Shown in pieces: positions 1 to 42,229 of a stretch of 42,229 nucleotides of DNA. The translations under genes and the position numbers were made by a program. The notes under the pieces were generated by a model. The model did not search any database and was not told the DNA's origin. It saw only the letters and a list, made by a program, of their open reading frames with translations. Origin of the DNA: Candidatus Atribacteria bacterium (GTDB lineage Bacteria; Atribacterota; Atribacteria; Atribacterales; JASGLU01); contig JASGLU010000008.1 of the NCBI GenBank assembly GCA_030156825.1, forward strand, positions 1-42,229, written 5' to 3'. Each line of letters opens with the position of its first letter. The first letter of the stretch is position 1.

Positions 1-1
1 G

Positions 2-223
2 CAAAATATCTGGTTTATTAACGATGGGAGTGTGGGGCGCCCCAAAGATGGAGACTGGCGAGCAGCCTGGGTGCTGCTCCGGCTGGAAGAGGGCCAGCCT
101 TTGCAGGTTGACTTTCAACGTTGCACCTATGACTGGCAATCTCTCAAAGGAACGTATGAAGAGTCTCATCTTCCGCAAAAATTTTATTGCGACCTGCTTC
201 CTCCTCGGGAACCGGAGAATTAG
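2..223 (+). CDS. Metallophosphoesterase, C-terminal fragment (cut by window edge)
   Basis: The reading frame is open from base 2 and ends at TAG/TAA-type stop at 221-223. It begins QNIWFINDGSVGRPKDGDWRA, which matches the signature near the end of calcineurin-like phosphoesterases of the YfcE/MJ0936 type (NPGSVGRPRDGDPRA), where the GS(V/N)GxPR segment closes the metal-binding fold. About 74 residues are visible; the catalytic metal ligands would lie upstream of the window. The Asn-Asp-Gly in place of Asn-Pro-Gly is a mild deviation. It is probably a housekeeping phosphodiesterase or phosphatase unrelated to motility, and marks the left border of the flagellar island. Family assignment rests on this one motif plus the downstream strand pattern. 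Confidence 0.7.
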   Translation, partial: QNIWFINDGSVGRPKDGDWRAAWVLLRLEEGQPLQVDFQRCTYDWQSLKGTYEESHLPQKFYCDLLPPREPEN

Positions 224-622
224 CCTTTAGCGTTTGCGGCAAGTTTTGCTTGGAAAATAAAAGAAAGCAATGGGCTTTAACTTTTTGCAGCTTTTATTAT
301 AAGGGCCTTTCCCTTAAGCCGGAGATTTGCTGCAATTTCATTTGACAATTTCTGTTTAACGTGCTTTCCTTTTTTCAGAGTTTACCTTCCTTTTGGGGAT
401 GGGGGCGGCTTACCAGGGCTTGCCCCCTGATTTGCAAGGGGGGAGAGAAATAAAACTTTTGTAGAACTTTCCCGGCTCATTATCGGCCTTGGTGCTTGCC
501 TGAGGGGGGGCTGAATCTGACTTCATCTGAAGGCTGAAGAGTTGAGAGGGCCTTTCTGGGGCAAACAGCTTCTCAGGCGAAGTGTGAGGTTTACCCGGGA
601 GAGGCAGAGAGGTGGTCAAAAC
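224..622. other. 400-bp gap with GC-rich alternative hairpins
   Basis: No convincing gene is seen here. A small hairpin TAAGGG/CCCTTA lies near 300-317. At 401-443 two mutually exclusive stems can form: GGGGGC (401-406) with GCCCCC (422-427), or CCCCCT (423-428) with AGGGGG (437-442). The preceding T-rich stretch (367-395) looks like a diverged copy of the repeat family described at 14642 and 14751. A TTGACA hexamer at 342-347 has no good -10 at proper spacing, so I do not call a promoter. Confidence 0.4.
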
Positions 623-2299
623 ATGCCGATTAGAGTTTCAACTTTTTCTGAGGAAGAAGCTTTCCAGCCTGACATCAGCTCCTGGCTTGAAGAGGGAGAC
701 AAGCTTTTAAAAGAAGGACGGTTTGAGGAAGCCGAAAAGTGTTTTTTAAAGGTTAAGGAAATAAACCCTCAATCGCCGGCGGTGTACAATGGGCTCGGGT
801 TTGTTGCTTATCAAAAAAAAGATTTCAAAGAAGCGGTGAAGAGTTTTAAAAAGGCCCTTCAGTTTAATCCCGCATACTCTCAAGCCTGGAATAACCTGGG
901 AGCAAGCTATCTTGCTCTTTCGCACTTCAGTGAGGCTAAATCGGCGTTTGCAAAAGCGGTGGGCCTCAATCCCAACCTGCAGGATGCGTTGGAAAATCTG
1001 GGCTGGATAGTTGACAATTTTTTTGCCAACTCTTTTAAACTTCCTACCTTGAGCGTGTGTCTGATAATGAAAAATGAAGAGCAAAACCTGCCCCGCCTTC
1101 TTTCTTCGGTTGCCGAATATGGGGAGGAAGTGGTAGCGGTGGATACCGGCTCAACGGATCGTAGTGTGGAGATCGCCCGCCTGCACGGCGCAAAAGTATA
1201 TTTTTACCGATGGAACGATGACTTTTCTGCAGCTAAAAACGAAGCCCTGCGTCACGCCCGGGGGGAGTGGATTCTGGCTCTGGATGCCGATGAGGAAATG
1301 AACGCCGAAGACTTGAAAAAACTGAAGCTGATTCTTGCCTGCAGCAACTACCAGGCTTTTATGTTGCCCATCAAAAGCCCCCTTGATCCGGAGGAGAAAA
1401 ACCACATGCTCAACTACCTGGTGCGGGTGTTTAAGAACCGACCGGAAATCCGCTACCGGGGAAGGGTGCACGAAACGGTAGAGAGCTCTTTGCTGGAGCT
1501 GGGGGAGAAGATTTGCAAATTGCACCATCTTTTTATCTCTCACCATGGCTATAAAGAGCCGGGAAAAACTGGCTGGAAAGTTTTTTCCCGCAACCGCGAT
1601 CTGCTGCTAAAAGCAGCAGAAGAAGAGCCAGATAATGTGAATACCCTGGCTTATCTGGGAAGAACCTATCTTTCGCAGGGACACTGGGAAGAGGCCAAGG
1701 AGTACCTTGAGAAGGTGCTTGCCCTCTCTACCGGCTTCAATTTTTCCGTTTTAAGTGCCCGGCTGGACCTTGCCTGGATTGCCCTTCAGGAGGACAACTT
1801 GGAAGAAGCGTTTTCTCAGCTTACGCTCTTAAGGCAAAAAGAACCACATTTTCCCGATGGCTATTATCTTTTGGGGCTGACTTACCACAAAAAGGGAGAA
1901 TACGCAGAAGCTCTTGCGGCTTTTGAGCAGGTTTTCCAGGTGGACTATCGAAAGAGCGGCTCTCCCATGTTTTTTTTCCGGGTTTCCCTGGGTGATTTGT
2001 ATCAGAAAATGGGAGAGTGTTACCTTTTGCTGGGCAATCCGGAAAAAGCAAAGGAGTGTTTGCAGAAGGTAGAGGAGCTCTCAGGAGATAGCGCCAGTTC
2101 ACTAAATAATCTGGGGGTTGCCGCGATGCGGCTGGGAGAACGGGAAAAAGCGGAGAATTATTTTCGAAAAGCACTTACTCTCGATCCGGCCCACCCTGAT
2201 GCCCGGAGTAACCTCTTCCGTTTTCTGCTTGAAGCCGGAAGGACGAAAGAGGCAAAGAGGTGCCTGGAAGAAATGAAGGAATTTTTGCAGGAAAGCTGA
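623..2299 (+). CDS. TPR-flanked family 2 glycosyltransferase, probable flagellin glycosyltransferase
   Basis: The protein has about 558 residues. The start is put at ATG 623 because it follows GAGAGGTGG and begins directly before the first TPR; the open frame extends further upstream to 542. Residues about 20-135 form three TPR units (e.g. AVYNGLGFVAYQKKDFKEAV), followed by a GT-A glycosyltransferase core: LSVCLIMKNEEQNLPRLL, VAVDTGSTDRSVEIA and the metal-binding region LALDADEE (DxD-like). More TPRs fill the last 230 residues. This TPR-GT2-TPR layout is known in Firmicutes enzymes that O-glycosylate flagellin or peptides. It lies just before fliC, whose central domain is rich in Ser and Thr, so flagellin is the natural target (inference). 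The protein is cytoplasmic, with no membrane segment or signal peptide. The sugar donor is unknown. Confidence 0.75.
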   Translation: MPIRVSTFSEEEAFQPDISSWLEEGDKLLKEGRFEEAEKCFLKVKEINPQSPAVYNGLGFVAYQKKDFKEAVKSFKKALQFNPAYSQAWNNLGASYLALSHFSEAKSAFAKAVGLNPNLQDALENLGWIVDNFFANSFKLPTLSVCLIMKNEEQNLPRLLSSVAEYGEEVVAVDTGSTDRSVEIARLHGAKVYFYRWNDDFSAAKNEALRHARGEWILALDADEEMNAEDLKKLKLILACSNYQAFMLPIKSPLDPEEKNHMLNYLVRVFKNRPEIRYRGRVHETVESSLLELGEKICKLHHLFISHHGYKEPGKTGWKVFSRNRDLLLKAAEEEPDNVNTLAYLGRTYLSQGHWEEAKEYLEKVLALSTGFNFSVLSARLDLAWIALQEDNLEEAFSQLTLLRQKEPHFPDGYYLLGLTYHKKGEYAEALAAFEQVFQVDYRKSGSPMFFFRVSLGDLYQKMGECYLLLGNPEKAKECLQKVEELSGDSASSLNNLGVAAMRLGEREKAENYFRKALTLDPAHPDARSNLFRFLLEAGRTKEAKRCLEEMKEFLQES

Positions 2300-2335
2300 G
2301 AACGGAAATTTTTTAAAAAATTCTACTTTTCCCTC

Positions 2336-2362
2336 TAAAGGTTTGTCAAAAGTTGCCGATAT
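2336..2362 (+). promoter_or_regulatory. Sigma-28 (FliA) promoter of fliC
   Basis: TAAA at 2336-2339, exactly 15 bases, then GCCGATAT at 2355-2362. The flagellar sigma factor consensus is TAAA-N15-GCCGATAA, so only the last base differs. Transcription would start near 2369, giving an untranslated leader of about 140 nt before fliC. This is the only site of this quality found by eye in the window; FliA itself is encoded at 39424-40179. Confidence 0.88.
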
Positions 2363-2382
2363 TTATATATGAGTTTGGATTT

Positions 2383-2392
2383 AGGAGGTGAT
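2383..2392 (+). promoter_or_regulatory. Perfect Shine-Dalgarno with no gene behind it, in fliC leader
   Basis: AGGAGGTGAT is full complementarity to the 16S rRNA 3' end, yet no start codon follows at useful spacing; the next gene starts 120 bases downstream. It may be a standby ribosome site, a GGA-containing CsrA contact, or a relic of a lost small ORF. Confidence 0.5.
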
Positions 2393-2461
2393 AACAAATA
2401 GAAAGGAAAAGCCACAGTTTTGTTAATAGCAACACGGTGTTTTACAGGTAGTAAGTTTAAA

Positions 2462-2475
2462 TGGCAGGGATGCCA
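2462..2475 (+). promoter_or_regulatory. CsrA-type hairpin in the fliC leader
   Basis: TGGCA-GGGA-TGCCA forms a 5-bp stem with GGA in the tetraloop and contains CAGGGATG, matching the core CARGGAUG of the CsrA consensus RUACARGGAUGU. The fliC Shine-Dalgarno GGAGGAGG (2495-2502) offers a second GGA site about 30 nt downstream, the same two-site layout as in the B. subtilis hag leader. Neither csrA nor fliW is in the window, so the regulator is inferred. Confidence 0.55.
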
Positions 2476-2511
2476 AGCTTTAAAAAAACCTTATGGAGGA
2501 GGTTGAATTAA

Positions 2512-3975
2512 ATGGGACTGAGAATTAATCAAAACATTACCGCGCTCAATGCGCATCGGAATTTGAGTCAAACCGATAGTGCGCTTTCCAAATCGCTGGA
2601 GAAGTTATCTTCGGGGTTACGTATCAACCGGGCAGCAGATGATGCCGCAGGGTTAGCTATTTCAGAGAAGATGAGAACTCAGGTGAGAGGGCTTGCTCAG
2701 GCCACCCGCAATGCCCAGGATGGTATATCTCTCATTCAAACTGCAGAAGGTGCTCTCAACGAAACTCACTCAATTTTGCAGAGGATGAGGTTATTAGCTA
2801 TCCAGGCAGCAAATGATACGAACACTCCAGAAGACCGGGCGCAGATCCAACAGGAAATTGACCAGCTCGTTGAGGAACTGGACCGCATTGCTGATACCAC
2901 AGAGTTCAACACCAAAAAGCTGCTTGATGGAAGTGCCGGATATACGACCAGTGCCCAGAATGGAACAGCGGTTGGTGGGGACATTGCCGTTAATGGAGTA
3001 GCTGTCGCTTCAGGAGACGCTGTAATTGATGCTGATCTTCAGGCTCTGGTTACCAATATTGCTCCCGGGGCAGATACCGAAGCAGGCGTGTACACAGTGA
3101 GCATCACCACCAACGCTTCTCAGGCGGTTCTGGGAGACGCTGGTGCTGCTTCTGCTTCTATTGCTGCAGCTACAGCGGGGGCTCTGATGATTAACGGAGT
3201 ATCTGTAAACATTGCTGCAGACGATACTCTTGACAATGTTATCTTGAAGATTAATAACGTAAGTGGCCAGACAGGAGTGGTTGCGGCTGAGGGTGGTAAT
3301 AATGGGCTTTTGCTGACCACCGAGGAGTATGGAAGCAGCGCGACCATCAATGTATCCGGTAGTAATGAGCTGCTACAGGCCCTTGGCTTGACCACTGATA
3401 CTGGTGCCCAGGTTCTTTCTGCTGCAGGAACCGATATTGTAGGTACAATTGGTGGAGAGGCTACAGTAGGTGTGGGGGCGACACTCACCGGCGAAAACGG
3501 GCTTTCGGTAACTATTGACCCGGCCAAACTCGATCTCGGTGCTACAGGTTCGATAGAGTTCAGTGCCGTGGTTGATACTTCCGGGATGGTAACTCTCCAT
3601 ATTGGTGCCAATAAAGACCAGGTTATGGATGTCTATTTCAACGATATGAGAGCGAAAGCTCTGGGGGTAGAAGGCTTAAAAGTTACTGATAAAAACCTGG
3701 CAGAAGAAGCGATTGCCACTCTGGATACTGCCATTAATACAGTATCCACCGAGCGCTCTCGGTTGGGAGCTTATCAGAACCGTCTGGAACACACCATTGC
3801 TAACTTAGGAGTAGCCCAAGAGAACTTGTCTGCCGCTGAATCTCGTATCCGCGATGTGGATATGGCAGAGGAAATGATGGAATTCACCCGGGCACAAATT
3901 CTCTTACAAGCTGGTACTGCTATGTTGGCCCAAGCCAATCTCCTGCCGCAGAGTGTGTTGCAACTTTTGGGTTAA
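2512..3975 (+). CDS. fliC: Flagellin
   Basis: This is the filament subunit, 487 residues. The N-terminal D0/D1 domain is classical (MGLRINQNITALNAHRNL; SSGLRINRAADDAAGLAISEKM), as is the C-terminal D1/D0 domain (AESRIRDVDMAEEMMEFTR, ILLQAGTAMLAQAN, ending LPQSVLQLLG). The middle, about residues 140-390, is a variable Ala/Gly/Thr/Ser-rich surface domain with flagellin_IN-like repeats and few Lys, consistent with O-glycosylation by the upstream transferase. It has a sigma-28 promoter, a long structured leader, a GGAGGAGG site 9 bases before ATG and its own terminator, as expected for the most highly expressed late flagellar gene. It is the only flagellin gene in the window. Confidence 0.98.
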   Translation: MGLRINQNITALNAHRNLSQTDSALSKSLEKLSSGLRINRAADDAAGLAISEKMRTQVRGLAQATRNAQDGISLIQTAEGALNETHSILQRMRLLAIQAANDTNTPEDRAQIQQEIDQLVEELDRIADTTEFNTKKLLDGSAGYTTSAQNGTAVGGDIAVNGVAVASGDAVIDADLQALVTNIAPGADTEAGVYTVSITTNASQAVLGDAGAASASIAAATAGALMINGVSVNIAADDTLDNVILKINNVSGQTGVVAAEGGNNGLLLTTEEYGSSATINVSGSNELLQALGLTTDTGAQVLSAAGTDIVGTIGGEATVGVGATLTGENGLSVTIDPAKLDLGATGSIEFSAVVDTSGMVTLHIGANKDQVMDVYFNDMRAKALGVEGLKVTDKNLAEEAIATLDTAINTVSTERSRLGAYQNRLEHTIANLGVAQENLSAAESRIRDVDMAEEMMEFTRAQILLQAGTAMLAQANLLPQSVLQLLG

Positions 3976-3984
3976 GAGGTAGAT

Positions 3985-4016
3985 GGGGAGGGGGGACCCC
4001 CTCCCTTTTATTTTTA
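3985..4016 (+). terminator. Rho-independent terminator after fliC
   Basis: GGGAGGGGG (3986-3994) pairs with CCCCCTCCC (3997-4005), followed by TTTTATTTTT. It lies 10 bases after the fliC stop. Partial read-through would supply flaG, which has no clear promoter of its own. Confidence 0.85.
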
Positions 4017-4041
4017 GAAAGTGGAGACCGGGGTGAAGCCG

Positions 4042-4407
4042 ATGGAAATTAATCCTCTGGTAAGACTTGATGGAGAGCGGATAGTTGCTTTTCTGGCAAA
4101 GGATGAGGTAAAAGGTGAGTTGTCCCCTGCTTCTCCTTTTATTGTGGCAGAAAACCAGGAAGAATCTGGGACGGAGAAGATAGGAGAAGAGGAGCTTTTG
4201 TGGTTTGCGCGGGCACTGCGGGATATATTTCGGGGTTTTAACCTGGGAATTACTTTTCGGGTTCATGAAGAAACGGAGCGCATCATCGCCCGGGTGATTG
4301 ATCGGGAAACAGGGGAGCTTATTCGGGAAATCCCGCCCGAGAAATTTTTAGATATGGTTGCCCGTCTGCAGGAGTTGGCAGGGGTTTTTATTGATGAAGT
4401 GGTGTGA
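4042..4407 (+). CDS. flaG: FlaG family protein
   Basis: The protein has about 121 residues. ATG 4042 is preferred because GGGGTGAAG sits just upstream; a GTG at 4021 in frame would add 7 residues. The C-terminal half carries the FlaG signature: FRVHEETERIIARVIDRETGELIREIPPEKFLDMVARLQELAG. The N-terminal part is short and poorly conserved. FlaG proteins influence filament length and are normally encoded next to fliC and fliD, as here. The biochemical mechanism is not firmly established for the family. The gene lies immediately after the fliC terminator and 11 bases before fliD, so it is likely cotranscribed with fliD. Confidence 0.88.
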   Translation: MEINPLVRLDGERIVAFLAKDEVKGELSPASPFIVAENQEESGTEKIGEEELLWFARALRDIFRGFNLGITFRVHEETERIIARVIDRETGELIREIPPEKFLDMVARLQELAGVFIDEVV

Positions 4408-4418
4408 GGTGATACGAA

Positions 4419-5798
4419 ATGGCAGGCAGTTTAAGTATTGACGGTTTGATTTCCGGGATGGATACCACAGAAGTAATAAATCAGCTGATGGAGTTAGAGC
4501 GGATTCCTATCACCCAGTTAGAAGCCAGAAAAGCAGGTTATAACCAGAAAATTTCTCTCTGGCAACAAGCTAACACTCGACTTTTGGCTCTTCTTACCTC
4601 AGCCGAAAACCTTACTTCTCTCTCTACCTTTCAAGGTAAAAAAGTGGAGGTGAGTAACCCCGATATTCTCTCGGCCACTGCTTCTTCTTCAGCGGTGAGT
4701 GGGAGCTACCAGCTCCGGGTGGAACAGCTGGCTTATGCTCACCAGATGGTTACCGCTTCTGGTTATGCTGATTACGATACCGCCACTTTTGGCGAGGGGA
4801 CAATTACCCTTCAGGTGGGAGAAGAGGCGCTGGTAGAAATAGCAATTGACTCTTCCAACAACACCCTGGAGGGGATAAAAAATGCTATCAACCAAGCCGA
4901 TGTGGGTGTGCAGGCTTCCATTGTGAAAGTATCTGGAGGATATAAGCTGCTTTTGGCGAGTGAGACCACTGGAGAAGCCGGAACAATTTCTATAACTCCC
5001 AATCTCACAGGAGGAGAGGCCACTCTTTCTGCTTTTGATACTATTCAACCGGCGCAAAATGCGCGAGTAGTTCTGGGAAGTGGGGGCTCACCTTTAGTTT
5101 ATGAATCTTCTTCCAATGTGATAGATGACTTTCTCCCGGGAGTGACCCTGAACCTCAAGGCCGAAAGCACAGAGGCAGTAAACCTCCAGGTGGACAGGGA
5201 TTTAGCGGGGGTAAAAAGCGCCATTATGGACCTGGTTCAGCGGTACAACGATTTTAGCCAGTTTGTAAAAGATAATACTTTTTACGATGCAGATACCAAC
5301 ACCGGAGGCGCGCTACTTGGAGACACCACTTTATCGCGGATTATGAGCGGAATAAACGATAGGCTTTTTAGTCAGGTTTCTTCTTCCAGCGAGGCTTACG
5401 ATAGTCTGGTGGCGCTGGGAATTTCGGTTGACCGTTACGGACAAATTTTAGTGGATGAAGGAAAACTGGATGAGGCTCTGGAAAGCAATTTACAAGCGGT
5501 AGAAGAAATTTTCCGGGGAGATGCGGGGGTGGCGGTTGCTCTCCGGGAGCATTTGGATTTTGTCACCGATCCCCGAGAAGGGACCTTGAAAGACACTCAA
5601 GACCTCTATCAAAACCTTATAAAAGATATTGACAAGCGGATAGCGACGTTGGAAGAGCGCCTGGTAAAGCAAGAAGAGCGCTTGAGGCGGCAATTTACGG
5701 CTATGGAGAGCACTCTCTCTCTTTTCCAGACTCAGGCCACCTGGCTCAGCCAGCAGATCGCCAGTCTTTCGAGCTTTAACTACTATCAAGGAAAATAA
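4419..5798 (+). CDS. fliD: Flagellar filament cap protein FliD
   Basis: This is the cap protein (459 residues) that sits at the filament tip and folds incoming flagellin. The N-terminus SIDGLISGMDTTEVINQLMELERIPI is the FliD_N domain; a flagellin_IN-like motif occurs near residues 135-185, and the C-terminus is a long coiled coil (DLYQNLIKDIDKRIATLEERLVKQEERLRRQF). It is exported by the flagellar type III system, so it has no signal peptide. ATG 4419 follows GTGAGGTGATACGAA. A weak match to the variant sigma-54 motif (4376-4391) lies inside the end of flaG but is probably fortuitous. Confidence 0.96.
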   Translation: MAGSLSIDGLISGMDTTEVINQLMELERIPITQLEARKAGYNQKISLWQQANTRLLALLTSAENLTSLSTFQGKKVEVSNPDILSATASSSAVSGSYQLRVEQLAYAHQMVTASGYADYDTATFGEGTITLQVGEEALVEIAIDSSNNTLEGIKNAINQADVGVQASIVKVSGGYKLLLASETTGEAGTISITPNLTGGEATLSAFDTIQPAQNARVVLGSGGSPLVYESSSNVIDDFLPGVTLNLKAESTEAVNLQVDRDLAGVKSAIMDLVQRYNDFSQFVKDNTFYDADTNTGGALLGDTTLSRIMSGINDRLFSQVSSSSEAYDSLVALGISVDRYGQILVDEGKLDEALESNLQAVEEIFRGDAGVAVALREHLDFVTDPREGTLKDTQDLYQNLIKDIDKRIATLEERLVKQEERLRRQFTAMESTLSLFQTQATWLSQQIASLSSFNYYQGK

Positions 5799-5855
5799 AT
5801 CAGGTGGAAAATAAAAGTTTGAACAGAATAAGAACCGAGAAAGGGGGAGTGAAAA

Positions 5856-6239
5856 ATGGGAGTTTATAATGCGGCTTTGATTCAAAAACGTTATCAGGAA
5901 AATGCGGTAAGCACTGCTTCTCCCCTGAGGCTGATAGTTATGCTCTGTGGTGGGGTGCGCCGTTTCATGCATATGGCTCAAAAGTCTTTCTCTGCAAGAG
6001 AGGCGGGAGAAGGGAAAACCTATCTTCTCCGAGCAGAAAAAGTGGTGCTGGAGTTGATGGGGTCTCTCAATTTGGAGGAAGGGGGAGAGATTGCTCAAAA
6101 TCTTTTGCAGATTTACCAATTTACCTTGGAGCAATGCGCCCTCTGTAACGAAAATAATTATTCTCAAGTCCTTCCTTCGCTTTTGAAAATCTGGGAAGGG
6201 CTGGAGGAGAGCTGGCGCGAGATAGAAAAAAATGGCTGA
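5856..6239 (+). CDS. fliS: Flagellin export chaperone FliS
   Basis: The protein has 127 residues. The N-terminus YQENAVSTASPLRLIVMLCGGVRRFM is the FliS signature (usually YxxNxVxTASPxxLxxMLYDGxxxxx; here the common Tyr-Asp is Cys-Gly). FliS binds the C-terminus of flagellin in the cytoplasm, preventing early polymerisation and delivering it to FlhA. It starts at ATG 5856 after AAAGGGGGAGTG and overlaps the next gene by 8 bases, which fits translational coupling with a second chaperone. The remainder is predicted helical, as in the four-helix FliS fold. Confidence 0.93.
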   Translation: MGVYNAALIQKRYQENAVSTASPLRLIVMLCGGVRRFMHMAQKSFSAREAGEGKTYLLRAEKVVLELMGSLNLEEGGEIAQNLLQIYQFTLEQCALCNENNYSQVLPSLLKIWEGLEESWREIEKNG

Positions 6240-6588
6240 AGCCGGTAAGGAAGTGATAGCTCTTTTAAAGGCTTTTCGGGAAATAACTCTTGCGTTGAAA
6301 GAGAAATTAGAAAAGGGGGAGATAGAAGAGATTTCTTCTTTTCTTTCTCGTCGGCAGGAGATAATAGAAAAGCTGGATAAAAGGGGTCCTATAGAAGAGA
6401 AGCAGGCTTTACCCCTTTTGTTTGAAATTAATGACCTTGATCAGGAGGTACAGAGAAACCTCTCCCGGCTGCTGGAAAAAGAGCGCCGAGGGGTGAAAAA
6501 TATGCAAGAAAACCTGAATGCTCTCCGCCATTTTCGCTCCAACCTCCAGTCTCCTTCTCCCCCTCGCTTTTTAGACCAGAAAAGGTAA
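6232..6588 (+). CDS. fliT: FliT-like flagellar chaperone
   Basis: A 118-residue, highly charged, all-helical protein (LKAFREITLALKEKLEKGEIEEISSFLSRRQEIIEKLDK) with the helix-loop-helix pattern of FliT/FlgN-type export chaperones. The RRQEIIEKLD segment is typical of that superfamily. It overlaps fliS by 8 bases, the usual fliS-fliT arrangement; FliT binds the cap protein FliD. Sequence similarity is weak in this family, so the name relies partly on position. It ends 18 bases before the convergent activator gene. Confidence 0.7.
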   Translation: MAEAGKEVIALLKAFREITLALKEKLEKGEIEEISSFLSRRQEIIEKLDKRGPIEEKQALPLLFEINDLDQEVQRNLSRLLEKERRGVKNMQENLNALRHFRSNLQSPSPPRFLDQKR

Positions 6589-6605
6589 AACCTCTTTCTT
6601 TTATT

Positions 6606-7931
6606 TTATTCCTCTTCCCTTATTTTGTTTAGCTCTTCCTGGGTGATGCCCAAAATGCGCAGGGCTTTTTCCTGGTCTCCCCGGGTATATTCAAGCACCT
6701 GCTCGACGTAGTCTTTTTCCAGTTCTTTCAAGGGTTTCCAGCGGTTACCTATCGGTGGTTCGAAAATCCGCAGGTCTGGCGGTTGAATTATTTCGTTTTG
6801 GGTTAAGATAATGGCTCTTTCAATCACGTTATCCAACTCTCGGATGTTACCTGGCCAGGGATAACGTTTAAGCACTCGCAGGGCCTGAGGGGAAATCCCT
6901 TTAATCTTTTTGTGTAACCTTTCGGTGTGTTTTTTTATCAAAAAATCACACAGAAGGGCAATGTCTTCTTTTCTCTCCCGGAGAGGAGGAAGTTTTATAG
7001 GAACCACGTTCAATCGATAGTAAAGGTCTTCCCGAAAACAACCTTCTTTTACTGCTCGCCCAAGGTCCCGGTTGGTGGCAGCAATGACCCTGACATCTAC
7101 TTGGATCAGGTGGGTTCCCCCTACCCGCTCGAAATTTCGTTCTTGCAGAAACCGGAGCAGTTTGACCTGCATTGCCGGACTCATCTCGCCTACCTCGTCT
7201 AAAAAAACAGTTCCCCCGTCAGCCAGCTCAAACTTACCTAATTTGCGGGCATTAGCTCCGGTGAAAGCTCCTTTTTCGTGACCAAAAAGCTCACTTTCTA
7301 AAAGAGTTTCAGTGATAGCCCCGCAATTTACCACCACAAAAGGTTTTTCTCTGCGCGGACTTTGGTGGTGAATTGAGCGTGCCAACAGCTCTTTGCCGGT
7401 TCCACTTTCTCCAGAAATCAAAACGGTGGCGTTGGTCCGGGCCACCAAAGAAGAGACCTCCATCACTTCTTTCATAGCCGGGGAATTTCCCACCACCCCT
7501 TCAAACTGGAACCGCTTTTGAACTTCTTCCAGGTAATAGCTTCGTTCCCGGCGCAGCTGCTCAATCTCGAGTGCTCGGCTGATGATGTTTAGCAGCTCAT
7601 CCACCTTAAAAGGTTTGGTAACAAAGTCGAAAGCACCTTTTTTGAGAGATTCTACTGCGTTGTCCACACTGCCGTAGGCGGTAATGACGATCACCGGGAT
7701 TTCTGAGTCTTCCTTTTTTATCTTTTCCAGAACTTCCATCCCGCCTACCTCTGGCATCCGCAGGTCAAGCAGCACCAGGTCAAAGTCACTTGAGTGAAAT
7801 TTCTCCAGAGCCTCTTTCCCGCTCAGGGCCAGCTCCGGGATCATTCCCTGCTCTTCCAGTATTTCTCCCAGCATCTCGGCTATGAATCGTTCATCGTCTG
7901 CCACTAACACTCGAAAAACGGGCAAGGTCAC
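6606..7931 (-). CDS. NtrC/FlgR-type sigma-54 activator (response regulator)
   Basis: The protein has 441 residues. Domains: receiver (1-120, phospho-acceptor D56 in LVLLDLRMPE, K106 in VTKPF), AAA+ sigma-54 interaction domain (145-385) with Walker A GESGTGKE (174-181), GAFTGA (221-226), Walker B VFLDEVGEM and Arg finger region, and a short C-terminus. The Fis-type HTH at 403-441 is eroded: ITQEELNKIREEE replaces the usual basic recognition helix (ISRRTLYRKLKEY-like), so it may not bind DNA, as in Helicobacter FlgR. The GTG at 7931 is very close to the AAGGGGG site; the in-frame TTG at 7925 has better spacing. It probably works with the kinase at 11693 and the sigma factor at 13177 to turn on the flagellar operon. 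Pairing is inferred from location. Confidence 0.9.
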   Translation of the reverse strand: MTLPVFRVLVADDERFIAEMLGEILEEQGMIPELALSGKEALEKFHSSDFDLVLLDLRMPEVGGMEVLEKIKKEDSEIPVIVITAYGSVDNAVESLKKGAFDFVTKPFKVDELLNIISRALEIEQLRRERSYYLEEVQKRFQFEGVVGNSPAMKEVMEVSSLVARTNATVLISGESGTGKELLARSIHHQSPRREKPFVVVNCGAITETLLESELFGHEKGAFTGANARKLGKFELADGGTVFLDEVGEMSPAMQVKLLRFLQERNFERVGGTHLIQVDVRVIAATNRDLGRAVKEGCFREDLYYRLNVVPIKLPPLRERKEDIALLCDFLIKKHTERLHKKIKGISPQALRVLKRYPWPGNIRELDNVIERAIILTQNEIIQPPDLRIFEPPIGNRWKPLKELEKDYVEQVLEYTRGDQEKALRILGITQEELNKIREEE

Positions 7932-7949
7932 ACCCCCTTGTTATTCCTT

Positions 7950-7978
7950 AATATAACAATCGAAAAGCTAAAAAGCAA
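7950..7978 (-). promoter_or_regulatory. Sigma-70-type promoter of the activator gene
   Basis: Read on the minus strand: TTGCTT (7978-7973), 17-base spacer, TATATT (7955-7950), start expected near 7943, 12 bases before the coding region. A perfect palindrome ATACT-TT-AGTAT at 8009-8020 lies 31 bp upstream of the -35 and could be an operator. Confidence 0.55.
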
Positions 7979-8121
7979 GGATTCCCTTTCGGTTTTGTGG
8001 GCCTTTTTATACTTTAGTATTCTGCAAAACCGCTTAATTCTCAGTCCCTTGCCCTTCGGCTCGTGATGATAAAAAGAAAGGGGTGATAAGGGGATTGTTT
8101 TATATGGGGTTGGAAATTGTC

Positions 8122-8138
8122 TGGCATGAAATTTTATC
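8122..8138 (+). promoter_or_regulatory. Variant sigma-54-like promoter of the lipoprotein genes
   Basis: TGGCATGAAATTTTATC differs at one of 17 positions from the site before flgB (14803-14819). The TGGCAnG half matches the -24 element; the -12 half reads TTTAT instead of TTGCA/T at the correct distance. Transcription would begin near 8147, leaving room for the AAGGGGG site. Confidence 0.6.
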
Positions 8139-8166
8139 CCCTTTATCCTGAAGGGGGATGATGGTT

Positions 8167-8538
8167 ATGGATTGTTCGAGAGTGAAAGCAAAGTTTTTAA
8201 TTTTTGGTCTACTTGTTTGTCTTCTCTTTGTGAGCGGATGTTCTGGAGTTCGCTGGCAGATGAAAGAGACGGTGGTATATGTCTTTGAGATAGAGGAATT
8301 ATCAAGCAGTAACCAGCACTTACCCCTGGCTGGGGCTCAGGTTTCTATTTCGGGAGAAGGGTATTCGGCTACTAAATTCACCGATAGCGAGGGGAAAGCG
8401 GTTTTTCAGGTTCCTCCGGGAACTTACACTCTTCAAGCTTCAAAGGCTGGTTACCGCTCAGCTTCGGAAATTATAACTTTATACACACTGGAACTTACTA
8501 CCGGTTATTATTATTTAAATCTAATCCCTGGGGGTTAG
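8167..8538 (+). CDS. Small lipoprotein with one carboxypeptidase-regulatory-like domain
   Basis: The protein has about 123 residues. ATG 8167 is chosen because AAGGGGG ends at 8157; the ATGs at 8158 and 8161 are too close to it. The N-terminus is a lipoprotein signal: positive CSRVKAKF, hydrophobic LIFGLLVCLLFV, lipobox VSGC. The mature part carries a beta-sandwich fold of the CarboxypepD_reg/PEGA kind: LAGAQVSISGEGYSATKFTDSEGKAVFQVPPGTYTLQASKAGY. Such domains bind surfaces, sugars or other proteins; they are not enzymes. It is cotranscribed with the next lipoprotein gene. The promoter-like motif shared with flgB suggests a role in motility, for example surface adhesion or envelope support of the motor, but no function is proven. 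Confidence 0.8.
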   Translation: MDCSRVKAKFLIFGLLVCLLFVSGCSGVRWQMKETVVYVFEIEELSSSNQHLPLAGAQVSISGEGYSATKFTDSEGKAVFQVPPGTYTLQASKAGYRSASEIITLYTLELTTGYYYLNLIPGG

Positions 8539-8539
8539 G

Positions 8540-9139
8540 ATGAAGAGATTTTTTTGGTTGGGAGGAGCAGCTTTATTTATCCTGCTTTTGCTTTCTGGAT
8601 GTGGGGGGAATAATCCAGAATTTCCGCCGGTTCATTCGCAAATAGATGTTGAGGGAAAAGTGGTTGATTCGGTAACCGGCCAGGGTTTAGCCGGGGCCGA
8701 GGTAATGCTACGGGATTTTCCTAATCGGTTGGACCTGACTGCCGATGATGGTAGTTTTTTTCTGCCGCTGGTCCCCTCAGGCAGGCAGGTATTTATAGTG
8801 AGCCTTTACGGATATCAGAAAAAAAGCGAAGCTTTCCAAATACCAGCAAGCGGTATCTGGAGAGTGGAGATTGAACTTGACCCTCTTTTAGGTAAACTGG
8901 TAGGCTATGTGTACGACTCAGAGGGTCAGGCGGTAGCTGGCGCCACAGTTACGGTAGATGGGAAATATACCACTACCACCTCGACTGATGGTCAATTTTC
9001 TTTTTCCCAGTTACCAACTGGTAGTTACATAATCACCGTGGAAAAAGAGGGATTTGTCCCTTCCTCTGGTGAGGTAAAGATTGAGCCGCCCGCTATCACT
9101 TTTTTAGAGATAACACTTTCCCTGCCGGGTGGAAGTTAA
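8540..9139 (+). CDS. Lipoprotein with two carboxypeptidase-regulatory-like repeats
   Basis: The protein has 199 residues and begins one base after the previous stop, with GGGGTTAGG as ribosome site. The signal peptide FFWLGGAALFILLLLSGC ends in the lipobox LLSGC. Two tandem beta-sandwich repeats follow: VEGKVVDSVTGQGLAGAEVML...DGSFFLPLVPSG (about 36-105) and LVGYVYDSEGQAVAGATVTVDG...DGQFSFSQLPTG (about 115-190). The two lipoproteins share this fold and look like a duplicated pair on the outer face of the cytoplasmic membrane (or an outer membrane if present). There is no catalytic signature. It is placed between the activator gene and cheA, apparently under the same variant promoter as the flagellar operon. 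Confidence 0.8.
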   Translation: MKRFFWLGGAALFILLLLSGCGGNNPEFPPVHSQIDVEGKVVDSVTGQGLAGAEVMLRDFPNRLDLTADDGSFFLPLVPSGRQVFIVSLYGYQKKSEAFQIPASGIWRVEIELDPLLGKLVGYVYDSEGQAVAGATVTVDGKYTTTTSTDGQFSFSQLPTGSYIITVEKEGFVPSSGEVKIEPPAITFLEITLSLPGGS

Positions 9140-9142
9140 TTC

Positions 9143-9154
9143 GGGCAATTGCCC
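9143..9154. repeat. Perfect palindrome upstream of the cheA promoter
   Basis: GGGCAATTGCCC is a 12-bp perfect palindrome directly before the predicted -35 (9156). No T-run follows, so it is not a standard terminator; it could be an operator. Confidence 0.4.
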
Positions 9155-9155
9155 C

Positions 9156-9184
9156 TTAAAGCGGAATGTTTCTTATGTTACAAT
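9156..9184 (+). promoter_or_regulatory. Sigma-70-type promoter of the cheA-cheY-kinase-sigma-54 operon
   Basis: TTAAAG (9156-9161), a 17-base spacer and TACAAT (9179-9184). Start is expected near 9191, giving an 80-nt leader with a possible small ORF. The -35 is weak, the -10 good. Confidence 0.45.
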
Positions 9185-9210
9185 TGGAGAGTCAGAGGAA
9201 GGGGTCGAAA

Positions 9211-9261
9211 ATGGGTTGGTTTTTTTGGGCAGTAGAAAAATTAGTCAATTGTTTTCGATAG
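9211..9261 (+). CDS. Possible 16-residue leader peptide before cheA
   Basis: ATG 9211 follows GAGGAAGGGG with 6-8 base spacing and reads MGWFFWAVEKLVNCFR before TAG at 9259-9261, 12 bases before the cheA start. It is rich in Trp and Phe. It may couple translation to cheA or be fortuitous; no database family is known to me. Confidence 0.25.
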   Translation: MGWFFWAVEKLVNCFR

Positions 9262-9273
9262 GGGGAAGAGTCG

Positions 9274-11304
9274 GTGGCAGATGGCTTTGATATGAACCAA
9301 TATTTAGGGGTTTTTCTGGAAGAAGTAGAGGAACATATAGAAAGTTTGGAAGAAAAACTGGTGGAGCTTGAGCAATATCCGGAAAAAGGGGAGTTAGTCC
9401 AGTCTATTTTCCGTTCTTTCCATACCATTAAAGGAGCGGCTGGTTCGATGAATTTTCAGCGGATGGCCAAATTAGCTCATTTGATGGAGAATCTGTTAGA
9501 CGGAGTCAGAATTGGGAAAATAGCGATTAGCTCTTCTTTGATCGACACCCTGCTTCAGGGGGTGGATGTGCTAAAGGTAATTCGGGAAGGGATTGCCGAA
9601 AAAGGGGAAGAGCCGGCAGTCGATATCCAGCATATTTCAGATTCCCTCAAGGAATTTGTAGCCGAGGAAAGTTTGAAAAATGGCTCTTCTGCCGAAAAAG
9701 AGAAAGAGCCTTTGCCGCAAGGAGAAAGCGCGTCATCACAGATGACCGAGTTGGGTGGGGAATATCGGATAAAAGTTCAACTGGAGTCAGAATGTTCTAT
9801 GAAGGGAGTGCGGGCTTATTTAGTAATTTCTCGCCTGCAAGAAGCGGGAGCCCAGGTAATAACTACCGAACCTTCTTTAGATGACCTGGAAAGTGAAAAT
9901 TTTGGTCAGAGTTTTTTGGTAACTGTAAAGTGGCATGGAAAGCCAGAAGATATTAAAAAATTAGTGGAATCAGTGGCCGAGGTGGACTCTGCTCGGGTAG
10001 AGTTACTCCAGGCAAAAAAAGCAGAAACTGGCCCGGGTAAAGAAATCCCTGGAAATAAAAAAGGAGGGATATCTCCCTTATCTTCCAAGCGGGGACTTAA
10101 AAAAACGGTCCGGGTGGACGTGGAAAGACTGGATAATTTACTCAACCTGGTGGGTGAGTTGGTAATCGATCGGGCTCGACTGGAAGATATTCTTTCCCGC
10201 TTACCAGAAGGAGAGGAAGAAACTAATTTTAGAGGGCTTCTTTCTGATACCACCACCCATGTTGGACGAGTGACCAACGAGTTGCAACTGGAAATTATGA
10301 AAGCCAGGATGCTCCCGCTGGCGGAAGTGTTTAATCGTTTTCCGCGGATGGTAAGGGATTTAGCTCGTAACTCGGGAAAAGAAGTGGATTTTTTGGTGGA
10401 AGGGGAGGAGACCGAACTCGACCGCTCTTTGTTGGAAGAGATTACCGATCCTTTAATTCACCTTCTTCGAAATGCGATAGACCATGGAATCGAAAGCAAA
10501 GAAGAAAGAGAGGCTCTGGGGAAACCGGCTCGGGGTACGATTTTACTGCGAGCCTATCAGGAGGAAAACTCGGTAATTATTATGATCCGGGACGATGGTA
10601 GAGGTATCTCCCTGGACCAGGTGAAGCAAAAAGCACTGGCGCGGGGGCTGGTTACCCCAGAAGAACTGGCTAAGATGACCGATAAAGAAGTCATCGATTT
10701 TATTTTCTACCCAGGGTTTTCTACCAGTTCTAAGGTAACCGATGTTTCCGGACGGGGAGTGGGGATGGATATTGTAAAACGAAACATTGAGCGGGTAAAC
10801 GGGCAGGTTTTGGTGGAAACCAAAGAAGGACAAGGGAGCACTTTCTACCTCCGCCTACCCCTTACTCTGGCTATAGTCCGGGCTTTACTGGTGCGTGCTG
10901 GAGATGCTACTTTTGCCATTCCTATGACCGATATAGTGGAAATTGAGAAAGTCGAGCGGAAAAACACCTATTGGGTTAATCAGGTTTTAACCGCGCTTTT
11001 TCGGGAAAAAACTCTCCCTTTACTCCGCTTGCAGGATTTGCTTCAGTCTCGAAAGGCAACCTATCAAGAAGGAATGGAAATTCCGGAAACTTTCTACACT
11101 ATAGTAGTTAATACTTCTCGGGTTTTAGCCGGGTTAGTAGTGGATGAGATTATGGGAGAACAGGAGATAGTGATTAAATCCCTGGGTACCTATATTGGCG
11201 ATATTCGGGGGTTGGGAGGAGCAACTATTCTGGGAGATGGAAGTATTTCTTTAATTTTGGATGTAGCCAGTTTACTCTGGAAATTTTCCCAGGTGGGAGG
11301 TTAG
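9274..11304 (+). CDS. cheA: Chemotaxis histidine kinase CheA
   Basis: The protein has 676 residues; the GTG start at 9274 follows GGGGGAAG. Domains: P1 Hpt with the phospho-accepting H50 (SFHTIKGAAGSM), P2-like CheY/CheB-binding domain (about 165-245), P3 dimerisation (VRVDVERLDNLLNLVGELVIDRARLE), P4 ATPase (HLLRNAIDHGIES, RDDGRGIS, GRGVGMDIVKRNIE, GSTFYLRLPLTLAI) and P5 CheW-like domain at the C-terminus. All catalytic boxes are intact. CheA phosphorylates CheY and CheB in response to receptor arrays. No CheW or receptor genes are present, so these must be elsewhere. It is the first gene of an apparent operon that also carries the sigma-54 machinery, an unusual association. Confidence 0.97.
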   Translation: MADGFDMNQYLGVFLEEVEEHIESLEEKLVELEQYPEKGELVQSIFRSFHTIKGAAGSMNFQRMAKLAHLMENLLDGVRIGKIAISSSLIDTLLQGVDVLKVIREGIAEKGEEPAVDIQHISDSLKEFVAEESLKNGSSAEKEKEPLPQGESASSQMTELGGEYRIKVQLESECSMKGVRAYLVISRLQEAGAQVITTEPSLDDLESENFGQSFLVTVKWHGKPEDIKKLVESVAEVDSARVELLQAKKAETGPGKEIPGNKKGGISPLSSKRGLKKTVRVDVERLDNLLNLVGELVIDRARLEDILSRLPEGEEETNFRGLLSDTTTHVGRVTNELQLEIMKARMLPLAEVFNRFPRMVRDLARNSGKEVDFLVEGEETELDRSLLEEITDPLIHLLRNAIDHGIESKEEREALGKPARGTILLRAYQEENSVIIMIRDDGRGISLDQVKQKALARGLVTPEELAKMTDKEVIDFIFYPGFSTSSKVTDVSGRGVGMDIVKRNIERVNGQVLVETKEGQGSTFYLRLPLTLAIVRALLVRAGDATFAIPMTDIVEIEKVERKNTYWVNQVLTALFREKTLPLLRLQDLLQSRKATYQEGMEIPETFYTIVVNTSRVLAGLVVDEIMGEQEIVIKSLGTYIGDIRGLGGATILGDGSISLILDVASLLWKFSQVGG

Positions 11305-11310
11305 TATTTT

Positions 11311-11676
11311 ATGTCCGGTAAAATTTTAATTGTGGATGATGCTGCTTTTATGAGGATGATGCTCAAAGATATCCTTTCTAAAAACGGATACGAAGTGGTG
11401 GCCGAAGCTAGTAACGGGCAAGAAGCGGTTCAAAAGTATGAGGAGTTTAAACCAGATTTGGTAACTATGGATATTACCATGCCGGAGATGGACGGAATAG
11501 CAGCTGTCAAAGAGATTAAAAAGAAAAACCCGCAGGCGAAAATTATTATGTGTAGCGCTATGGGGCAGCAGGCGATGGTGGTGGATGCCATCCAGGCTGG
11601 TGCCCGCGACTTTATCGTAAAGCCGTTTAAGCCGGATCGGGTAATTGAAGCGGTAAAGAAAGTAATGGAAAGCTGA
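11311..11676 (+). CDS. cheY: Chemotaxis response regulator CheY
   Basis: A single receiver domain of 121 residues: acidic pocket VDD (8-10), phospho-acceptor D54 (TMDITMPEMDG), Ser/Thr switch region (MCSAMGQQ) and invariant Lys (FIVKPFKPDRV). The DITMPEMDG form is typical of Firmicutes and Thermotoga CheY. Phosphorylated CheY binds the N-terminal peptide of FliM (28058) to change motor rotation. It follows cheA by six bases with GGGAGGT upstream. Dephosphorylation is probably by CheC and FliY, both encoded here; no CheZ is present. Confidence 0.95.
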   Translation: MSGKILIVDDAAFMRMMLKDILSKNGYEVVAEASNGQEAVQKYEEFKPDLVTMDITMPEMDGIAAVKEIKKKNPQAKIIMCSAMGQQAMVVDAIQAGARDFIVKPFKPDRVIEAVKKVMES

Positions 11677-11692
11677 CGAGAGATGGTAATCG

Positions 11693-13180
11693 GTGGTAAC
11701 TAAGCAAGTTTATCCTAAACGGGTTTTTGCTACTACCCTACGAGAAGTTCGTCATCACCTTCAAGCCCAGGGGGTGGCGCTTATCAATTCTCAGCGAGCG
11801 CTGGTTTTATACAATGGTTTTTCTCTCCTGAAGAGAGAATTGGCAGCGCTTTTGCTAAAGGGATGGCCTTGTTTGGGTGGAGAAACGGTTTATTTGCCAC
11901 TTAAGAATAAAAAAACCTGCTTTCAAAGGATAATTCTGGATGAAGACTGGTTTTTTGTGACTGCTTTCCTGATACAGAAAGAGGGCCATCGGCCTCTTTC
12001 TGTAATTTCTCTTTCTGATAGAAATAAACTGATGGAGATAGCCGCTTTTCACGCTAACGGTGGGAATGGTGCTGCTTGCTTTTCAATAAGCGATGATTTT
12101 CTTTCTTCTTTCCCTCTGGGGTTGGTTATAGCCAGTCGAGAGGGCACGGTTGAAGGTTGGAACCATCGAATGGAAGTTATAACCGGTTGGCTGGCGGAAG
12201 AAGTGAAAAAAAAGTGCTGGCAGGATTTGTTCTCTTCGGCACTTCCGGCTGAAGTGTTGGAAAAAGGTTGGGATTCGGGAGGAACTTTCCTGAAAAATCG
12301 GGAATTCATTCATCCTCGCCAGGGGAAAAGGCTGCTCAACCTTTACCTTTTTACTTTTTCTCACGAGGGAGAGCAAAAACTGGGTTTAGTGGTGGAAGAT
12401 GTTACTGAAAAAGCCCGCTTGGGAGAGAGTGTAAGGCAGATAGAGCGCTTATCCAGTATTGGCCGTTTTATTTCCTCGGTAGCCCATGAAATTAACAACC
12501 CCTTGACGGTGATTTATGGTTACAGCCAGATGGTTTCCAACATTTTGGAAGCTAACGCTCAAAAATGTCAATTTTGCCAGACTGCCTACCGGGCGTTAGA
12601 AAAAATTGAGAAAGAGGCAGAGCACTGCAGCCGGCTTATCCAGGATTTGGTTGACTTTTCTAAGCCTGCTGCCTTGAACCGGGAGTGGGTTGACCTTAAC
12701 TCTTTGCTTTCAGAGTCAGTTTCTTTTTTTGAAGTTTATCTTAATTCTAAAAAAGAGCTGGTTTTTAACCTGGACCAAACTTTACCTTTGATATTGTTAG
12801 ACAAAACTCGGATGAGGCAGGTTTTTGCCAACCTGGCCAAGAATGCTTTTGAGGCTTTGGGAGAAGAAGGCAAAATAGAGGTCAAAACTCAACCGGTAAG
12901 GGAACTTCCTCTCTTGGCTTTTGACCGGGGAGGAGTAAAGCGGGCTGAAAATTATATTTTAGTTGAATTTAAAGATACCGGGATGGGTATTCCCCCGGAT
13001 AAGCTGGGACAGGTATTTGAGCCCTTTTTTACTACCAAAAACCAGGGAACCGGTTTGGGCCTTTCCATCTGTTTTAGCATTGTTCAGGCGCATGGCGGTT
13101 GGATGGATATAGAGTCGGAACCAGGGCAGGGGACATCGGTTAAAATTTTTCTTCCCATAGAAGAAGGTGATAACCTTTGA
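11693..13180 (+). CDS. Soluble PAS histidine kinase, probable partner of the sigma-54 activator
   Basis: The protein has 495 residues and a GTG start. There is no membrane segment. An N-terminal region (1-130) resembles a divergent GAF-type sensor, a PAS domain lies at about 135-240 (LVIASREGTVEGWNHRMEVITG), then HisKA with H265 (SSVAHEINNPL) and HATPase_c (FANLAKNAFEALGE, DTGMGIPPDKLGQVFEPFFTTK, GTGLGLSICFSIVQAHGG). The HEINNP form belongs to the NtrB/AtoS/FlgS group that phosphorylates NtrC-type regulators. A CQFC pair (C292, C295) in the HisKA hairpin plus C312 is unusual. It lies between cheY and the sigma-54 gene, and the nearby activator lacks any other kinase partner, so pairing is likely. 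It may sense an internal signal such as export gate completion, as proposed for FlgS (inference). Confidence 0.88.
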   Translation: MVTKQVYPKRVFATTLREVRHHLQAQGVALINSQRALVLYNGFSLLKRELAALLLKGWPCLGGETVYLPLKNKKTCFQRIILDEDWFFVTAFLIQKEGHRPLSVISLSDRNKLMEIAAFHANGGNGAACFSISDDFLSSFPLGLVIASREGTVEGWNHRMEVITGWLAEEVKKKCWQDLFSSALPAEVLEKGWDSGGTFLKNREFIHPRQGKRLLNLYLFTFSHEGEQKLGLVVEDVTEKARLGESVRQIERLSSIGRFISSVAHEINNPLTVIYGYSQMVSNILEANAQKCQFCQTAYRALEKIEKEAEHCSRLIQDLVDFSKPAALNREWVDLNSLLSESVSFFEVYLNSKKELVFNLDQTLPLILLDKTRMRQVFANLAKNAFEALGEEGKIEVKTQPVRELPLLAFDRGGVKRAENYILVEFKDTGMGIPPDKLGQVFEPFFTTKNQGTGLGLSICFSIVQAHGGWMDIESEPGQGTSVKIFLPIEEGDNL

Positions 13181-14520
13181 AACCAGAAGTAGGTCTCCAT
13201 TTATCCCAGTCCCAGCGGCAGCAGATGGTACCCAAGATGGTCCAGGCGGGGGAAATAATGATGATGACTCGGCTTGAGTTGGAAGCCAAATTAGAGAACT
13301 TGGTAGAGGATAACCCCTTGGTTGACATTTATGAGGGAGTGATCTGCTACGGGTGTGGCTTTCGCTCTCATCGTTTTTGGGAACGTTGTCCTCGTTGCGG
13401 CAGATATCTCAAAGGGAGTACTAATTCAGAAGTGGTCTGGGAAGAGTTTGCTCAGGTCAGCCAGAAAACCAGCTGGCAGGAGATGTGGGAGGGGGAAATT
13501 GAAATGTTTGTTTCCCTGACCGAGCGAGAAAAAAACCTGGTGAGAGTGATTGTGGCCAATTTAGATCGGGAAGGGTTTTTGCGGGAAAGCCGGGAGAAAT
13601 TGGCCTATTTTTTAAAGGAAAAAGAAGAAACGCTGGAGCGGGTAATTGAAAAAGTGCGTTCGGCTGGTTTTTTGGGATTTGCCGCCCGGGATACGGTGGA
13701 TTTTTTGTTGCTGCAGCTAAGGCAAAAAAAAGTTGCCGGAGAATTGCAAGATGAAGCTCGACTTCGCCGTTTGCTCCATGTCTCTCCCCAGGAATTTCAT
13801 CAGTTGTTTTTACCTTATCTCGGGGAGCTTTTTTTCTCACCTCTCCAGGCTTTTGAATTTAGTTTAGAAAATCAAGAACGGCAGCAGCTTGAAGGGACAT
13901 CTTCCGCTTTAGTGCCAGACGCCGAAGTGATTGAGGGGGAAGAAGGTAATTTAGAAGTAATCCTGGTGGACTCTCCTTTTTGGAAAGTGAGCTTAAACCA
14001 GGCAGTACTGGAGTGGTATCGGAAAAAGAAGAAAACCCTTTCCCCCCGGGAAAAAGAGTATTTTCAGAGCAAGTTAGCCGAGGCGCGAGAAACTCTTTCT
14101 TGCGTGGGTTACCGCCACCGGCTTTTTTTGCGGGTGGTAGAATATATAGTGCAGGTAGAAGCAGAATTTTTTAGGCAAGGGTTCAAGTTTTTTGTGCCTC
14201 TTTCTCAACAAACGGTAGCCGAAAACGTGGGAGTGAGTATAAGCGCTGTTTGTCAGGTTTTGAAAGGTAAATCTCTTAAATGTCCGGATGGAATAACCCG
14301 AGATTTTAAATTCTTTTTTGATAGTTCCTACCCGGTAAAAGAGATGATCAAACTGATAATTTCTAAAGAAGACCCCGCCCGTCCCCTGTCCGATAAGAAA
14401 ATTGGGGAAGAGCTCCGCTCGGCCGGCTTCTCGGTGGCCCGGCGAACAGTAGCGCTTTACCGGGGAGAAATAGGCATTTTACCCTCCCATCTGAGAAAAA
14501 AGTTACTCTCCGCTCACTAA
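13177..14520 (+). CDS. rpoN: Atypical RNA polymerase sigma-54 factor with zinc-ribbon insert
   Basis: The protein has 447 residues; the TTG start overlaps the kinase stop (TTGA), with GAAGGTGATAAC upstream. Region I is recognisable (LHLSQSQRQQMVPKMVQAGE...LELEAKLENLVEDNPLVD). Residues 57-74 hold CYGC...CPRC, a Cys4 zinc-ribbon-like insert where the acidic region II normally lies. Core-binding domain about 110-250; HTH about 342-365 (LSQQTVAENVGVSISAVCQV); RpoN box 421-430 ARRTVALYRG (usual ARRTVxKYRE). Aligning SAVCQV with the usual STVSRV puts Q360 at Arg383, a residue implicated in -12 recognition. It is probably dedicated to flagellar genes rather than a general RpoN. Whether the genome has a second RpoN cannot be seen. 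Confidence 0.93.
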   Translation: MKPEVGLHLSQSQRQQMVPKMVQAGEIMMMTRLELEAKLENLVEDNPLVDIYEGVICYGCGFRSHRFWERCPRCGRYLKGSTNSEVVWEEFAQVSQKTSWQEMWEGEIEMFVSLTEREKNLVRVIVANLDREGFLRESREKLAYFLKEKEETLERVIEKVRSAGFLGFAARDTVDFLLLQLRQKKVAGELQDEARLRRLLHVSPQEFHQLFLPYLGELFFSPLQAFEFSLENQERQQLEGTSSALVPDAEVIEGEEGNLEVILVDSPFWKVSLNQAVLEWYRKKKKTLSPREKEYFQSKLAEARETLSCVGYRHRLFLRVVEYIVQVEAEFFRQGFKFFVPLSQQTVAENVGVSISAVCQVLKGKSLKCPDGITRDFKFFFDSSYPVKEMIKLIISKEDPARPLSDKKIGEELRSAGFSVARRTVALYRGEIGILPSHLRKKLLSAH

Positions 14521-14641
14521 CTCTCTCTTTTTAGGTTAGACCTCCCATGCCCCTTCGGGGCACCAGATAACACAGATAATAATGAAAACAAAATTCAATA
14601 TAATTTTAGAGAAACAATAGTGGTCTATTTTTTCAGTTTTT

Positions 14642-14714
14642 CGTTTTTTAAGTTTTTGCCTTTTTAGTTTGTTTTGTTTTTTAGGGGGTTATAAGGGGGC
14701 GAAGCCCCCATTAT
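14642..14714 (+). repeat. Palindromic intergenic repeat, copy A
   Basis: A T-rich arm (TTTTTTAAGTTTTTGCCTTTT) leads to AGGGGGTTATAA and the hairpin GGGGGC-GAA-GCCCCC (14695-14709), then ATTATA. Two further copies (14751-14803 and, inverted, 42002-42056) share arm and hairpin. Confidence 0.6.
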
Positions 14715-14750
14715 AGTCGGAAGTATTCCCCCTTTCTCAGTTATTTTAGT

Positions 14751-14803
14751 TTTTTCTTTAATCCTTGCCTTTTCGGGGTTAGAGGGGGTAAACCCCCCTA
14801 TTT
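14751..14803 (+). repeat. Palindromic intergenic repeat, copy B
   Basis: TTTTTCTTTAATCCTTGCC then TTTTCGGGGTTAGA and the hairpin GGGGG-TAAA-CCCCC (14784-14797). It ends directly against the variant promoter of flgB. Confidence 0.6.
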
Positions 14804-14819
14804 GGCAGGAAATTTTATC
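14803..14819 (+). promoter_or_regulatory. Variant sigma-54-like promoter of the main flagellar operon
   Basis: TGGCAGGAAATTTTATC, 16 of 17 bases identical to the site at 8122-8138. GG of the -24 element is present; TA replaces the invariant GC of the -12 element at the right distance. Predicted start near 14828, about 32 nt before the flgB GTG, leaving the GGGAGGTGATGG ribosome site in the transcript. Confidence 0.62.
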
Positions 14820-14859
14820 ACATAAGGTGAGAAGGGTTTATTTTGGGAGGTGATGGTTA

Positions 14860-15258
14860 GTGGTTGGTCAAATAGATCCGGTGCTTTCTCTTTTGGAGCG
14901 CGGACTTGACCTGGTTCAGGCTCGGCAAGAGTTACTTGTGCAAAACGTAGCCAATGTGGAAACTCCGAAGTATCAAAGGAAAGATCTGGACTTTGAAGCC
15001 GCTTTACAGGAATCTTTGCGGGATAAAAAAGAGGGGGTTTCTCTTCGGGTGACTCAGCCGGCTCACCTTTCCTCGGCGAGTGAGTCTGGATTACGGGAAA
15101 AAGAAAGTAACTATTGGATCAGACAAGACGGCTCTGGGGTAGATATAGAGCAGGAAATGAGCCTGGTGTTGGAAAACACTCTTTATTACCAGATGCTGGC
15201 ACGGATGACTTCGGATAAACTTAGCCAGTTGCGAACTGTTGCTCGGGAGGTGAGATAA
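14860..15258 (+). CDS. flgB: Flagellar basal body rod protein FlgB
   Basis: The proximal rod subunit, 132 residues, GTG start after GGGAGGTGATGG. The N-terminal rod motif is clear: RQELLVQNVANVETPKYQRKDLDFEAAL; the C-terminus DIEQEMSLVLENTLYYQMLARMTSDKLSQLRTVAREV is also typical (ME..LAEN..QYN..). It is exported by the flagellar type III system and forms the rod with FlgC, FliE and others. It opens the long operon running to 41943, and flgC begins at the very next base after its stop, implying coupled translation. Confidence 0.95.
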   Translation: MVGQIDPVLSLLERGLDLVQARQELLVQNVANVETPKYQRKDLDFEAALQESLRDKKEGVSLRVTQPAHLSSASESGLREKESNYWIRQDGSGVDIEQEMSLVLENTLYYQMLARMTSDKLSQLRTVAREVR

Positions 15259-15651
15259 ATGTCGGTTTTTAGTACTCTGGGAATTAGCGCTTCTGCCCTG
15301 ACAGCTGAGCGATTACGGATGGATGTGGTAGCTGCTAACTTAGCCAATGTCGATACTACTCGCACCGCCAGCGGCGAGGTTTATTATCGAAAAGAAGTAG
15401 TTTTCCGCCCGCTGGAAAACGGGGGAGTAAAGGCCACCGCCGTATTTGAGGATCGTACCACCCCTACCCGCTTGGTTTATCAACCGGAGCACCCCGATGC
15501 CGATGCCCGGGGGATGGTAGAGTATCCTAATGTGGTCTTGGTTAACGAAATGGTGGACTTGATGGCAGCCAATCGAGCCTATCAGGCTAATATAACCGCT
15601 TTAAACGCCACCAAGGAAATAATGAGCCGGGCTATTAATATTGGTCGCTAA
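15259..15651 (+). CDS. flgC: Flagellar basal body rod protein FlgC
   Basis: The protein has 130 residues. The N-terminus (LGISASALTAERLRMDVVAANLANVDTTRT) has the rod signature, the middle has VYRP..PDADARGMVEYPNVVLVNEMVDLMAANRAYQANITALNATKEI, and it is full length for the family. It is a proximal rod component placed in the usual flgB-flgC-fliE order. The ribosome site GGGAGGTGAGAT lies within the end of flgB. Its start follows the flgB stop directly. Confidence 0.96.
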   Translation: MSVFSTLGISASALTAERLRMDVVAANLANVDTTRTASGEVYYRKEVVFRPLENGGVKATAVFEDRTTPTRLVYQPEHPDADARGMVEYPNVVLVNEMVDLMAANRAYQANITALNATKEIMSRAINIGR

Positions 15652-15665
15652 CTGAGGTGAGAGGA

Positions 15666-15953
15666 ATGCAAGTAGGCCAGATTTTTACCCATACCCCGCT
15701 GATGGCTTCCCCGGAAAAAGGAGGACCAGCGGAGGGAGATTTTAGCCAAGCGCTGGGAGATGCTCTCTCCCGGGTTAATCGGCTGCAGCTGACAGCGGAT
15801 CAGGCAATAGAATCGGTAATCTCCGGAGAAGAACCTAATATTCATCAGGCGATTATTGCTTTGGAAAAAGCCCAGATAGCGCTTGAAGTCACGATTCAGG
15901 TGAGGAATAAAGTAGTAGAAGCTTACCAAGAAATTATGCGGATGCAAGTTTAA
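15666..15953 (+). CDS. fliE: Flagellar hook-basal body protein FliE
   Basis: The protein has about 95 residues; ATG 15666 follows GAGGTGAGAGGA (an upstream GTG at 15657 overlaps this site). The C-terminal half has the FliE signature: SGEEPNIHQAIIALEKAQIALEVTIQVRNKVVEAYQEIMRMQV. FliE connects the MS ring to the rod and is the first protein secreted by the export gate. The N-terminal half is variable. It ends 4 bases before fliF. Confidence 0.94.
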   Translation: MQVGQIFTHTPLMASPEKGGPAEGDFSQALGDALSRVNRLQLTADQAIESVISGEEPNIHQAIIALEKAQIALEVTIQVRNKVVEAYQEIMRMQV

Positions 15954-15957
15954 AAAA

Positions 15958-17550
15958 ATGAACAGCCCATTAGCAACTATTTCCAACTCTTTTAAAAATA
16001 TTTGGAATGGTATGAACCAGGGACAACGGTTGCTATTTATTCTTATTTCCACCGCTTTGGTAGCTGGGATTGTTACTCTTTTGATGTACTCATCTCAGCC
16101 CGATTATGTGGTTCTTTTTCGCGACCTTGGTCCAGGTGAGAGTGGAGAAGTAGTGGATAAATTAGAAGAAATGGGCATTCCCTATCGAATTTCAGCCGGA
16201 GGAACCCAAATCGAAGTCCCGCAAAGCGCGCTTCACCGGGCGCGGATGCAGCTTGCCCAAGAAGGACTTCCTCCTCAGGGGCAGGGGTTTGAGGTATTTG
16301 ACCAGAACAATTTTGGCTTAACCAGTTTTCTCCAGGAGGTAAACTACCAAAGAGCGCTTCAAGGAGAGCTGGAGCGGACTATTTCTCAAATGAAGGAGAT
16401 AAAAAGCGCCCGGGTTCATCTGGTTCTTCCCAAAGAAGAACTTTTTTTGGAAGAAGAGAAACCCCCAACCGCCTCAGTCGTGCTCGAATTGCGCTCGGGT
16501 AGCCGACTGAGTGCTTCTCAGATAGAAGCCATTGCCCAACTGGTGGCCAATGGTGTAGAGGGATTAGACCCCACGCGGGTGGCGATTGTGGACCAGGCAG
16601 GTAACATTCTGGCCAGTGGTTCAGGAGAAGAAGGTTCCTTTCTTAGTTTGCCCCAGCTCACCGCTACTCAGTTGGAAGTTAAAAAGGAAGTGGAAGAGAG
16701 TTTAACTCAAAGAGTACAATCGATGTTGGAGAGCGCCCTTGGTTATCAAAAAGCAGTGGTTCGGGTTAGTGCCGACCTTGATTTTGAAAGACGGGAAGGG
16801 GAAAAAGAAAGTTTTCAGCCGGTAACCGGGGGAGAGGGAGTGGTCCGTAGCCTGCAGGAGATGGAAGAAGAGTATCAAGGCGGGGGACAAGCGCCAGGTG
16901 GGGTTCCGGGAGTAGCCTCTAATATTCCTATATATGCGGGAGAGCCGGAGTCAGAATCGGAAAGCAGTAGTTACAGCAAAAGGGAATCGACCACTAACTA
17001 TGAAGTTAATCGGTTTTTGGAGCGCTATGCCTCAGCTCCAGGTGAAATCAAACGGCTTTCGGTAGCAGTGTTAGTGGATAGCAGCCTTTCTCCAGCAGAG
17101 GTGGAGAAAATTGAAGGAGTGGTAAGGGGCGCAGTAGGAATTAACCCAGAACGAGGGGATATGGTTATTGTGGAGTCTCTTCCTTTCAGTCAGGATTTCT
17201 TGGCTGAAGAACGAGAGGCTCTGGCAGCTCAGAGAAGGATGGAGTTAATAACCCTCCTGGGCAAATACGGGATTTTAGCCTTGCTGGTTTTAGTTCTTTA
17301 TTCTCTGGGAAGAAGGATACTGACCGCAGTCACCGCTCCTGAAGAAGTAACGGCTGAAGTTTATGAGGAGCTGGAAGAGAGAGAAGGGTTTGAAGAGAAA
17401 TTGCAGCCGGTGAGGCCGGCAGAACTCAGTCCAGAGGAGAAAGCCAAGTTGGAAGTCCAAAAGCACATGGAAAACGAAATCCGCCGTTTAGTTCAGGATA
17501 ATCCGGAAGACGCGGCGAGATTGATTAGAAATTGGTTGGCGGAGGAATAG
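15958..17550 (+). CDS. fliF: Flagellar MS-ring protein FliF
   Basis: The protein has 530 residues. Membrane segments lie near 22-44 (LLFILISTALVAGIVTLLM) and 436-456 (YGILALLVLVLYSLG), with the YscJ/FliF ring-building domains between (VVDKLEEMGIPYRISAGGTQIEVPQ; ERTISQMKEIKSARVHLVLPKEELF) and an acidic cytoplasmic tail (ending RLIRNWLAEE) that binds FliG. It is slightly shorter than the enteric protein. It is the scaffold on which the switch and export gate assemble. The fliE stop lies 4 bases upstream and there is little obvious SD, so translation is probably coupled. Confidence 0.96.
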   Translation: MNSPLATISNSFKNIWNGMNQGQRLLFILISTALVAGIVTLLMYSSQPDYVVLFRDLGPGESGEVVDKLEEMGIPYRISAGGTQIEVPQSALHRARMQLAQEGLPPQGQGFEVFDQNNFGLTSFLQEVNYQRALQGELERTISQMKEIKSARVHLVLPKEELFLEEEKPPTASVVLELRSGSRLSASQIEAIAQLVANGVEGLDPTRVAIVDQAGNILASGSGEEGSFLSLPQLTATQLEVKKEVEESLTQRVQSMLESALGYQKAVVRVSADLDFERREGEKESFQPVTGGEGVVRSLQEMEEEYQGGGQAPGGVPGVASNIPIYAGEPESESESSSYSKRESTTNYEVNRFLERYASAPGEIKRLSVAVLVDSSLSPAEVEKIEGVVRGAVGINPERGDMVIVESLPFSQDFLAEEREALAAQRRMELITLLGKYGILALLVLVLYSLGRRILTAVTAPEEVTAEVYEELEEREGFEEKLQPVRPAELSPEEKAKLEVQKHMENEIRRLVQDNPEDAARLIRNWLAEE

Positions 17551-17554
17551 GCTT

Positions 17555-18571
17555 ATGGCAGTTATCCCCCGGCGCGGACTTAATGGTAGACAGAAAGCGG
17601 CTATTTTGCTTGTCAGCTTGGGGCCGGATGCGGCAGCCCAGGTACTGAAGAAATTGTCCAACGATGAGATTGAAGATATTACCTTTGAAATTGCTGCTTT
17701 GGAAAGAGTCCCGCCTGAGGTTCGGGAAGAGGTGGTAAGCGAATTTTACCATATGGCTCTGGCGCAGGAGTATATTTCCCAGGGAGGAGTAGAGTTTGCC
17801 CGCCTTCTGTTGGAAAAGGCGGTGGGACCTCATCGAGCAAGTGAAATTATCGGCCGGCTGTCAGCTACCTTAGAAGTTACTCCCTTTGAATCTCTGCGGC
17901 GAGCCGACCCCCTGCAGTTGCTCAATTTCATTCAGAACGAACACCCACAAACCATTGCTCTTATTCTTTCTTATTTAAAACCTGATCAGTCAGCTATGAT
18001 TTTGGGCAATCTACCAGAGAGTGTTCGGGGAGAGGTAGCTATGCGACTGGCTCTCATGGACCGGACTTCGCCGGAAGTAGTACGGGAGGTGGAGTCTATT
18101 TTGGAGAGAAAAGTTTCTTCCTTCCTGGGTCAAGATTTCACCCGGGTAGGGGGAAAAGAAAAATTAGTAGAAATTCTCAACAAAAGTGATCGAGGAACCG
18201 AGAAAAGCATTTTGGAAGCTCTGGAGGAAAGAGATCCGGAACTGGCCGAAGAGGTTAAGTCGGAGATGTTTGTTTTTGAAGATATTGTGTTACTTGATGA
18301 CCGGGCGATTCAGCTGGTCTTGCGGCAAATAGATACCAAGGACCTGGCTTTGGCGCTCAAGGGAGCCTCGGGTGAAGTCCAGGAGAAAATTTTCCGTAAT
18401 ATGTCGCAGCGGGCAGCACAGATGCTGCGAGAGGATATGGAATACATGGGGCCGGTGAGAGCACGGATGGTCAACGAGGCCCAACAGAAGGTGGTCAACG
18501 TTATCCGCCGCCTGGAAGAGTCGGGCGAGATCGTCATTGCCCGGGGAGGGGAGGACGAGATTATTGTATAG
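17555..18571 (+). CDS. fliG: Flagellar motor switch protein FliG
   Basis: The protein has 338 residues, full length. N-terminal domain (RGLNGRQKAAILLVSLGPDAAAQVLKKLSNDEIEDI) binds FliF; the EHPQTIALILSYLKPDQSAMIL motif of the middle domain binds FliM; the C-terminal torque helix contains charged residues facing MotA (LVLRQIDTKDLALALKGAS...REDMEYMGPVRARMVNEAQQKVVNVIRRLEESGEI). It forms the upper part of the cytoplasmic C ring. ATG 17555 follows GGCGGAGGAATAG located in the end of fliF. Confidence 0.97.
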   Translation: MAVIPRRGLNGRQKAAILLVSLGPDAAAQVLKKLSNDEIEDITFEIAALERVPPEVREEVVSEFYHMALAQEYISQGGVEFARLLLEKAVGPHRASEIIGRLSATLEVTPFESLRRADPLQLLNFIQNEHPQTIALILSYLKPDQSAMILGNLPESVRGEVAMRLALMDRTSPEVVREVESILERKVSSFLGQDFTRVGGKEKLVEILNKSDRGTEKSILEALEERDPELAEEVKSEMFVFEDIVLLDDRAIQLVLRQIDTKDLALALKGASGEVQEKIFRNMSQRAAQMLREDMEYMGPVRARMVNEAQQKVVNVIRRLEESGEIVIARGGEDEIIV

Positions 18572-19301
18572 GCTGTATAAACGGGTGGAGTTGCTGCCGG
18601 AAAAGATGTACTTAGGGGAAGAAGAGAGTTTTAACAATCAGGAAATTCGGCCAGCAGATGATGGGAAAGGGGAAAAAGAAAAAAGAGAGAAGCAATATTT
18701 GGAAGAACAGCACAGAAAAGGAAAGTTGATAGTTGAGCAGGCTCGAGCGGAAGCAGAGGCAATTGTGGCCCGGGCCAAAGAAGAAGAGGAAGAGATAAAA
18801 ATTCGCGCCCGAGAAGCGGGTTGGCAGGAAGGGATAGCTCAGGGAAAAAAGCAGGTGGAAGAAGAATGGCAAAAACGGGTAAAAATATGGGAGACGTGGT
18901 TAGAGAAAATAGAAAAAAGAGAACAAGATGTGTTGGCGAAACTTGAAGAACCATTGCTTGAGTTAAGTTTTGCTCTGGCTGAAAAGATTATCCAGCGGGA
19001 AGCAGAGAGAGAACCTTTTGTTAAGCAAGTGATAGAGAGTGCTATTCGAAAATTAACTTATAAAGAACGGGTGTTGGTGCGGGTGAACCCTGGGGAATAT
19101 CAGTTGGTTCGCGAGATAAAAGATCGCTTAATGGAGGAAATTGACGGCTTAAGATTTCTGGAAATCCAGGAGGACCCTCGGGTTGAAGCAGGAGGGTGTT
19201 TGCTGGAGACGGTTTTTGGCAATATTGACGGACGGGTGAAAACCCAGCTGGAATATTTACGAGAAGAGCTTCTCCGGGTGGTGAGAGAAGAAGATGTTTG
19301 A
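18564..19301 (+). CDS. fliH: Flagellar assembly protein FliH
   Basis: The protein has about 245 residues. TTG 18564 is chosen since GGGGAGG ends 9 bases upstream; the frame is open to 18537 and an ATG lies at 18606. A long, strongly charged helical segment (KEKREKQYLEEQHRKGKLIVEQARAEAEAIVARAKEE) with Ala/Glu-rich heptads is followed by the conserved C-terminal domain (LSFALAEKIIQREAER; VLVRVNPGEYQLVREIK; EDPRVEAGGCLLETVFGNIDGRVKTQLEYL). FliH forms the peripheral stalk and regulator of the ATPase FliI. It overlaps fliG by 8 bases and fliI by 8 bases. Confidence 0.93.
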   Translation: MYRLYKRVELLPEKMYLGEEESFNNQEIRPADDGKGEKEKREKQYLEEQHRKGKLIVEQARAEAEAIVARAKEEEEEIKIRAREAGWQEGIAQGKKQVEEEWQKRVKIWETWLEKIEKREQDVLAKLEEPLLELSFALAEKIIQREAEREPFVKQVIESAIRKLTYKERVLVRVNPGEYQLVREIKDRLMEEIDGLRFLEIQEDPRVEAGGCLLETVFGNIDGRVKTQLEYLREELLRVVREEDV

Positions 19302-20628
19302 AGTCGAACTTTTGAAGAAAAAGATAAACGAGCTCAACCCCTTACGGTTGAATGGAAAGATACTTAAATCGGTGGGGATTGTGCTTGAGTCTCAAGGACC
19401 TTCCTGTCCGGTGGGAGAGGTATGCCAGATTCGTTCTTCCGGCCGAGAGACGGGTATTTTGGCTGAGGTAGTTGGATTTCGAGAAGATAAAACTTTACTC
19501 ATGCCTCTTGGGGAGAGAAACGGGATAGAACCGGGGAGCGAAGTGATATCTCTGGGTCGGGAGGTAACGGTTCGAGCAGGTAGAGGCCTTTTGGGCCGGG
19601 TTTTAGGTGCTCTGGGAGAACCGATAGATGGTCGAGGGCCACTGGAGTGGGAAAGAGAGTATCCTCTGGAGCAGGAACCCCCTAATCCTCTGGAGCGGAA
19701 GCGGATTGACCAGGTGCTTCCCTTTGGGATTAGGGCAATTGATGGAGCTTTAACCTGCGGAAAAGGTCAGCGGGTAGGAATTTTTTCTGGTAGTGGCGTG
19801 GGTAAAAGCACGCTGCTGGGAATGATTGCGCGTAATGCCAAAAGCGATGTTAATGTGATTGCCCTGGTGGGCGAGCGGGGGAGAGAGGTTAAGGAATTTA
19901 TTGAACGGGACCTGGGGGAAGAAGGCCTGAAAAAAAGCTGTTTGGTGGTAGCTACTTCGGATAAAGCGCCTTTGTTAAGAATAAAAGCTGCTTTTTCAGC
20001 AACCGCTATTGCCGAATACTTCAGAGATCAGGGATTGGATGTTTTGTTTATGATGGATTCGGTCACCCGCCTGGCTTTGGCTCAGCGGGAAGTAGGACTG
20101 GCAGTAGGGGAGCCTCCTACTACGCGAGGGTATACTCCCTCGGTCTTTACCCTGCTTCCCCGGTTGATGGAGCGAATGGGAACTTCCTCTCGGGGAACGA
20201 TAACCGCCCTTTATACCGTTTTAGTTGAAGGAGATGACATGAATGAACCGATTGCCGATACGGTACGGGGGATTTTAGATGGGCATCTGGTTCTTTCCCG
20301 TAAGTTATCTTTTGCCGGTCATTATCCGGCAATCGATGTTTTGCAGAGCATCAGCCGACTTATGCCGGAAATTACCACCCCTGAACACCAGGCGGTGGCC
20401 CAGAAACTGCGCCAGGTACTGGCAGTATACCAAGAGGCTGAGGACCTGGTGAATATCGGTGCCTATGAGCCTGGTTCTAACCCGCAGATTGACTATGCGC
20501 TGCGAATGATTCAGCCGGTTAACCAGTTTCTTAGGCAAGGTGTTTGGGAAAAAGTAGATTTTCAAGGTACGCTTGAGCAGTTATTTGCTTTGTTTGCGGA
20601 GGCAAGAGATGAACGGGTATCAGTTTAA
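19294..20628 (+). CDS. fliI: Flagellum-specific ATPase FliI
   Basis: The protein has 444 residues. Walker A GSGVGKST (about 166-173), Walker B LFMMDSVTRLALAQREVGLAVGEPP, the type III ATPase motif RGYTPSVFTLLPRLMERMG and the C-terminal domain are all intact. It is homologous to F1 beta subunits and unfolds or releases export substrates from chaperones at the gate in the cytoplasm. It works with FliH and FliJ, encoded on either side, each overlapping. Confidence 0.97.
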   Translation: MFEVELLKKKINELNPLRLNGKILKSVGIVLESQGPSCPVGEVCQIRSSGRETGILAEVVGFREDKTLLMPLGERNGIEPGSEVISLGREVTVRAGRGLLGRVLGALGEPIDGRGPLEWEREYPLEQEPPNPLERKRIDQVLPFGIRAIDGALTCGKGQRVGIFSGSGVGKSTLLGMIARNAKSDVNVIALVGERGREVKEFIERDLGEEGLKKSCLVVATSDKAPLLRIKAAFSATAIAEYFRDQGLDVLFMMDSVTRLALAQREVGLAVGEPPTTRGYTPSVFTLLPRLMERMGTSSRGTITALYTVLVEGDDMNEPIADTVRGILDGHLVLSRKLSFAGHYPAIDVLQSISRLMPEITTPEHQAVAQKLRQVLAVYQEAEDLVNIGAYEPGSNPQIDYALRMIQPVNQFLRQGVWEKVDFQGTLEQLFALFAEARDERVSV

Positions 20629-21058
20629 GTTGCAAAAAGTTTTAGATACCCGGAAAATCCGGCAGGAGTTGATAGAGACTAAACTGGTGGAACTGGAAAG
20701 GCTGGCCGGTTCTCAGAAAGAACATCTCAAACTGGTTCTGCACCAGCGAGAAAAAATGGCAGTTGAGAGGAGCGAAGAGAGGCAAACCGGGGAAATAGTT
20801 GTGGATACAGAGGTTTTCTATCAACAGTATCTGGAGGTATTAACGCGCAAAGCAGAGGAGATTAAACGCTATTTGTTCGAGCTGGAAGAGAGGATTAAAG
20901 AGACCAAAAAAGAGCTACTACAGGCATCGATGGAGCGAAAGATAGTAGAAAAACTTAAAGATAAAGATTACCAGAGTTTTGTTTTAGATTTAGAGCGCAA
21001 CAACCAGAAACAACTGGATGAAGTGGCTATCCAGAGTTTTCGGAGGGATAAGAAATGA
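20609..21058 (+). CDS. fliJ: Flagellar export protein FliJ
   Basis: The protein has 149 residues. ATG 20609 is chosen: GGAGG at 20598-20602 gives correct spacing and the protein then begins MNGYQFKLQKVLDTRKI, the usual FliJ start. The whole protein is a coiled coil (KLVELERLAGSQKEHLKLVLHQREKM...AEEIKRYLFELEERIKETKKELLQASMERKIVEKLKDKDYQSFVLDLERNNQKQLDEVAIQSF), as in the gamma-subunit-like FliJ. It is the central stalk of the FliHIJ ATPase and binds FlhA. It overlaps fliI by 20 bases and slt by 4. Confidence 0.9.
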   Translation: MNGYQFKLQKVLDTRKIRQELIETKLVELERLAGSQKEHLKLVLHQREKMAVERSEERQTGEIVVDTEVFYQQYLEVLTRKAEEIKRYLFELEERIKETKKELLQASMERKIVEKLKDKDYQSFVLDLERNNQKQLDEVAIQSFRRDKK

Positions 21059-21543
21059 TTCCCAGTGGTTTGCAAAGAGTATTAAGCCGGATAGAAGAGA
21101 TAGAGGGACGCTTTTCCTTATCTTCTCCCTCACCGGTGACATCTAAGCCTGCCGGTCGGATAGAGGTAAAAAGGGAAGATAGCTCTTTTGAAGAATTGAT
21201 TTCGGAATACGCTCGCCAAAATAAGCTTGATCCCGATTTGGTTGACCGGGTAGTGCAAGCTGAGTCAGGATATGACCCTCAGGCCGTCTCTCCTCGGGGA
21301 GCGATGGGTCTTATGCAGCTTATGCCTGGTACCTGTGATTTTTTAGGAGTGAACGACCCTTTTGACCCGCGGGAGAACTTAGCAGGTGGTACTAAGTATT
21401 TACGGGGACTTCTGGATCAATTTGGTGATCTGCGGTTGGCACTTGCCGCTTATAATGCTGGACCTTCTCGGGTGAAAGAGTACGGGGGAGTGCCGCCATT
21501 TTCTGAGACTGAAAGCTATTTGAAGAAAATATTAGGAGAATAA
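21055..21543 (+). CDS. Small lytic transglycosylase (SLT domain), flagellar
   Basis: The protein has 162 residues. The SLT/goose-lysozyme fold occupies residues about 45-160: catalytic E70 in VVQAESGYDPQAVSPRGAMGLMQLMPGT, then GTKYLRGLLDQFGDLRLALAAYNAGPSRVKEYGGVPPFSETESYL. It cleaves the MurNAc-GlcNAc bond. No signal peptide is seen, so export by the flagellar gate is the simplest route. It sits between fliJ and motE with a 4-base overlap, and no FlgJ is present in the window, so it likely opens the peptidoglycan for the rod. The N-terminal 40 residues (Ser/Pro-rich) are a candidate export signal. Confidence 0.9.
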   Translation: MIPSGLQRVLSRIEEIEGRFSLSSPSPVTSKPAGRIEVKREDSSFEELISEYARQNKLDPDLVDRVVQAESGYDPQAVSPRGAMGLMQLMPGTCDFLGVNDPFDPRENLAGGTKYLRGLLDQFGDLRLALAAYNAGPSRVKEYGGVPPFSETESYLKKILGE

Positions 21544-21554
21544 AGGGGTAAAAA

Positions 21555-22187
21555 ATGGCTCAGAAAAAAGCCGGTCAAAACCCTAAAAAAACTAAAGCGA
21601 CAAAAGAAAAAAAGAATAAAAAGAGTAGCAAGGAAAAAATCCCTCGTGGACGGTCGAATTTAATGGAGACGATGTTACCCCTCGTTCTTTTTGGGATTAC
21701 GCTGGTCCTTTTTCTAAATTTTGCTGGATTTATCAATTTACCTTATTTGGATTTTATCAACCCAACGCCAGGAGAAAAGGGGGAGGTGGTAAAAAAAGTA
21801 GAAGAGATAGAGAGTAACGGTATGACACCGGAGGTAACTTATCCCGGGCCTACTCTGGATGCTGCAGAACCAGAAGAGTTAGAAGAAGTAGAAGTGCCAG
21901 AATCAGAAGAGACACCTTTGCCAGAAGGGGAGGCAATTTTAGCAGAGGAAACAGAAGAGCCGGAAGCAGAGGAGTCAGAGACCGATGAAGAAGGATATTG
22001 GCGGCTGGCTAAAATTTATAGTGCGATGAAACCCCAGGAGGCAGTCCAGATTATGACTAACCTGCCGGACCAGGAGGTGGTTAAAATTTTGTCCTTTATG
22101 AAAGAGCGGGAAGTGGCCAACATCTTGAGTCTCATGGAGCCGGAACGAGCGGCCGACCTGCTCCAACAAACGATAGAAAGGAGGTGA
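21555..22187 (+). CDS. MotE/YlxF-like membrane protein with MgtE_N-type domain
   Basis: The protein has 210 residues. A very basic start (KKTKATKEKKNKKSSKEK) precedes one membrane helix (MLPLVLFGITLVLFLNFAGFI, about 37-57), then a long acidic linker of Glu-rich sequence and the C-terminal helical repeat domain IYSAMKPQEAVQIMTNLPDQEVVKILSFMKEREVANILSLMEPERAADLL, as in the MgtE intracellular domain, FliG and MotE. The position between fliJ and fliK equals ylxF in B. subtilis. In other bacteria MotE-type proteins chaperone the stator or bind MotC. Here its topology puts the helical domain outside the cytoplasm (basic N-terminus inside). Function is unproven. Confidence 0.8.
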   Translation: MAQKKAGQNPKKTKATKEKKNKKSSKEKIPRGRSNLMETMLPLVLFGITLVLFLNFAGFINLPYLDFINPTPGEKGEVVKKVEEIESNGMTPEVTYPGPTLDAAEPEELEEVEVPESEETPLPEGEAILAEETEEPEAEESETDEEGYWRLAKIYSAMKPQEAVQIMTNLPDQEVVKILSFMKEREVANILSLMEPERAADLLQQTIERR

Positions 22188-22191
22188 AAAA

Positions 22192-23682
22192 ATGAGTTTT
22201 TTTGTGTTACCAGAAGCGGCTTTAGCGGCTATTCATACTCCCTCATCAGGGGAAAAAAGCAAGGTTCAATCTGCTGATACCGGCGAGTTTGACCAGATTT
22301 TGGAGGAGAACTGTTCTGGGAAAAACTGTTTTCCCGATGTGGTTTCGGCTTTAGGAGGATCAGAGGCGACCTTAGCCAATTACCGCTTGACTTGTCCTTC
22401 GACTGGAACAAATCCAGAACCTAAACCAGTTTCTTCCTGTCAGTCAAACAACTGCTCGCTCTCATCTTCTGCTTGCTCTCAGCCGAGCATTTCTCTGGAT
22501 GGGAGATTAGAGCAAATTCGGCAAGGAATAGAGAATTTTTTGAGTGAGCTGCAGTCGTTCAACTTTTCTCTGGATTGGGGAGAAAAAGGTAAAGTTGAGT
22601 TGGTTGGACAAGCCGGGGAAAATGGTGAGTTTGGGTTTCAGCTTTCGGGTAATAAAGAAGCAATAGCTGATCTTTTGGCCCGGGCTTTGGAATATTTGCT
22701 TTCCTGGGAGGAAGCTCGCGTTTCAGCTGTAACCTCGACCAACCCTTGTTCCCTGGGGGGTAATGGTTGTCCTCTCCCAGTAGGGGAAACACAGGCGTTT
22801 GTGAGTTCTGCCGGAGGAACGGAAGCGGAAAGCCTTTTTTCTGAAGTTACTCCTGAGGGCTTATCTCCTTTTTTAGAAGGGGAAGAGGCAACTTCAACTG
22901 GTGCGATTTTAGCTGAAGCAGCCCCCACTGAAACAGCTAATCTATCTTCTACCCTTACGGGCGCATCTTTGGAGGAGAGTCAGCTGGCAGGGACAGCAAC
23001 AGAGGCAACCCTATCGGTTTTAGCTGGAGAAGAAGGTGGGCTCTCCTTTTCTTCGGGAAAGGGCAGCCAACCGGAATTTTCTTCGGGAGAGATGGGCGAA
23101 AAAACCTCGGGGGGAGAGAACCTTCTTTTCTCGAATACAAAGATTGCAACTGACGCTGGCAGAGAAAAGGGAGAATTTGAGCCGGTGGTGGGAGAAAGTC
23201 CGTCTGTGCTTTCTAAAAATGAGGCCGAGTTAGTTTTTTCTCTGGAGGCGTCGGCGGATAATTCCAACCGGTTAGACAAGGTGCAGGCTCTTTTTGACCG
23301 AATTTTTGAGCTGGCTACCCGGGAGGAAGGACCGAAAAAGTTGGTTATTAAGCTGGAACCGGAAAGCCTGGGTTCTATCGTAGTTCAAGTGATGGAAGAC
23401 GGGAAACGAGTCCAGTGTTTCTGGCAGGTGGCTGACCCCAAAACCCAGGAATTGATTGAGCAAAATTTACCTTTGCTCGAGGCCCGGCTGGGGAATGAGG
23501 GCATGTCGTTCCAGAATTTCCTGGGAGAAGAGCGGGGATATTGGAATGGGGAGCAGGCTGAATTTCTTTCTTCCGCCGGTAGCGGAGGGTTTGCCCCTTA
23601 TTTGGGTGATGCTGATTTAGGGGAAACAACTCCTTCTTTCAATTGGGCATTGCATCCGGGGCAAGTGAATCTTTTAATATAG
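22192..23682 (+). CDS. fliK: Flagellar hook-length control protein FliK, Cys-rich N-terminal half
   Basis: The protein has 496 residues; ATG 22192 follows AGGAGGTG. The C-terminal Flg_hook domain is clear: GPKKLVIKLEPESLGSIVVQVMEDGKRVQCFWQVADPKTQELIEQNLPLLEARLGNEG. It switches export specificity at FlhB when the hook is complete; the N-terminal part acts as molecular ruler. The ruler region is long, disordered and Ser/Gly/Glu-rich, and unusually holds eight cysteines in the first 200 residues (41, 46, 68, 83, 88, 95, 186, 193), mostly as spaced pairs. Identity of the gene rests on the C-terminus and on the place between motE and flgD. Confidence 0.9.
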   Translation: MSFFVLPEAALAAIHTPSSGEKSKVQSADTGEFDQILEENCSGKNCFPDVVSALGGSEATLANYRLTCPSTGTNPEPKPVSSCQSNNCSLSSSACSQPSISLDGRLEQIRQGIENFLSELQSFNFSLDWGEKGKVELVGQAGENGEFGFQLSGNKEAIADLLARALEYLLSWEEARVSAVTSTNPCSLGGNGCPLPVGETQAFVSSAGGTEAESLFSEVTPEGLSPFLEGEEATSTGAILAEAAPTETANLSSTLTGASLEESQLAGTATEATLSVLAGEEGGLSFSSGKGSQPEFSSGEMGEKTSGGENLLFSNTKIATDAGREKGEFEPVVGESPSVLSKNEAELVFSLEASADNSNRLDKVQALFDRIFELATREEGPKKLVIKLEPESLGSIVVQVMEDGKRVQCFWQVADPKTQELIEQNLPLLEARLGNEGMSFQNFLGEERGYWNGEQAEFLSSAGSGGFAPYLGDADLGETTPSFNWALHPGQVNLLI

Positions 23683-23694
23683 GAGGTGAAGCAG

Positions 23695-24075
23695 TTGATT
23701 ATAGCGGTAGATAGTGCTACGCAATCCAATAGTGCGGTTGCCGAAAGTAAAAGAAATACTCTTGACGGGGAAGATTTTATGCAGCTTTTATTGCTCCAAC
23801 TCCAGCACCAGAACCCACTTGAGCCTATGAGTGAGCAGGAGTTTGGAGCACAGTTAGCCCAGTATAATACTCTCTCTGAGATGCAGAAGGTCAACCAGAA
23901 CCTGCAATCCCTCCTTTTCCTCCAGGCCGGCAACTTGATAGGCCAGGAGGTAAATTTGATAAATGGAGAAAGCGGTGAAATTGAGGGAGTGTCTATCCAG
24001 AACAAGGCGCTTACCCTTTGGGTGGGAGGAAAAGAGTATTCGCTATCAGAAGTAGCCGGGGTGGGGGAAGTCTGA
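23695..24075 (+). CDS. flgD: Flagellar hook assembly (cap) protein FlgD, short form
   Basis: The protein has about 126 residues. TTG 23695 is used because AGGAGGTG (23681-23688) sits at proper spacing; an earlier GTG lies inside that site. The conserved N-terminal domain is present: LDGEDFMQLLLLQLQHQNPLEPMSEQEFGAQLAQYNTLSEMQKVNQNLQ. The C-terminal Tudor-like segment is short (LIGQEVNLINGESGEIEGVSIQNKALTLWVGGKEYSLSEVAGVGEV), and the FlgD Ig-like domain of enteric proteins is missing, as in Bacillus. FlgD caps the growing hook. It overlaps the next gene by one base. Confidence 0.93.
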   Translation: MIIAVDSATQSNSAVAESKRNTLDGEDFMQLLLLQLQHQNPLEPMSEQEFGAQLAQYNTLSEMQKVNQNLQSLLFLQAGNLIGQEVNLINGESGEIEGVSIQNKALTLWVGGKEYSLSEVAGVGEV

Positions 24076-24449
24076 TGGTTGAGCAGGTAGGCTTTCGCCC
24101 TTACTCTTCTGAAATTTCTCCGGTTACTCCTCTTCGCCGGAATTCGATTTCGAAGGGTAAAGACGCAACTTCGTTTGAGGACATTCTGTCTCAAACGGAG
24201 ATTACCTTTTCTGCCCATGCCCGCCAGCGATTGCAGGAGCGGGGTATTACTCTTGACGGGCCGATTTTGGATCGGCTTTCGCAGGCGATTCACAGAATAG
24301 AAGCTAAAAAAGGAGAAAGTTCACTGGTGATGGTAGATGATATTAGTTTTATAGTCAATATCCCTAACCGGGTGGTGATTACCTGCCTTGATGGCCAATC
24401 CCGGCGGGGGAACGTGTTTACCAATATTGATTCGGCGGTAATTATGTAG
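24075..24449 (+). CDS. Conserved flagellar operon protein (flg_new type)
   Basis: The protein has 124 residues; ATG 24075 overlaps the flgD stop (TGATG), with GGGGGAAG upstream. The core FEDILSQTEITFSAHARQRLQERGITL...RIEAKKGESSLVMVDDISFIVNIPNRVVITCLDG...VFTNIDSAVIM matches the small family found between flgD and flgE in Firmicutes (TIGR02530-like; the full motif is ISxHAxxRLxxRGI). Its role is unknown; conserved position suggests hook assembly or hook length control. Confidence 0.88.
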   Translation: MVEQVGFRPYSSEISPVTPLRRNSISKGKDATSFEDILSQTEITFSAHARQRLQERGITLDGPILDRLSQAIHRIEAKKGESSLVMVDDISFIVNIPNRVVITCLDGQSRRGNVFTNIDSAVIM

Positions 24450-24459
24450 TTTGAAAACA

Positions 24460-24499
24460 GGAGCTGGACCGCGTTGGCGGGGGCTCCCTGAAGGGAGGT
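24460..24499 (+). promoter_or_regulatory. Alternative RNA hairpins before flgE
   Basis: CTCCC (24484-24488) can pair with GGGAG (24493-24497) through a TGAA loop, covering the GGGAGG ribosome site. The competing pair GGAGC (24460-24464) with GCTCC (24483-24487) would free it. Both stems are only 5 bp, so the switch is tentative. Confidence 0.3.
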
Positions 24500-24510
24500 T
24501 GTGAGGGAAA

Positions 24511-25728
24511 ATGATGCGTTCTCTTTTTTCCGGAGTTTCTGGTTTAAAAAATCACCAGACCCGGATGGATGTAATTGGTAATAATATTGCCAATGTGAAT
24601 ACCGTAGCTTTCAAAGCCGGTCGGGTTACCTTCGAAGATATTTTAAGCCAAACGGTCGAAGGTGCCCGCAGCCCGCAAACAGGAGGGCTGGGAGGAGTAA
24701 ACCCCAAGCAGATTGGTTTGGGGATGAGTGTAGCCGGAGTTGACACTATTTTTACTCCCGGGAGCATCGAAACCACCAATAACCCTACCGATTTTGCTAT
24801 TCAGGGCTCGGGTTTTTTTGTGGTGAGCGATGGCGAGCAAGTTTACTATACCCGAGATGGAGCTTTTAAAGAGTCGGCTGATGGTTCTCTGGTAAACAGC
24901 AGTGGCCTGCGTTTGCAGGGCTGGATGGCTGATGCCGATGGGGTAATCGATACTAACCAGGCCCTGCAGAATATCGTTATCCCGGTGGACGATCAGATGA
25001 GACCAAAGGCAACCGATAGCCTCGACTTTGAAGGTAACTTGGATGCCAACGCTGCTGTGGGAGACACCTGGACCACCAGCGTGCAGGTTTTTGATTCTCT
25101 GGGTAACACCCATAACTTAACGGTGGTCTTTGATAAAACTGCAGAGAATACCTGGGACTGGGATGCAACTTTAGATGGAGATACTACTTCTGGTGGCTCG
25201 GGCACAATTGTATTCAGCCCGGATGGTTCAATTTCCTCTGGAGGCACAGGTACAGCCAACTTTACTGTAGCAGGCGCTAATCCTCTTAACCTTAATATTG
25301 ATTTTTCCCAGCTGACTCAGTTTGGGGGTAATCCCACCGCCTATATCGGTTTCCAGAATGGATACGAGGCTGGATCGCTGGATATGGTGTCTACCGATTC
25401 CAGCGGGGTGCTGACCGGTATTTTCACCAATGGTCAGTCTAAAGCCTTGGGTCAGATAGCACTGGCTAACTTTTCCAACCCTGGTGGCCTTTTGAAACAA
25501 GGGGGAAATCTCTATCAGATTTCCAATAATTCCGGTTTACCCAGCATTGGCCCGGCTGATAGTGGGGGCCGGGGCAGCATCGCTGTGGGCTCGCTCGAGA
25601 TGTCCAACGTTGATTTGGCACAGGAGTTTACCAATATGATTATCACCCAGCGGGGCTTCCAGGCCAATTCTCGGGTAATTACCGTGTCAGATGAAATGTT
25701 GCAGGACCTAATAAATATTAAACGGTAA
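24511..25728 (+). CDS. flgE: Flagellar hook protein FlgE
   Basis: The protein has 405 residues. N-terminus MRSLFSGVSGLKNHQTRMDVIGNNIANVNTVAFKAGRVTFEDIL and C-terminus SLEMSNVDLAQEFTNMIITQRGFQANSRVITVSDEMLQDLINIKR are the conserved D0/D1 rod-hook ends; the QGSGFFVV motif and a D1/D2 domain follow. It polymerises into the hook and is exported by the type III gate. The first of two ATG codons (24511, 24514) may not be the real one; GAGGG at 24503-24507 suits the second. Hairpins lie immediately before and after this gene. Confidence 0.97.
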   Translation: MMRSLFSGVSGLKNHQTRMDVIGNNIANVNTVAFKAGRVTFEDILSQTVEGARSPQTGGLGGVNPKQIGLGMSVAGVDTIFTPGSIETTNNPTDFAIQGSGFFVVSDGEQVYYTRDGAFKESADGSLVNSSGLRLQGWMADADGVIDTNQALQNIVIPVDDQMRPKATDSLDFEGNLDANAAVGDTWTTSVQVFDSLGNTHNLTVVFDKTAENTWDWDATLDGDTTSGGSGTIVFSPDGSISSGGTGTANFTVAGANPLNLNIDFSQLTQFGGNPTAYIGFQNGYEAGSLDMVSTDSSGVLTGIFTNGQSKALGQIALANFSNPGGLLKQGGNLYQISNNSGLPSIGPADSGGRGSIAVGSLEMSNVDLAQEFTNMIITQRGFQANSRVITVSDEMLQDLINIKR

Positions 25729-25738
25729 GGAGGTTGAG

Positions 25739-25763
25739 TTGCCCCCTCCTTTGGGGAGGGGGC
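25739..25763 (+). promoter_or_regulatory. Hairpin burying the flbD ribosome binding site
   Basis: GCCCCCTCC (25741-25749) pairs perfectly with GGAGGGGGC (25755-25763), loop TTTGG. The flbD site GGAGGGGG (25755-25762) is inside the stem, 7 bases before ATG. There is no T-run, so it is not a standard terminator. A TTG at 25739, 5 bases after TAAGGAGG, could start a 26-codon out-of-frame ORF through the hairpin that overlaps flbD and would open the stem when translated. Confidence 0.5.
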
Positions 25764-25769
25764 GCCTAA

Positions 25770-26000
25770 ATGATATTACTTACCCGACTGAACGGATCGA
25801 CTTTTATGGTAAATTCTGACCTGATCGAGACGATTGAGGCCACCCCAGACTCGGTAATTACTCTGGTGACTGGCAAAAAATTGGTGGTTCGCGAATCGGT
25901 AACCGAGATTTTGGAAAAAATTGTTGCTTTTCGCAACCGGACCGGTGCCAGTTCGATTTTAATTAAAACTAAAGAAAACATAGAAAATTGGGAGGAGTGA
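25770..26000 (+). CDS. flbD: Flagellar FlbD family protein
   Basis: The protein has 76 residues: MILLTRLNGSTFMVNSDLIETIEATPDSVITLVTGKKLVVRESVTEILEKIVAFRNR is the full FlbD/SwrD family pattern. In B. subtilis SwrD raises motor torque by supporting stator function, and the gene lies between flgE and fliL; here it directly precedes motA. It is cytoplasmic, with no membrane segment. Its ribosome site is buried in a 9-bp hairpin, suggesting controlled or coupled translation. It is unrelated to the Caulobacter FlbD regulator. Confidence 0.9.
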   Translation: MILLTRLNGSTFMVNSDLIETIEATPDSVITLVTGKKLVVRESVTEILEKIVAFRNRTGASSILIKTKENIENWEE

Positions 26001-26002
26001 AT

Positions 26003-26824
26003 ATGGATAGGGCAACTATTATTGGTTTGCTTTTAGGGGTGGTTTTGTTGATTTGGGGAGTGATGGGTTCTTCAGCCGATATCCAGGTATATGTCAGCTA
26101 TTCCGCTTTGCTGATTACCGGAGGTGGAGCGCTGGCGGCTACCCTTATCAGCTTCCGATTTGAACAGGTTTTAAAGGCTTTTCATCTTTTTCGGATTGCC
26201 ATGCGAGAGAAACTCCCCAGTCCGTCGGAGATTATCTTAATTTTAGTATCTTTGGCTGAGAAAGCGCGCAAAGAGGGTTTGCTCGCTTTGGAAGAGGAAT
26301 CTGACCGACTGGATGACCTTTTCTTTAAGAAGGGAATTCAGCTGGTAGTAGACGGGACCGATCCTCAGCTGGTGAAAAGTATTATGGAGACGGAATTAGC
26401 TTTCTTGGAGGAACGCCACCGGACCGGTCGATCTATTTTTGAAACCATGGGTGCTTTTGCCCCTGCTTTTGGGCTCATCGGGACTTTGGTGGGCCTGGTA
26501 GCAATGCTGGTTAACTTAAACGATCCCAGTCGGGTGGGACCAGGGATGGCAGTGGCTCTTTTGACCACTCTGTATGGAGCGGTAATCGCCAATCTTTTCT
26601 GTCTGCCGGTAGCTAATAAATTAAAACTGAGGAATGAAGAAGAGGTTTTACTGAAAGAAGTAATCATTGAAGGTATTTTATCGATTCAGGCGGGGGATAA
26701 CCCCCGAATTGTGGAAGAAAAACTCAAGTCCTTCTTTGCCCCCGAAGCTCGAAAAGAATTTGAAGAGGGAAAATCTGAGGGTGAACAGGTGATTCCTCTT
26801 CGGCGAGAAGGTAGAGGAGCGTGA
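26003..26824 (+). CDS. motA: Flagellar motor stator protein MotA
   Basis: The protein has 273 residues; ATG 26003 follows GGGAGGAGTGA. Four membrane helices: ATIIGLLLGVVLLIWGVM (5-22), YSALLITGGGALAATLISF (33-51), FAPAFGLIGTLVGLVAML (about 150-167) and MAVALLTTLYGAVIANLFCLPVANKL (about 183-208). A charged cytoplasmic loop (60-145) interacts with FliG; the conserved Pro residues around the third and fourth helices are present. It forms the MotA5-MotB2 ion channel. The motAB pair is embedded in the main operon rather than separate as in B. subtilis. Confidence 0.95.
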   Translation: MDRATIIGLLLGVVLLIWGVMGSSADIQVYVSYSALLITGGGALAATLISFRFEQVLKAFHLFRIAMREKLPSPSEIILILVSLAEKARKEGLLALEEESDRLDDLFFKKGIQLVVDGTDPQLVKSIMETELAFLEERHRTGRSIFETMGAFAPAFGLIGTLVGLVAMLVNLNDPSRVGPGMAVALLTTLYGAVIANLFCLPVANKLKLRNEEEVLLKEVIIEGILSIQAGDNPRIVEEKLKSFFAPEARKEFEEGKSEGEQVIPLRREGRGA

Positions 26825-26829
26825 ATTGA

Positions 26830-27570
26830 GTGGTAAGAAGGCGTAGAACTGAGGAGCAAACATCGGGGGCTCCGGCCTGGACGCAAACCTATGGGGACTT
26901 TATGTCGCTTTTACTTTGTTTTTTTGTTTTATTGTTTGCTCTCTCTACTATCGATGTTGCCCGCTTTAAAGAGGTGATTTCCTCCATTCAAGGAGCGTTG
27001 GGAGTGCTGGAAGGGGGGCCGCGGGTGTTAGAGCCGGCTGATATTCCAGTGCCCAAACCTCCTACTCAGATTAACCCCTCAGGGATGGTGGAGCTGAAGC
27101 TGGCTGGCCTGATGAAGGAAATAGAGAAAAAATTGGTAAAAGAAGGGAGCCTTACCTCGGACCAGGTGAGTTTTAAGATTGACGAGCGGGGGCTGGTAAT
27201 TACTTTTTTGGATGAAGTGCTGTTTGATATTGGCAAAGCTGATTTAAAACCAGAGATGTTGCCGGTTTTGGACTCGTTAGCTGAGGTGTTAGGGACAGTT
27301 AATAATTCGGTGAGGATTGAGGGTCACACTTGTGATTTACCGATTCATACCGATCGTTTTCCTTCTAACTGGGAACTATCGGCGGCACGGGCGATTGCAG
27401 TTTTACGTTACCTGGTGGAAGAAAAAGATATTTCTCCCCAAAAGCTGATTGCTGTCGGTTACGGCCAGTATCGGCCGCTGGTTCCTAACCTTGATGAGGA
27501 ACACCGGAGAAAGAACCGAAGGGTAGAAATAGTAATTTTACGGGATGAGGAGGAGCTGAGAAATGCCTGA
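26830..27570 (+). CDS. motB: Flagellar motor stator protein MotB
   Basis: The protein has 246 residues, GTG start. One N-terminal membrane helix (FMSLLLCFFVLLFALSTI) preceded by YGD, whose Asp24 is the ion-carrying residue, a linker that acts as plug, and a C-terminal OmpA-like peptidoglycan-binding domain (VRIEGHTCDLPIHTDRFPSNWELSAARAIAVLRYL; HRRKNRRVEIVIL). The membrane segment has Ala/Ser after the Asp like proton-type MotB (Val32-type features cannot be judged securely by eye), so ion choice is open. It overlaps fliL by 8 bases. Confidence 0.95.
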   Translation: MVRRRRTEEQTSGAPAWTQTYGDFMSLLLCFFVLLFALSTIDVARFKEVISSIQGALGVLEGGPRVLEPADIPVPKPPTQINPSGMVELKLAGLMKEIEKKLVKEGSLTSDQVSFKIDERGLVITFLDEVLFDIGKADLKPEMLPVLDSLAEVLGTVNNSVRIEGHTCDLPIHTDRFPSNWELSAARAIAVLRYLVEEKDISPQKLIAVGYGQYRPLVPNLDEEHRRKNRRVEIVILRDEEELRNA

Positions 27571-28042
27571 AGAAGAAAAAGAAGAAGTAGAAAACGCCCC
27601 GCAGCGGGGTTTTTCTTTTCAGAAGGTTATGATGCTTGCTACCTTCATTTTGATCGGGTTTATGGTTTTCATTTACCTGAATCAAAGCGGAATGTTGAGC
27701 AATCTTTCAGCCGGGTCGAGTGAAAAAGAAGAGTCTTCGGTTTTTTACCAGTTTGAACCCCATTTTTTGGTGAACCTGGCTGATACTCAAGTTTTGCGTT
27801 ATTTAAAGGTGGTACTGGGGGTTGAAGTGTCGAACCAACGGGTAGCTCAAGAGCTTGCCAATCGACAGGTAGAAGTGCGAGATGCTCTCATTATGGTTAT
27901 GAGTGCCAAGCAGTCAGAGGATTTAGCTACCACCGAGGGGAAAGAACAATTGAAAGAAGAGATCAAAGATACCTTGAACCGCCTGGTGGGTGAGCAAGGA
28001 GAAGTAAAAGAGGTATATTTTGTTGATTTTGTTATGCAGTAA
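27563..28042 (+). CDS. fliL: Flagellar basal body-associated protein FliL
   Basis: The protein has 159 residues: an acidic N-terminus, one membrane helix (MMLATFILIGFMVFIYL, about 21-37) and a periplasmic/extracellular SPFH-like domain with the FliL pattern YQFEPHFLVNLADTQVLRYLKVVLGVEV...REALIMVMSAKQSEDLATTEGKEQLKEEIKDTLNRLV. FliL rings surround and stabilise the stator. The overlap with motB and the order motA-motB-fliL fit that role. Confidence 0.93.
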   Translation: MPEEEKEEVENAPQRGFSFQKVMMLATFILIGFMVFIYLNQSGMLSNLSAGSSEKEESSVFYQFEPHFLVNLADTQVLRYLKVVLGVEVSNQRVAQELANRQVEVRDALIMVMSAKQSEDLATTEGKEQLKEEIKDTLNRLVGEQGEVKEVYFVDFVMQ

Positions 28043-28057
28043 TCAGGGAGGAAGACT

Positions 28058-29050
28058 ATGGGAGAAATCTTATCCCAAGAAGAGATAGATGCTTTACTTC
28101 GAGCCCTTTCCTCCGGAGAGGTGGAAGCGGAGGAGGTAAAAGAAGAGGAACGGAGAGAAAGAACGGCGGTAAAACCCTATGATTTCCGCCGGCCGGAAAA
28201 ATTTTCCAAAGACCAGATTCGAACTTTACACATGATTTTTTCCGCTTACAGCCGTTTGGTTTCTACTAACCTGGCGGGATTTTTGCGCAGTCGAGTTCAG
28301 GTGGAGTTAATTTCTATCGATCAGCTTACTTATGATGAATTTGTGAGGTCCGTTCCTAATCCGGCCTTTATCTGTATTTTTTCTCTTTTACCGCTGGAAG
28401 GGAGATGCGTCTTGCAGATGGGTTTAGATGCGGTGTTTCCCATGATTGACCGATTGTTAGGAGGGCCAGGAGCTGTGCCGGCTAACCTTCGATCTTTGAC
28501 CGAAATTGAGAATCGGATCATGGGGGAAGTGGTAGCTCGCATGATGAGTGCCCTTGGGGAAGCCTGGGAGAACATCTTTCGCATTGACCCCCGGGTGGAA
28601 GCCTGGGAATCCAACCTGGAATTTGTGCAGGTGGTTTCAGGTAACGATATGATAATTCTCTTTACTTTTAAGCTGGATATGGGAGATAAGTCGGGGATGA
28701 TTACTATTTGCATTCCCTATATTGTGATAGAGCCGATTACCCAGAATTTGAGTGCTTCCCTCTGGTTTGCCGGCCGGTCAACTCATGATGTGGAGGAAGT
28801 TAAAGCTAAGACCCAGAAAAGGTTGGAGCGGGTTAAGTTACCGTTAATAGTAGAGTTGGGGCGGACCTTTATTAGTTTGCGAGACCTCCTCAACCTTGAG
28901 CTGGGAGACGTGATAGTTTTGGATCGGCGGGTGAAAGAACCACTGGAGGTTTTGGTGGGGAAAAAACCTAAAATGAAAGGGGTAGCCGGCCGTTTGGGAA
29001 ATAGGTTAGCGGTGAAAATTCTGGACTTAAAGGAGGAACCTGATGAGTGA
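28058..29050 (+). CDS. fliM: Flagellar motor switch protein FliM
   Basis: The protein has 330 residues. The N-terminal CheY-P-binding peptide is present (EILSQEEIDALLRAL), followed by the CheC-like middle domain (DFRRPEKFSKDQIRTLHMIFSAYSRL; GGPG loop in RLLGGPGAV) and the C-terminal SpoA/FliN-like domain (LPLIVELGRTFISLRDLLNLELGDVIVLDRRVKEPLEVLVG). It is the main C-ring protein linking FliG with FliY. ATG 28058 follows CAGGGAGGAAG; the end overlaps fliY by 8 bases. Confidence 0.97.
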   Translation: MGEILSQEEIDALLRALSSGEVEAEEVKEEERRERTAVKPYDFRRPEKFSKDQIRTLHMIFSAYSRLVSTNLAGFLRSRVQVELISIDQLTYDEFVRSVPNPAFICIFSLLPLEGRCVLQMGLDAVFPMIDRLLGGPGAVPANLRSLTEIENRIMGEVVARMMSALGEAWENIFRIDPRVEAWESNLEFVQVVSGNDMIILFTFKLDMGDKSGMITICIPYIVIEPITQNLSASLWFAGRSTHDVEEVKAKTQKRLERVKLPLIVELGRTFISLRDLLNLELGDVIVLDRRVKEPLEVLVGKKPKMKGVAGRLGNRLAVKILDLKEEPDE

Positions 29051-30098
29051 TAACCAACTGAGTGTTCAGGAAAAAGATATAATTGGTGAACTGGGCAATA
29101 TCTCTATGGGTTCAGCCGCCACCGCTTTGAGTGGCCTGCTGAACCGGAAAGTGGAAATAACCGTTCCTCAGGTAGAACTCGTTTCTGTAACTGAAGTGGA
29201 AAAAGTTTTACCCGAGAAACACCTGATGATTAAAGTGGAGTATCAGGAAGGGTTCACCGGAAGTAATATTTTGCTGATAAAGGAAAAAGATGCTCTTTTC
29301 ATGGTAGCTTTAATGATGCAGCAAGAAGAGCCAATGGAGGGTCTGGATGAACTTGGAATGAGTGCTCTGGGAGAGGCTATGAACCAGATGATGGGTTCGG
29401 CTTCCACTGCCTTATCCGATTTTCTGGGGAAGAAAATTATTATCTCTCCCCCAGAAATTATCTGGCAGAAAGTGGAAGAAGCGGAGAAAGCCTGGTTTCG
29501 CCAACAGGAGGGAGATTACCTGGTAAAGACCACTTTCCGACTGGTGGTGGAGGGAGTAATCGACAGTTTTATGCTTCAGCTGCTTCCGCTTTCTTTTGCA
29601 AGGGAGATGGTAGCCTCTTTGCAAGGGGAAGAGCAAGAACAAACTCTGCCTGAGGAAGAAGAAACCGTTTCCCAAGCGACTTCCGGAGAAGTTTTTGAAG
29701 AAGAGCTTGCAGAAGAAGAAATTGAGCAAGCAGAAGCCCCTCCGATTAAAGAAAAGAAGGAAGTTAAGGCTAAAACAGTGGAGTTCGGTCAGTTCCGGGA
29801 GGAAGGAAAAGGGGCAAAAAAAGCCAACCTGGACTTGATTATGGATGTGAGTTTACCCATAGCGGTGGAGCTGGGGAGGACCAGATTGCTTGTCCGGGAA
29901 ATTCTTAATCTGGGGCCAGGTTCGATTCTGGAACTGGAAAAATTGGCGGGAGAACCGGCTGATTTATACGTGAATGATATCCTTTTTGCCCGGGGTGAGG
30001 TGGTAGTAATTGAGGAGAATTTTGGAGTGCGAATTACCGAAATTATAAGCCCGGAAGAGCGGATGAAAAATGCGCGGGAGGCCCAGTCCTCAGGATGA
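29043..30098 (+). CDS. fliY: Flagellar switch phosphatase FliY (CheC-like plus FliN domain)
   Basis: The protein has 351 residues. The N-terminal half is CheC-like with two phosphatase motifs of the E-x2-N type (GELGNISMGSAATALS and GEAMNQMMGSASTALS), then an acidic linker (about 200-250) and a C-terminal SpoA/FliN domain (LDLIMDVSLPIAVELGRTRLLVREILNLGPGSILELEKLAGEPADLYVNDILFARGEVVVIEENFGVRI). This is the Firmicutes/Thermotoga-type FliY that both builds the C ring and dephosphorylates CheY-P. The usual separate N-terminal CheY-binding peptide is reduced to LSVQEKDII. Confidence 0.94.
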   Translation: MSDNQLSVQEKDIIGELGNISMGSAATALSGLLNRKVEITVPQVELVSVTEVEKVLPEKHLMIKVEYQEGFTGSNILLIKEKDALFMVALMMQQEEPMEGLDELGMSALGEAMNQMMGSASTALSDFLGKKIIISPPEIIWQKVEEAEKAWFRQQEGDYLVKTTFRLVVEGVIDSFMLQLLPLSFAREMVASLQGEEQEQTLPEEEETVSQATSGEVFEEELAEEEIEQAEAPPIKEKKEVKAKTVEFGQFREEGKGAKKANLDLIMDVSLPIAVELGRTRLLVREILNLGPGSILELEKLAGEPADLYVNDILFARGEVVVIEENFGVRITEIISPEERMKNAREAQSSG

Positions 30099-30559
30099 AA
30101 AAGTATCGGCTTTTAATCAGCTTGACCGTGGGAAAACTTATAAGGGAAGGTTTTGTTTCCCGGGTTTGGGCACAGGAAGAGGAATTAAATTTGCCTGAAT
30201 ATCCCCCGCCTTCTGCCGGAGGGGGAGGAGGGGTTTTGCAGTTAATTCTGGCATTTTTGCTGGTTTTAGCTGCTCTTTGGGGTTTTTATTATCTTTTGCG
30301 CCGCTTTGGTAACCAGGGTCCGCGTCGGTTAGCTTCAAAATACGTTTCTCTGATCGATTTTTTACCGGTTAAACCCAACTTTTCTCTTTATCTGTTTCAG
30401 GTAGGAGAGCGGGTAATTTTGGTGGCTCAAACCGGAAATACAGTCAGGGAGATAGCCGATTTTGCTCCGGAGGACCTTTCCCAGAATCCTTCTTCTACTG
30501 GAGCTTTTTCTAACTATTTAGACCGTTTTTTTGGGAGGAAAAAGGAAAGTGGAGAGTAA
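30095..30559 (+). CDS. fliO: Flagellar biosynthesis protein FliO
   Basis: The protein has 154 residues: a short N-terminal region that may be a weak signal (LISLTVGKLIREGFVSRVWAQEE), a membrane helix (LQLILAFLLVLAALWGFYYLLRRF, about 50-72) and a cytoplasmic FliO/FliZ-like domain (YVSLIDFLPVKPNFSLYLFQVGERVILVAQTGNTVREIADF). FliO helps assemble the FliPQR export gate. It overlaps fliY by 4 bases and fliP by 11, placed in the standard fliO-fliP order. The family is poorly conserved; position is a strong part of the call. Confidence 0.88.
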   Translation: MKKYRLLISLTVGKLIREGFVSRVWAQEEELNLPEYPPPSAGGGGGVLQLILAFLLVLAALWGFYYLLRRFGNQGPRRLASKYVSLIDFLPVKPNFSLYLFQVGERVILVAQTGNTVREIADFAPEDLSQNPSSTGAFSNYLDRFFGRKKESGE

Positions 30560-31325
30560 CCGGAAAAAGCTGGTTTTCCTTGGGGTACTGGTTGCTTGCT
30601 TTATTTTTTTCTTTCTACCGACCAAGTTGAGTGCCCAGGAGTTGCCACTGGTTTTACCCCGGGTAACGGTAGAGGCAGGAGAGGCAGAACAACCGGAAGA
30701 GTTGGTTCTTTCTCTGCAGATTTTGGTTCTTCTTACCATATTGAGTTTAGCACCGGCCATTTTGATATTGCTTACCTCTTTTACCCGAATTGTGGTGGCT
30801 CTGGCTTTTGTCCGCAATGCTCTGGGTTCGCCTCAAATACCGCCCACCCCGGTTTTAATTGGCTTATCTCTTTTTCTCACTTTTTTGGTGATGGCTCCTA
30901 CTTTTGGAGAAATCAATCAGCAGGCTATCCAGCCTTATCTGGAAGGAGAAATTACCCAGTCGGAGGCGTGGAATCAGGGAACAGATATTTTACGAAATTT
31001 TATGTTCCGCCAGGTCGATGAGAAAGACTTATCTTTGATGGTTTCTTTGGCTCGTATGCCTCGGCCTAACACTCGGTCCGATATTCCAACCCATGTACTT
31101 ATTCCGGCTTTTATCCTTAGTGAGTTGCGAATAGCTTTTACTCTGGGATTTTTGGTGTATGTTCCTTTTCTTTTAATCGACATGGTGGTGGCCAGCATTC
31201 TTATGTCGATGGGGATGATGATGTTGCCCCCGGTTATGATTTCCCTGCCTTTTAAGATTCTACTTTTTGTTTTAGTGGATGGATGGGATCTGGTTACCCG
31301 GGGGATTGTAATGAGCGTGAGATAA
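30549..31325 (+). CDS. fliP: Flagellar export gate protein FliP
   Basis: The protein has about 258 residues from GTG 30549 (GGGAGGAAAAAGGAAA upstream; the frame is open from 30531). An N-terminal cleavable signal (LVFLGVLVACFIFFFLPTKLSAQ) is followed by FliP helices: LVLLTILSLAPAILILLTSFTRIVVALAFVRNALG, PPTPVLIGLSLFLTFLVMAP, HVLIPAFILSELRIAFTLGFLVYVPFLLIDMVVASILMSMGMMMLPPVMISLPFKI. These are strict family signatures. It forms the core of the export channel with FliQ and FliR. Confidence 0.97.
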   Translation: MESNRKKLVFLGVLVACFIFFFLPTKLSAQELPLVLPRVTVEAGEAEQPEELVLSLQILVLLTILSLAPAILILLTSFTRIVVALAFVRNALGSPQIPPTPVLIGLSLFLTFLVMAPTFGEINQQAIQPYLEGEITQSEAWNQGTDILRNFMFRQVDEKDLSLMVSLARMPRPNTRSDIPTHVLIPAFILSELRIAFTLGFLVYVPFLLIDMVVASILMSMGMMMLPPVMISLPFKILLFVLVDGWDLVTRGIVMSVR

Positions 31326-31337
31326 GGGGGCTTAATT

Positions 31338-31607
31338 GTGACTGAAGAGCTACTTTTGGAAATAGGGAACCAGGCCTTGTGGGTAGTGTTGAAAGTAGCC
31401 CTTCCGATTTTAGGAGCGGCTCTTCTGGTAGGAATTTTAGTGAGTATTTTTCAGGCGGTAACTCAAATCCATGAACTTACCCTTACTTTTGTTCCTAAAA
31501 TTCTGGTAGTGATGTTAGTAGTAGTTTTACTCGGTCCCTGGATGCTGCGCACTTTTTTGGATTTCATGAACCAACTTTACTGGGCTTTGCCTACTTTAGT
31601 GAGGTAA
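31338..31607 (+). CDS. fliQ: Flagellar export gate protein FliQ
   Basis: The protein has 89 residues with two membrane helices (ALWVVLKVALPILGAALLVGILVSIFQAVTQI and LVVMLVVVLLGPWMLRTFLDFM), including the FliQ motif QAVTQIHELTLTFVPKIL. Four copies encircle the FliP5-FliR1 channel. GTG 31338 is the start; fliR begins right after the stop. Confidence 0.96.
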   Translation: MTEELLLEIGNQALWVVLKVALPILGAALLVGILVSIFQAVTQIHELTLTFVPKILVVMLVVVLLGPWMLRTFLDFMNQLYWALPTLVR

Positions 31608-31611
31608 GTTG

Positions 31612-32385
31612 GTGGAGAGTTTGTTTTTGCTGCCCAGTTATTTTTTACCTTTTTTGCTGGTTTGGATGAGACTGCTCGGGCTTTTCTTGATTGCACCGGT
31701 GTTTAACAGTCGGTTGATTCCCATTCCGGTGAAAGTGGGCCTCTCTTTCATGATAGCTTTAGTAATGGCTTTAGTCATCTTGCCGGTTGATAGCCAGTGG
31801 CAGTTCGATGGTAGATTTTTTTTAGCCCTTTTTTCAGAAATTGTTTTGGGTCTGGTTTTAGGTTTGGTAGCCGGTTTGATTCTTTCTTGCGTGCAAATCG
31901 CCGGCGAGATTATCGATTTTCAAATGGGTTTCAGTTACGTTAATATAGTGGACCCTTTATCTAACCTGGGAGTTTCGGTAATGGGCCAGTTTTACTTTGT
32001 TCTTACCACCATTTACTACCTGGGAGTTGGTGGTCACCGGCTGTCCCTTTTGGGTTTGGCCCGCTCTTTTGAGCTGGTGCCACTGGGGAGCTTCGCCGTA
32101 AAGGAAGAGATGGCTTACAGTTTTATCGATTTGGTGGGCGAGGTAACAGTAATCGGCATCCAGGTTGGAGCACCGATAATCGTAGCTCTTTTTCTGTCCA
32201 ACTTTACCCTGGCTATCCTCTCCCGTGCCATTCCCCAGATGAACGTTTTTATTGTGGGGTTGCCTTTAAATATCGGGATTGGCTTTTTTTTAGCCCTGAT
32301 TACCCTCCCTTACTTTCTACCGGTGGTGAACCGGGTAATATCCCTCTTTTTCCAGGCTTTTTATCGCTTTTTGGGCGTTCCTTAA
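31612..32385 (+). CDS. fliR: Flagellar export gate protein FliR
   Basis: The protein has about 257 residues. GTG 31612 gives better spacing to GAGGT than TTG 31609. The membrane protein contains RLLGLFLIAPVFNSRLIPIPVKVGLSFMIALVMAL, GEIIDFQMGFSYVNIVDPLSN and LAILSRAIPQMNVFIVGLPLNIGIGFFLALITLPYFL, all FliR signatures. One copy completes the export gate. A variant sigma-54-like motif begins 6 bases after its stop. Confidence 0.96.
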   Translation: MESLFLLPSYFLPFLLVWMRLLGLFLIAPVFNSRLIPIPVKVGLSFMIALVMALVILPVDSQWQFDGRFFLALFSEIVLGLVLGLVAGLILSCVQIAGEIIDFQMGFSYVNIVDPLSNLGVSVMGQFYFVLTTIYYLGVGGHRLSLLGLARSFELVPLGSFAVKEEMAYSFIDLVGEVTVIGIQVGAPIIVALFLSNFTLAILSRAIPQMNVFIVGLPLNIGIGFFLALITLPYFLPVVNRVISLFFQAFYRFLGVP

Positions 32386-32390
32386 CTTTT

Positions 32391-32407
32391 TGGCAAGTAA
32401 ATTCATC
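32391..32407 (+). promoter_or_regulatory. Third variant sigma-54-like site, before flhB
   Basis: TGGCAAGTAAATTCATC agrees at 13 of 17 positions with the site before the lipoproteins, including TGGCA, G at position 7, TT and ATC at the same distances. It lies in the only sizeable gap (64 bases) between fliP and flhA, so it may be an internal promoter for flhB-flhA-che-fliA. Predicted start near 32416, about 34 nt before flhB. Confidence 0.5.
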
Positions 32408-32449
32408 CTTTAACCTAAAGAGAGAAGAAGCTTTCAAGGTGGTTTGGCT

Positions 32450-33511
32450 ATGCCGGCTCAGGATAAAACTGAAACCCCGACTCCCAGGCGGCGAGAGGAA
32501 CTCCGCCGAAAAGGTCAGGTCCCGAAGAGTACGGACTTCACCAGCGGTTTCAGCTTTTTAGCCTCGTTTACGATAATAACTTTTTTAGTTCCTTTTATTT
32601 TTAGCCAAGTGAGTGAGTTTAGCCAAAAAATCTGGGTTGGGGAAATTCCGGTTGACCCTCACCAAACCGAGTGGGTGTGGCATCTGGGTAAAATAGGGAG
32701 CAGTTATTTCGTTAAAATTGTAGCCCCGGTAGCCCTTTCGGCTTTAGGGGTGGGCCTTTTTTTGGGCTTTATCCAGACTGGATTTGTGGCTTCGCTGGAA
32801 CCACTTCGGCCTAAGTTTGACCCTGTAAATCCGATTAAAGGGATCACCCGGCTTTTTTCCCTGCGGACTTTTATGGAGGCTCTGAAAGTTTCTCTCAAAG
32901 TTTTTTTGGGGCTGGTTTTAGCTTATGTTTTAATCAAAGGTGAGCTACCCGTTCTGGCTAACCTTATGGGAATGGACCTGTGGGCTACTGCCCAAAATGC
33001 TTTTAACTTAGCGCGGAATTTGGGATTCTCTTTGGGTGGGCTTTTTCTGGCAATTGGTTTTATGGACTTTTTTTATCAGCGCTACGAACACGAGCGGAGT
33101 ATTAAAATGACTAAAGAAGAAGTAAAAGAGGAGTATAAAAAAACCGAAGGCGACCCCCTGCTTCGTTCTCGGATTCGAGCCCGACAGAGGGAAATGGCTC
33201 GCCAGCGGATGATGCAAGAGATTCCCAAGGCTCAGGTAGTGGTAACCAACCCTACTCATGTGGCTTGCGCTCTTCACTATCAGCGGAGCCAGATGCGAGC
33301 ACCGATTTTGGTGGCCAAAGGTCAGCGGCTGGTGGCAGAAAAAATTAAAGAAATCGCCCGGGCCCATTCGGTTCCTATAGTAGAAAATAAAACAGTTGCC
33401 TGGGACCTGTACCGCCATTGTAAGGTGGGTCAGGAGATACCCAGCTTTCTCTATCGAGCAGTAGCGGAGATTTTAGCTTTTGTTTACCGGCTTCGAGGAG
33501 GATATCGGTAA
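32450..33511 (+). CDS. flhB: Flagellar export switch protein FlhB
   Basis: The protein has 353 residues; ATG 32450 has AAGGTGG at good spacing (TTG 32444 is too close). N-terminus [23 protein letters not shown], four membrane helices, and the cytoplasmic domain with self-cleavage motif N267-P-T-H ([14 protein letters not shown]). It changes export specificity from rod/hook to filament subunits upon FliK action. Its stop overlaps the flhA start (TAATG). Confidence 0.96.
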
Positions 33512-35589
33512 TGTTAACTGAAACTATGGATAAAATCATAGGTAGAGGGAAAAAATACAGCGATTTTGCTTTTGCCTTTCTTTTTATCCTGATTATTTTG
33601 ATGATGGTAATTCCACTGCCACCGGTAATAGTGGATTTTTTGCTCAGTTGCAACATTACTTTGGCCGTTATGGTGCTTTTAACCACCAGCTATATTGTTA
33701 ATCCCCTTCAATTTTCGGTTTTCCCCTCACTTTTGCTGTTTGCCACCCTCTTTCGTTTAGCGCTTAACGTTTCTACCACCCGGCTAATTTTGCTTCATGG
33801 CTATGCCGGCCGGGTGATTTCTGCCTTCGGTAGCTTTGTGGTGGGAGGAAACTATGTGGTGGGTTTCATTATCTTTTTAATTTTGGTGATTATTCAGTTT
33901 GTGGTTATTACCAACGGTGCCAGCCGAATTGCCGAGGTAGCCGCCAGGTTTACCTTGGACGCTATGCCGGGAAAACAAATGAGTATCGATGCCGACCTTA
34001 ACGCCGGTTTAATTGATGATCAAGAAGCTCGGAAAAGGAGGCGAGAGATTGAGCGCCAGGCTGACTTTTATGGCGCGATGGATGGAGCAAGCAAGTTTGT
34101 TCGGGGAGACGCCATCGCCGGTTTGATCATTACTTTGATAAACTTTTTGGGAGGCATTATTGTAGGCTCTCTGCAGCGAGGCTTACCTGTTCAAGATGCA
34201 CTTGAAGTTTATGCTCTGCTTACGGTGGGAGATGGTTTGGTAGCTCAGATTCCCGCCCTTCTTATCTCTACTTCCTCTGGTTTGATTGTTACCCGGGCAG
34301 CCAGTGAGGAAAATCTGGGGCAGGATGTCACCCGGGAAATCACTCAAATCCCTCGGGCGTTGCTCTTAACCGGTTTTTTACTTTTGGTTTTTGCCCTGCT
34401 TCCTGGACTTCCCAAAATTCCCTTTCTCTTGCTGGCTTTGGGTTCGGGAGTCTTGGCTTATATTCAGCGGGGGGCAATCGAAAAAAAGGATAAAGCCAAA
34501 GAAGAGGTGGAGCAAAAGACCAAAGAAGAGCTACCTCGCACCTCAGAGGATATTGCCCAACTTATCGAGGTGGATCCAATTGAGCTGGAGATTGGCTATG
34601 GTCTTATTCCTCTGGTTGATGGACAATCAGGAGGGGATCTGTTACATCGCATTACCCAAATGAGAATAAATCTGGCTCAGGAAAAGGGATTTGTGGTTCC
34701 CCCCATCCGGGTGAGGGATAACCTACAACTCCGTCCTAATCAATACCGGATTAAAATCCGGGGGGCGGAAGTAGCCGAGGGAGAAATTATGCCCCATCAT
34801 TATCTGGCAATTGGCGCTCAGGGAGAAGAGGCATCGATTGAGGGAGTTCCCACCCGGGAGCCCGCTTTTAACCTCCCGGCTTACTGGGTAAACGAAGTGC
34901 AAAAAGAGAATGCTGAGCTGGCCGGTTTTACTCTGGTAGACGCAGAATCGGTGCTTGTTACCCATCTGTCAGAAATTGTTAAGTCTCACGCCCACGAACT
35001 TATAACCCGCCAGGATGTGCAGCTCCTGTTAGAACAGGTTAAGCGGAATAATCAGGCGGTGGTAGAAGAGTTAGTGCCCAACCTTATGGGAGTGGGGGAA
35101 ATCCAGAAAGTACTGCAATATCTCTTGCTGGAGCAGGTGCCGATTCGAGACCTATCTTTGATTTTAGAAACCTTGGCCGACTTTGCTCCCCAAACCAAGA
35201 GTGTGGAAGAATTAACTGAGATGGTAAGAAGAAAATTAGGACGTTCAATAGTTCGTCAGTATTTAGAAAACGATGGCAAATTGCATATTTTAACCCTGGA
35301 TGCCCAGTTAGAAAATACTCTGGCTGAAGTTTTCTCCGGGGGAGAAACTCTTGACCCTTCTTTTTTCCGCCAACTTTTAGACCATCTGGGAAAAAACATT
35401 GAGCGAATAGTTAGCTTAGGTCATTTCCCAATTGTGCTCACAACTGGTAAAATTAGAAGAACTTTTCGAAACTTGGTTGTTAGTTATCTACCTCAAGTGG
35501 TGGTTTTGGCTTTTGAGGAAATTCCGCGGGAAGTAGAGGTGAAAGTCGAGGGAATGGTCCCTCAGGTTGGGTCTGGTGAAAAAAGGTGA
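33511..35589 (+). CDS. flhA: Flagellar export gate protein FlhA
   Basis: The protein has 692 residues, full length. The N-terminal half has about eight membrane helices and the FHIPEP signature region ([88 protein letters not shown]). The cytoplasmic C-terminal domain forms the nonameric ring that receives chaperone-substrate complexes. In Clostridia the next genes are normally flhF and flhG; here a PilZ gene follows at once, overlapping by 4 bases. Confidence 0.97.
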
Positions 35590-36233
35590 ATATAGAGCAA
35601 GTTTTTCAAACTAATCGGAAAATCAGCCTGGGCATTCAGAGAAAAAGCGAAAACGGTCAGGCAGAGATAAGGTATTACCCCAGTCGAATTGAAGGAGTGA
35701 ATCAGAAAGAAGTTCTGATAGCTGCTCCGCAAGAGCGGGGAGAGCTGGTGCCGGTAGCGGTGGCAGAGGAGATAGAGGTATATGTGGTAGGGGAACGGGA
35801 AACTTTCTATTTTCAAACCCGAGTCAAGGATCGGCTAAGAAAGGATAATCTGGCTTTCCTTGTTTTGGAACTGCCAATCAAAGTGATTCGCCGCCAGCGA
35901 CGCAATTTTGTCCGTTTAGATTTGTGCTTACCGGTGGTGGTTAAAAAAGAAGGGAATGCTTTTTCGGGAGCAACCAAGGACTTAAGCGGTGGAGGGATGT
36001 TGGTTTCTTTTGATGCTCTCCCTGAGACTTTAGAGGTAGGAGACACGGTTTGGTTCTCTCTGGAGATCGAAACTTTAAGCCGGATAATGGGTAAAGCGCG
36101 AGCGGTGAGAAAAGAAAGTCCCACCGAGTATGCTTTTCAGTTCACTAACATTGCTTCTTCTGACCGGGAGCGGATTATTAAGCTGATTTTTCGGAAACAG
36201 ATTGAGATGAGGAGAAAGGGGCTTTTGAACTAA
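35586..36233 (+). CDS. YcgR-like flagellar brake with PilZ domain
   Basis: The protein has 215 residues; GTG 35586 overlaps the flhA stop (GTGA). The N-terminal YcgR-type domain (about 1-95) is followed by a PilZ domain with both c-di-GMP binding motifs: [11 protein letters not shown] (RxxxR) and [11 protein letters not shown] (D/NxSxxG). Such proteins slow or bias the motor when c-di-GMP is high, acting on FliG or MotA. The position after flhA and before cheB is that of ypfA/ycgR-like genes in Clostridia. It overlaps cheB by one base. Confidence 0.9.
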
Positions 36234-37306
36234 TGGATCGCATAAAGGTGATGGTGGTAGATGATTCTGCTTTCATGAGAAAAGTAATTTCTGATATTTT
36301 GTCCCGGGAGCGGGGGATGGAAGTGGTGGCCACCGCCCGGGATGGAGTAGAAGCACTGGAAAAACTTCACCAGGTTGAGCCAGATGTGGTCTTGCTCGAC
36401 GTGGAGATGCCCCGGATGGACGGGTTGACTTTTTTAGAGCAAGCTCTATCAGAGAAACCCCTGCGGATTGTTATGTTGAGCGCTCTCACCGGAGAAGGGA
36501 GCCAGGTTACATTGGAAGCTTTAGAAAAAGGAGCGCTTGATTTCATCCAAAAGCCGGGGGGAAGTATTTCCCTTGATATAGAGAAAAAAGCGGATGAAAT
36601 TGTAAACAAGATAAAGGCGATTGCTCTGGTTCCTTCTGATCGGTTGCGAGATTATTTGGCTGAGGTCAAAAAAAGGGCAAAGCTGGCACCCTCTTTTGGA
36701 AAAAAAATGGTTGCCCAAAATTTGATTTTAGTCGCTTCTTCTACTGGAGGTCCGCGAGCCCTGGGAATACTTATGGAAAATATGAAACCCCTGGAACGGG
36801 GGGGCATGGTTTTAATACAACATATGCCAGTTGGTTTTACCCGGGGTTTGGCCGAGCGGCTAAACCAGCTATCACCGGTATCTACCAAAGAAGCGGAAGA
36901 GGGAGCTCCTATTTTGGCTAACTCCGCCTTGATAGCTCCTGGGGGAAAACATCTTTTGATCAGTGAAGAAAAGAAGATCAATTTGAACGATGACCCACCA
37001 CTTAAGGGGCTTAAGCCCTGTGCCGATATCAGCTTTCTTTCAGCGATTTCTGCTTTTCACCAGCGTATTCTGGCGGTGGTTTTAACCGGAATGGGGAAAG
37101 ACGGACTTGAGGGTTGTCGGGCGATTAAAAAAGCCGGAGGGAAAGTGATTGCCCAGGATGAAAAATCCTCTCTTATTTTTGACATGCCACGAGCGGTAAT
37201 AGAAGCCGGTTTGGCCGACCAGGTTTTGCCTTTAGCACGCATTCCCCAGGCTATTTGGGAATGGGAGCAAAAAGAAGCCGAAAGAGATGAAGCCTATGTT
37301 GAGTAG
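36233..37306 (+). CDS. cheB: Chemotaxis methylesterase/deamidase CheB
   Basis: The protein has 357 residues. Receiver domain with D56 (VVLLDVEMPRMDG), linker, and methylesterase domain with the catalytic triad S170 (ASSTGGPRAL), H197 (IQHMPVGFT) and D290 (LTGMGKDG). It removes methyl groups from receptor glutamates and deamidates glutamines, with activity boosted by CheA phosphorylation. It pairs with cheR, which overlaps its end by 20 bases. Confidence 0.97.
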   Translation: MDRIKVMVVDDSAFMRKVISDILSRERGMEVVATARDGVEALEKLHQVEPDVVLLDVEMPRMDGLTFLEQALSEKPLRIVMLSALTGEGSQVTLEALEKGALDFIQKPGGSISLDIEKKADEIVNKIKAIALVPSDRLRDYLAEVKKRAKLAPSFGKKMVAQNLILVASSTGGPRALGILMENMKPLERGGMVLIQHMPVGFTRGLAERLNQLSPVSTKEAEEGAPILANSALIAPGGKHLLISEEKKINLNDDPPLKGLKPCADISFLSAISAFHQRILAVVLTGMGKDGLEGCRAIKKAGGKVIAQDEKSSLIFDMPRAVIEAGLADQVLPLARIPQAIWEWEQKEAERDEAYVE

Positions 37307-38093
37307 CGATGATTTACGGCTGATGCGGGAAGTAGTTTTAAAAAAGACAGGAATTGACCTTTCTTGCTATAAGGAGAACCAGCTTCGCCGACGGCTGCAA
37401 TTTATTATTCTTCGCTCTGGGGCCAGCGATGTATCGGAATACCTTCGTCTTTTGGAAGAAAACCCACGGGTACTGGAAGATTTCAAAAACCGGTTTACTA
37501 TCAATGTTTCGGAATTTTTTCGCAATCCGGAAAGGTTCCGGGATCTGGAAGAAAAGATTTTGCCTGACTTACTGGCACTTGGTAGCTGGGAAGTCAAGAT
37601 TTGGAGCGCCGGCTGTTCGGTAGGAAGCGAACCTTATTCTTTAGCTATTCTGTTTGAAGAAAAAGGGCTTTCTCGGAGATATCGTATCTGGGCTACTGAC
37701 TTAGATGAACCGGCTCTTGCTAAAGCTGAGTCCGGACAGTATTCGCAGGAATACTTGAAAAATGTTCCCCCTCCCCTGCAGGAAAAATATTTTATAAAGC
37801 TGACACAGAACGGTTATCAGGTGAATCCCAAGCTCAAACGGCGAATCAAATTTGAAAAACACGACCTCTTGCGGGATCCGGTAGAGGACCATTTTCAACT
37901 GGTGATATGTCGTAATGTGGTGATTTACTTTGAAAATGAAGCCAAAAATCAGGCTTTTAGTAAGTTGAGTCAGGCTCTGGTCCCAGGTGGATATCTTTGG
38001 ATTGGTAGTACCGAGAGGATTTCCTCTCCTGCCGATTTTGGTTTACAATATGTAATACCCTTTTTTTATCGAAAAGTTGAGGGGGGTAAATGA
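37287..38093 (+). CDS. cheR: Chemotaxis receptor methyltransferase CheR
   Basis: The protein has 268 residues. N-terminal helical domain (LRLMREVVLKKTGIDLSCYKENQLRRRL) and SAM-binding domain with NVSEFFRNPERF, KIWSAGCSVGSEPYSLAIL, WATDLDEPALAKAESGQY, LVICRNVVIYF. All signature residues are present. It methylates receptor glutamates using S-adenosylmethionine. ATG 37287 is used; a second ATG (37296) is also possible. Confidence 0.97.
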   Translation: MKPMLSSDDLRLMREVVLKKTGIDLSCYKENQLRRRLQFIILRSGASDVSEYLRLLEENPRVLEDFKNRFTINVSEFFRNPERFRDLEEKILPDLLALGSWEVKIWSAGCSVGSEPYSLAILFEEKGLSRRYRIWATDLDEPALAKAESGQYSQEYLKNVPPPLQEKYFIKLTQNGYQVNPKLKRRIKFEKHDLLRDPVEDHFQLVICRNVVIYFENEAKNQAFSKLSQALVPGGYLWIGSTERISSPADFGLQYVIPFFYRKVEGGK

Positions 38094-38719
38094 TGGGAAC
38101 ATATTTTGAAAATCTGGACGATATGCAACTCGACGCTCTAAAAGAAATTGGTAATATTGGAGCGGGTAATGCTGCTACCGCCCTCTCGCGGATGGTGGGT
38201 AAAAGAGTCAGTATGGCGGTTCCTTTAGTGCGAATTCTACCTCTGAAGGAGGTGCCCGATTGGCTGGGAGGACCGGAAAAAGAGGTTTTGGGAGTTTACC
38301 TTACCATGTCGGGCGCGGTTACCGGTCATATTCTGTTCGTTATGACCATTGATAATGCTCTTAAACTGATGAAAATTCTGCTGGGTAATATGGCACCGGA
38401 AAAAGAGCAGATTTTAGAAATGGATGAAATTGCCAGCTCGGCTATGAATGAGATTGGCAATATCCTTTCTTCTTCTTACCTTTCGGCTCTGGCCGACTTT
38501 ACCGGCTTACGTCTTTCCCACTCGGTGCCGGCGATGGCGGTAGATATGGCAGGAGCAATTGTGGATTTGGTGCTAATTGAAATTGCTCGCCGGGGAGACC
38601 ATGCTCTTTTGATCGAAACTGAGTTTGTGGAAGAGGAAAATCGAATTCAGGGATTTTTTATGCTTATTCCCGATAGCACCTCTTTGGAGGTAATTCTTCA
38701 GGCAATAGGGGTTAACTAA
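38090..38719 (+). CDS. cheC: CheY-P phosphatase CheC
   Basis: The protein has 209 residues. Two active-site motifs of the E-x2-N form: E19-N22 (KEIGNIGAGNAATALSRMVGKRVSMAVP) and E121-N124 (NEIGNILSSSYLSALADFTGLRLSHSVP). CheC removes phosphate from CheY-P and binds CheD. ATG 38090 or 38093 may be used after GGGGGG. With FliY it replaces CheZ. It overlaps the cheR stop. Confidence 0.96.
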   Translation: MMGTYFENLDDMQLDALKEIGNIGAGNAATALSRMVGKRVSMAVPLVRILPLKEVPDWLGGPEKEVLGVYLTMSGAVTGHILFVMTIDNALKLMKILLGNMAPEKEQILEMDEIASSAMNEIGNILSSSYLSALADFTGLRLSHSVPAMAVDMAGAIVDLVLIEIARRGDHALLIETEFVEEENRIQGFFMLIPDSTSLEVILQAIGVN

Positions 38720-38720
38720 A

Positions 38721-39197
38721 ATGTACTCTAAATATACGGTAGGCATGGCAGAATACCGGGTGAGCCAGGACCCGAAGGAGGTTTTATCTATTCTGGGGCT
38801 GGGTTCCTGTGTTGGTCTTTGTCTTTATGATCCTAAAAGGAAAATTGGTGGCTTGGCCCATATTCTTCTTCCTGAACAAATCCCGGGTCAAACTAACCCG
38901 TTTAAATTTGCCGACACAGCTGTTCCCGCCTTGTTGGAGGAAATTGAACGTTTGGGTGCTTCTCGGCGGAATGTATGGGCTAAAATTTCCGGGGGGGCTA
39001 AGATGTTTTCCGGGACCGATTCCCTGTTTGATATTGGTAGTCGGAATGCTCAGGCAGTGAAGGCGGTGCTGCAGACTTGGGGTATCCCCCTTTTGGCAGA
39101 GGAAGTGGGAGGTAGCCGAGGACGGAGCATTATGTTTTATATTGAAGACGGGAGATTGGAGATAAAGACTATTGGTCAAACAGTTCAGGTGGTTTAG
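38721..39197 (+). CDS. cheD: Chemoreceptor glutamine deamidase CheD
   Basis: The protein has 158 residues. Catalytic Cys in LGLGSCVGLCLYDPKRKIGGLAHILLPE, with the His of AHILLPE, and the conserved KISGGAKMF and GGSRGRSIMFYIEDGRLEIK. It deamidates receptors and stimulates CheC. It starts at ATG 38721, one base after the cheC stop. Confidence 0.96.
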   Translation: MYSKYTVGMAEYRVSQDPKEVLSILGLGSCVGLCLYDPKRKIGGLAHILLPEQIPGQTNPFKFADTAVPALLEEIERLGASRRNVWAKISGGAKMFSGTDSLFDIGSRNAQAVKAVLQTWGIPLLAEEVGGSRGRSIMFYIEDGRLEIKTIGQTVQVV

Positions 39198-39206
39198 GAG
39201 CACTTT

Positions 39207-39446
39207 GTGAGCGAGAAAAAAATAGCCCAACTTTTTGCTTTATTTTTAGCCTGGTTGGTAGTGGTAATATTTGTTATATGGGCAATTATCAAGGGTTTTA
39301 GTTTATTTCCTCTGGTTGGCAGAAGTTTGATAGTTGGAGGAGTGGTATACTTAGTGGTTTTTTATTATACTTTCTGGATATTGACTCGAGGCTCACCCCC
39401 GGAAGAACAAAAGGAGATGAAACATGAGTCTGGCCAGAAAGATTGA
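39207..39446 (+). CDS. Small protein with two membrane helices, unknown
   Basis: The protein has 79 residues, GTG start. Two hydrophobic segments: LFALFLAWLVVVIFVIWAIIKGF (about 9-31) and SLIVGGVVYLVVFYYTFWIL (about 40-59), followed by a charged tail (SPPEEQKEMKHESGQKD). It overlaps fliA by 23 bases, so it is probably translated in line with the sigma factor gene. Small membrane proteins occur at this place (between cheD and sigD) in several Clostridia; no function is known to me. Both ends appear cytoplasmic by charge. Confidence 0.7.
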   Translation: MSEKKIAQLFALFLAWLVVVIFVIWAIIKGFSLFPLVGRSLIVGGVVYLVVFYYTFWILTRGSPPEEQKEMKHESGQKD

Positions 39447-40179
39447 TGACCTGGAAAAAGTGTGGAACGATTATCTTTTACGGAGAGACCCCCAGGCCAA
39501 AGAAAAGCTGGTAAATAATTACCTTTATCTGGTGAAAATTGCTCTTGGCCGGCTGATCTACCTCTTGCCTTCCTATATTGACCGGGAGGACCTGGAAAGC
39601 TATGGGATTGTGGGGTTACTGCAGGCCATGGACCGATTTCAACCGGGGAGGGGCTTGAAGTTCGAGACTTTTGCTCTTTCTCGAATTCGGGGGGCAGTTT
39701 TAGATTACCTTCGGAGCCTGGACCCGATGACCCGAGGCCAGCGTAAAACCATGAAAGAAGTAACCCTTGCCTGGCAAAAACTGACTTCCAACTTGGGTAG
39801 AGAACCGACCATTTCTGAGTTGGCTCAAGAAGTAGGAGTATCGGTGGAAGCGGTTTCCTGGATAGTAGAACAGGATCGTTCTACTTTGTTTTTGTCTTGG
39901 GAAAAAGAGAGAGAAGAGGAAGAAGCTCTGAGTGAGCGAGTAGCTGCTCCCAGCAAAGGATTCGACCCGCAAGAAGCTCTGGAAAACCAGGAACTGGTTT
40001 CTCTTTTAAAAGAGGCAATAGATCAACTTCCAGAGAGGGAAAAATTGTGTATTACTCTTTATTACTATGAGGGTTTAACTTTAAAAGAAATCGGTGCTAT
40101 AATAGGCGTGGGCGAGTCAAGGGTTTCCCAGCTCTTGGCCCGGGCTATTGTTTGGCTGCGGAGTAAAATCGCTGAATGA
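39424..40179 (+). CDS. fliA: Flagellar RNA polymerase sigma-28 factor
   Basis: The protein has 251 residues (called SigD in Bacillus). Region 2: YLVKIALGRLIYLLPSYIDREDLESYGIVGLLQAMDRFQPGRGLKFETFALSRIRGAVLDYLRSLDPMTRGQR; region 3 TISELAQEVGVSVEAVSWIVEQ; region 4 LPEREKLCITLYYYEGLTLKEIGAIIGVGESRVSQL. It recognises TAAA-N15-GCCGATAA, found before fliC. It is near the end of the main operon, so it is made after the basal body genes are expressed. No flgM is visible in the window, so its anti-sigma factor must be elsewhere or absent. Confidence 0.97.
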   Translation: MSLARKIDDLEKVWNDYLLRRDPQAKEKLVNNYLYLVKIALGRLIYLLPSYIDREDLESYGIVGLLQAMDRFQPGRGLKFETFALSRIRGAVLDYLRSLDPMTRGQRKTMKEVTLAWQKLTSNLGREPTISELAQEVGVSVEAVSWIVEQDRSTLFLSWEKEREEEEALSERVAAPSKGFDPQEALENQELVSLLKEAIDQLPEREKLCITLYYYEGLTLKEIGAIIGVGESRVSQLLARAIVWLRSKIAE

Positions 40180-40191
40180 GAAGGTTGGCAA

Positions 40192-41619
40192 ATGGATGAA
40201 AAAAAGTCTTTGAAAATCCTGGAAGAAGAAGGTAGGATTGAGTTTTTTTTCTCTAACGATCGCCTAAAGTGCGAATTAGTGGTGAAATCTCCCCTTGCCC
40301 CCTCTGAGCTTGATGGATTTGAAAGTCTATCCTCGTTTTTGAAAGATAAAGGTCTTTGCTATGGTCTGCGGGAAGAAGTTATAAACCAGGAACTGGGCCT
40401 GCTCGAGAGGCGGGGGCGCTATTTGATAGCCGAGGGGGAAAAACCCGAACGGGGGCAAGATGGAGAAATTAAATATTTTTTCCAACAGGATGTTATTAAA
40501 GAACTGGTGGAAGATGAGCAGGGTAAAGTAGACCTTTTTAGTTTTATTAAAATTCCGGAAGTTCAAGCTGGTGACCTTTTGGCCGAATTAGTCCCTCCCA
40601 AACCGGGCAAACCGGGGATAGATGTTTTTGGGGAAGAAGTTCCAGCCCCTCCCGGCCGGCCGGCTAAACTGGTAGCGGGTAAAAACGTAGTTTTAACCGA
40701 TGACGGTACCCGCGCGGTAGCTAAAATTAGCGGAAGACCGCAGGTTGTGGGGAGAGCCATTTCGGTTTTTCCAGTATTTGAGGTAACTGGGGATGTGGAT
40801 GTATCGATCGGGAATGTGGAATTTATTGGAACAGTGATAGTTCGAGGAGCAGTACGGAGTGGTCTTTCGATAAAAGCAGGAGGAGATATTGAAGTATTTG
40901 GCAGCGTGGAAGCTTGTACTCTGGAGGCAGAGGGGAATATCCACGTTCGAGGGGGAATTTTTGGGCAGAATAAGTGCTTGGTGAAAGCCAAAGGGAGCGT
41001 TTTGGCTAAAGTGGTAGAAAATGCCACGGTAGAAGCAGGCGAAAATATTATAATAGAAGAATCAGTTCTCCATAGTTATCTTTCGGCGCGAGGGAGAGTG
41101 GTAGTAGATGGAAGAAGAGGCCTCTTGGTGGGAGGCGAGGTAAAGGCGGGGGACCTGGTGTGGGTTAAGACCTTAGGCTCTCCTATGGGAACGCAAACCA
41201 AAGTGATAGTGGGGGTTGACCCTCAGGTAAGGGAAGAGTATAATCGCTTGTCCCAGGAGCTGGAAAAGATTCGGTCAACTTTGGCTCAAGCCGAGAAAAC
41301 TTTTGCTTTGGCTTATCGCCGACAAAGACAGGGAGCAGCCTTGAGTGGGCGAGCGGCAACCATGGTGAAAGAATTGAGAGAAAGCTGTGGGTTGCTGCGC
41401 GAACAAGAAAAAGAGTACCAGGCCCGGTTGGAGGAGTTAGAAGACTTTTTTCATCAACGGCAGGGGCGATTGCTGGTACAGGAAAAAGCATTTCCTCAGG
41501 TGAAAGTTATTTTAGGAAATTTGAGCTATCTGGTTAGAGATGAAATTCCCTATGCCAGTTTCTACTTAAAGGACGGGGAGATAGCGATTGGTACTTTTGA
41601 GCGGCCTCGGATTAAGTGA
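40192..41619 (+). CDS. fapA: FapA/DUF342 family polymer-forming beta-helix protein
   Basis: The protein has 475 residues. An N-terminal domain (1-170) is followed by the Flagellar Assembly Protein A core of right-handed beta-helix repeats (VTGDVDVSIGNVEFIGTVIVRGAVRSGLSIKAGGDIEVFGSVEACTLEAEGNIHVRGGIFG), and a C-terminal coiled coil (REEYNRLSQELEKIRSTLAQAEKTFALAYRRQ). FapA affects flagellar placement or assembly in Vibrio; in Firmicutes it usually follows sigD, as here. Molecular role is not settled. It could in principle serve placement in the absence of FlhF/FlhG here (speculation). Confidence 0.9.
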   Translation: MDEKKSLKILEEEGRIEFFFSNDRLKCELVVKSPLAPSELDGFESLSSFLKDKGLCYGLREEVINQELGLLERRGRYLIAEGEKPERGQDGEIKYFFQQDVIKELVEDEQGKVDLFSFIKIPEVQAGDLLAELVPPKPGKPGIDVFGEEVPAPPGRPAKLVAGKNVVLTDDGTRAVAKISGRPQVVGRAISVFPVFEVTGDVDVSIGNVEFIGTVIVRGAVRSGLSIKAGGDIEVFGSVEACTLEAEGNIHVRGGIFGQNKCLVKAKGSVLAKVVENATVEAGENIIIEESVLHSYLSARGRVVVDGRRGLLVGGEVKAGDLVWVKTLGSPMGTQTKVIVGVDPQVREEYNRLSQELEKIRSTLAQAEKTFALAYRRQRQGAALSGRAATMVKELRESCGLLREQEKEYQARLEELEDFFHQRQGRLLVQEKAFPQVKVILGNLSYLVRDEIPYASFYLKDGEIAIGTFERPRIK

Positions 41620-41631
41620 GGGGGTGATGAT

Positions 41632-41943
41632 TTGGTTGATCCTCTGAGTCTTCAAAACGTGATTGTCCGTTCCCATGAAGTGGCTAAGGTACAAAAGATT
41701 TCACAAGGAGGAACCGAGGAGCAAGCCTTGGCTTTTGCTCAGGAGCTGACAAAAAAAGCGCAAAAAGCAGAAGAAAATATTTCTCAGTCGCCGACGGCGG
41801 AAAAAACCAACATTCAAGAACAGAAAGAACAAAAAAAGAAAAAAAAGGGAAAAAATTCTCAGGAAGCGAACTCTAAAATCGAAGAAGACAAAAATAGCCC
41901 TGCCGATGGCCAATCGGGAAATCTGATAGATGTGCGAGCCTGA
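41632..41943 (+). CDS. Small Lys/Glu-rich protein at the operon end
   Basis: The protein has 103 residues; TTG 41632 follows GAGGGGGTGATGA. The first 40 residues are conserved-looking (VDPLSLQNVIVRSHEVAKVQKISQGGTEEQALAFAQELTKKA), the rest is low complexity with runs of Lys, Glu, Gln and Ser (KEQKKKKKGKN), ending GNLIDVRA. Similar small proteins starting with MxDPLxLQ occur after fapA in Clostridia flagellar operons; their function is unknown. It has no membrane segment or enzyme motif. It is the last gene of the operon. Confidence 0.75.
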   Translation: MVDPLSLQNVIVRSHEVAKVQKISQGGTEEQALAFAQELTKKAQKAEENISQSPTAEKTNIQEQKEQKKKKKGKNSQEANSKIEEDKNSPADGQSGNLIDVRA

Positions 41944-42001
41944 CAAATAGCAACCAGAGTAGAGGTGCGAGGGGACTGCTTTTTATCCATCTTGCAAACG
42001 G

Positions 42002-42056
42002 CAATAAGGGGGAGTACCCCCTTATGAACCCCCCGAAAGACAAAAGATTAAAAAAT
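42002..42056 (-). repeat. Palindromic intergenic repeat, copy C (inverted)
   Basis: Perfect stem ATAAGGGGG (42004-42012) / CCCCCTTAT (42017-42025), loop AGTA. Read on the minus strand it is preceded by TTTTTTAATCTTTTGTC and TTTCGGGGGGTT, matching copies A and B. Confidence 0.6.
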
Positions 42057-42070
42057 ACAAGATAAATACT

Positions 42071-42098
42071 TACTGAGGAAGAAAGACATTCCTCAGTA
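42071..42098. repeat. 10-bp stem hairpin
   Basis: TACTGAGGAA (42071-42080) is the exact inverse complement of TTCCTCAGTA (42089-42098), with an 8-base loop. It may protect the 3' end of the long operon transcript or be part of the adjacent repeat element. Confidence 0.5.
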
Positions 42099-42198
42099 GA
42101 TTCCCGATAAAAGATTTCGGGAATGACGGCGGGGGGTCACCCCTGAATGCCTCTATCATCCCGTTGTTCGTCATTCCTGAATGGTTCTATCAGGAATC
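42099..42198. repeat. MITE-like element with 30-bp inverted ends
   Basis: The 30 bases at 42099-42128 (GATTCCCGATAA...GGGAATGACG) and 42169-42198 (CGTCATTCCTGAATGG...GGAATC) are imperfect inverse complements, and each arm is itself a palindrome (TTCCCGA/TTCGGGAA; ATTCCTGA/TCAGGAAT). The form resembles short non-autonomous repeats common in bacterial intergenic DNA. There is no transposase. Confidence 0.55.
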
Positions 42199-42229
42199 TA
42201 AACAATGGAAGGGGAAACCCTCTACATAT

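Follow-up and report, generated by a model that had tools for sequence, protein, structure and literature searches.

A motility-linked sigma-54 of Atribacterota and its predicted promoters appear to share a recoded -12 element

In flagellar cascades of the FlgS/FlgR or FleSR type, a kinase and an NtrC-type regulator act with sigma-54 (RpoN), and sigma-28 then serves flagellin. Conservation is said to be especially high among the sigma-54 residues that bind DNA, and promoter scans presuppose a promoter conserved to match (PMC3162934). In a solved complex, H377 and R383 read the promoter GC (PMC9770992), and the HTH residues E378 and R383 contact the -12 region, with crosslinking described at both (PMC5505868). 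A 2025 survey of sigma-54 regulons covers 16 phyla (PMC12316311); the name "Atribacter" is absent from its main text. Among open-licence PubMed Central papers, we found no report of a recoded Atribacterota sigma-54/promoter pair, nothing judged related on Atribacter and sigma-54, and nothing on Atribacter together with RpoN or on atypical RpoN by phylum.

Here, we describe such a candidate pair in a window of 42,229 nucleotides (contig JASGLU010000008.1 of Candidatus Atribacteria bacterium, assembly GCA_030156825.1), with the following features.

2336..2362, + strand: sigma-28-like site before flagellin ORF 2512; one mismatch to TAAA-N15-GCCGATAA, which we take to be the sigma-28 consensus
6606..7931, - strand: NtrC-type response regulator/activator (PF00158, 251 bits; PF00072), with GAFTGA read in the sequence
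8122..8138, + strand: predicted variant sigma-54-type promoter, lipoprotein/cheA; exact match, motif end 19 nt before ORF 8158; TGGCA at -24, TATC (-14 to -11) at 8135-8138
8158..9139, + strand: two lipoprotein-like ORFs with CarboxypepD_reg-type domains (PF13620) and, by eye, lipobox-like N termini
9274..11304, + strand: cheA (CheW, P2, H-kinase_dim, Hpt, HATPase_c)
11693..13180, + strand: PAS-containing histidine kinase (PF08448, PF00512, PF02518), directly upstream of the sigma-54 gene
13177..14520, + strand: variant sigma-54, 447 aa, with AID, CBD and DBD (PF00309, 39.9 bits; PF04963, 56.9; PF04552, 106.2; all above cut-off)
14803..14819, + strand: predicted variant sigma-54-type promoter, flgB; exact match, motif end 40 nt before ORF 14860; TATC at 14816-14819
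14860..24449, + strand: flgB-led flagellar gene run (ORFs; genes named from translations, without family search)
32391..32407, + strand: predicted variant sigma-54-type promoter, flhB; exact match, motif end 36 nt before ORF 32444; CATC at 32404-32407
32444..40179, + strand: flhB-led flagellar and chemotaxis run (translations), in which flhB and flhA are putative names given from sequence, closed by the gene for a FliA-like sigma factor
39424-40179, + strand: the FliA-like sigma factor (sigma-70 regions 2, 3 and 4)

A pattern scan of the window found TGGCANGNAANTTNATC exactly at 8122, 14803, and 32391 on the + strand, with no further match in the window even at two or fewer mismatches. An earlier note on this DNA had claimed three such shared sites, on the coding strand before the two lipoproteins, the flgB operon, and flhB, each with a sigma-54-like -24 half and spacing and each lacking GC at -12. 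All of this was borne out: the motif-to-ORF gaps are those listed, TGGCA and TT stand at the canonical spacing, and the three -12 elements read TATC, TATC, and CATC. The window alone is nevertheless weak evidence for a motif, because shuffles often reach three matches and the pattern was drawn from the same three sites. At two or fewer mismatches, 1.33 matches are expected, and three were reached in 17 of 100 shuffles. These shuffles, and a consensus fitted to its own sites, are what would favor the view that three short AT-rich strings are alike by chance.

Comparison with related genomes speaks against that view. Orthologous genes were located without using the motif, and TGGCA-N6-TT[TC]AT was present upstream of flgB in 13/13 regions examined, of flhB in 15/15, and of the first lipoprotein in 9/9, in genomes of four families; the sites at 14803, 32391, and 8122 thereby recur in 12, 14, and 8 further genomes, respectively. 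TGGCA and TT at canonical spacing were found in all 37 regions, these letters being the search key. At the -12 element, GC was found at none of the 37 sites and YA at every one; A at -13 and T at -12 are invariant across the 37, and 36 sites carry C at -11. The -24 half, the TT, and the -12 part of the earlier note's consensus are conserved in relatives; its position 7 (G in only 13/37 sites) and positions 8 to 10 are not. A matrix trained on other families' flgB sites recovered the flhB and lipoprotein sites in 21/24 regions (shuffle p ≤0.03); with a three-site training set, the flhB regions of G011, G013, and G023 missed p 0.05, though the site is present. Given the 37 orthologous regions, the held-out matrix, and the promoter positioning of matches described below, chance similarity was rejected as scarcely credible.

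Across the 1.98-Mb genome, the earlier note's wider pattern has seven matches, compared with one for the reversed pattern. Four precede flagellar genes (the three window sites and a promoter-like site on contig C46, 52 nt before a flgF-like gene); of the remainder, two lie within long open frames and one is antisense at a gene junction. The note had looked to clustering before flagellar genes, and to recurrence in related genomes, as checks on its claim. Both were found, and on the sequence comparisons made here the observation is real and broader than stated. We called a match promoter positioned when a same-strand ORF followed it within 100 nt. By this definition, 41 of 78 motif matches were promoter positioned in 16 flagellated genomes of the order, compared with 1 of 18 in nine other genomes. 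Raw counts of the 18-base form (44 matches in the 16 flagellated genomes, 17 in the 9 others) part the groups only modestly, and whole-genome counts without location discriminate poorly. In one genome (G019), flhB and the motif are present without a sigma-54 match.

Matches to the canonical promoter were distributed differently. In two variant genomes (G000 and G003), 18/18 lay inside ORFs and none was promoter positioned, versus 10/20 intergenic and 7/20 promoter positioned in G030, G037, and G046, three genomes from this phylum whose sigma-54 is canonical. On this count, we rejected the idea that the two variant genomes tested use canonical promoters at other loci.

The factor encoded at 13177..14520 is the only sigma-54 of its genome (sole PF04552 match) and retains the RpoN box ARRT. 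A search with its predicted structure (pLDDT 79.2, pTM 0.57) gave 30 matches with E ≤0.001, all sigma-54 entries (best, 9msg_M, 6.4e-20). The protein lacks H377 and R383, the otherwise conserved HTH residues that read GC, a departure within the sigma-54 family, to which it still belongs. Q360 stands at the R383 position, by alignment to the solved chain 7qv9_M with the residue number hand-counted along it, and S354 at the H377 position; the Gln that the earlier note had placed at the -12-reading position is thus confirmed. With the roles of contact residues R383, H377, K331, R455, and R456 taken from PMC9770992, the R383 position is Gln in 15/15 order members and Arg in 26/26 canonical sequences. 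The H377 and K331 positions are each Ser in 15/15 variants, and the -24-reading R455/R456 are both Arg in 15/15. Beyond the earlier claim, the change extends to several contact residues, not R383 alone, and on the promoter side it covers all four bases from -14 to -11 (TATC here, GCAN in canonical promoters).

Among the 15 variant sequences, L049 and L051 are partial, and the other 13 constitute alignment A1; region I positions have gaps in 2/15 variants and 1/26 canonical sequences. L053 (G041, sigma-54 match in two pieces) was left out of the residue counts and tree, L011 had no tblastn match at the cut-off and is in neither, and L002, L036, L037, and L038 were dropped as second copies of other loci. 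In the tree, which carries long-branch warnings, the variant factors form one clade that does not group with the sigma-54s of the phylum's other families. A CxxC..CxxC pattern (residues 57-74), which follows region I and precedes the core-binding domain, is invariant in the variant factors. We considered a tie to the zinc-ribbon RpoN chaperone HP0958 (PMC5947703) but do not propose it, as PF02591 matched 5/6 pieces below cut-off and at the profile end only.

An ordinary sigma-54 might instead act at weak, degenerate canonical promoters, with the loss of GC tolerated rather than recoded. The -24 box and spacing are indeed canonical, and known sigma-54 promoters vary to some degree; however, the bases at -13 (A), -12 (T), and -11 (C) are fixed across four families in all but 1 of 37 sites (at -11), and the GC-reading positions carry an invariant Gln and Ser, so that we consider this very unlikely. 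Alternatively, another DNA-binding protein or sigma factor of the flagellated order members could bind the sites, the sigma-54 changes being unrelated drift. The motif and sigma-54 each follow the flagellar genes, so their joint presence does not by itself establish that one acts on the other. Against such a binder, TGGCA and its distance from TT agree with the -24 box and geometry of sigma-54 promoters; the residues that read -24 are preserved, and those opposite the altered bases are replaced (PMC9770992 for the roles). Nor does the only sigma-54 retain a canonical promoter, 0/18 canonical matches being promoter positioned in two genomes. We regard such a binder as improbable.

We favor, with a probability of roughly 0.87, the view that a sigma-54 of monophyletic origin, linked to motility, recognizes a recoded -12 element and switches flagellar units as set out below. 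At the sequence level, the earlier note's suggestion that factor and promoter coevolved gains support because the motif is kept before orthologues in four families, because H377 and R383 are replaced in 15/15 factors while R455/R456 and TGGCA are kept, because promoter-positioned matches are frequent in flagellated genomes of the order and scarce in the others (41/78 versus 1/18), and because canonical matches are never promoter positioned (0/18, two variant genomes). The three sites would be sigma-54-type promoters, and we infer that they are bound and read by the sigma-54 of the same cluster, which belongs to a separate monophyletic lineage within a single order of Atribacterota. The RpoN box of this factor would go on reading TGGCA at -24. 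Its HTH has given up the GC-reading residues (H377 to Ser, R383 to Gln), further residues holding the -12/-11 fork are altered too, and the altered factor would now read T(C)-A-T-C at -14 to -11.

The neighboring genes suggest how such promoters may be activated. The activator at 6606..7931 is the strongest PF00158 match of the genome, and its HTH is partial and Fis type (PF02954, profile positions 2-31 of 42). A nearby GAFTGA activator fits, suggestively, the need for AAA+ ATP hydrolysis in open-complex formation; a strong activator match is absent in 5/16 flagellated genomes, including G009 at 96% completeness. The kinase/sigma-54 gene order is repeated in the relatives compared, and the PAS kinase is the likely partner of the NtrC-type activator, which it probably phosphorylates. 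The activator would then drive open-complex formation at the lipoprotein/cheA (where the lipoprotein-like ORFs are the first genes behind promoter 8122), flgB, flhB, and flgF-like units. Finally, the FliA-like sigma-28, encoded behind flhB, would turn on flagellin. By sequence, sigma-54-type sites precede early/middle flagellar operons and a sigma-28-like site precedes flagellin, with four other places in the window matching the sigma-28 consensus at two mismatches. The cultured Thermatribacter velox is reported to be non-motile, with no flagella seen (PMC11227167). We counted this against the favored reading, together with the flagellated genomes in which a strong activator match is absent, genome G019, the three flhB regions above p 0.05, and the modest separation given by raw counts.

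If correct, this would be a rare natural case in which a master regulator of swimming-motor genes and its promoters have apparently changed together. Standard sigma-54 promoter scans would miss this Atribacterota regulon, and a lineage altered on both sides would offer a natural test of the residues that set -12 specificity and early melting. We see even odds for a further proposal, a natural orthogonal sigma-54 system in which factor and promoters were jointly recoded across all of the melting element (-14 to -11), so that neither the variant nor the canonical factor reads the other's promoters. In this proposal, the stretch linking region I to the core-binding domain would also have been remodeled, with a metal-binding ribbon at its center that may help to hold or release the fork. 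The variant pair might serve as an orthogonal switch.

Compared with canonical sigma-54, as in solved complexes and in other genomes from the phylum, the variant shares the AID, CBD, DBD, RpoN box, and fold, the TGGCA box and its spacing, and a GAFTGA NtrC-type activator. It differs in R383 (Gln), H377 (Ser), and other fork-facing residues in 15/15 variants, in TATC rather than GCAN at -14 to -11, and in carrying the CxxC..CxxC pattern ahead of the core-binding domain. Like the variant gene, that for RpoN2 of Rhodobacter (Cereibacter) sphaeroides lies in a flagellar cluster, and the factor is dedicated to flagellar genes (PMC7277832). RpoN2, however, is one of four paralogues in a single genome, whereas the variant is its genome's only sigma-54. 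The R. sphaeroides paralogues show paralogue-specific promoter preference near -11, and no case is known to us in which their promoters lack the -12 GC. Laboratory changes at E378 and R383 are engineered and single, whereas here a natural lineage combines Gln at 383 with changed promoters; older suppressor work reportedly addressed -13 promoter mutants. FlgS/FlgR- and FleSR-type cascades belong to other phyla and use canonical promoters, whereas here the kinase and sigma-54 genes adjoin in one string with cheA.

A pattern search of the window recovered three sigma-54-type sites where the earlier note had placed them (8122, 14803, and 32391, forward strand), close to ORF starts as it had also claimed (ORFs 8158, 14860, and 32444 begin 19, 40, and 36 nt further on, respectively). 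Because the consensus had been fitted to these sites, and 17/100 shuffled windows reached an equal number of matches at ≤2 mismatches, the three sites are statistically unremarkable in the window alone (contig C8 of a draft genome of 1,975,366 bases in 98 contigs). The whole genome and its relatives were therefore examined. The earlier pattern, TGGCANGNNNNTTNATC, had seven matches in its own genome, versus one for the reversed pattern. Flagellar genes follow four of the seven: the lipoprotein/cheA genes, flgB, flhB, and, at a distance of 52 nt on contig C46, a flgF-like gene. Two of the remaining three fell within long open frames and one was antisense at a gene junction. A tighter pattern, TGGCANNNNWWTTYATC, retrieved five matches, the same four flagellar ones and one within an ORF.

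The motif recurs in related genomes. We collected the 300 nt before orthologues, found by protein similarity, of flgB (13 genomes), flhB (15, every flhB orthologue found among the genomes), and the first lipoprotein gene (9). With only TGGCA-N6-TT required, all 37 regions contained it continuing with YAT; a second TGGCA-N6-TT without YAT was present in three flhB regions (G003, G006, and G007). The -13 and -12 bases were A and T, respectively, at all 37 sites, -14 was T (33) or C (4), and -11 was C at every site except the G003 lipoprotein site (A); these counts favoured the form with AT at -13/-12 where present, while the YAT check was made without such favouring. The G002 flgB and lipoprotein sites lay ∼235 nt upstream of the start of homology. 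In PMC9770992, from which our promoter numbering is taken, the canonical preference is TTTTGCA from -18 to -12; a loose canonical key (TGGY-N7..9-TTGC) was found in 5/37 regions. The flhB and lipoprotein regions were also scored with a held-out matrix, trained on the flgB sites of other families; its top match was the site (shuffle P ≤ 0.03) in 21/24. The three misses, all flhB regions (G011, G013, and G023; P = 0.07 to 0.11), were scored with three training sites only and matched three bases off register; the exact site is nonetheless present in each.

Across the 25 genomes of the order, which belongs to the Atribacterota, TGGCANNNNWWTTYATC had 96 matches. The flagellated group comprised 16 genomes: 15 carried a sigma-54 gene, and in G019 flhB was present and no sigma-54 match was found. 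Within this group, a same-strand ORF began no more than 100 nt downstream of 41/78 matches, versus 1/18 in the nine others, one of whose matches (G020) was too close to a contig end to judge (one-sided Fisher P = 0.00015, a guide only, because matches in related genomes are not independent). Densities were 2.58 and 0.87 matches per Mb, and the reversed pattern totaled 3 and 6 matches, respectively. Our ORF caller picks the longest ORF, and overlong calls hide sites; in G001 and G002 this affected sites ahead of flgF-like genes. The lone promoter-positioned match among the nine others comes from G010, a draft that is 80% complete and in which neither sigma-54 nor FlhB was found; a second G010 match (L101, G010:C132:8676), scored inside a short ORF, has a flgF-like gene fragment 50 nt downstream. 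The sigma-54 gene may be absent from G010 through draft incompleteness.

The canonical pattern, TGGCANNNNNWTTGCW, matched 72 times in the flagellated genomes, 40 times in the nine others, and 190 times in the other 25 genomes of the phylum (reversed controls, 32, 14, and 9, respectively). In the source genome and G003, all 18 canonical matches fell inside ORFs and none outside, and 7/11 variant matches lay within 100 nt before an ORF. In three genomes with canonical sigma-54 (G030, G037, and G046, picked from the few non-order genomes with matches given in full), 10/20 canonical matches were intergenic and 7/20 within 100 nt before an ORF. Canonical promoters in these genomes (L193, L180, and L181) stand 43 to 54 nt before genes of a small family of secreted-looking proteins with similar N termini. 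An 18-base variant form, TGGCANNNNNWTTYATCC, matched 44, 17, and 10 times in the flagellated, other order, and remaining genomes (controls, 2, 2, and 8); thus, counts alone separate the groups weakly. Motif position separates them well.

PF04552 matched in 44/61 genomes, once in the source genome and over cutoff in 15/25 order genomes; G022 carries a sub-cutoff fragment with two stops. A search of genome contigs with the alignment of 13 variant factors returned 10 loci, from Candidatus Atribacteria bacterium (5), Candidatus Caldatribacterium (3), and "uncultured bacterium" (2). From PMC11227167, we infer that f5 and f7, two families of the same phylum that have canonical sigma-54, represent class JS1/Phoenicimicrobiia. 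In the tree, which carries a long-branch warning, all 15 variants fall into a single clade (100/100) on a long stem, apart from other Atribacterota sigma-54s. A divergent sigma-54 from G053 (L035) also lacks the loop after the helix-turn-helix, yet keeps His and Arg at the H377 and R383 positions; therefore, the Gln is not explained by divergence alone.

That Gln, which the earlier note had assigned to the -12-reading position, is Q360 of the local factor and indeed aligns with R383 of the solved complex (7qv9_M).

Residues at contact positions in 15 variant versus 26 canonical sequences
R383: Gln 15 versus Arg 26
H377: Ser 15 versus His 20, Asn 5, Asp 1
T380: Ala 9, Gly 6 versus Thr 26
S382: Cys 15 versus Ser 23, Cys 3
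W328: Glu 15 versus Trp 19/26
K331: Ser 15 versus Lys/Arg 24/26
S335: Tyr 15 versus Gln 23/26
S379: Ser 13, Ala 2 versus Ser 24, Ala 2
R336, R455, R456: Arg in 15/15 variants

In PMC9770992, GC reading is attributed to H377, S379, and R383. The same paper links the -24 box with R455/R456, the flipped -12 base with S335, and the -11 base with Q18, L19, and K331. The residues facing the unchanged -24 box are kept, and most of those facing altered bases are replaced, with the exception of S379. We consider it highly probable (roughly 87%) that this sigma-54 lineage is a natural one in which the -12 element has been recoded and residues have changed to match, and that its factor would bind these sites.

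Further features of the window concern the factor and its putative cascade:
13345-13398, CxxC..CxxC motif, sigma-54 residues 57-74, between region I and the core-binding domain
6606-7931, minus strand, NtrC-type activator with GAFTGA
2336-2362, sigma-28-like site before flagellin ORF 2512, one mismatch to a sigma-28 consensus
39424, sigma-70-family gene, presumably of the FliA type

The four cysteines (C57, C60, C71, and C74) occur in 13/13 aligned variants. The motif looks like a small zinc ribbon and would bind zinc; its pieces match zinc-ribbon families below cutoffs, and the AlphaFold2 model has a pLDDT of ∼85 there. Strong PF00158 matches (E value of 2e-75 or better) occurred once apiece in 11/25 order genomes, all flagellated, and in none of five flagellated genomes (G006, G009, G013, G019, and G021); weaker matches, in 25/25 order and 14/14 control genomes, were not counted as activators. 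The activator's Fis-type helix-turn-helix match covers only profile positions 2-31 of 42; thus, its DNA binding is uncertain, and it may work with no conventional DNA-binding domain. Adjoining the flagellin gene is a TPR-type protein (542-2299); in G003, G004, and G023, the motif is followed by its distant homologues (31 to 32% identity), which have glycosyltransferase-like sequence.

In relatives, the motif precedes further genes, with names assigned by eye from sequence:
Prepilin-like, G003, G004, G011, G013 (L135, L069, L107, L067), 24-52 nt
pilT-like, G002, 71 nt
Chemoreceptor-like, G011, G017, G024, 29-50 nt; G015, 192 nt
TPR/glycosyltransferase-like, G004, G023, 16-19 nt
Surface-sugar enzyme-like, G002, G007, G024, 23-51 nt

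The motif before prepilin-like genes suggests that type IV pili are part of the regulon in relatives. Sigma-54 has been proposed to control the cell exterior (PMC3162934), and the genes listed above agree with that proposal.
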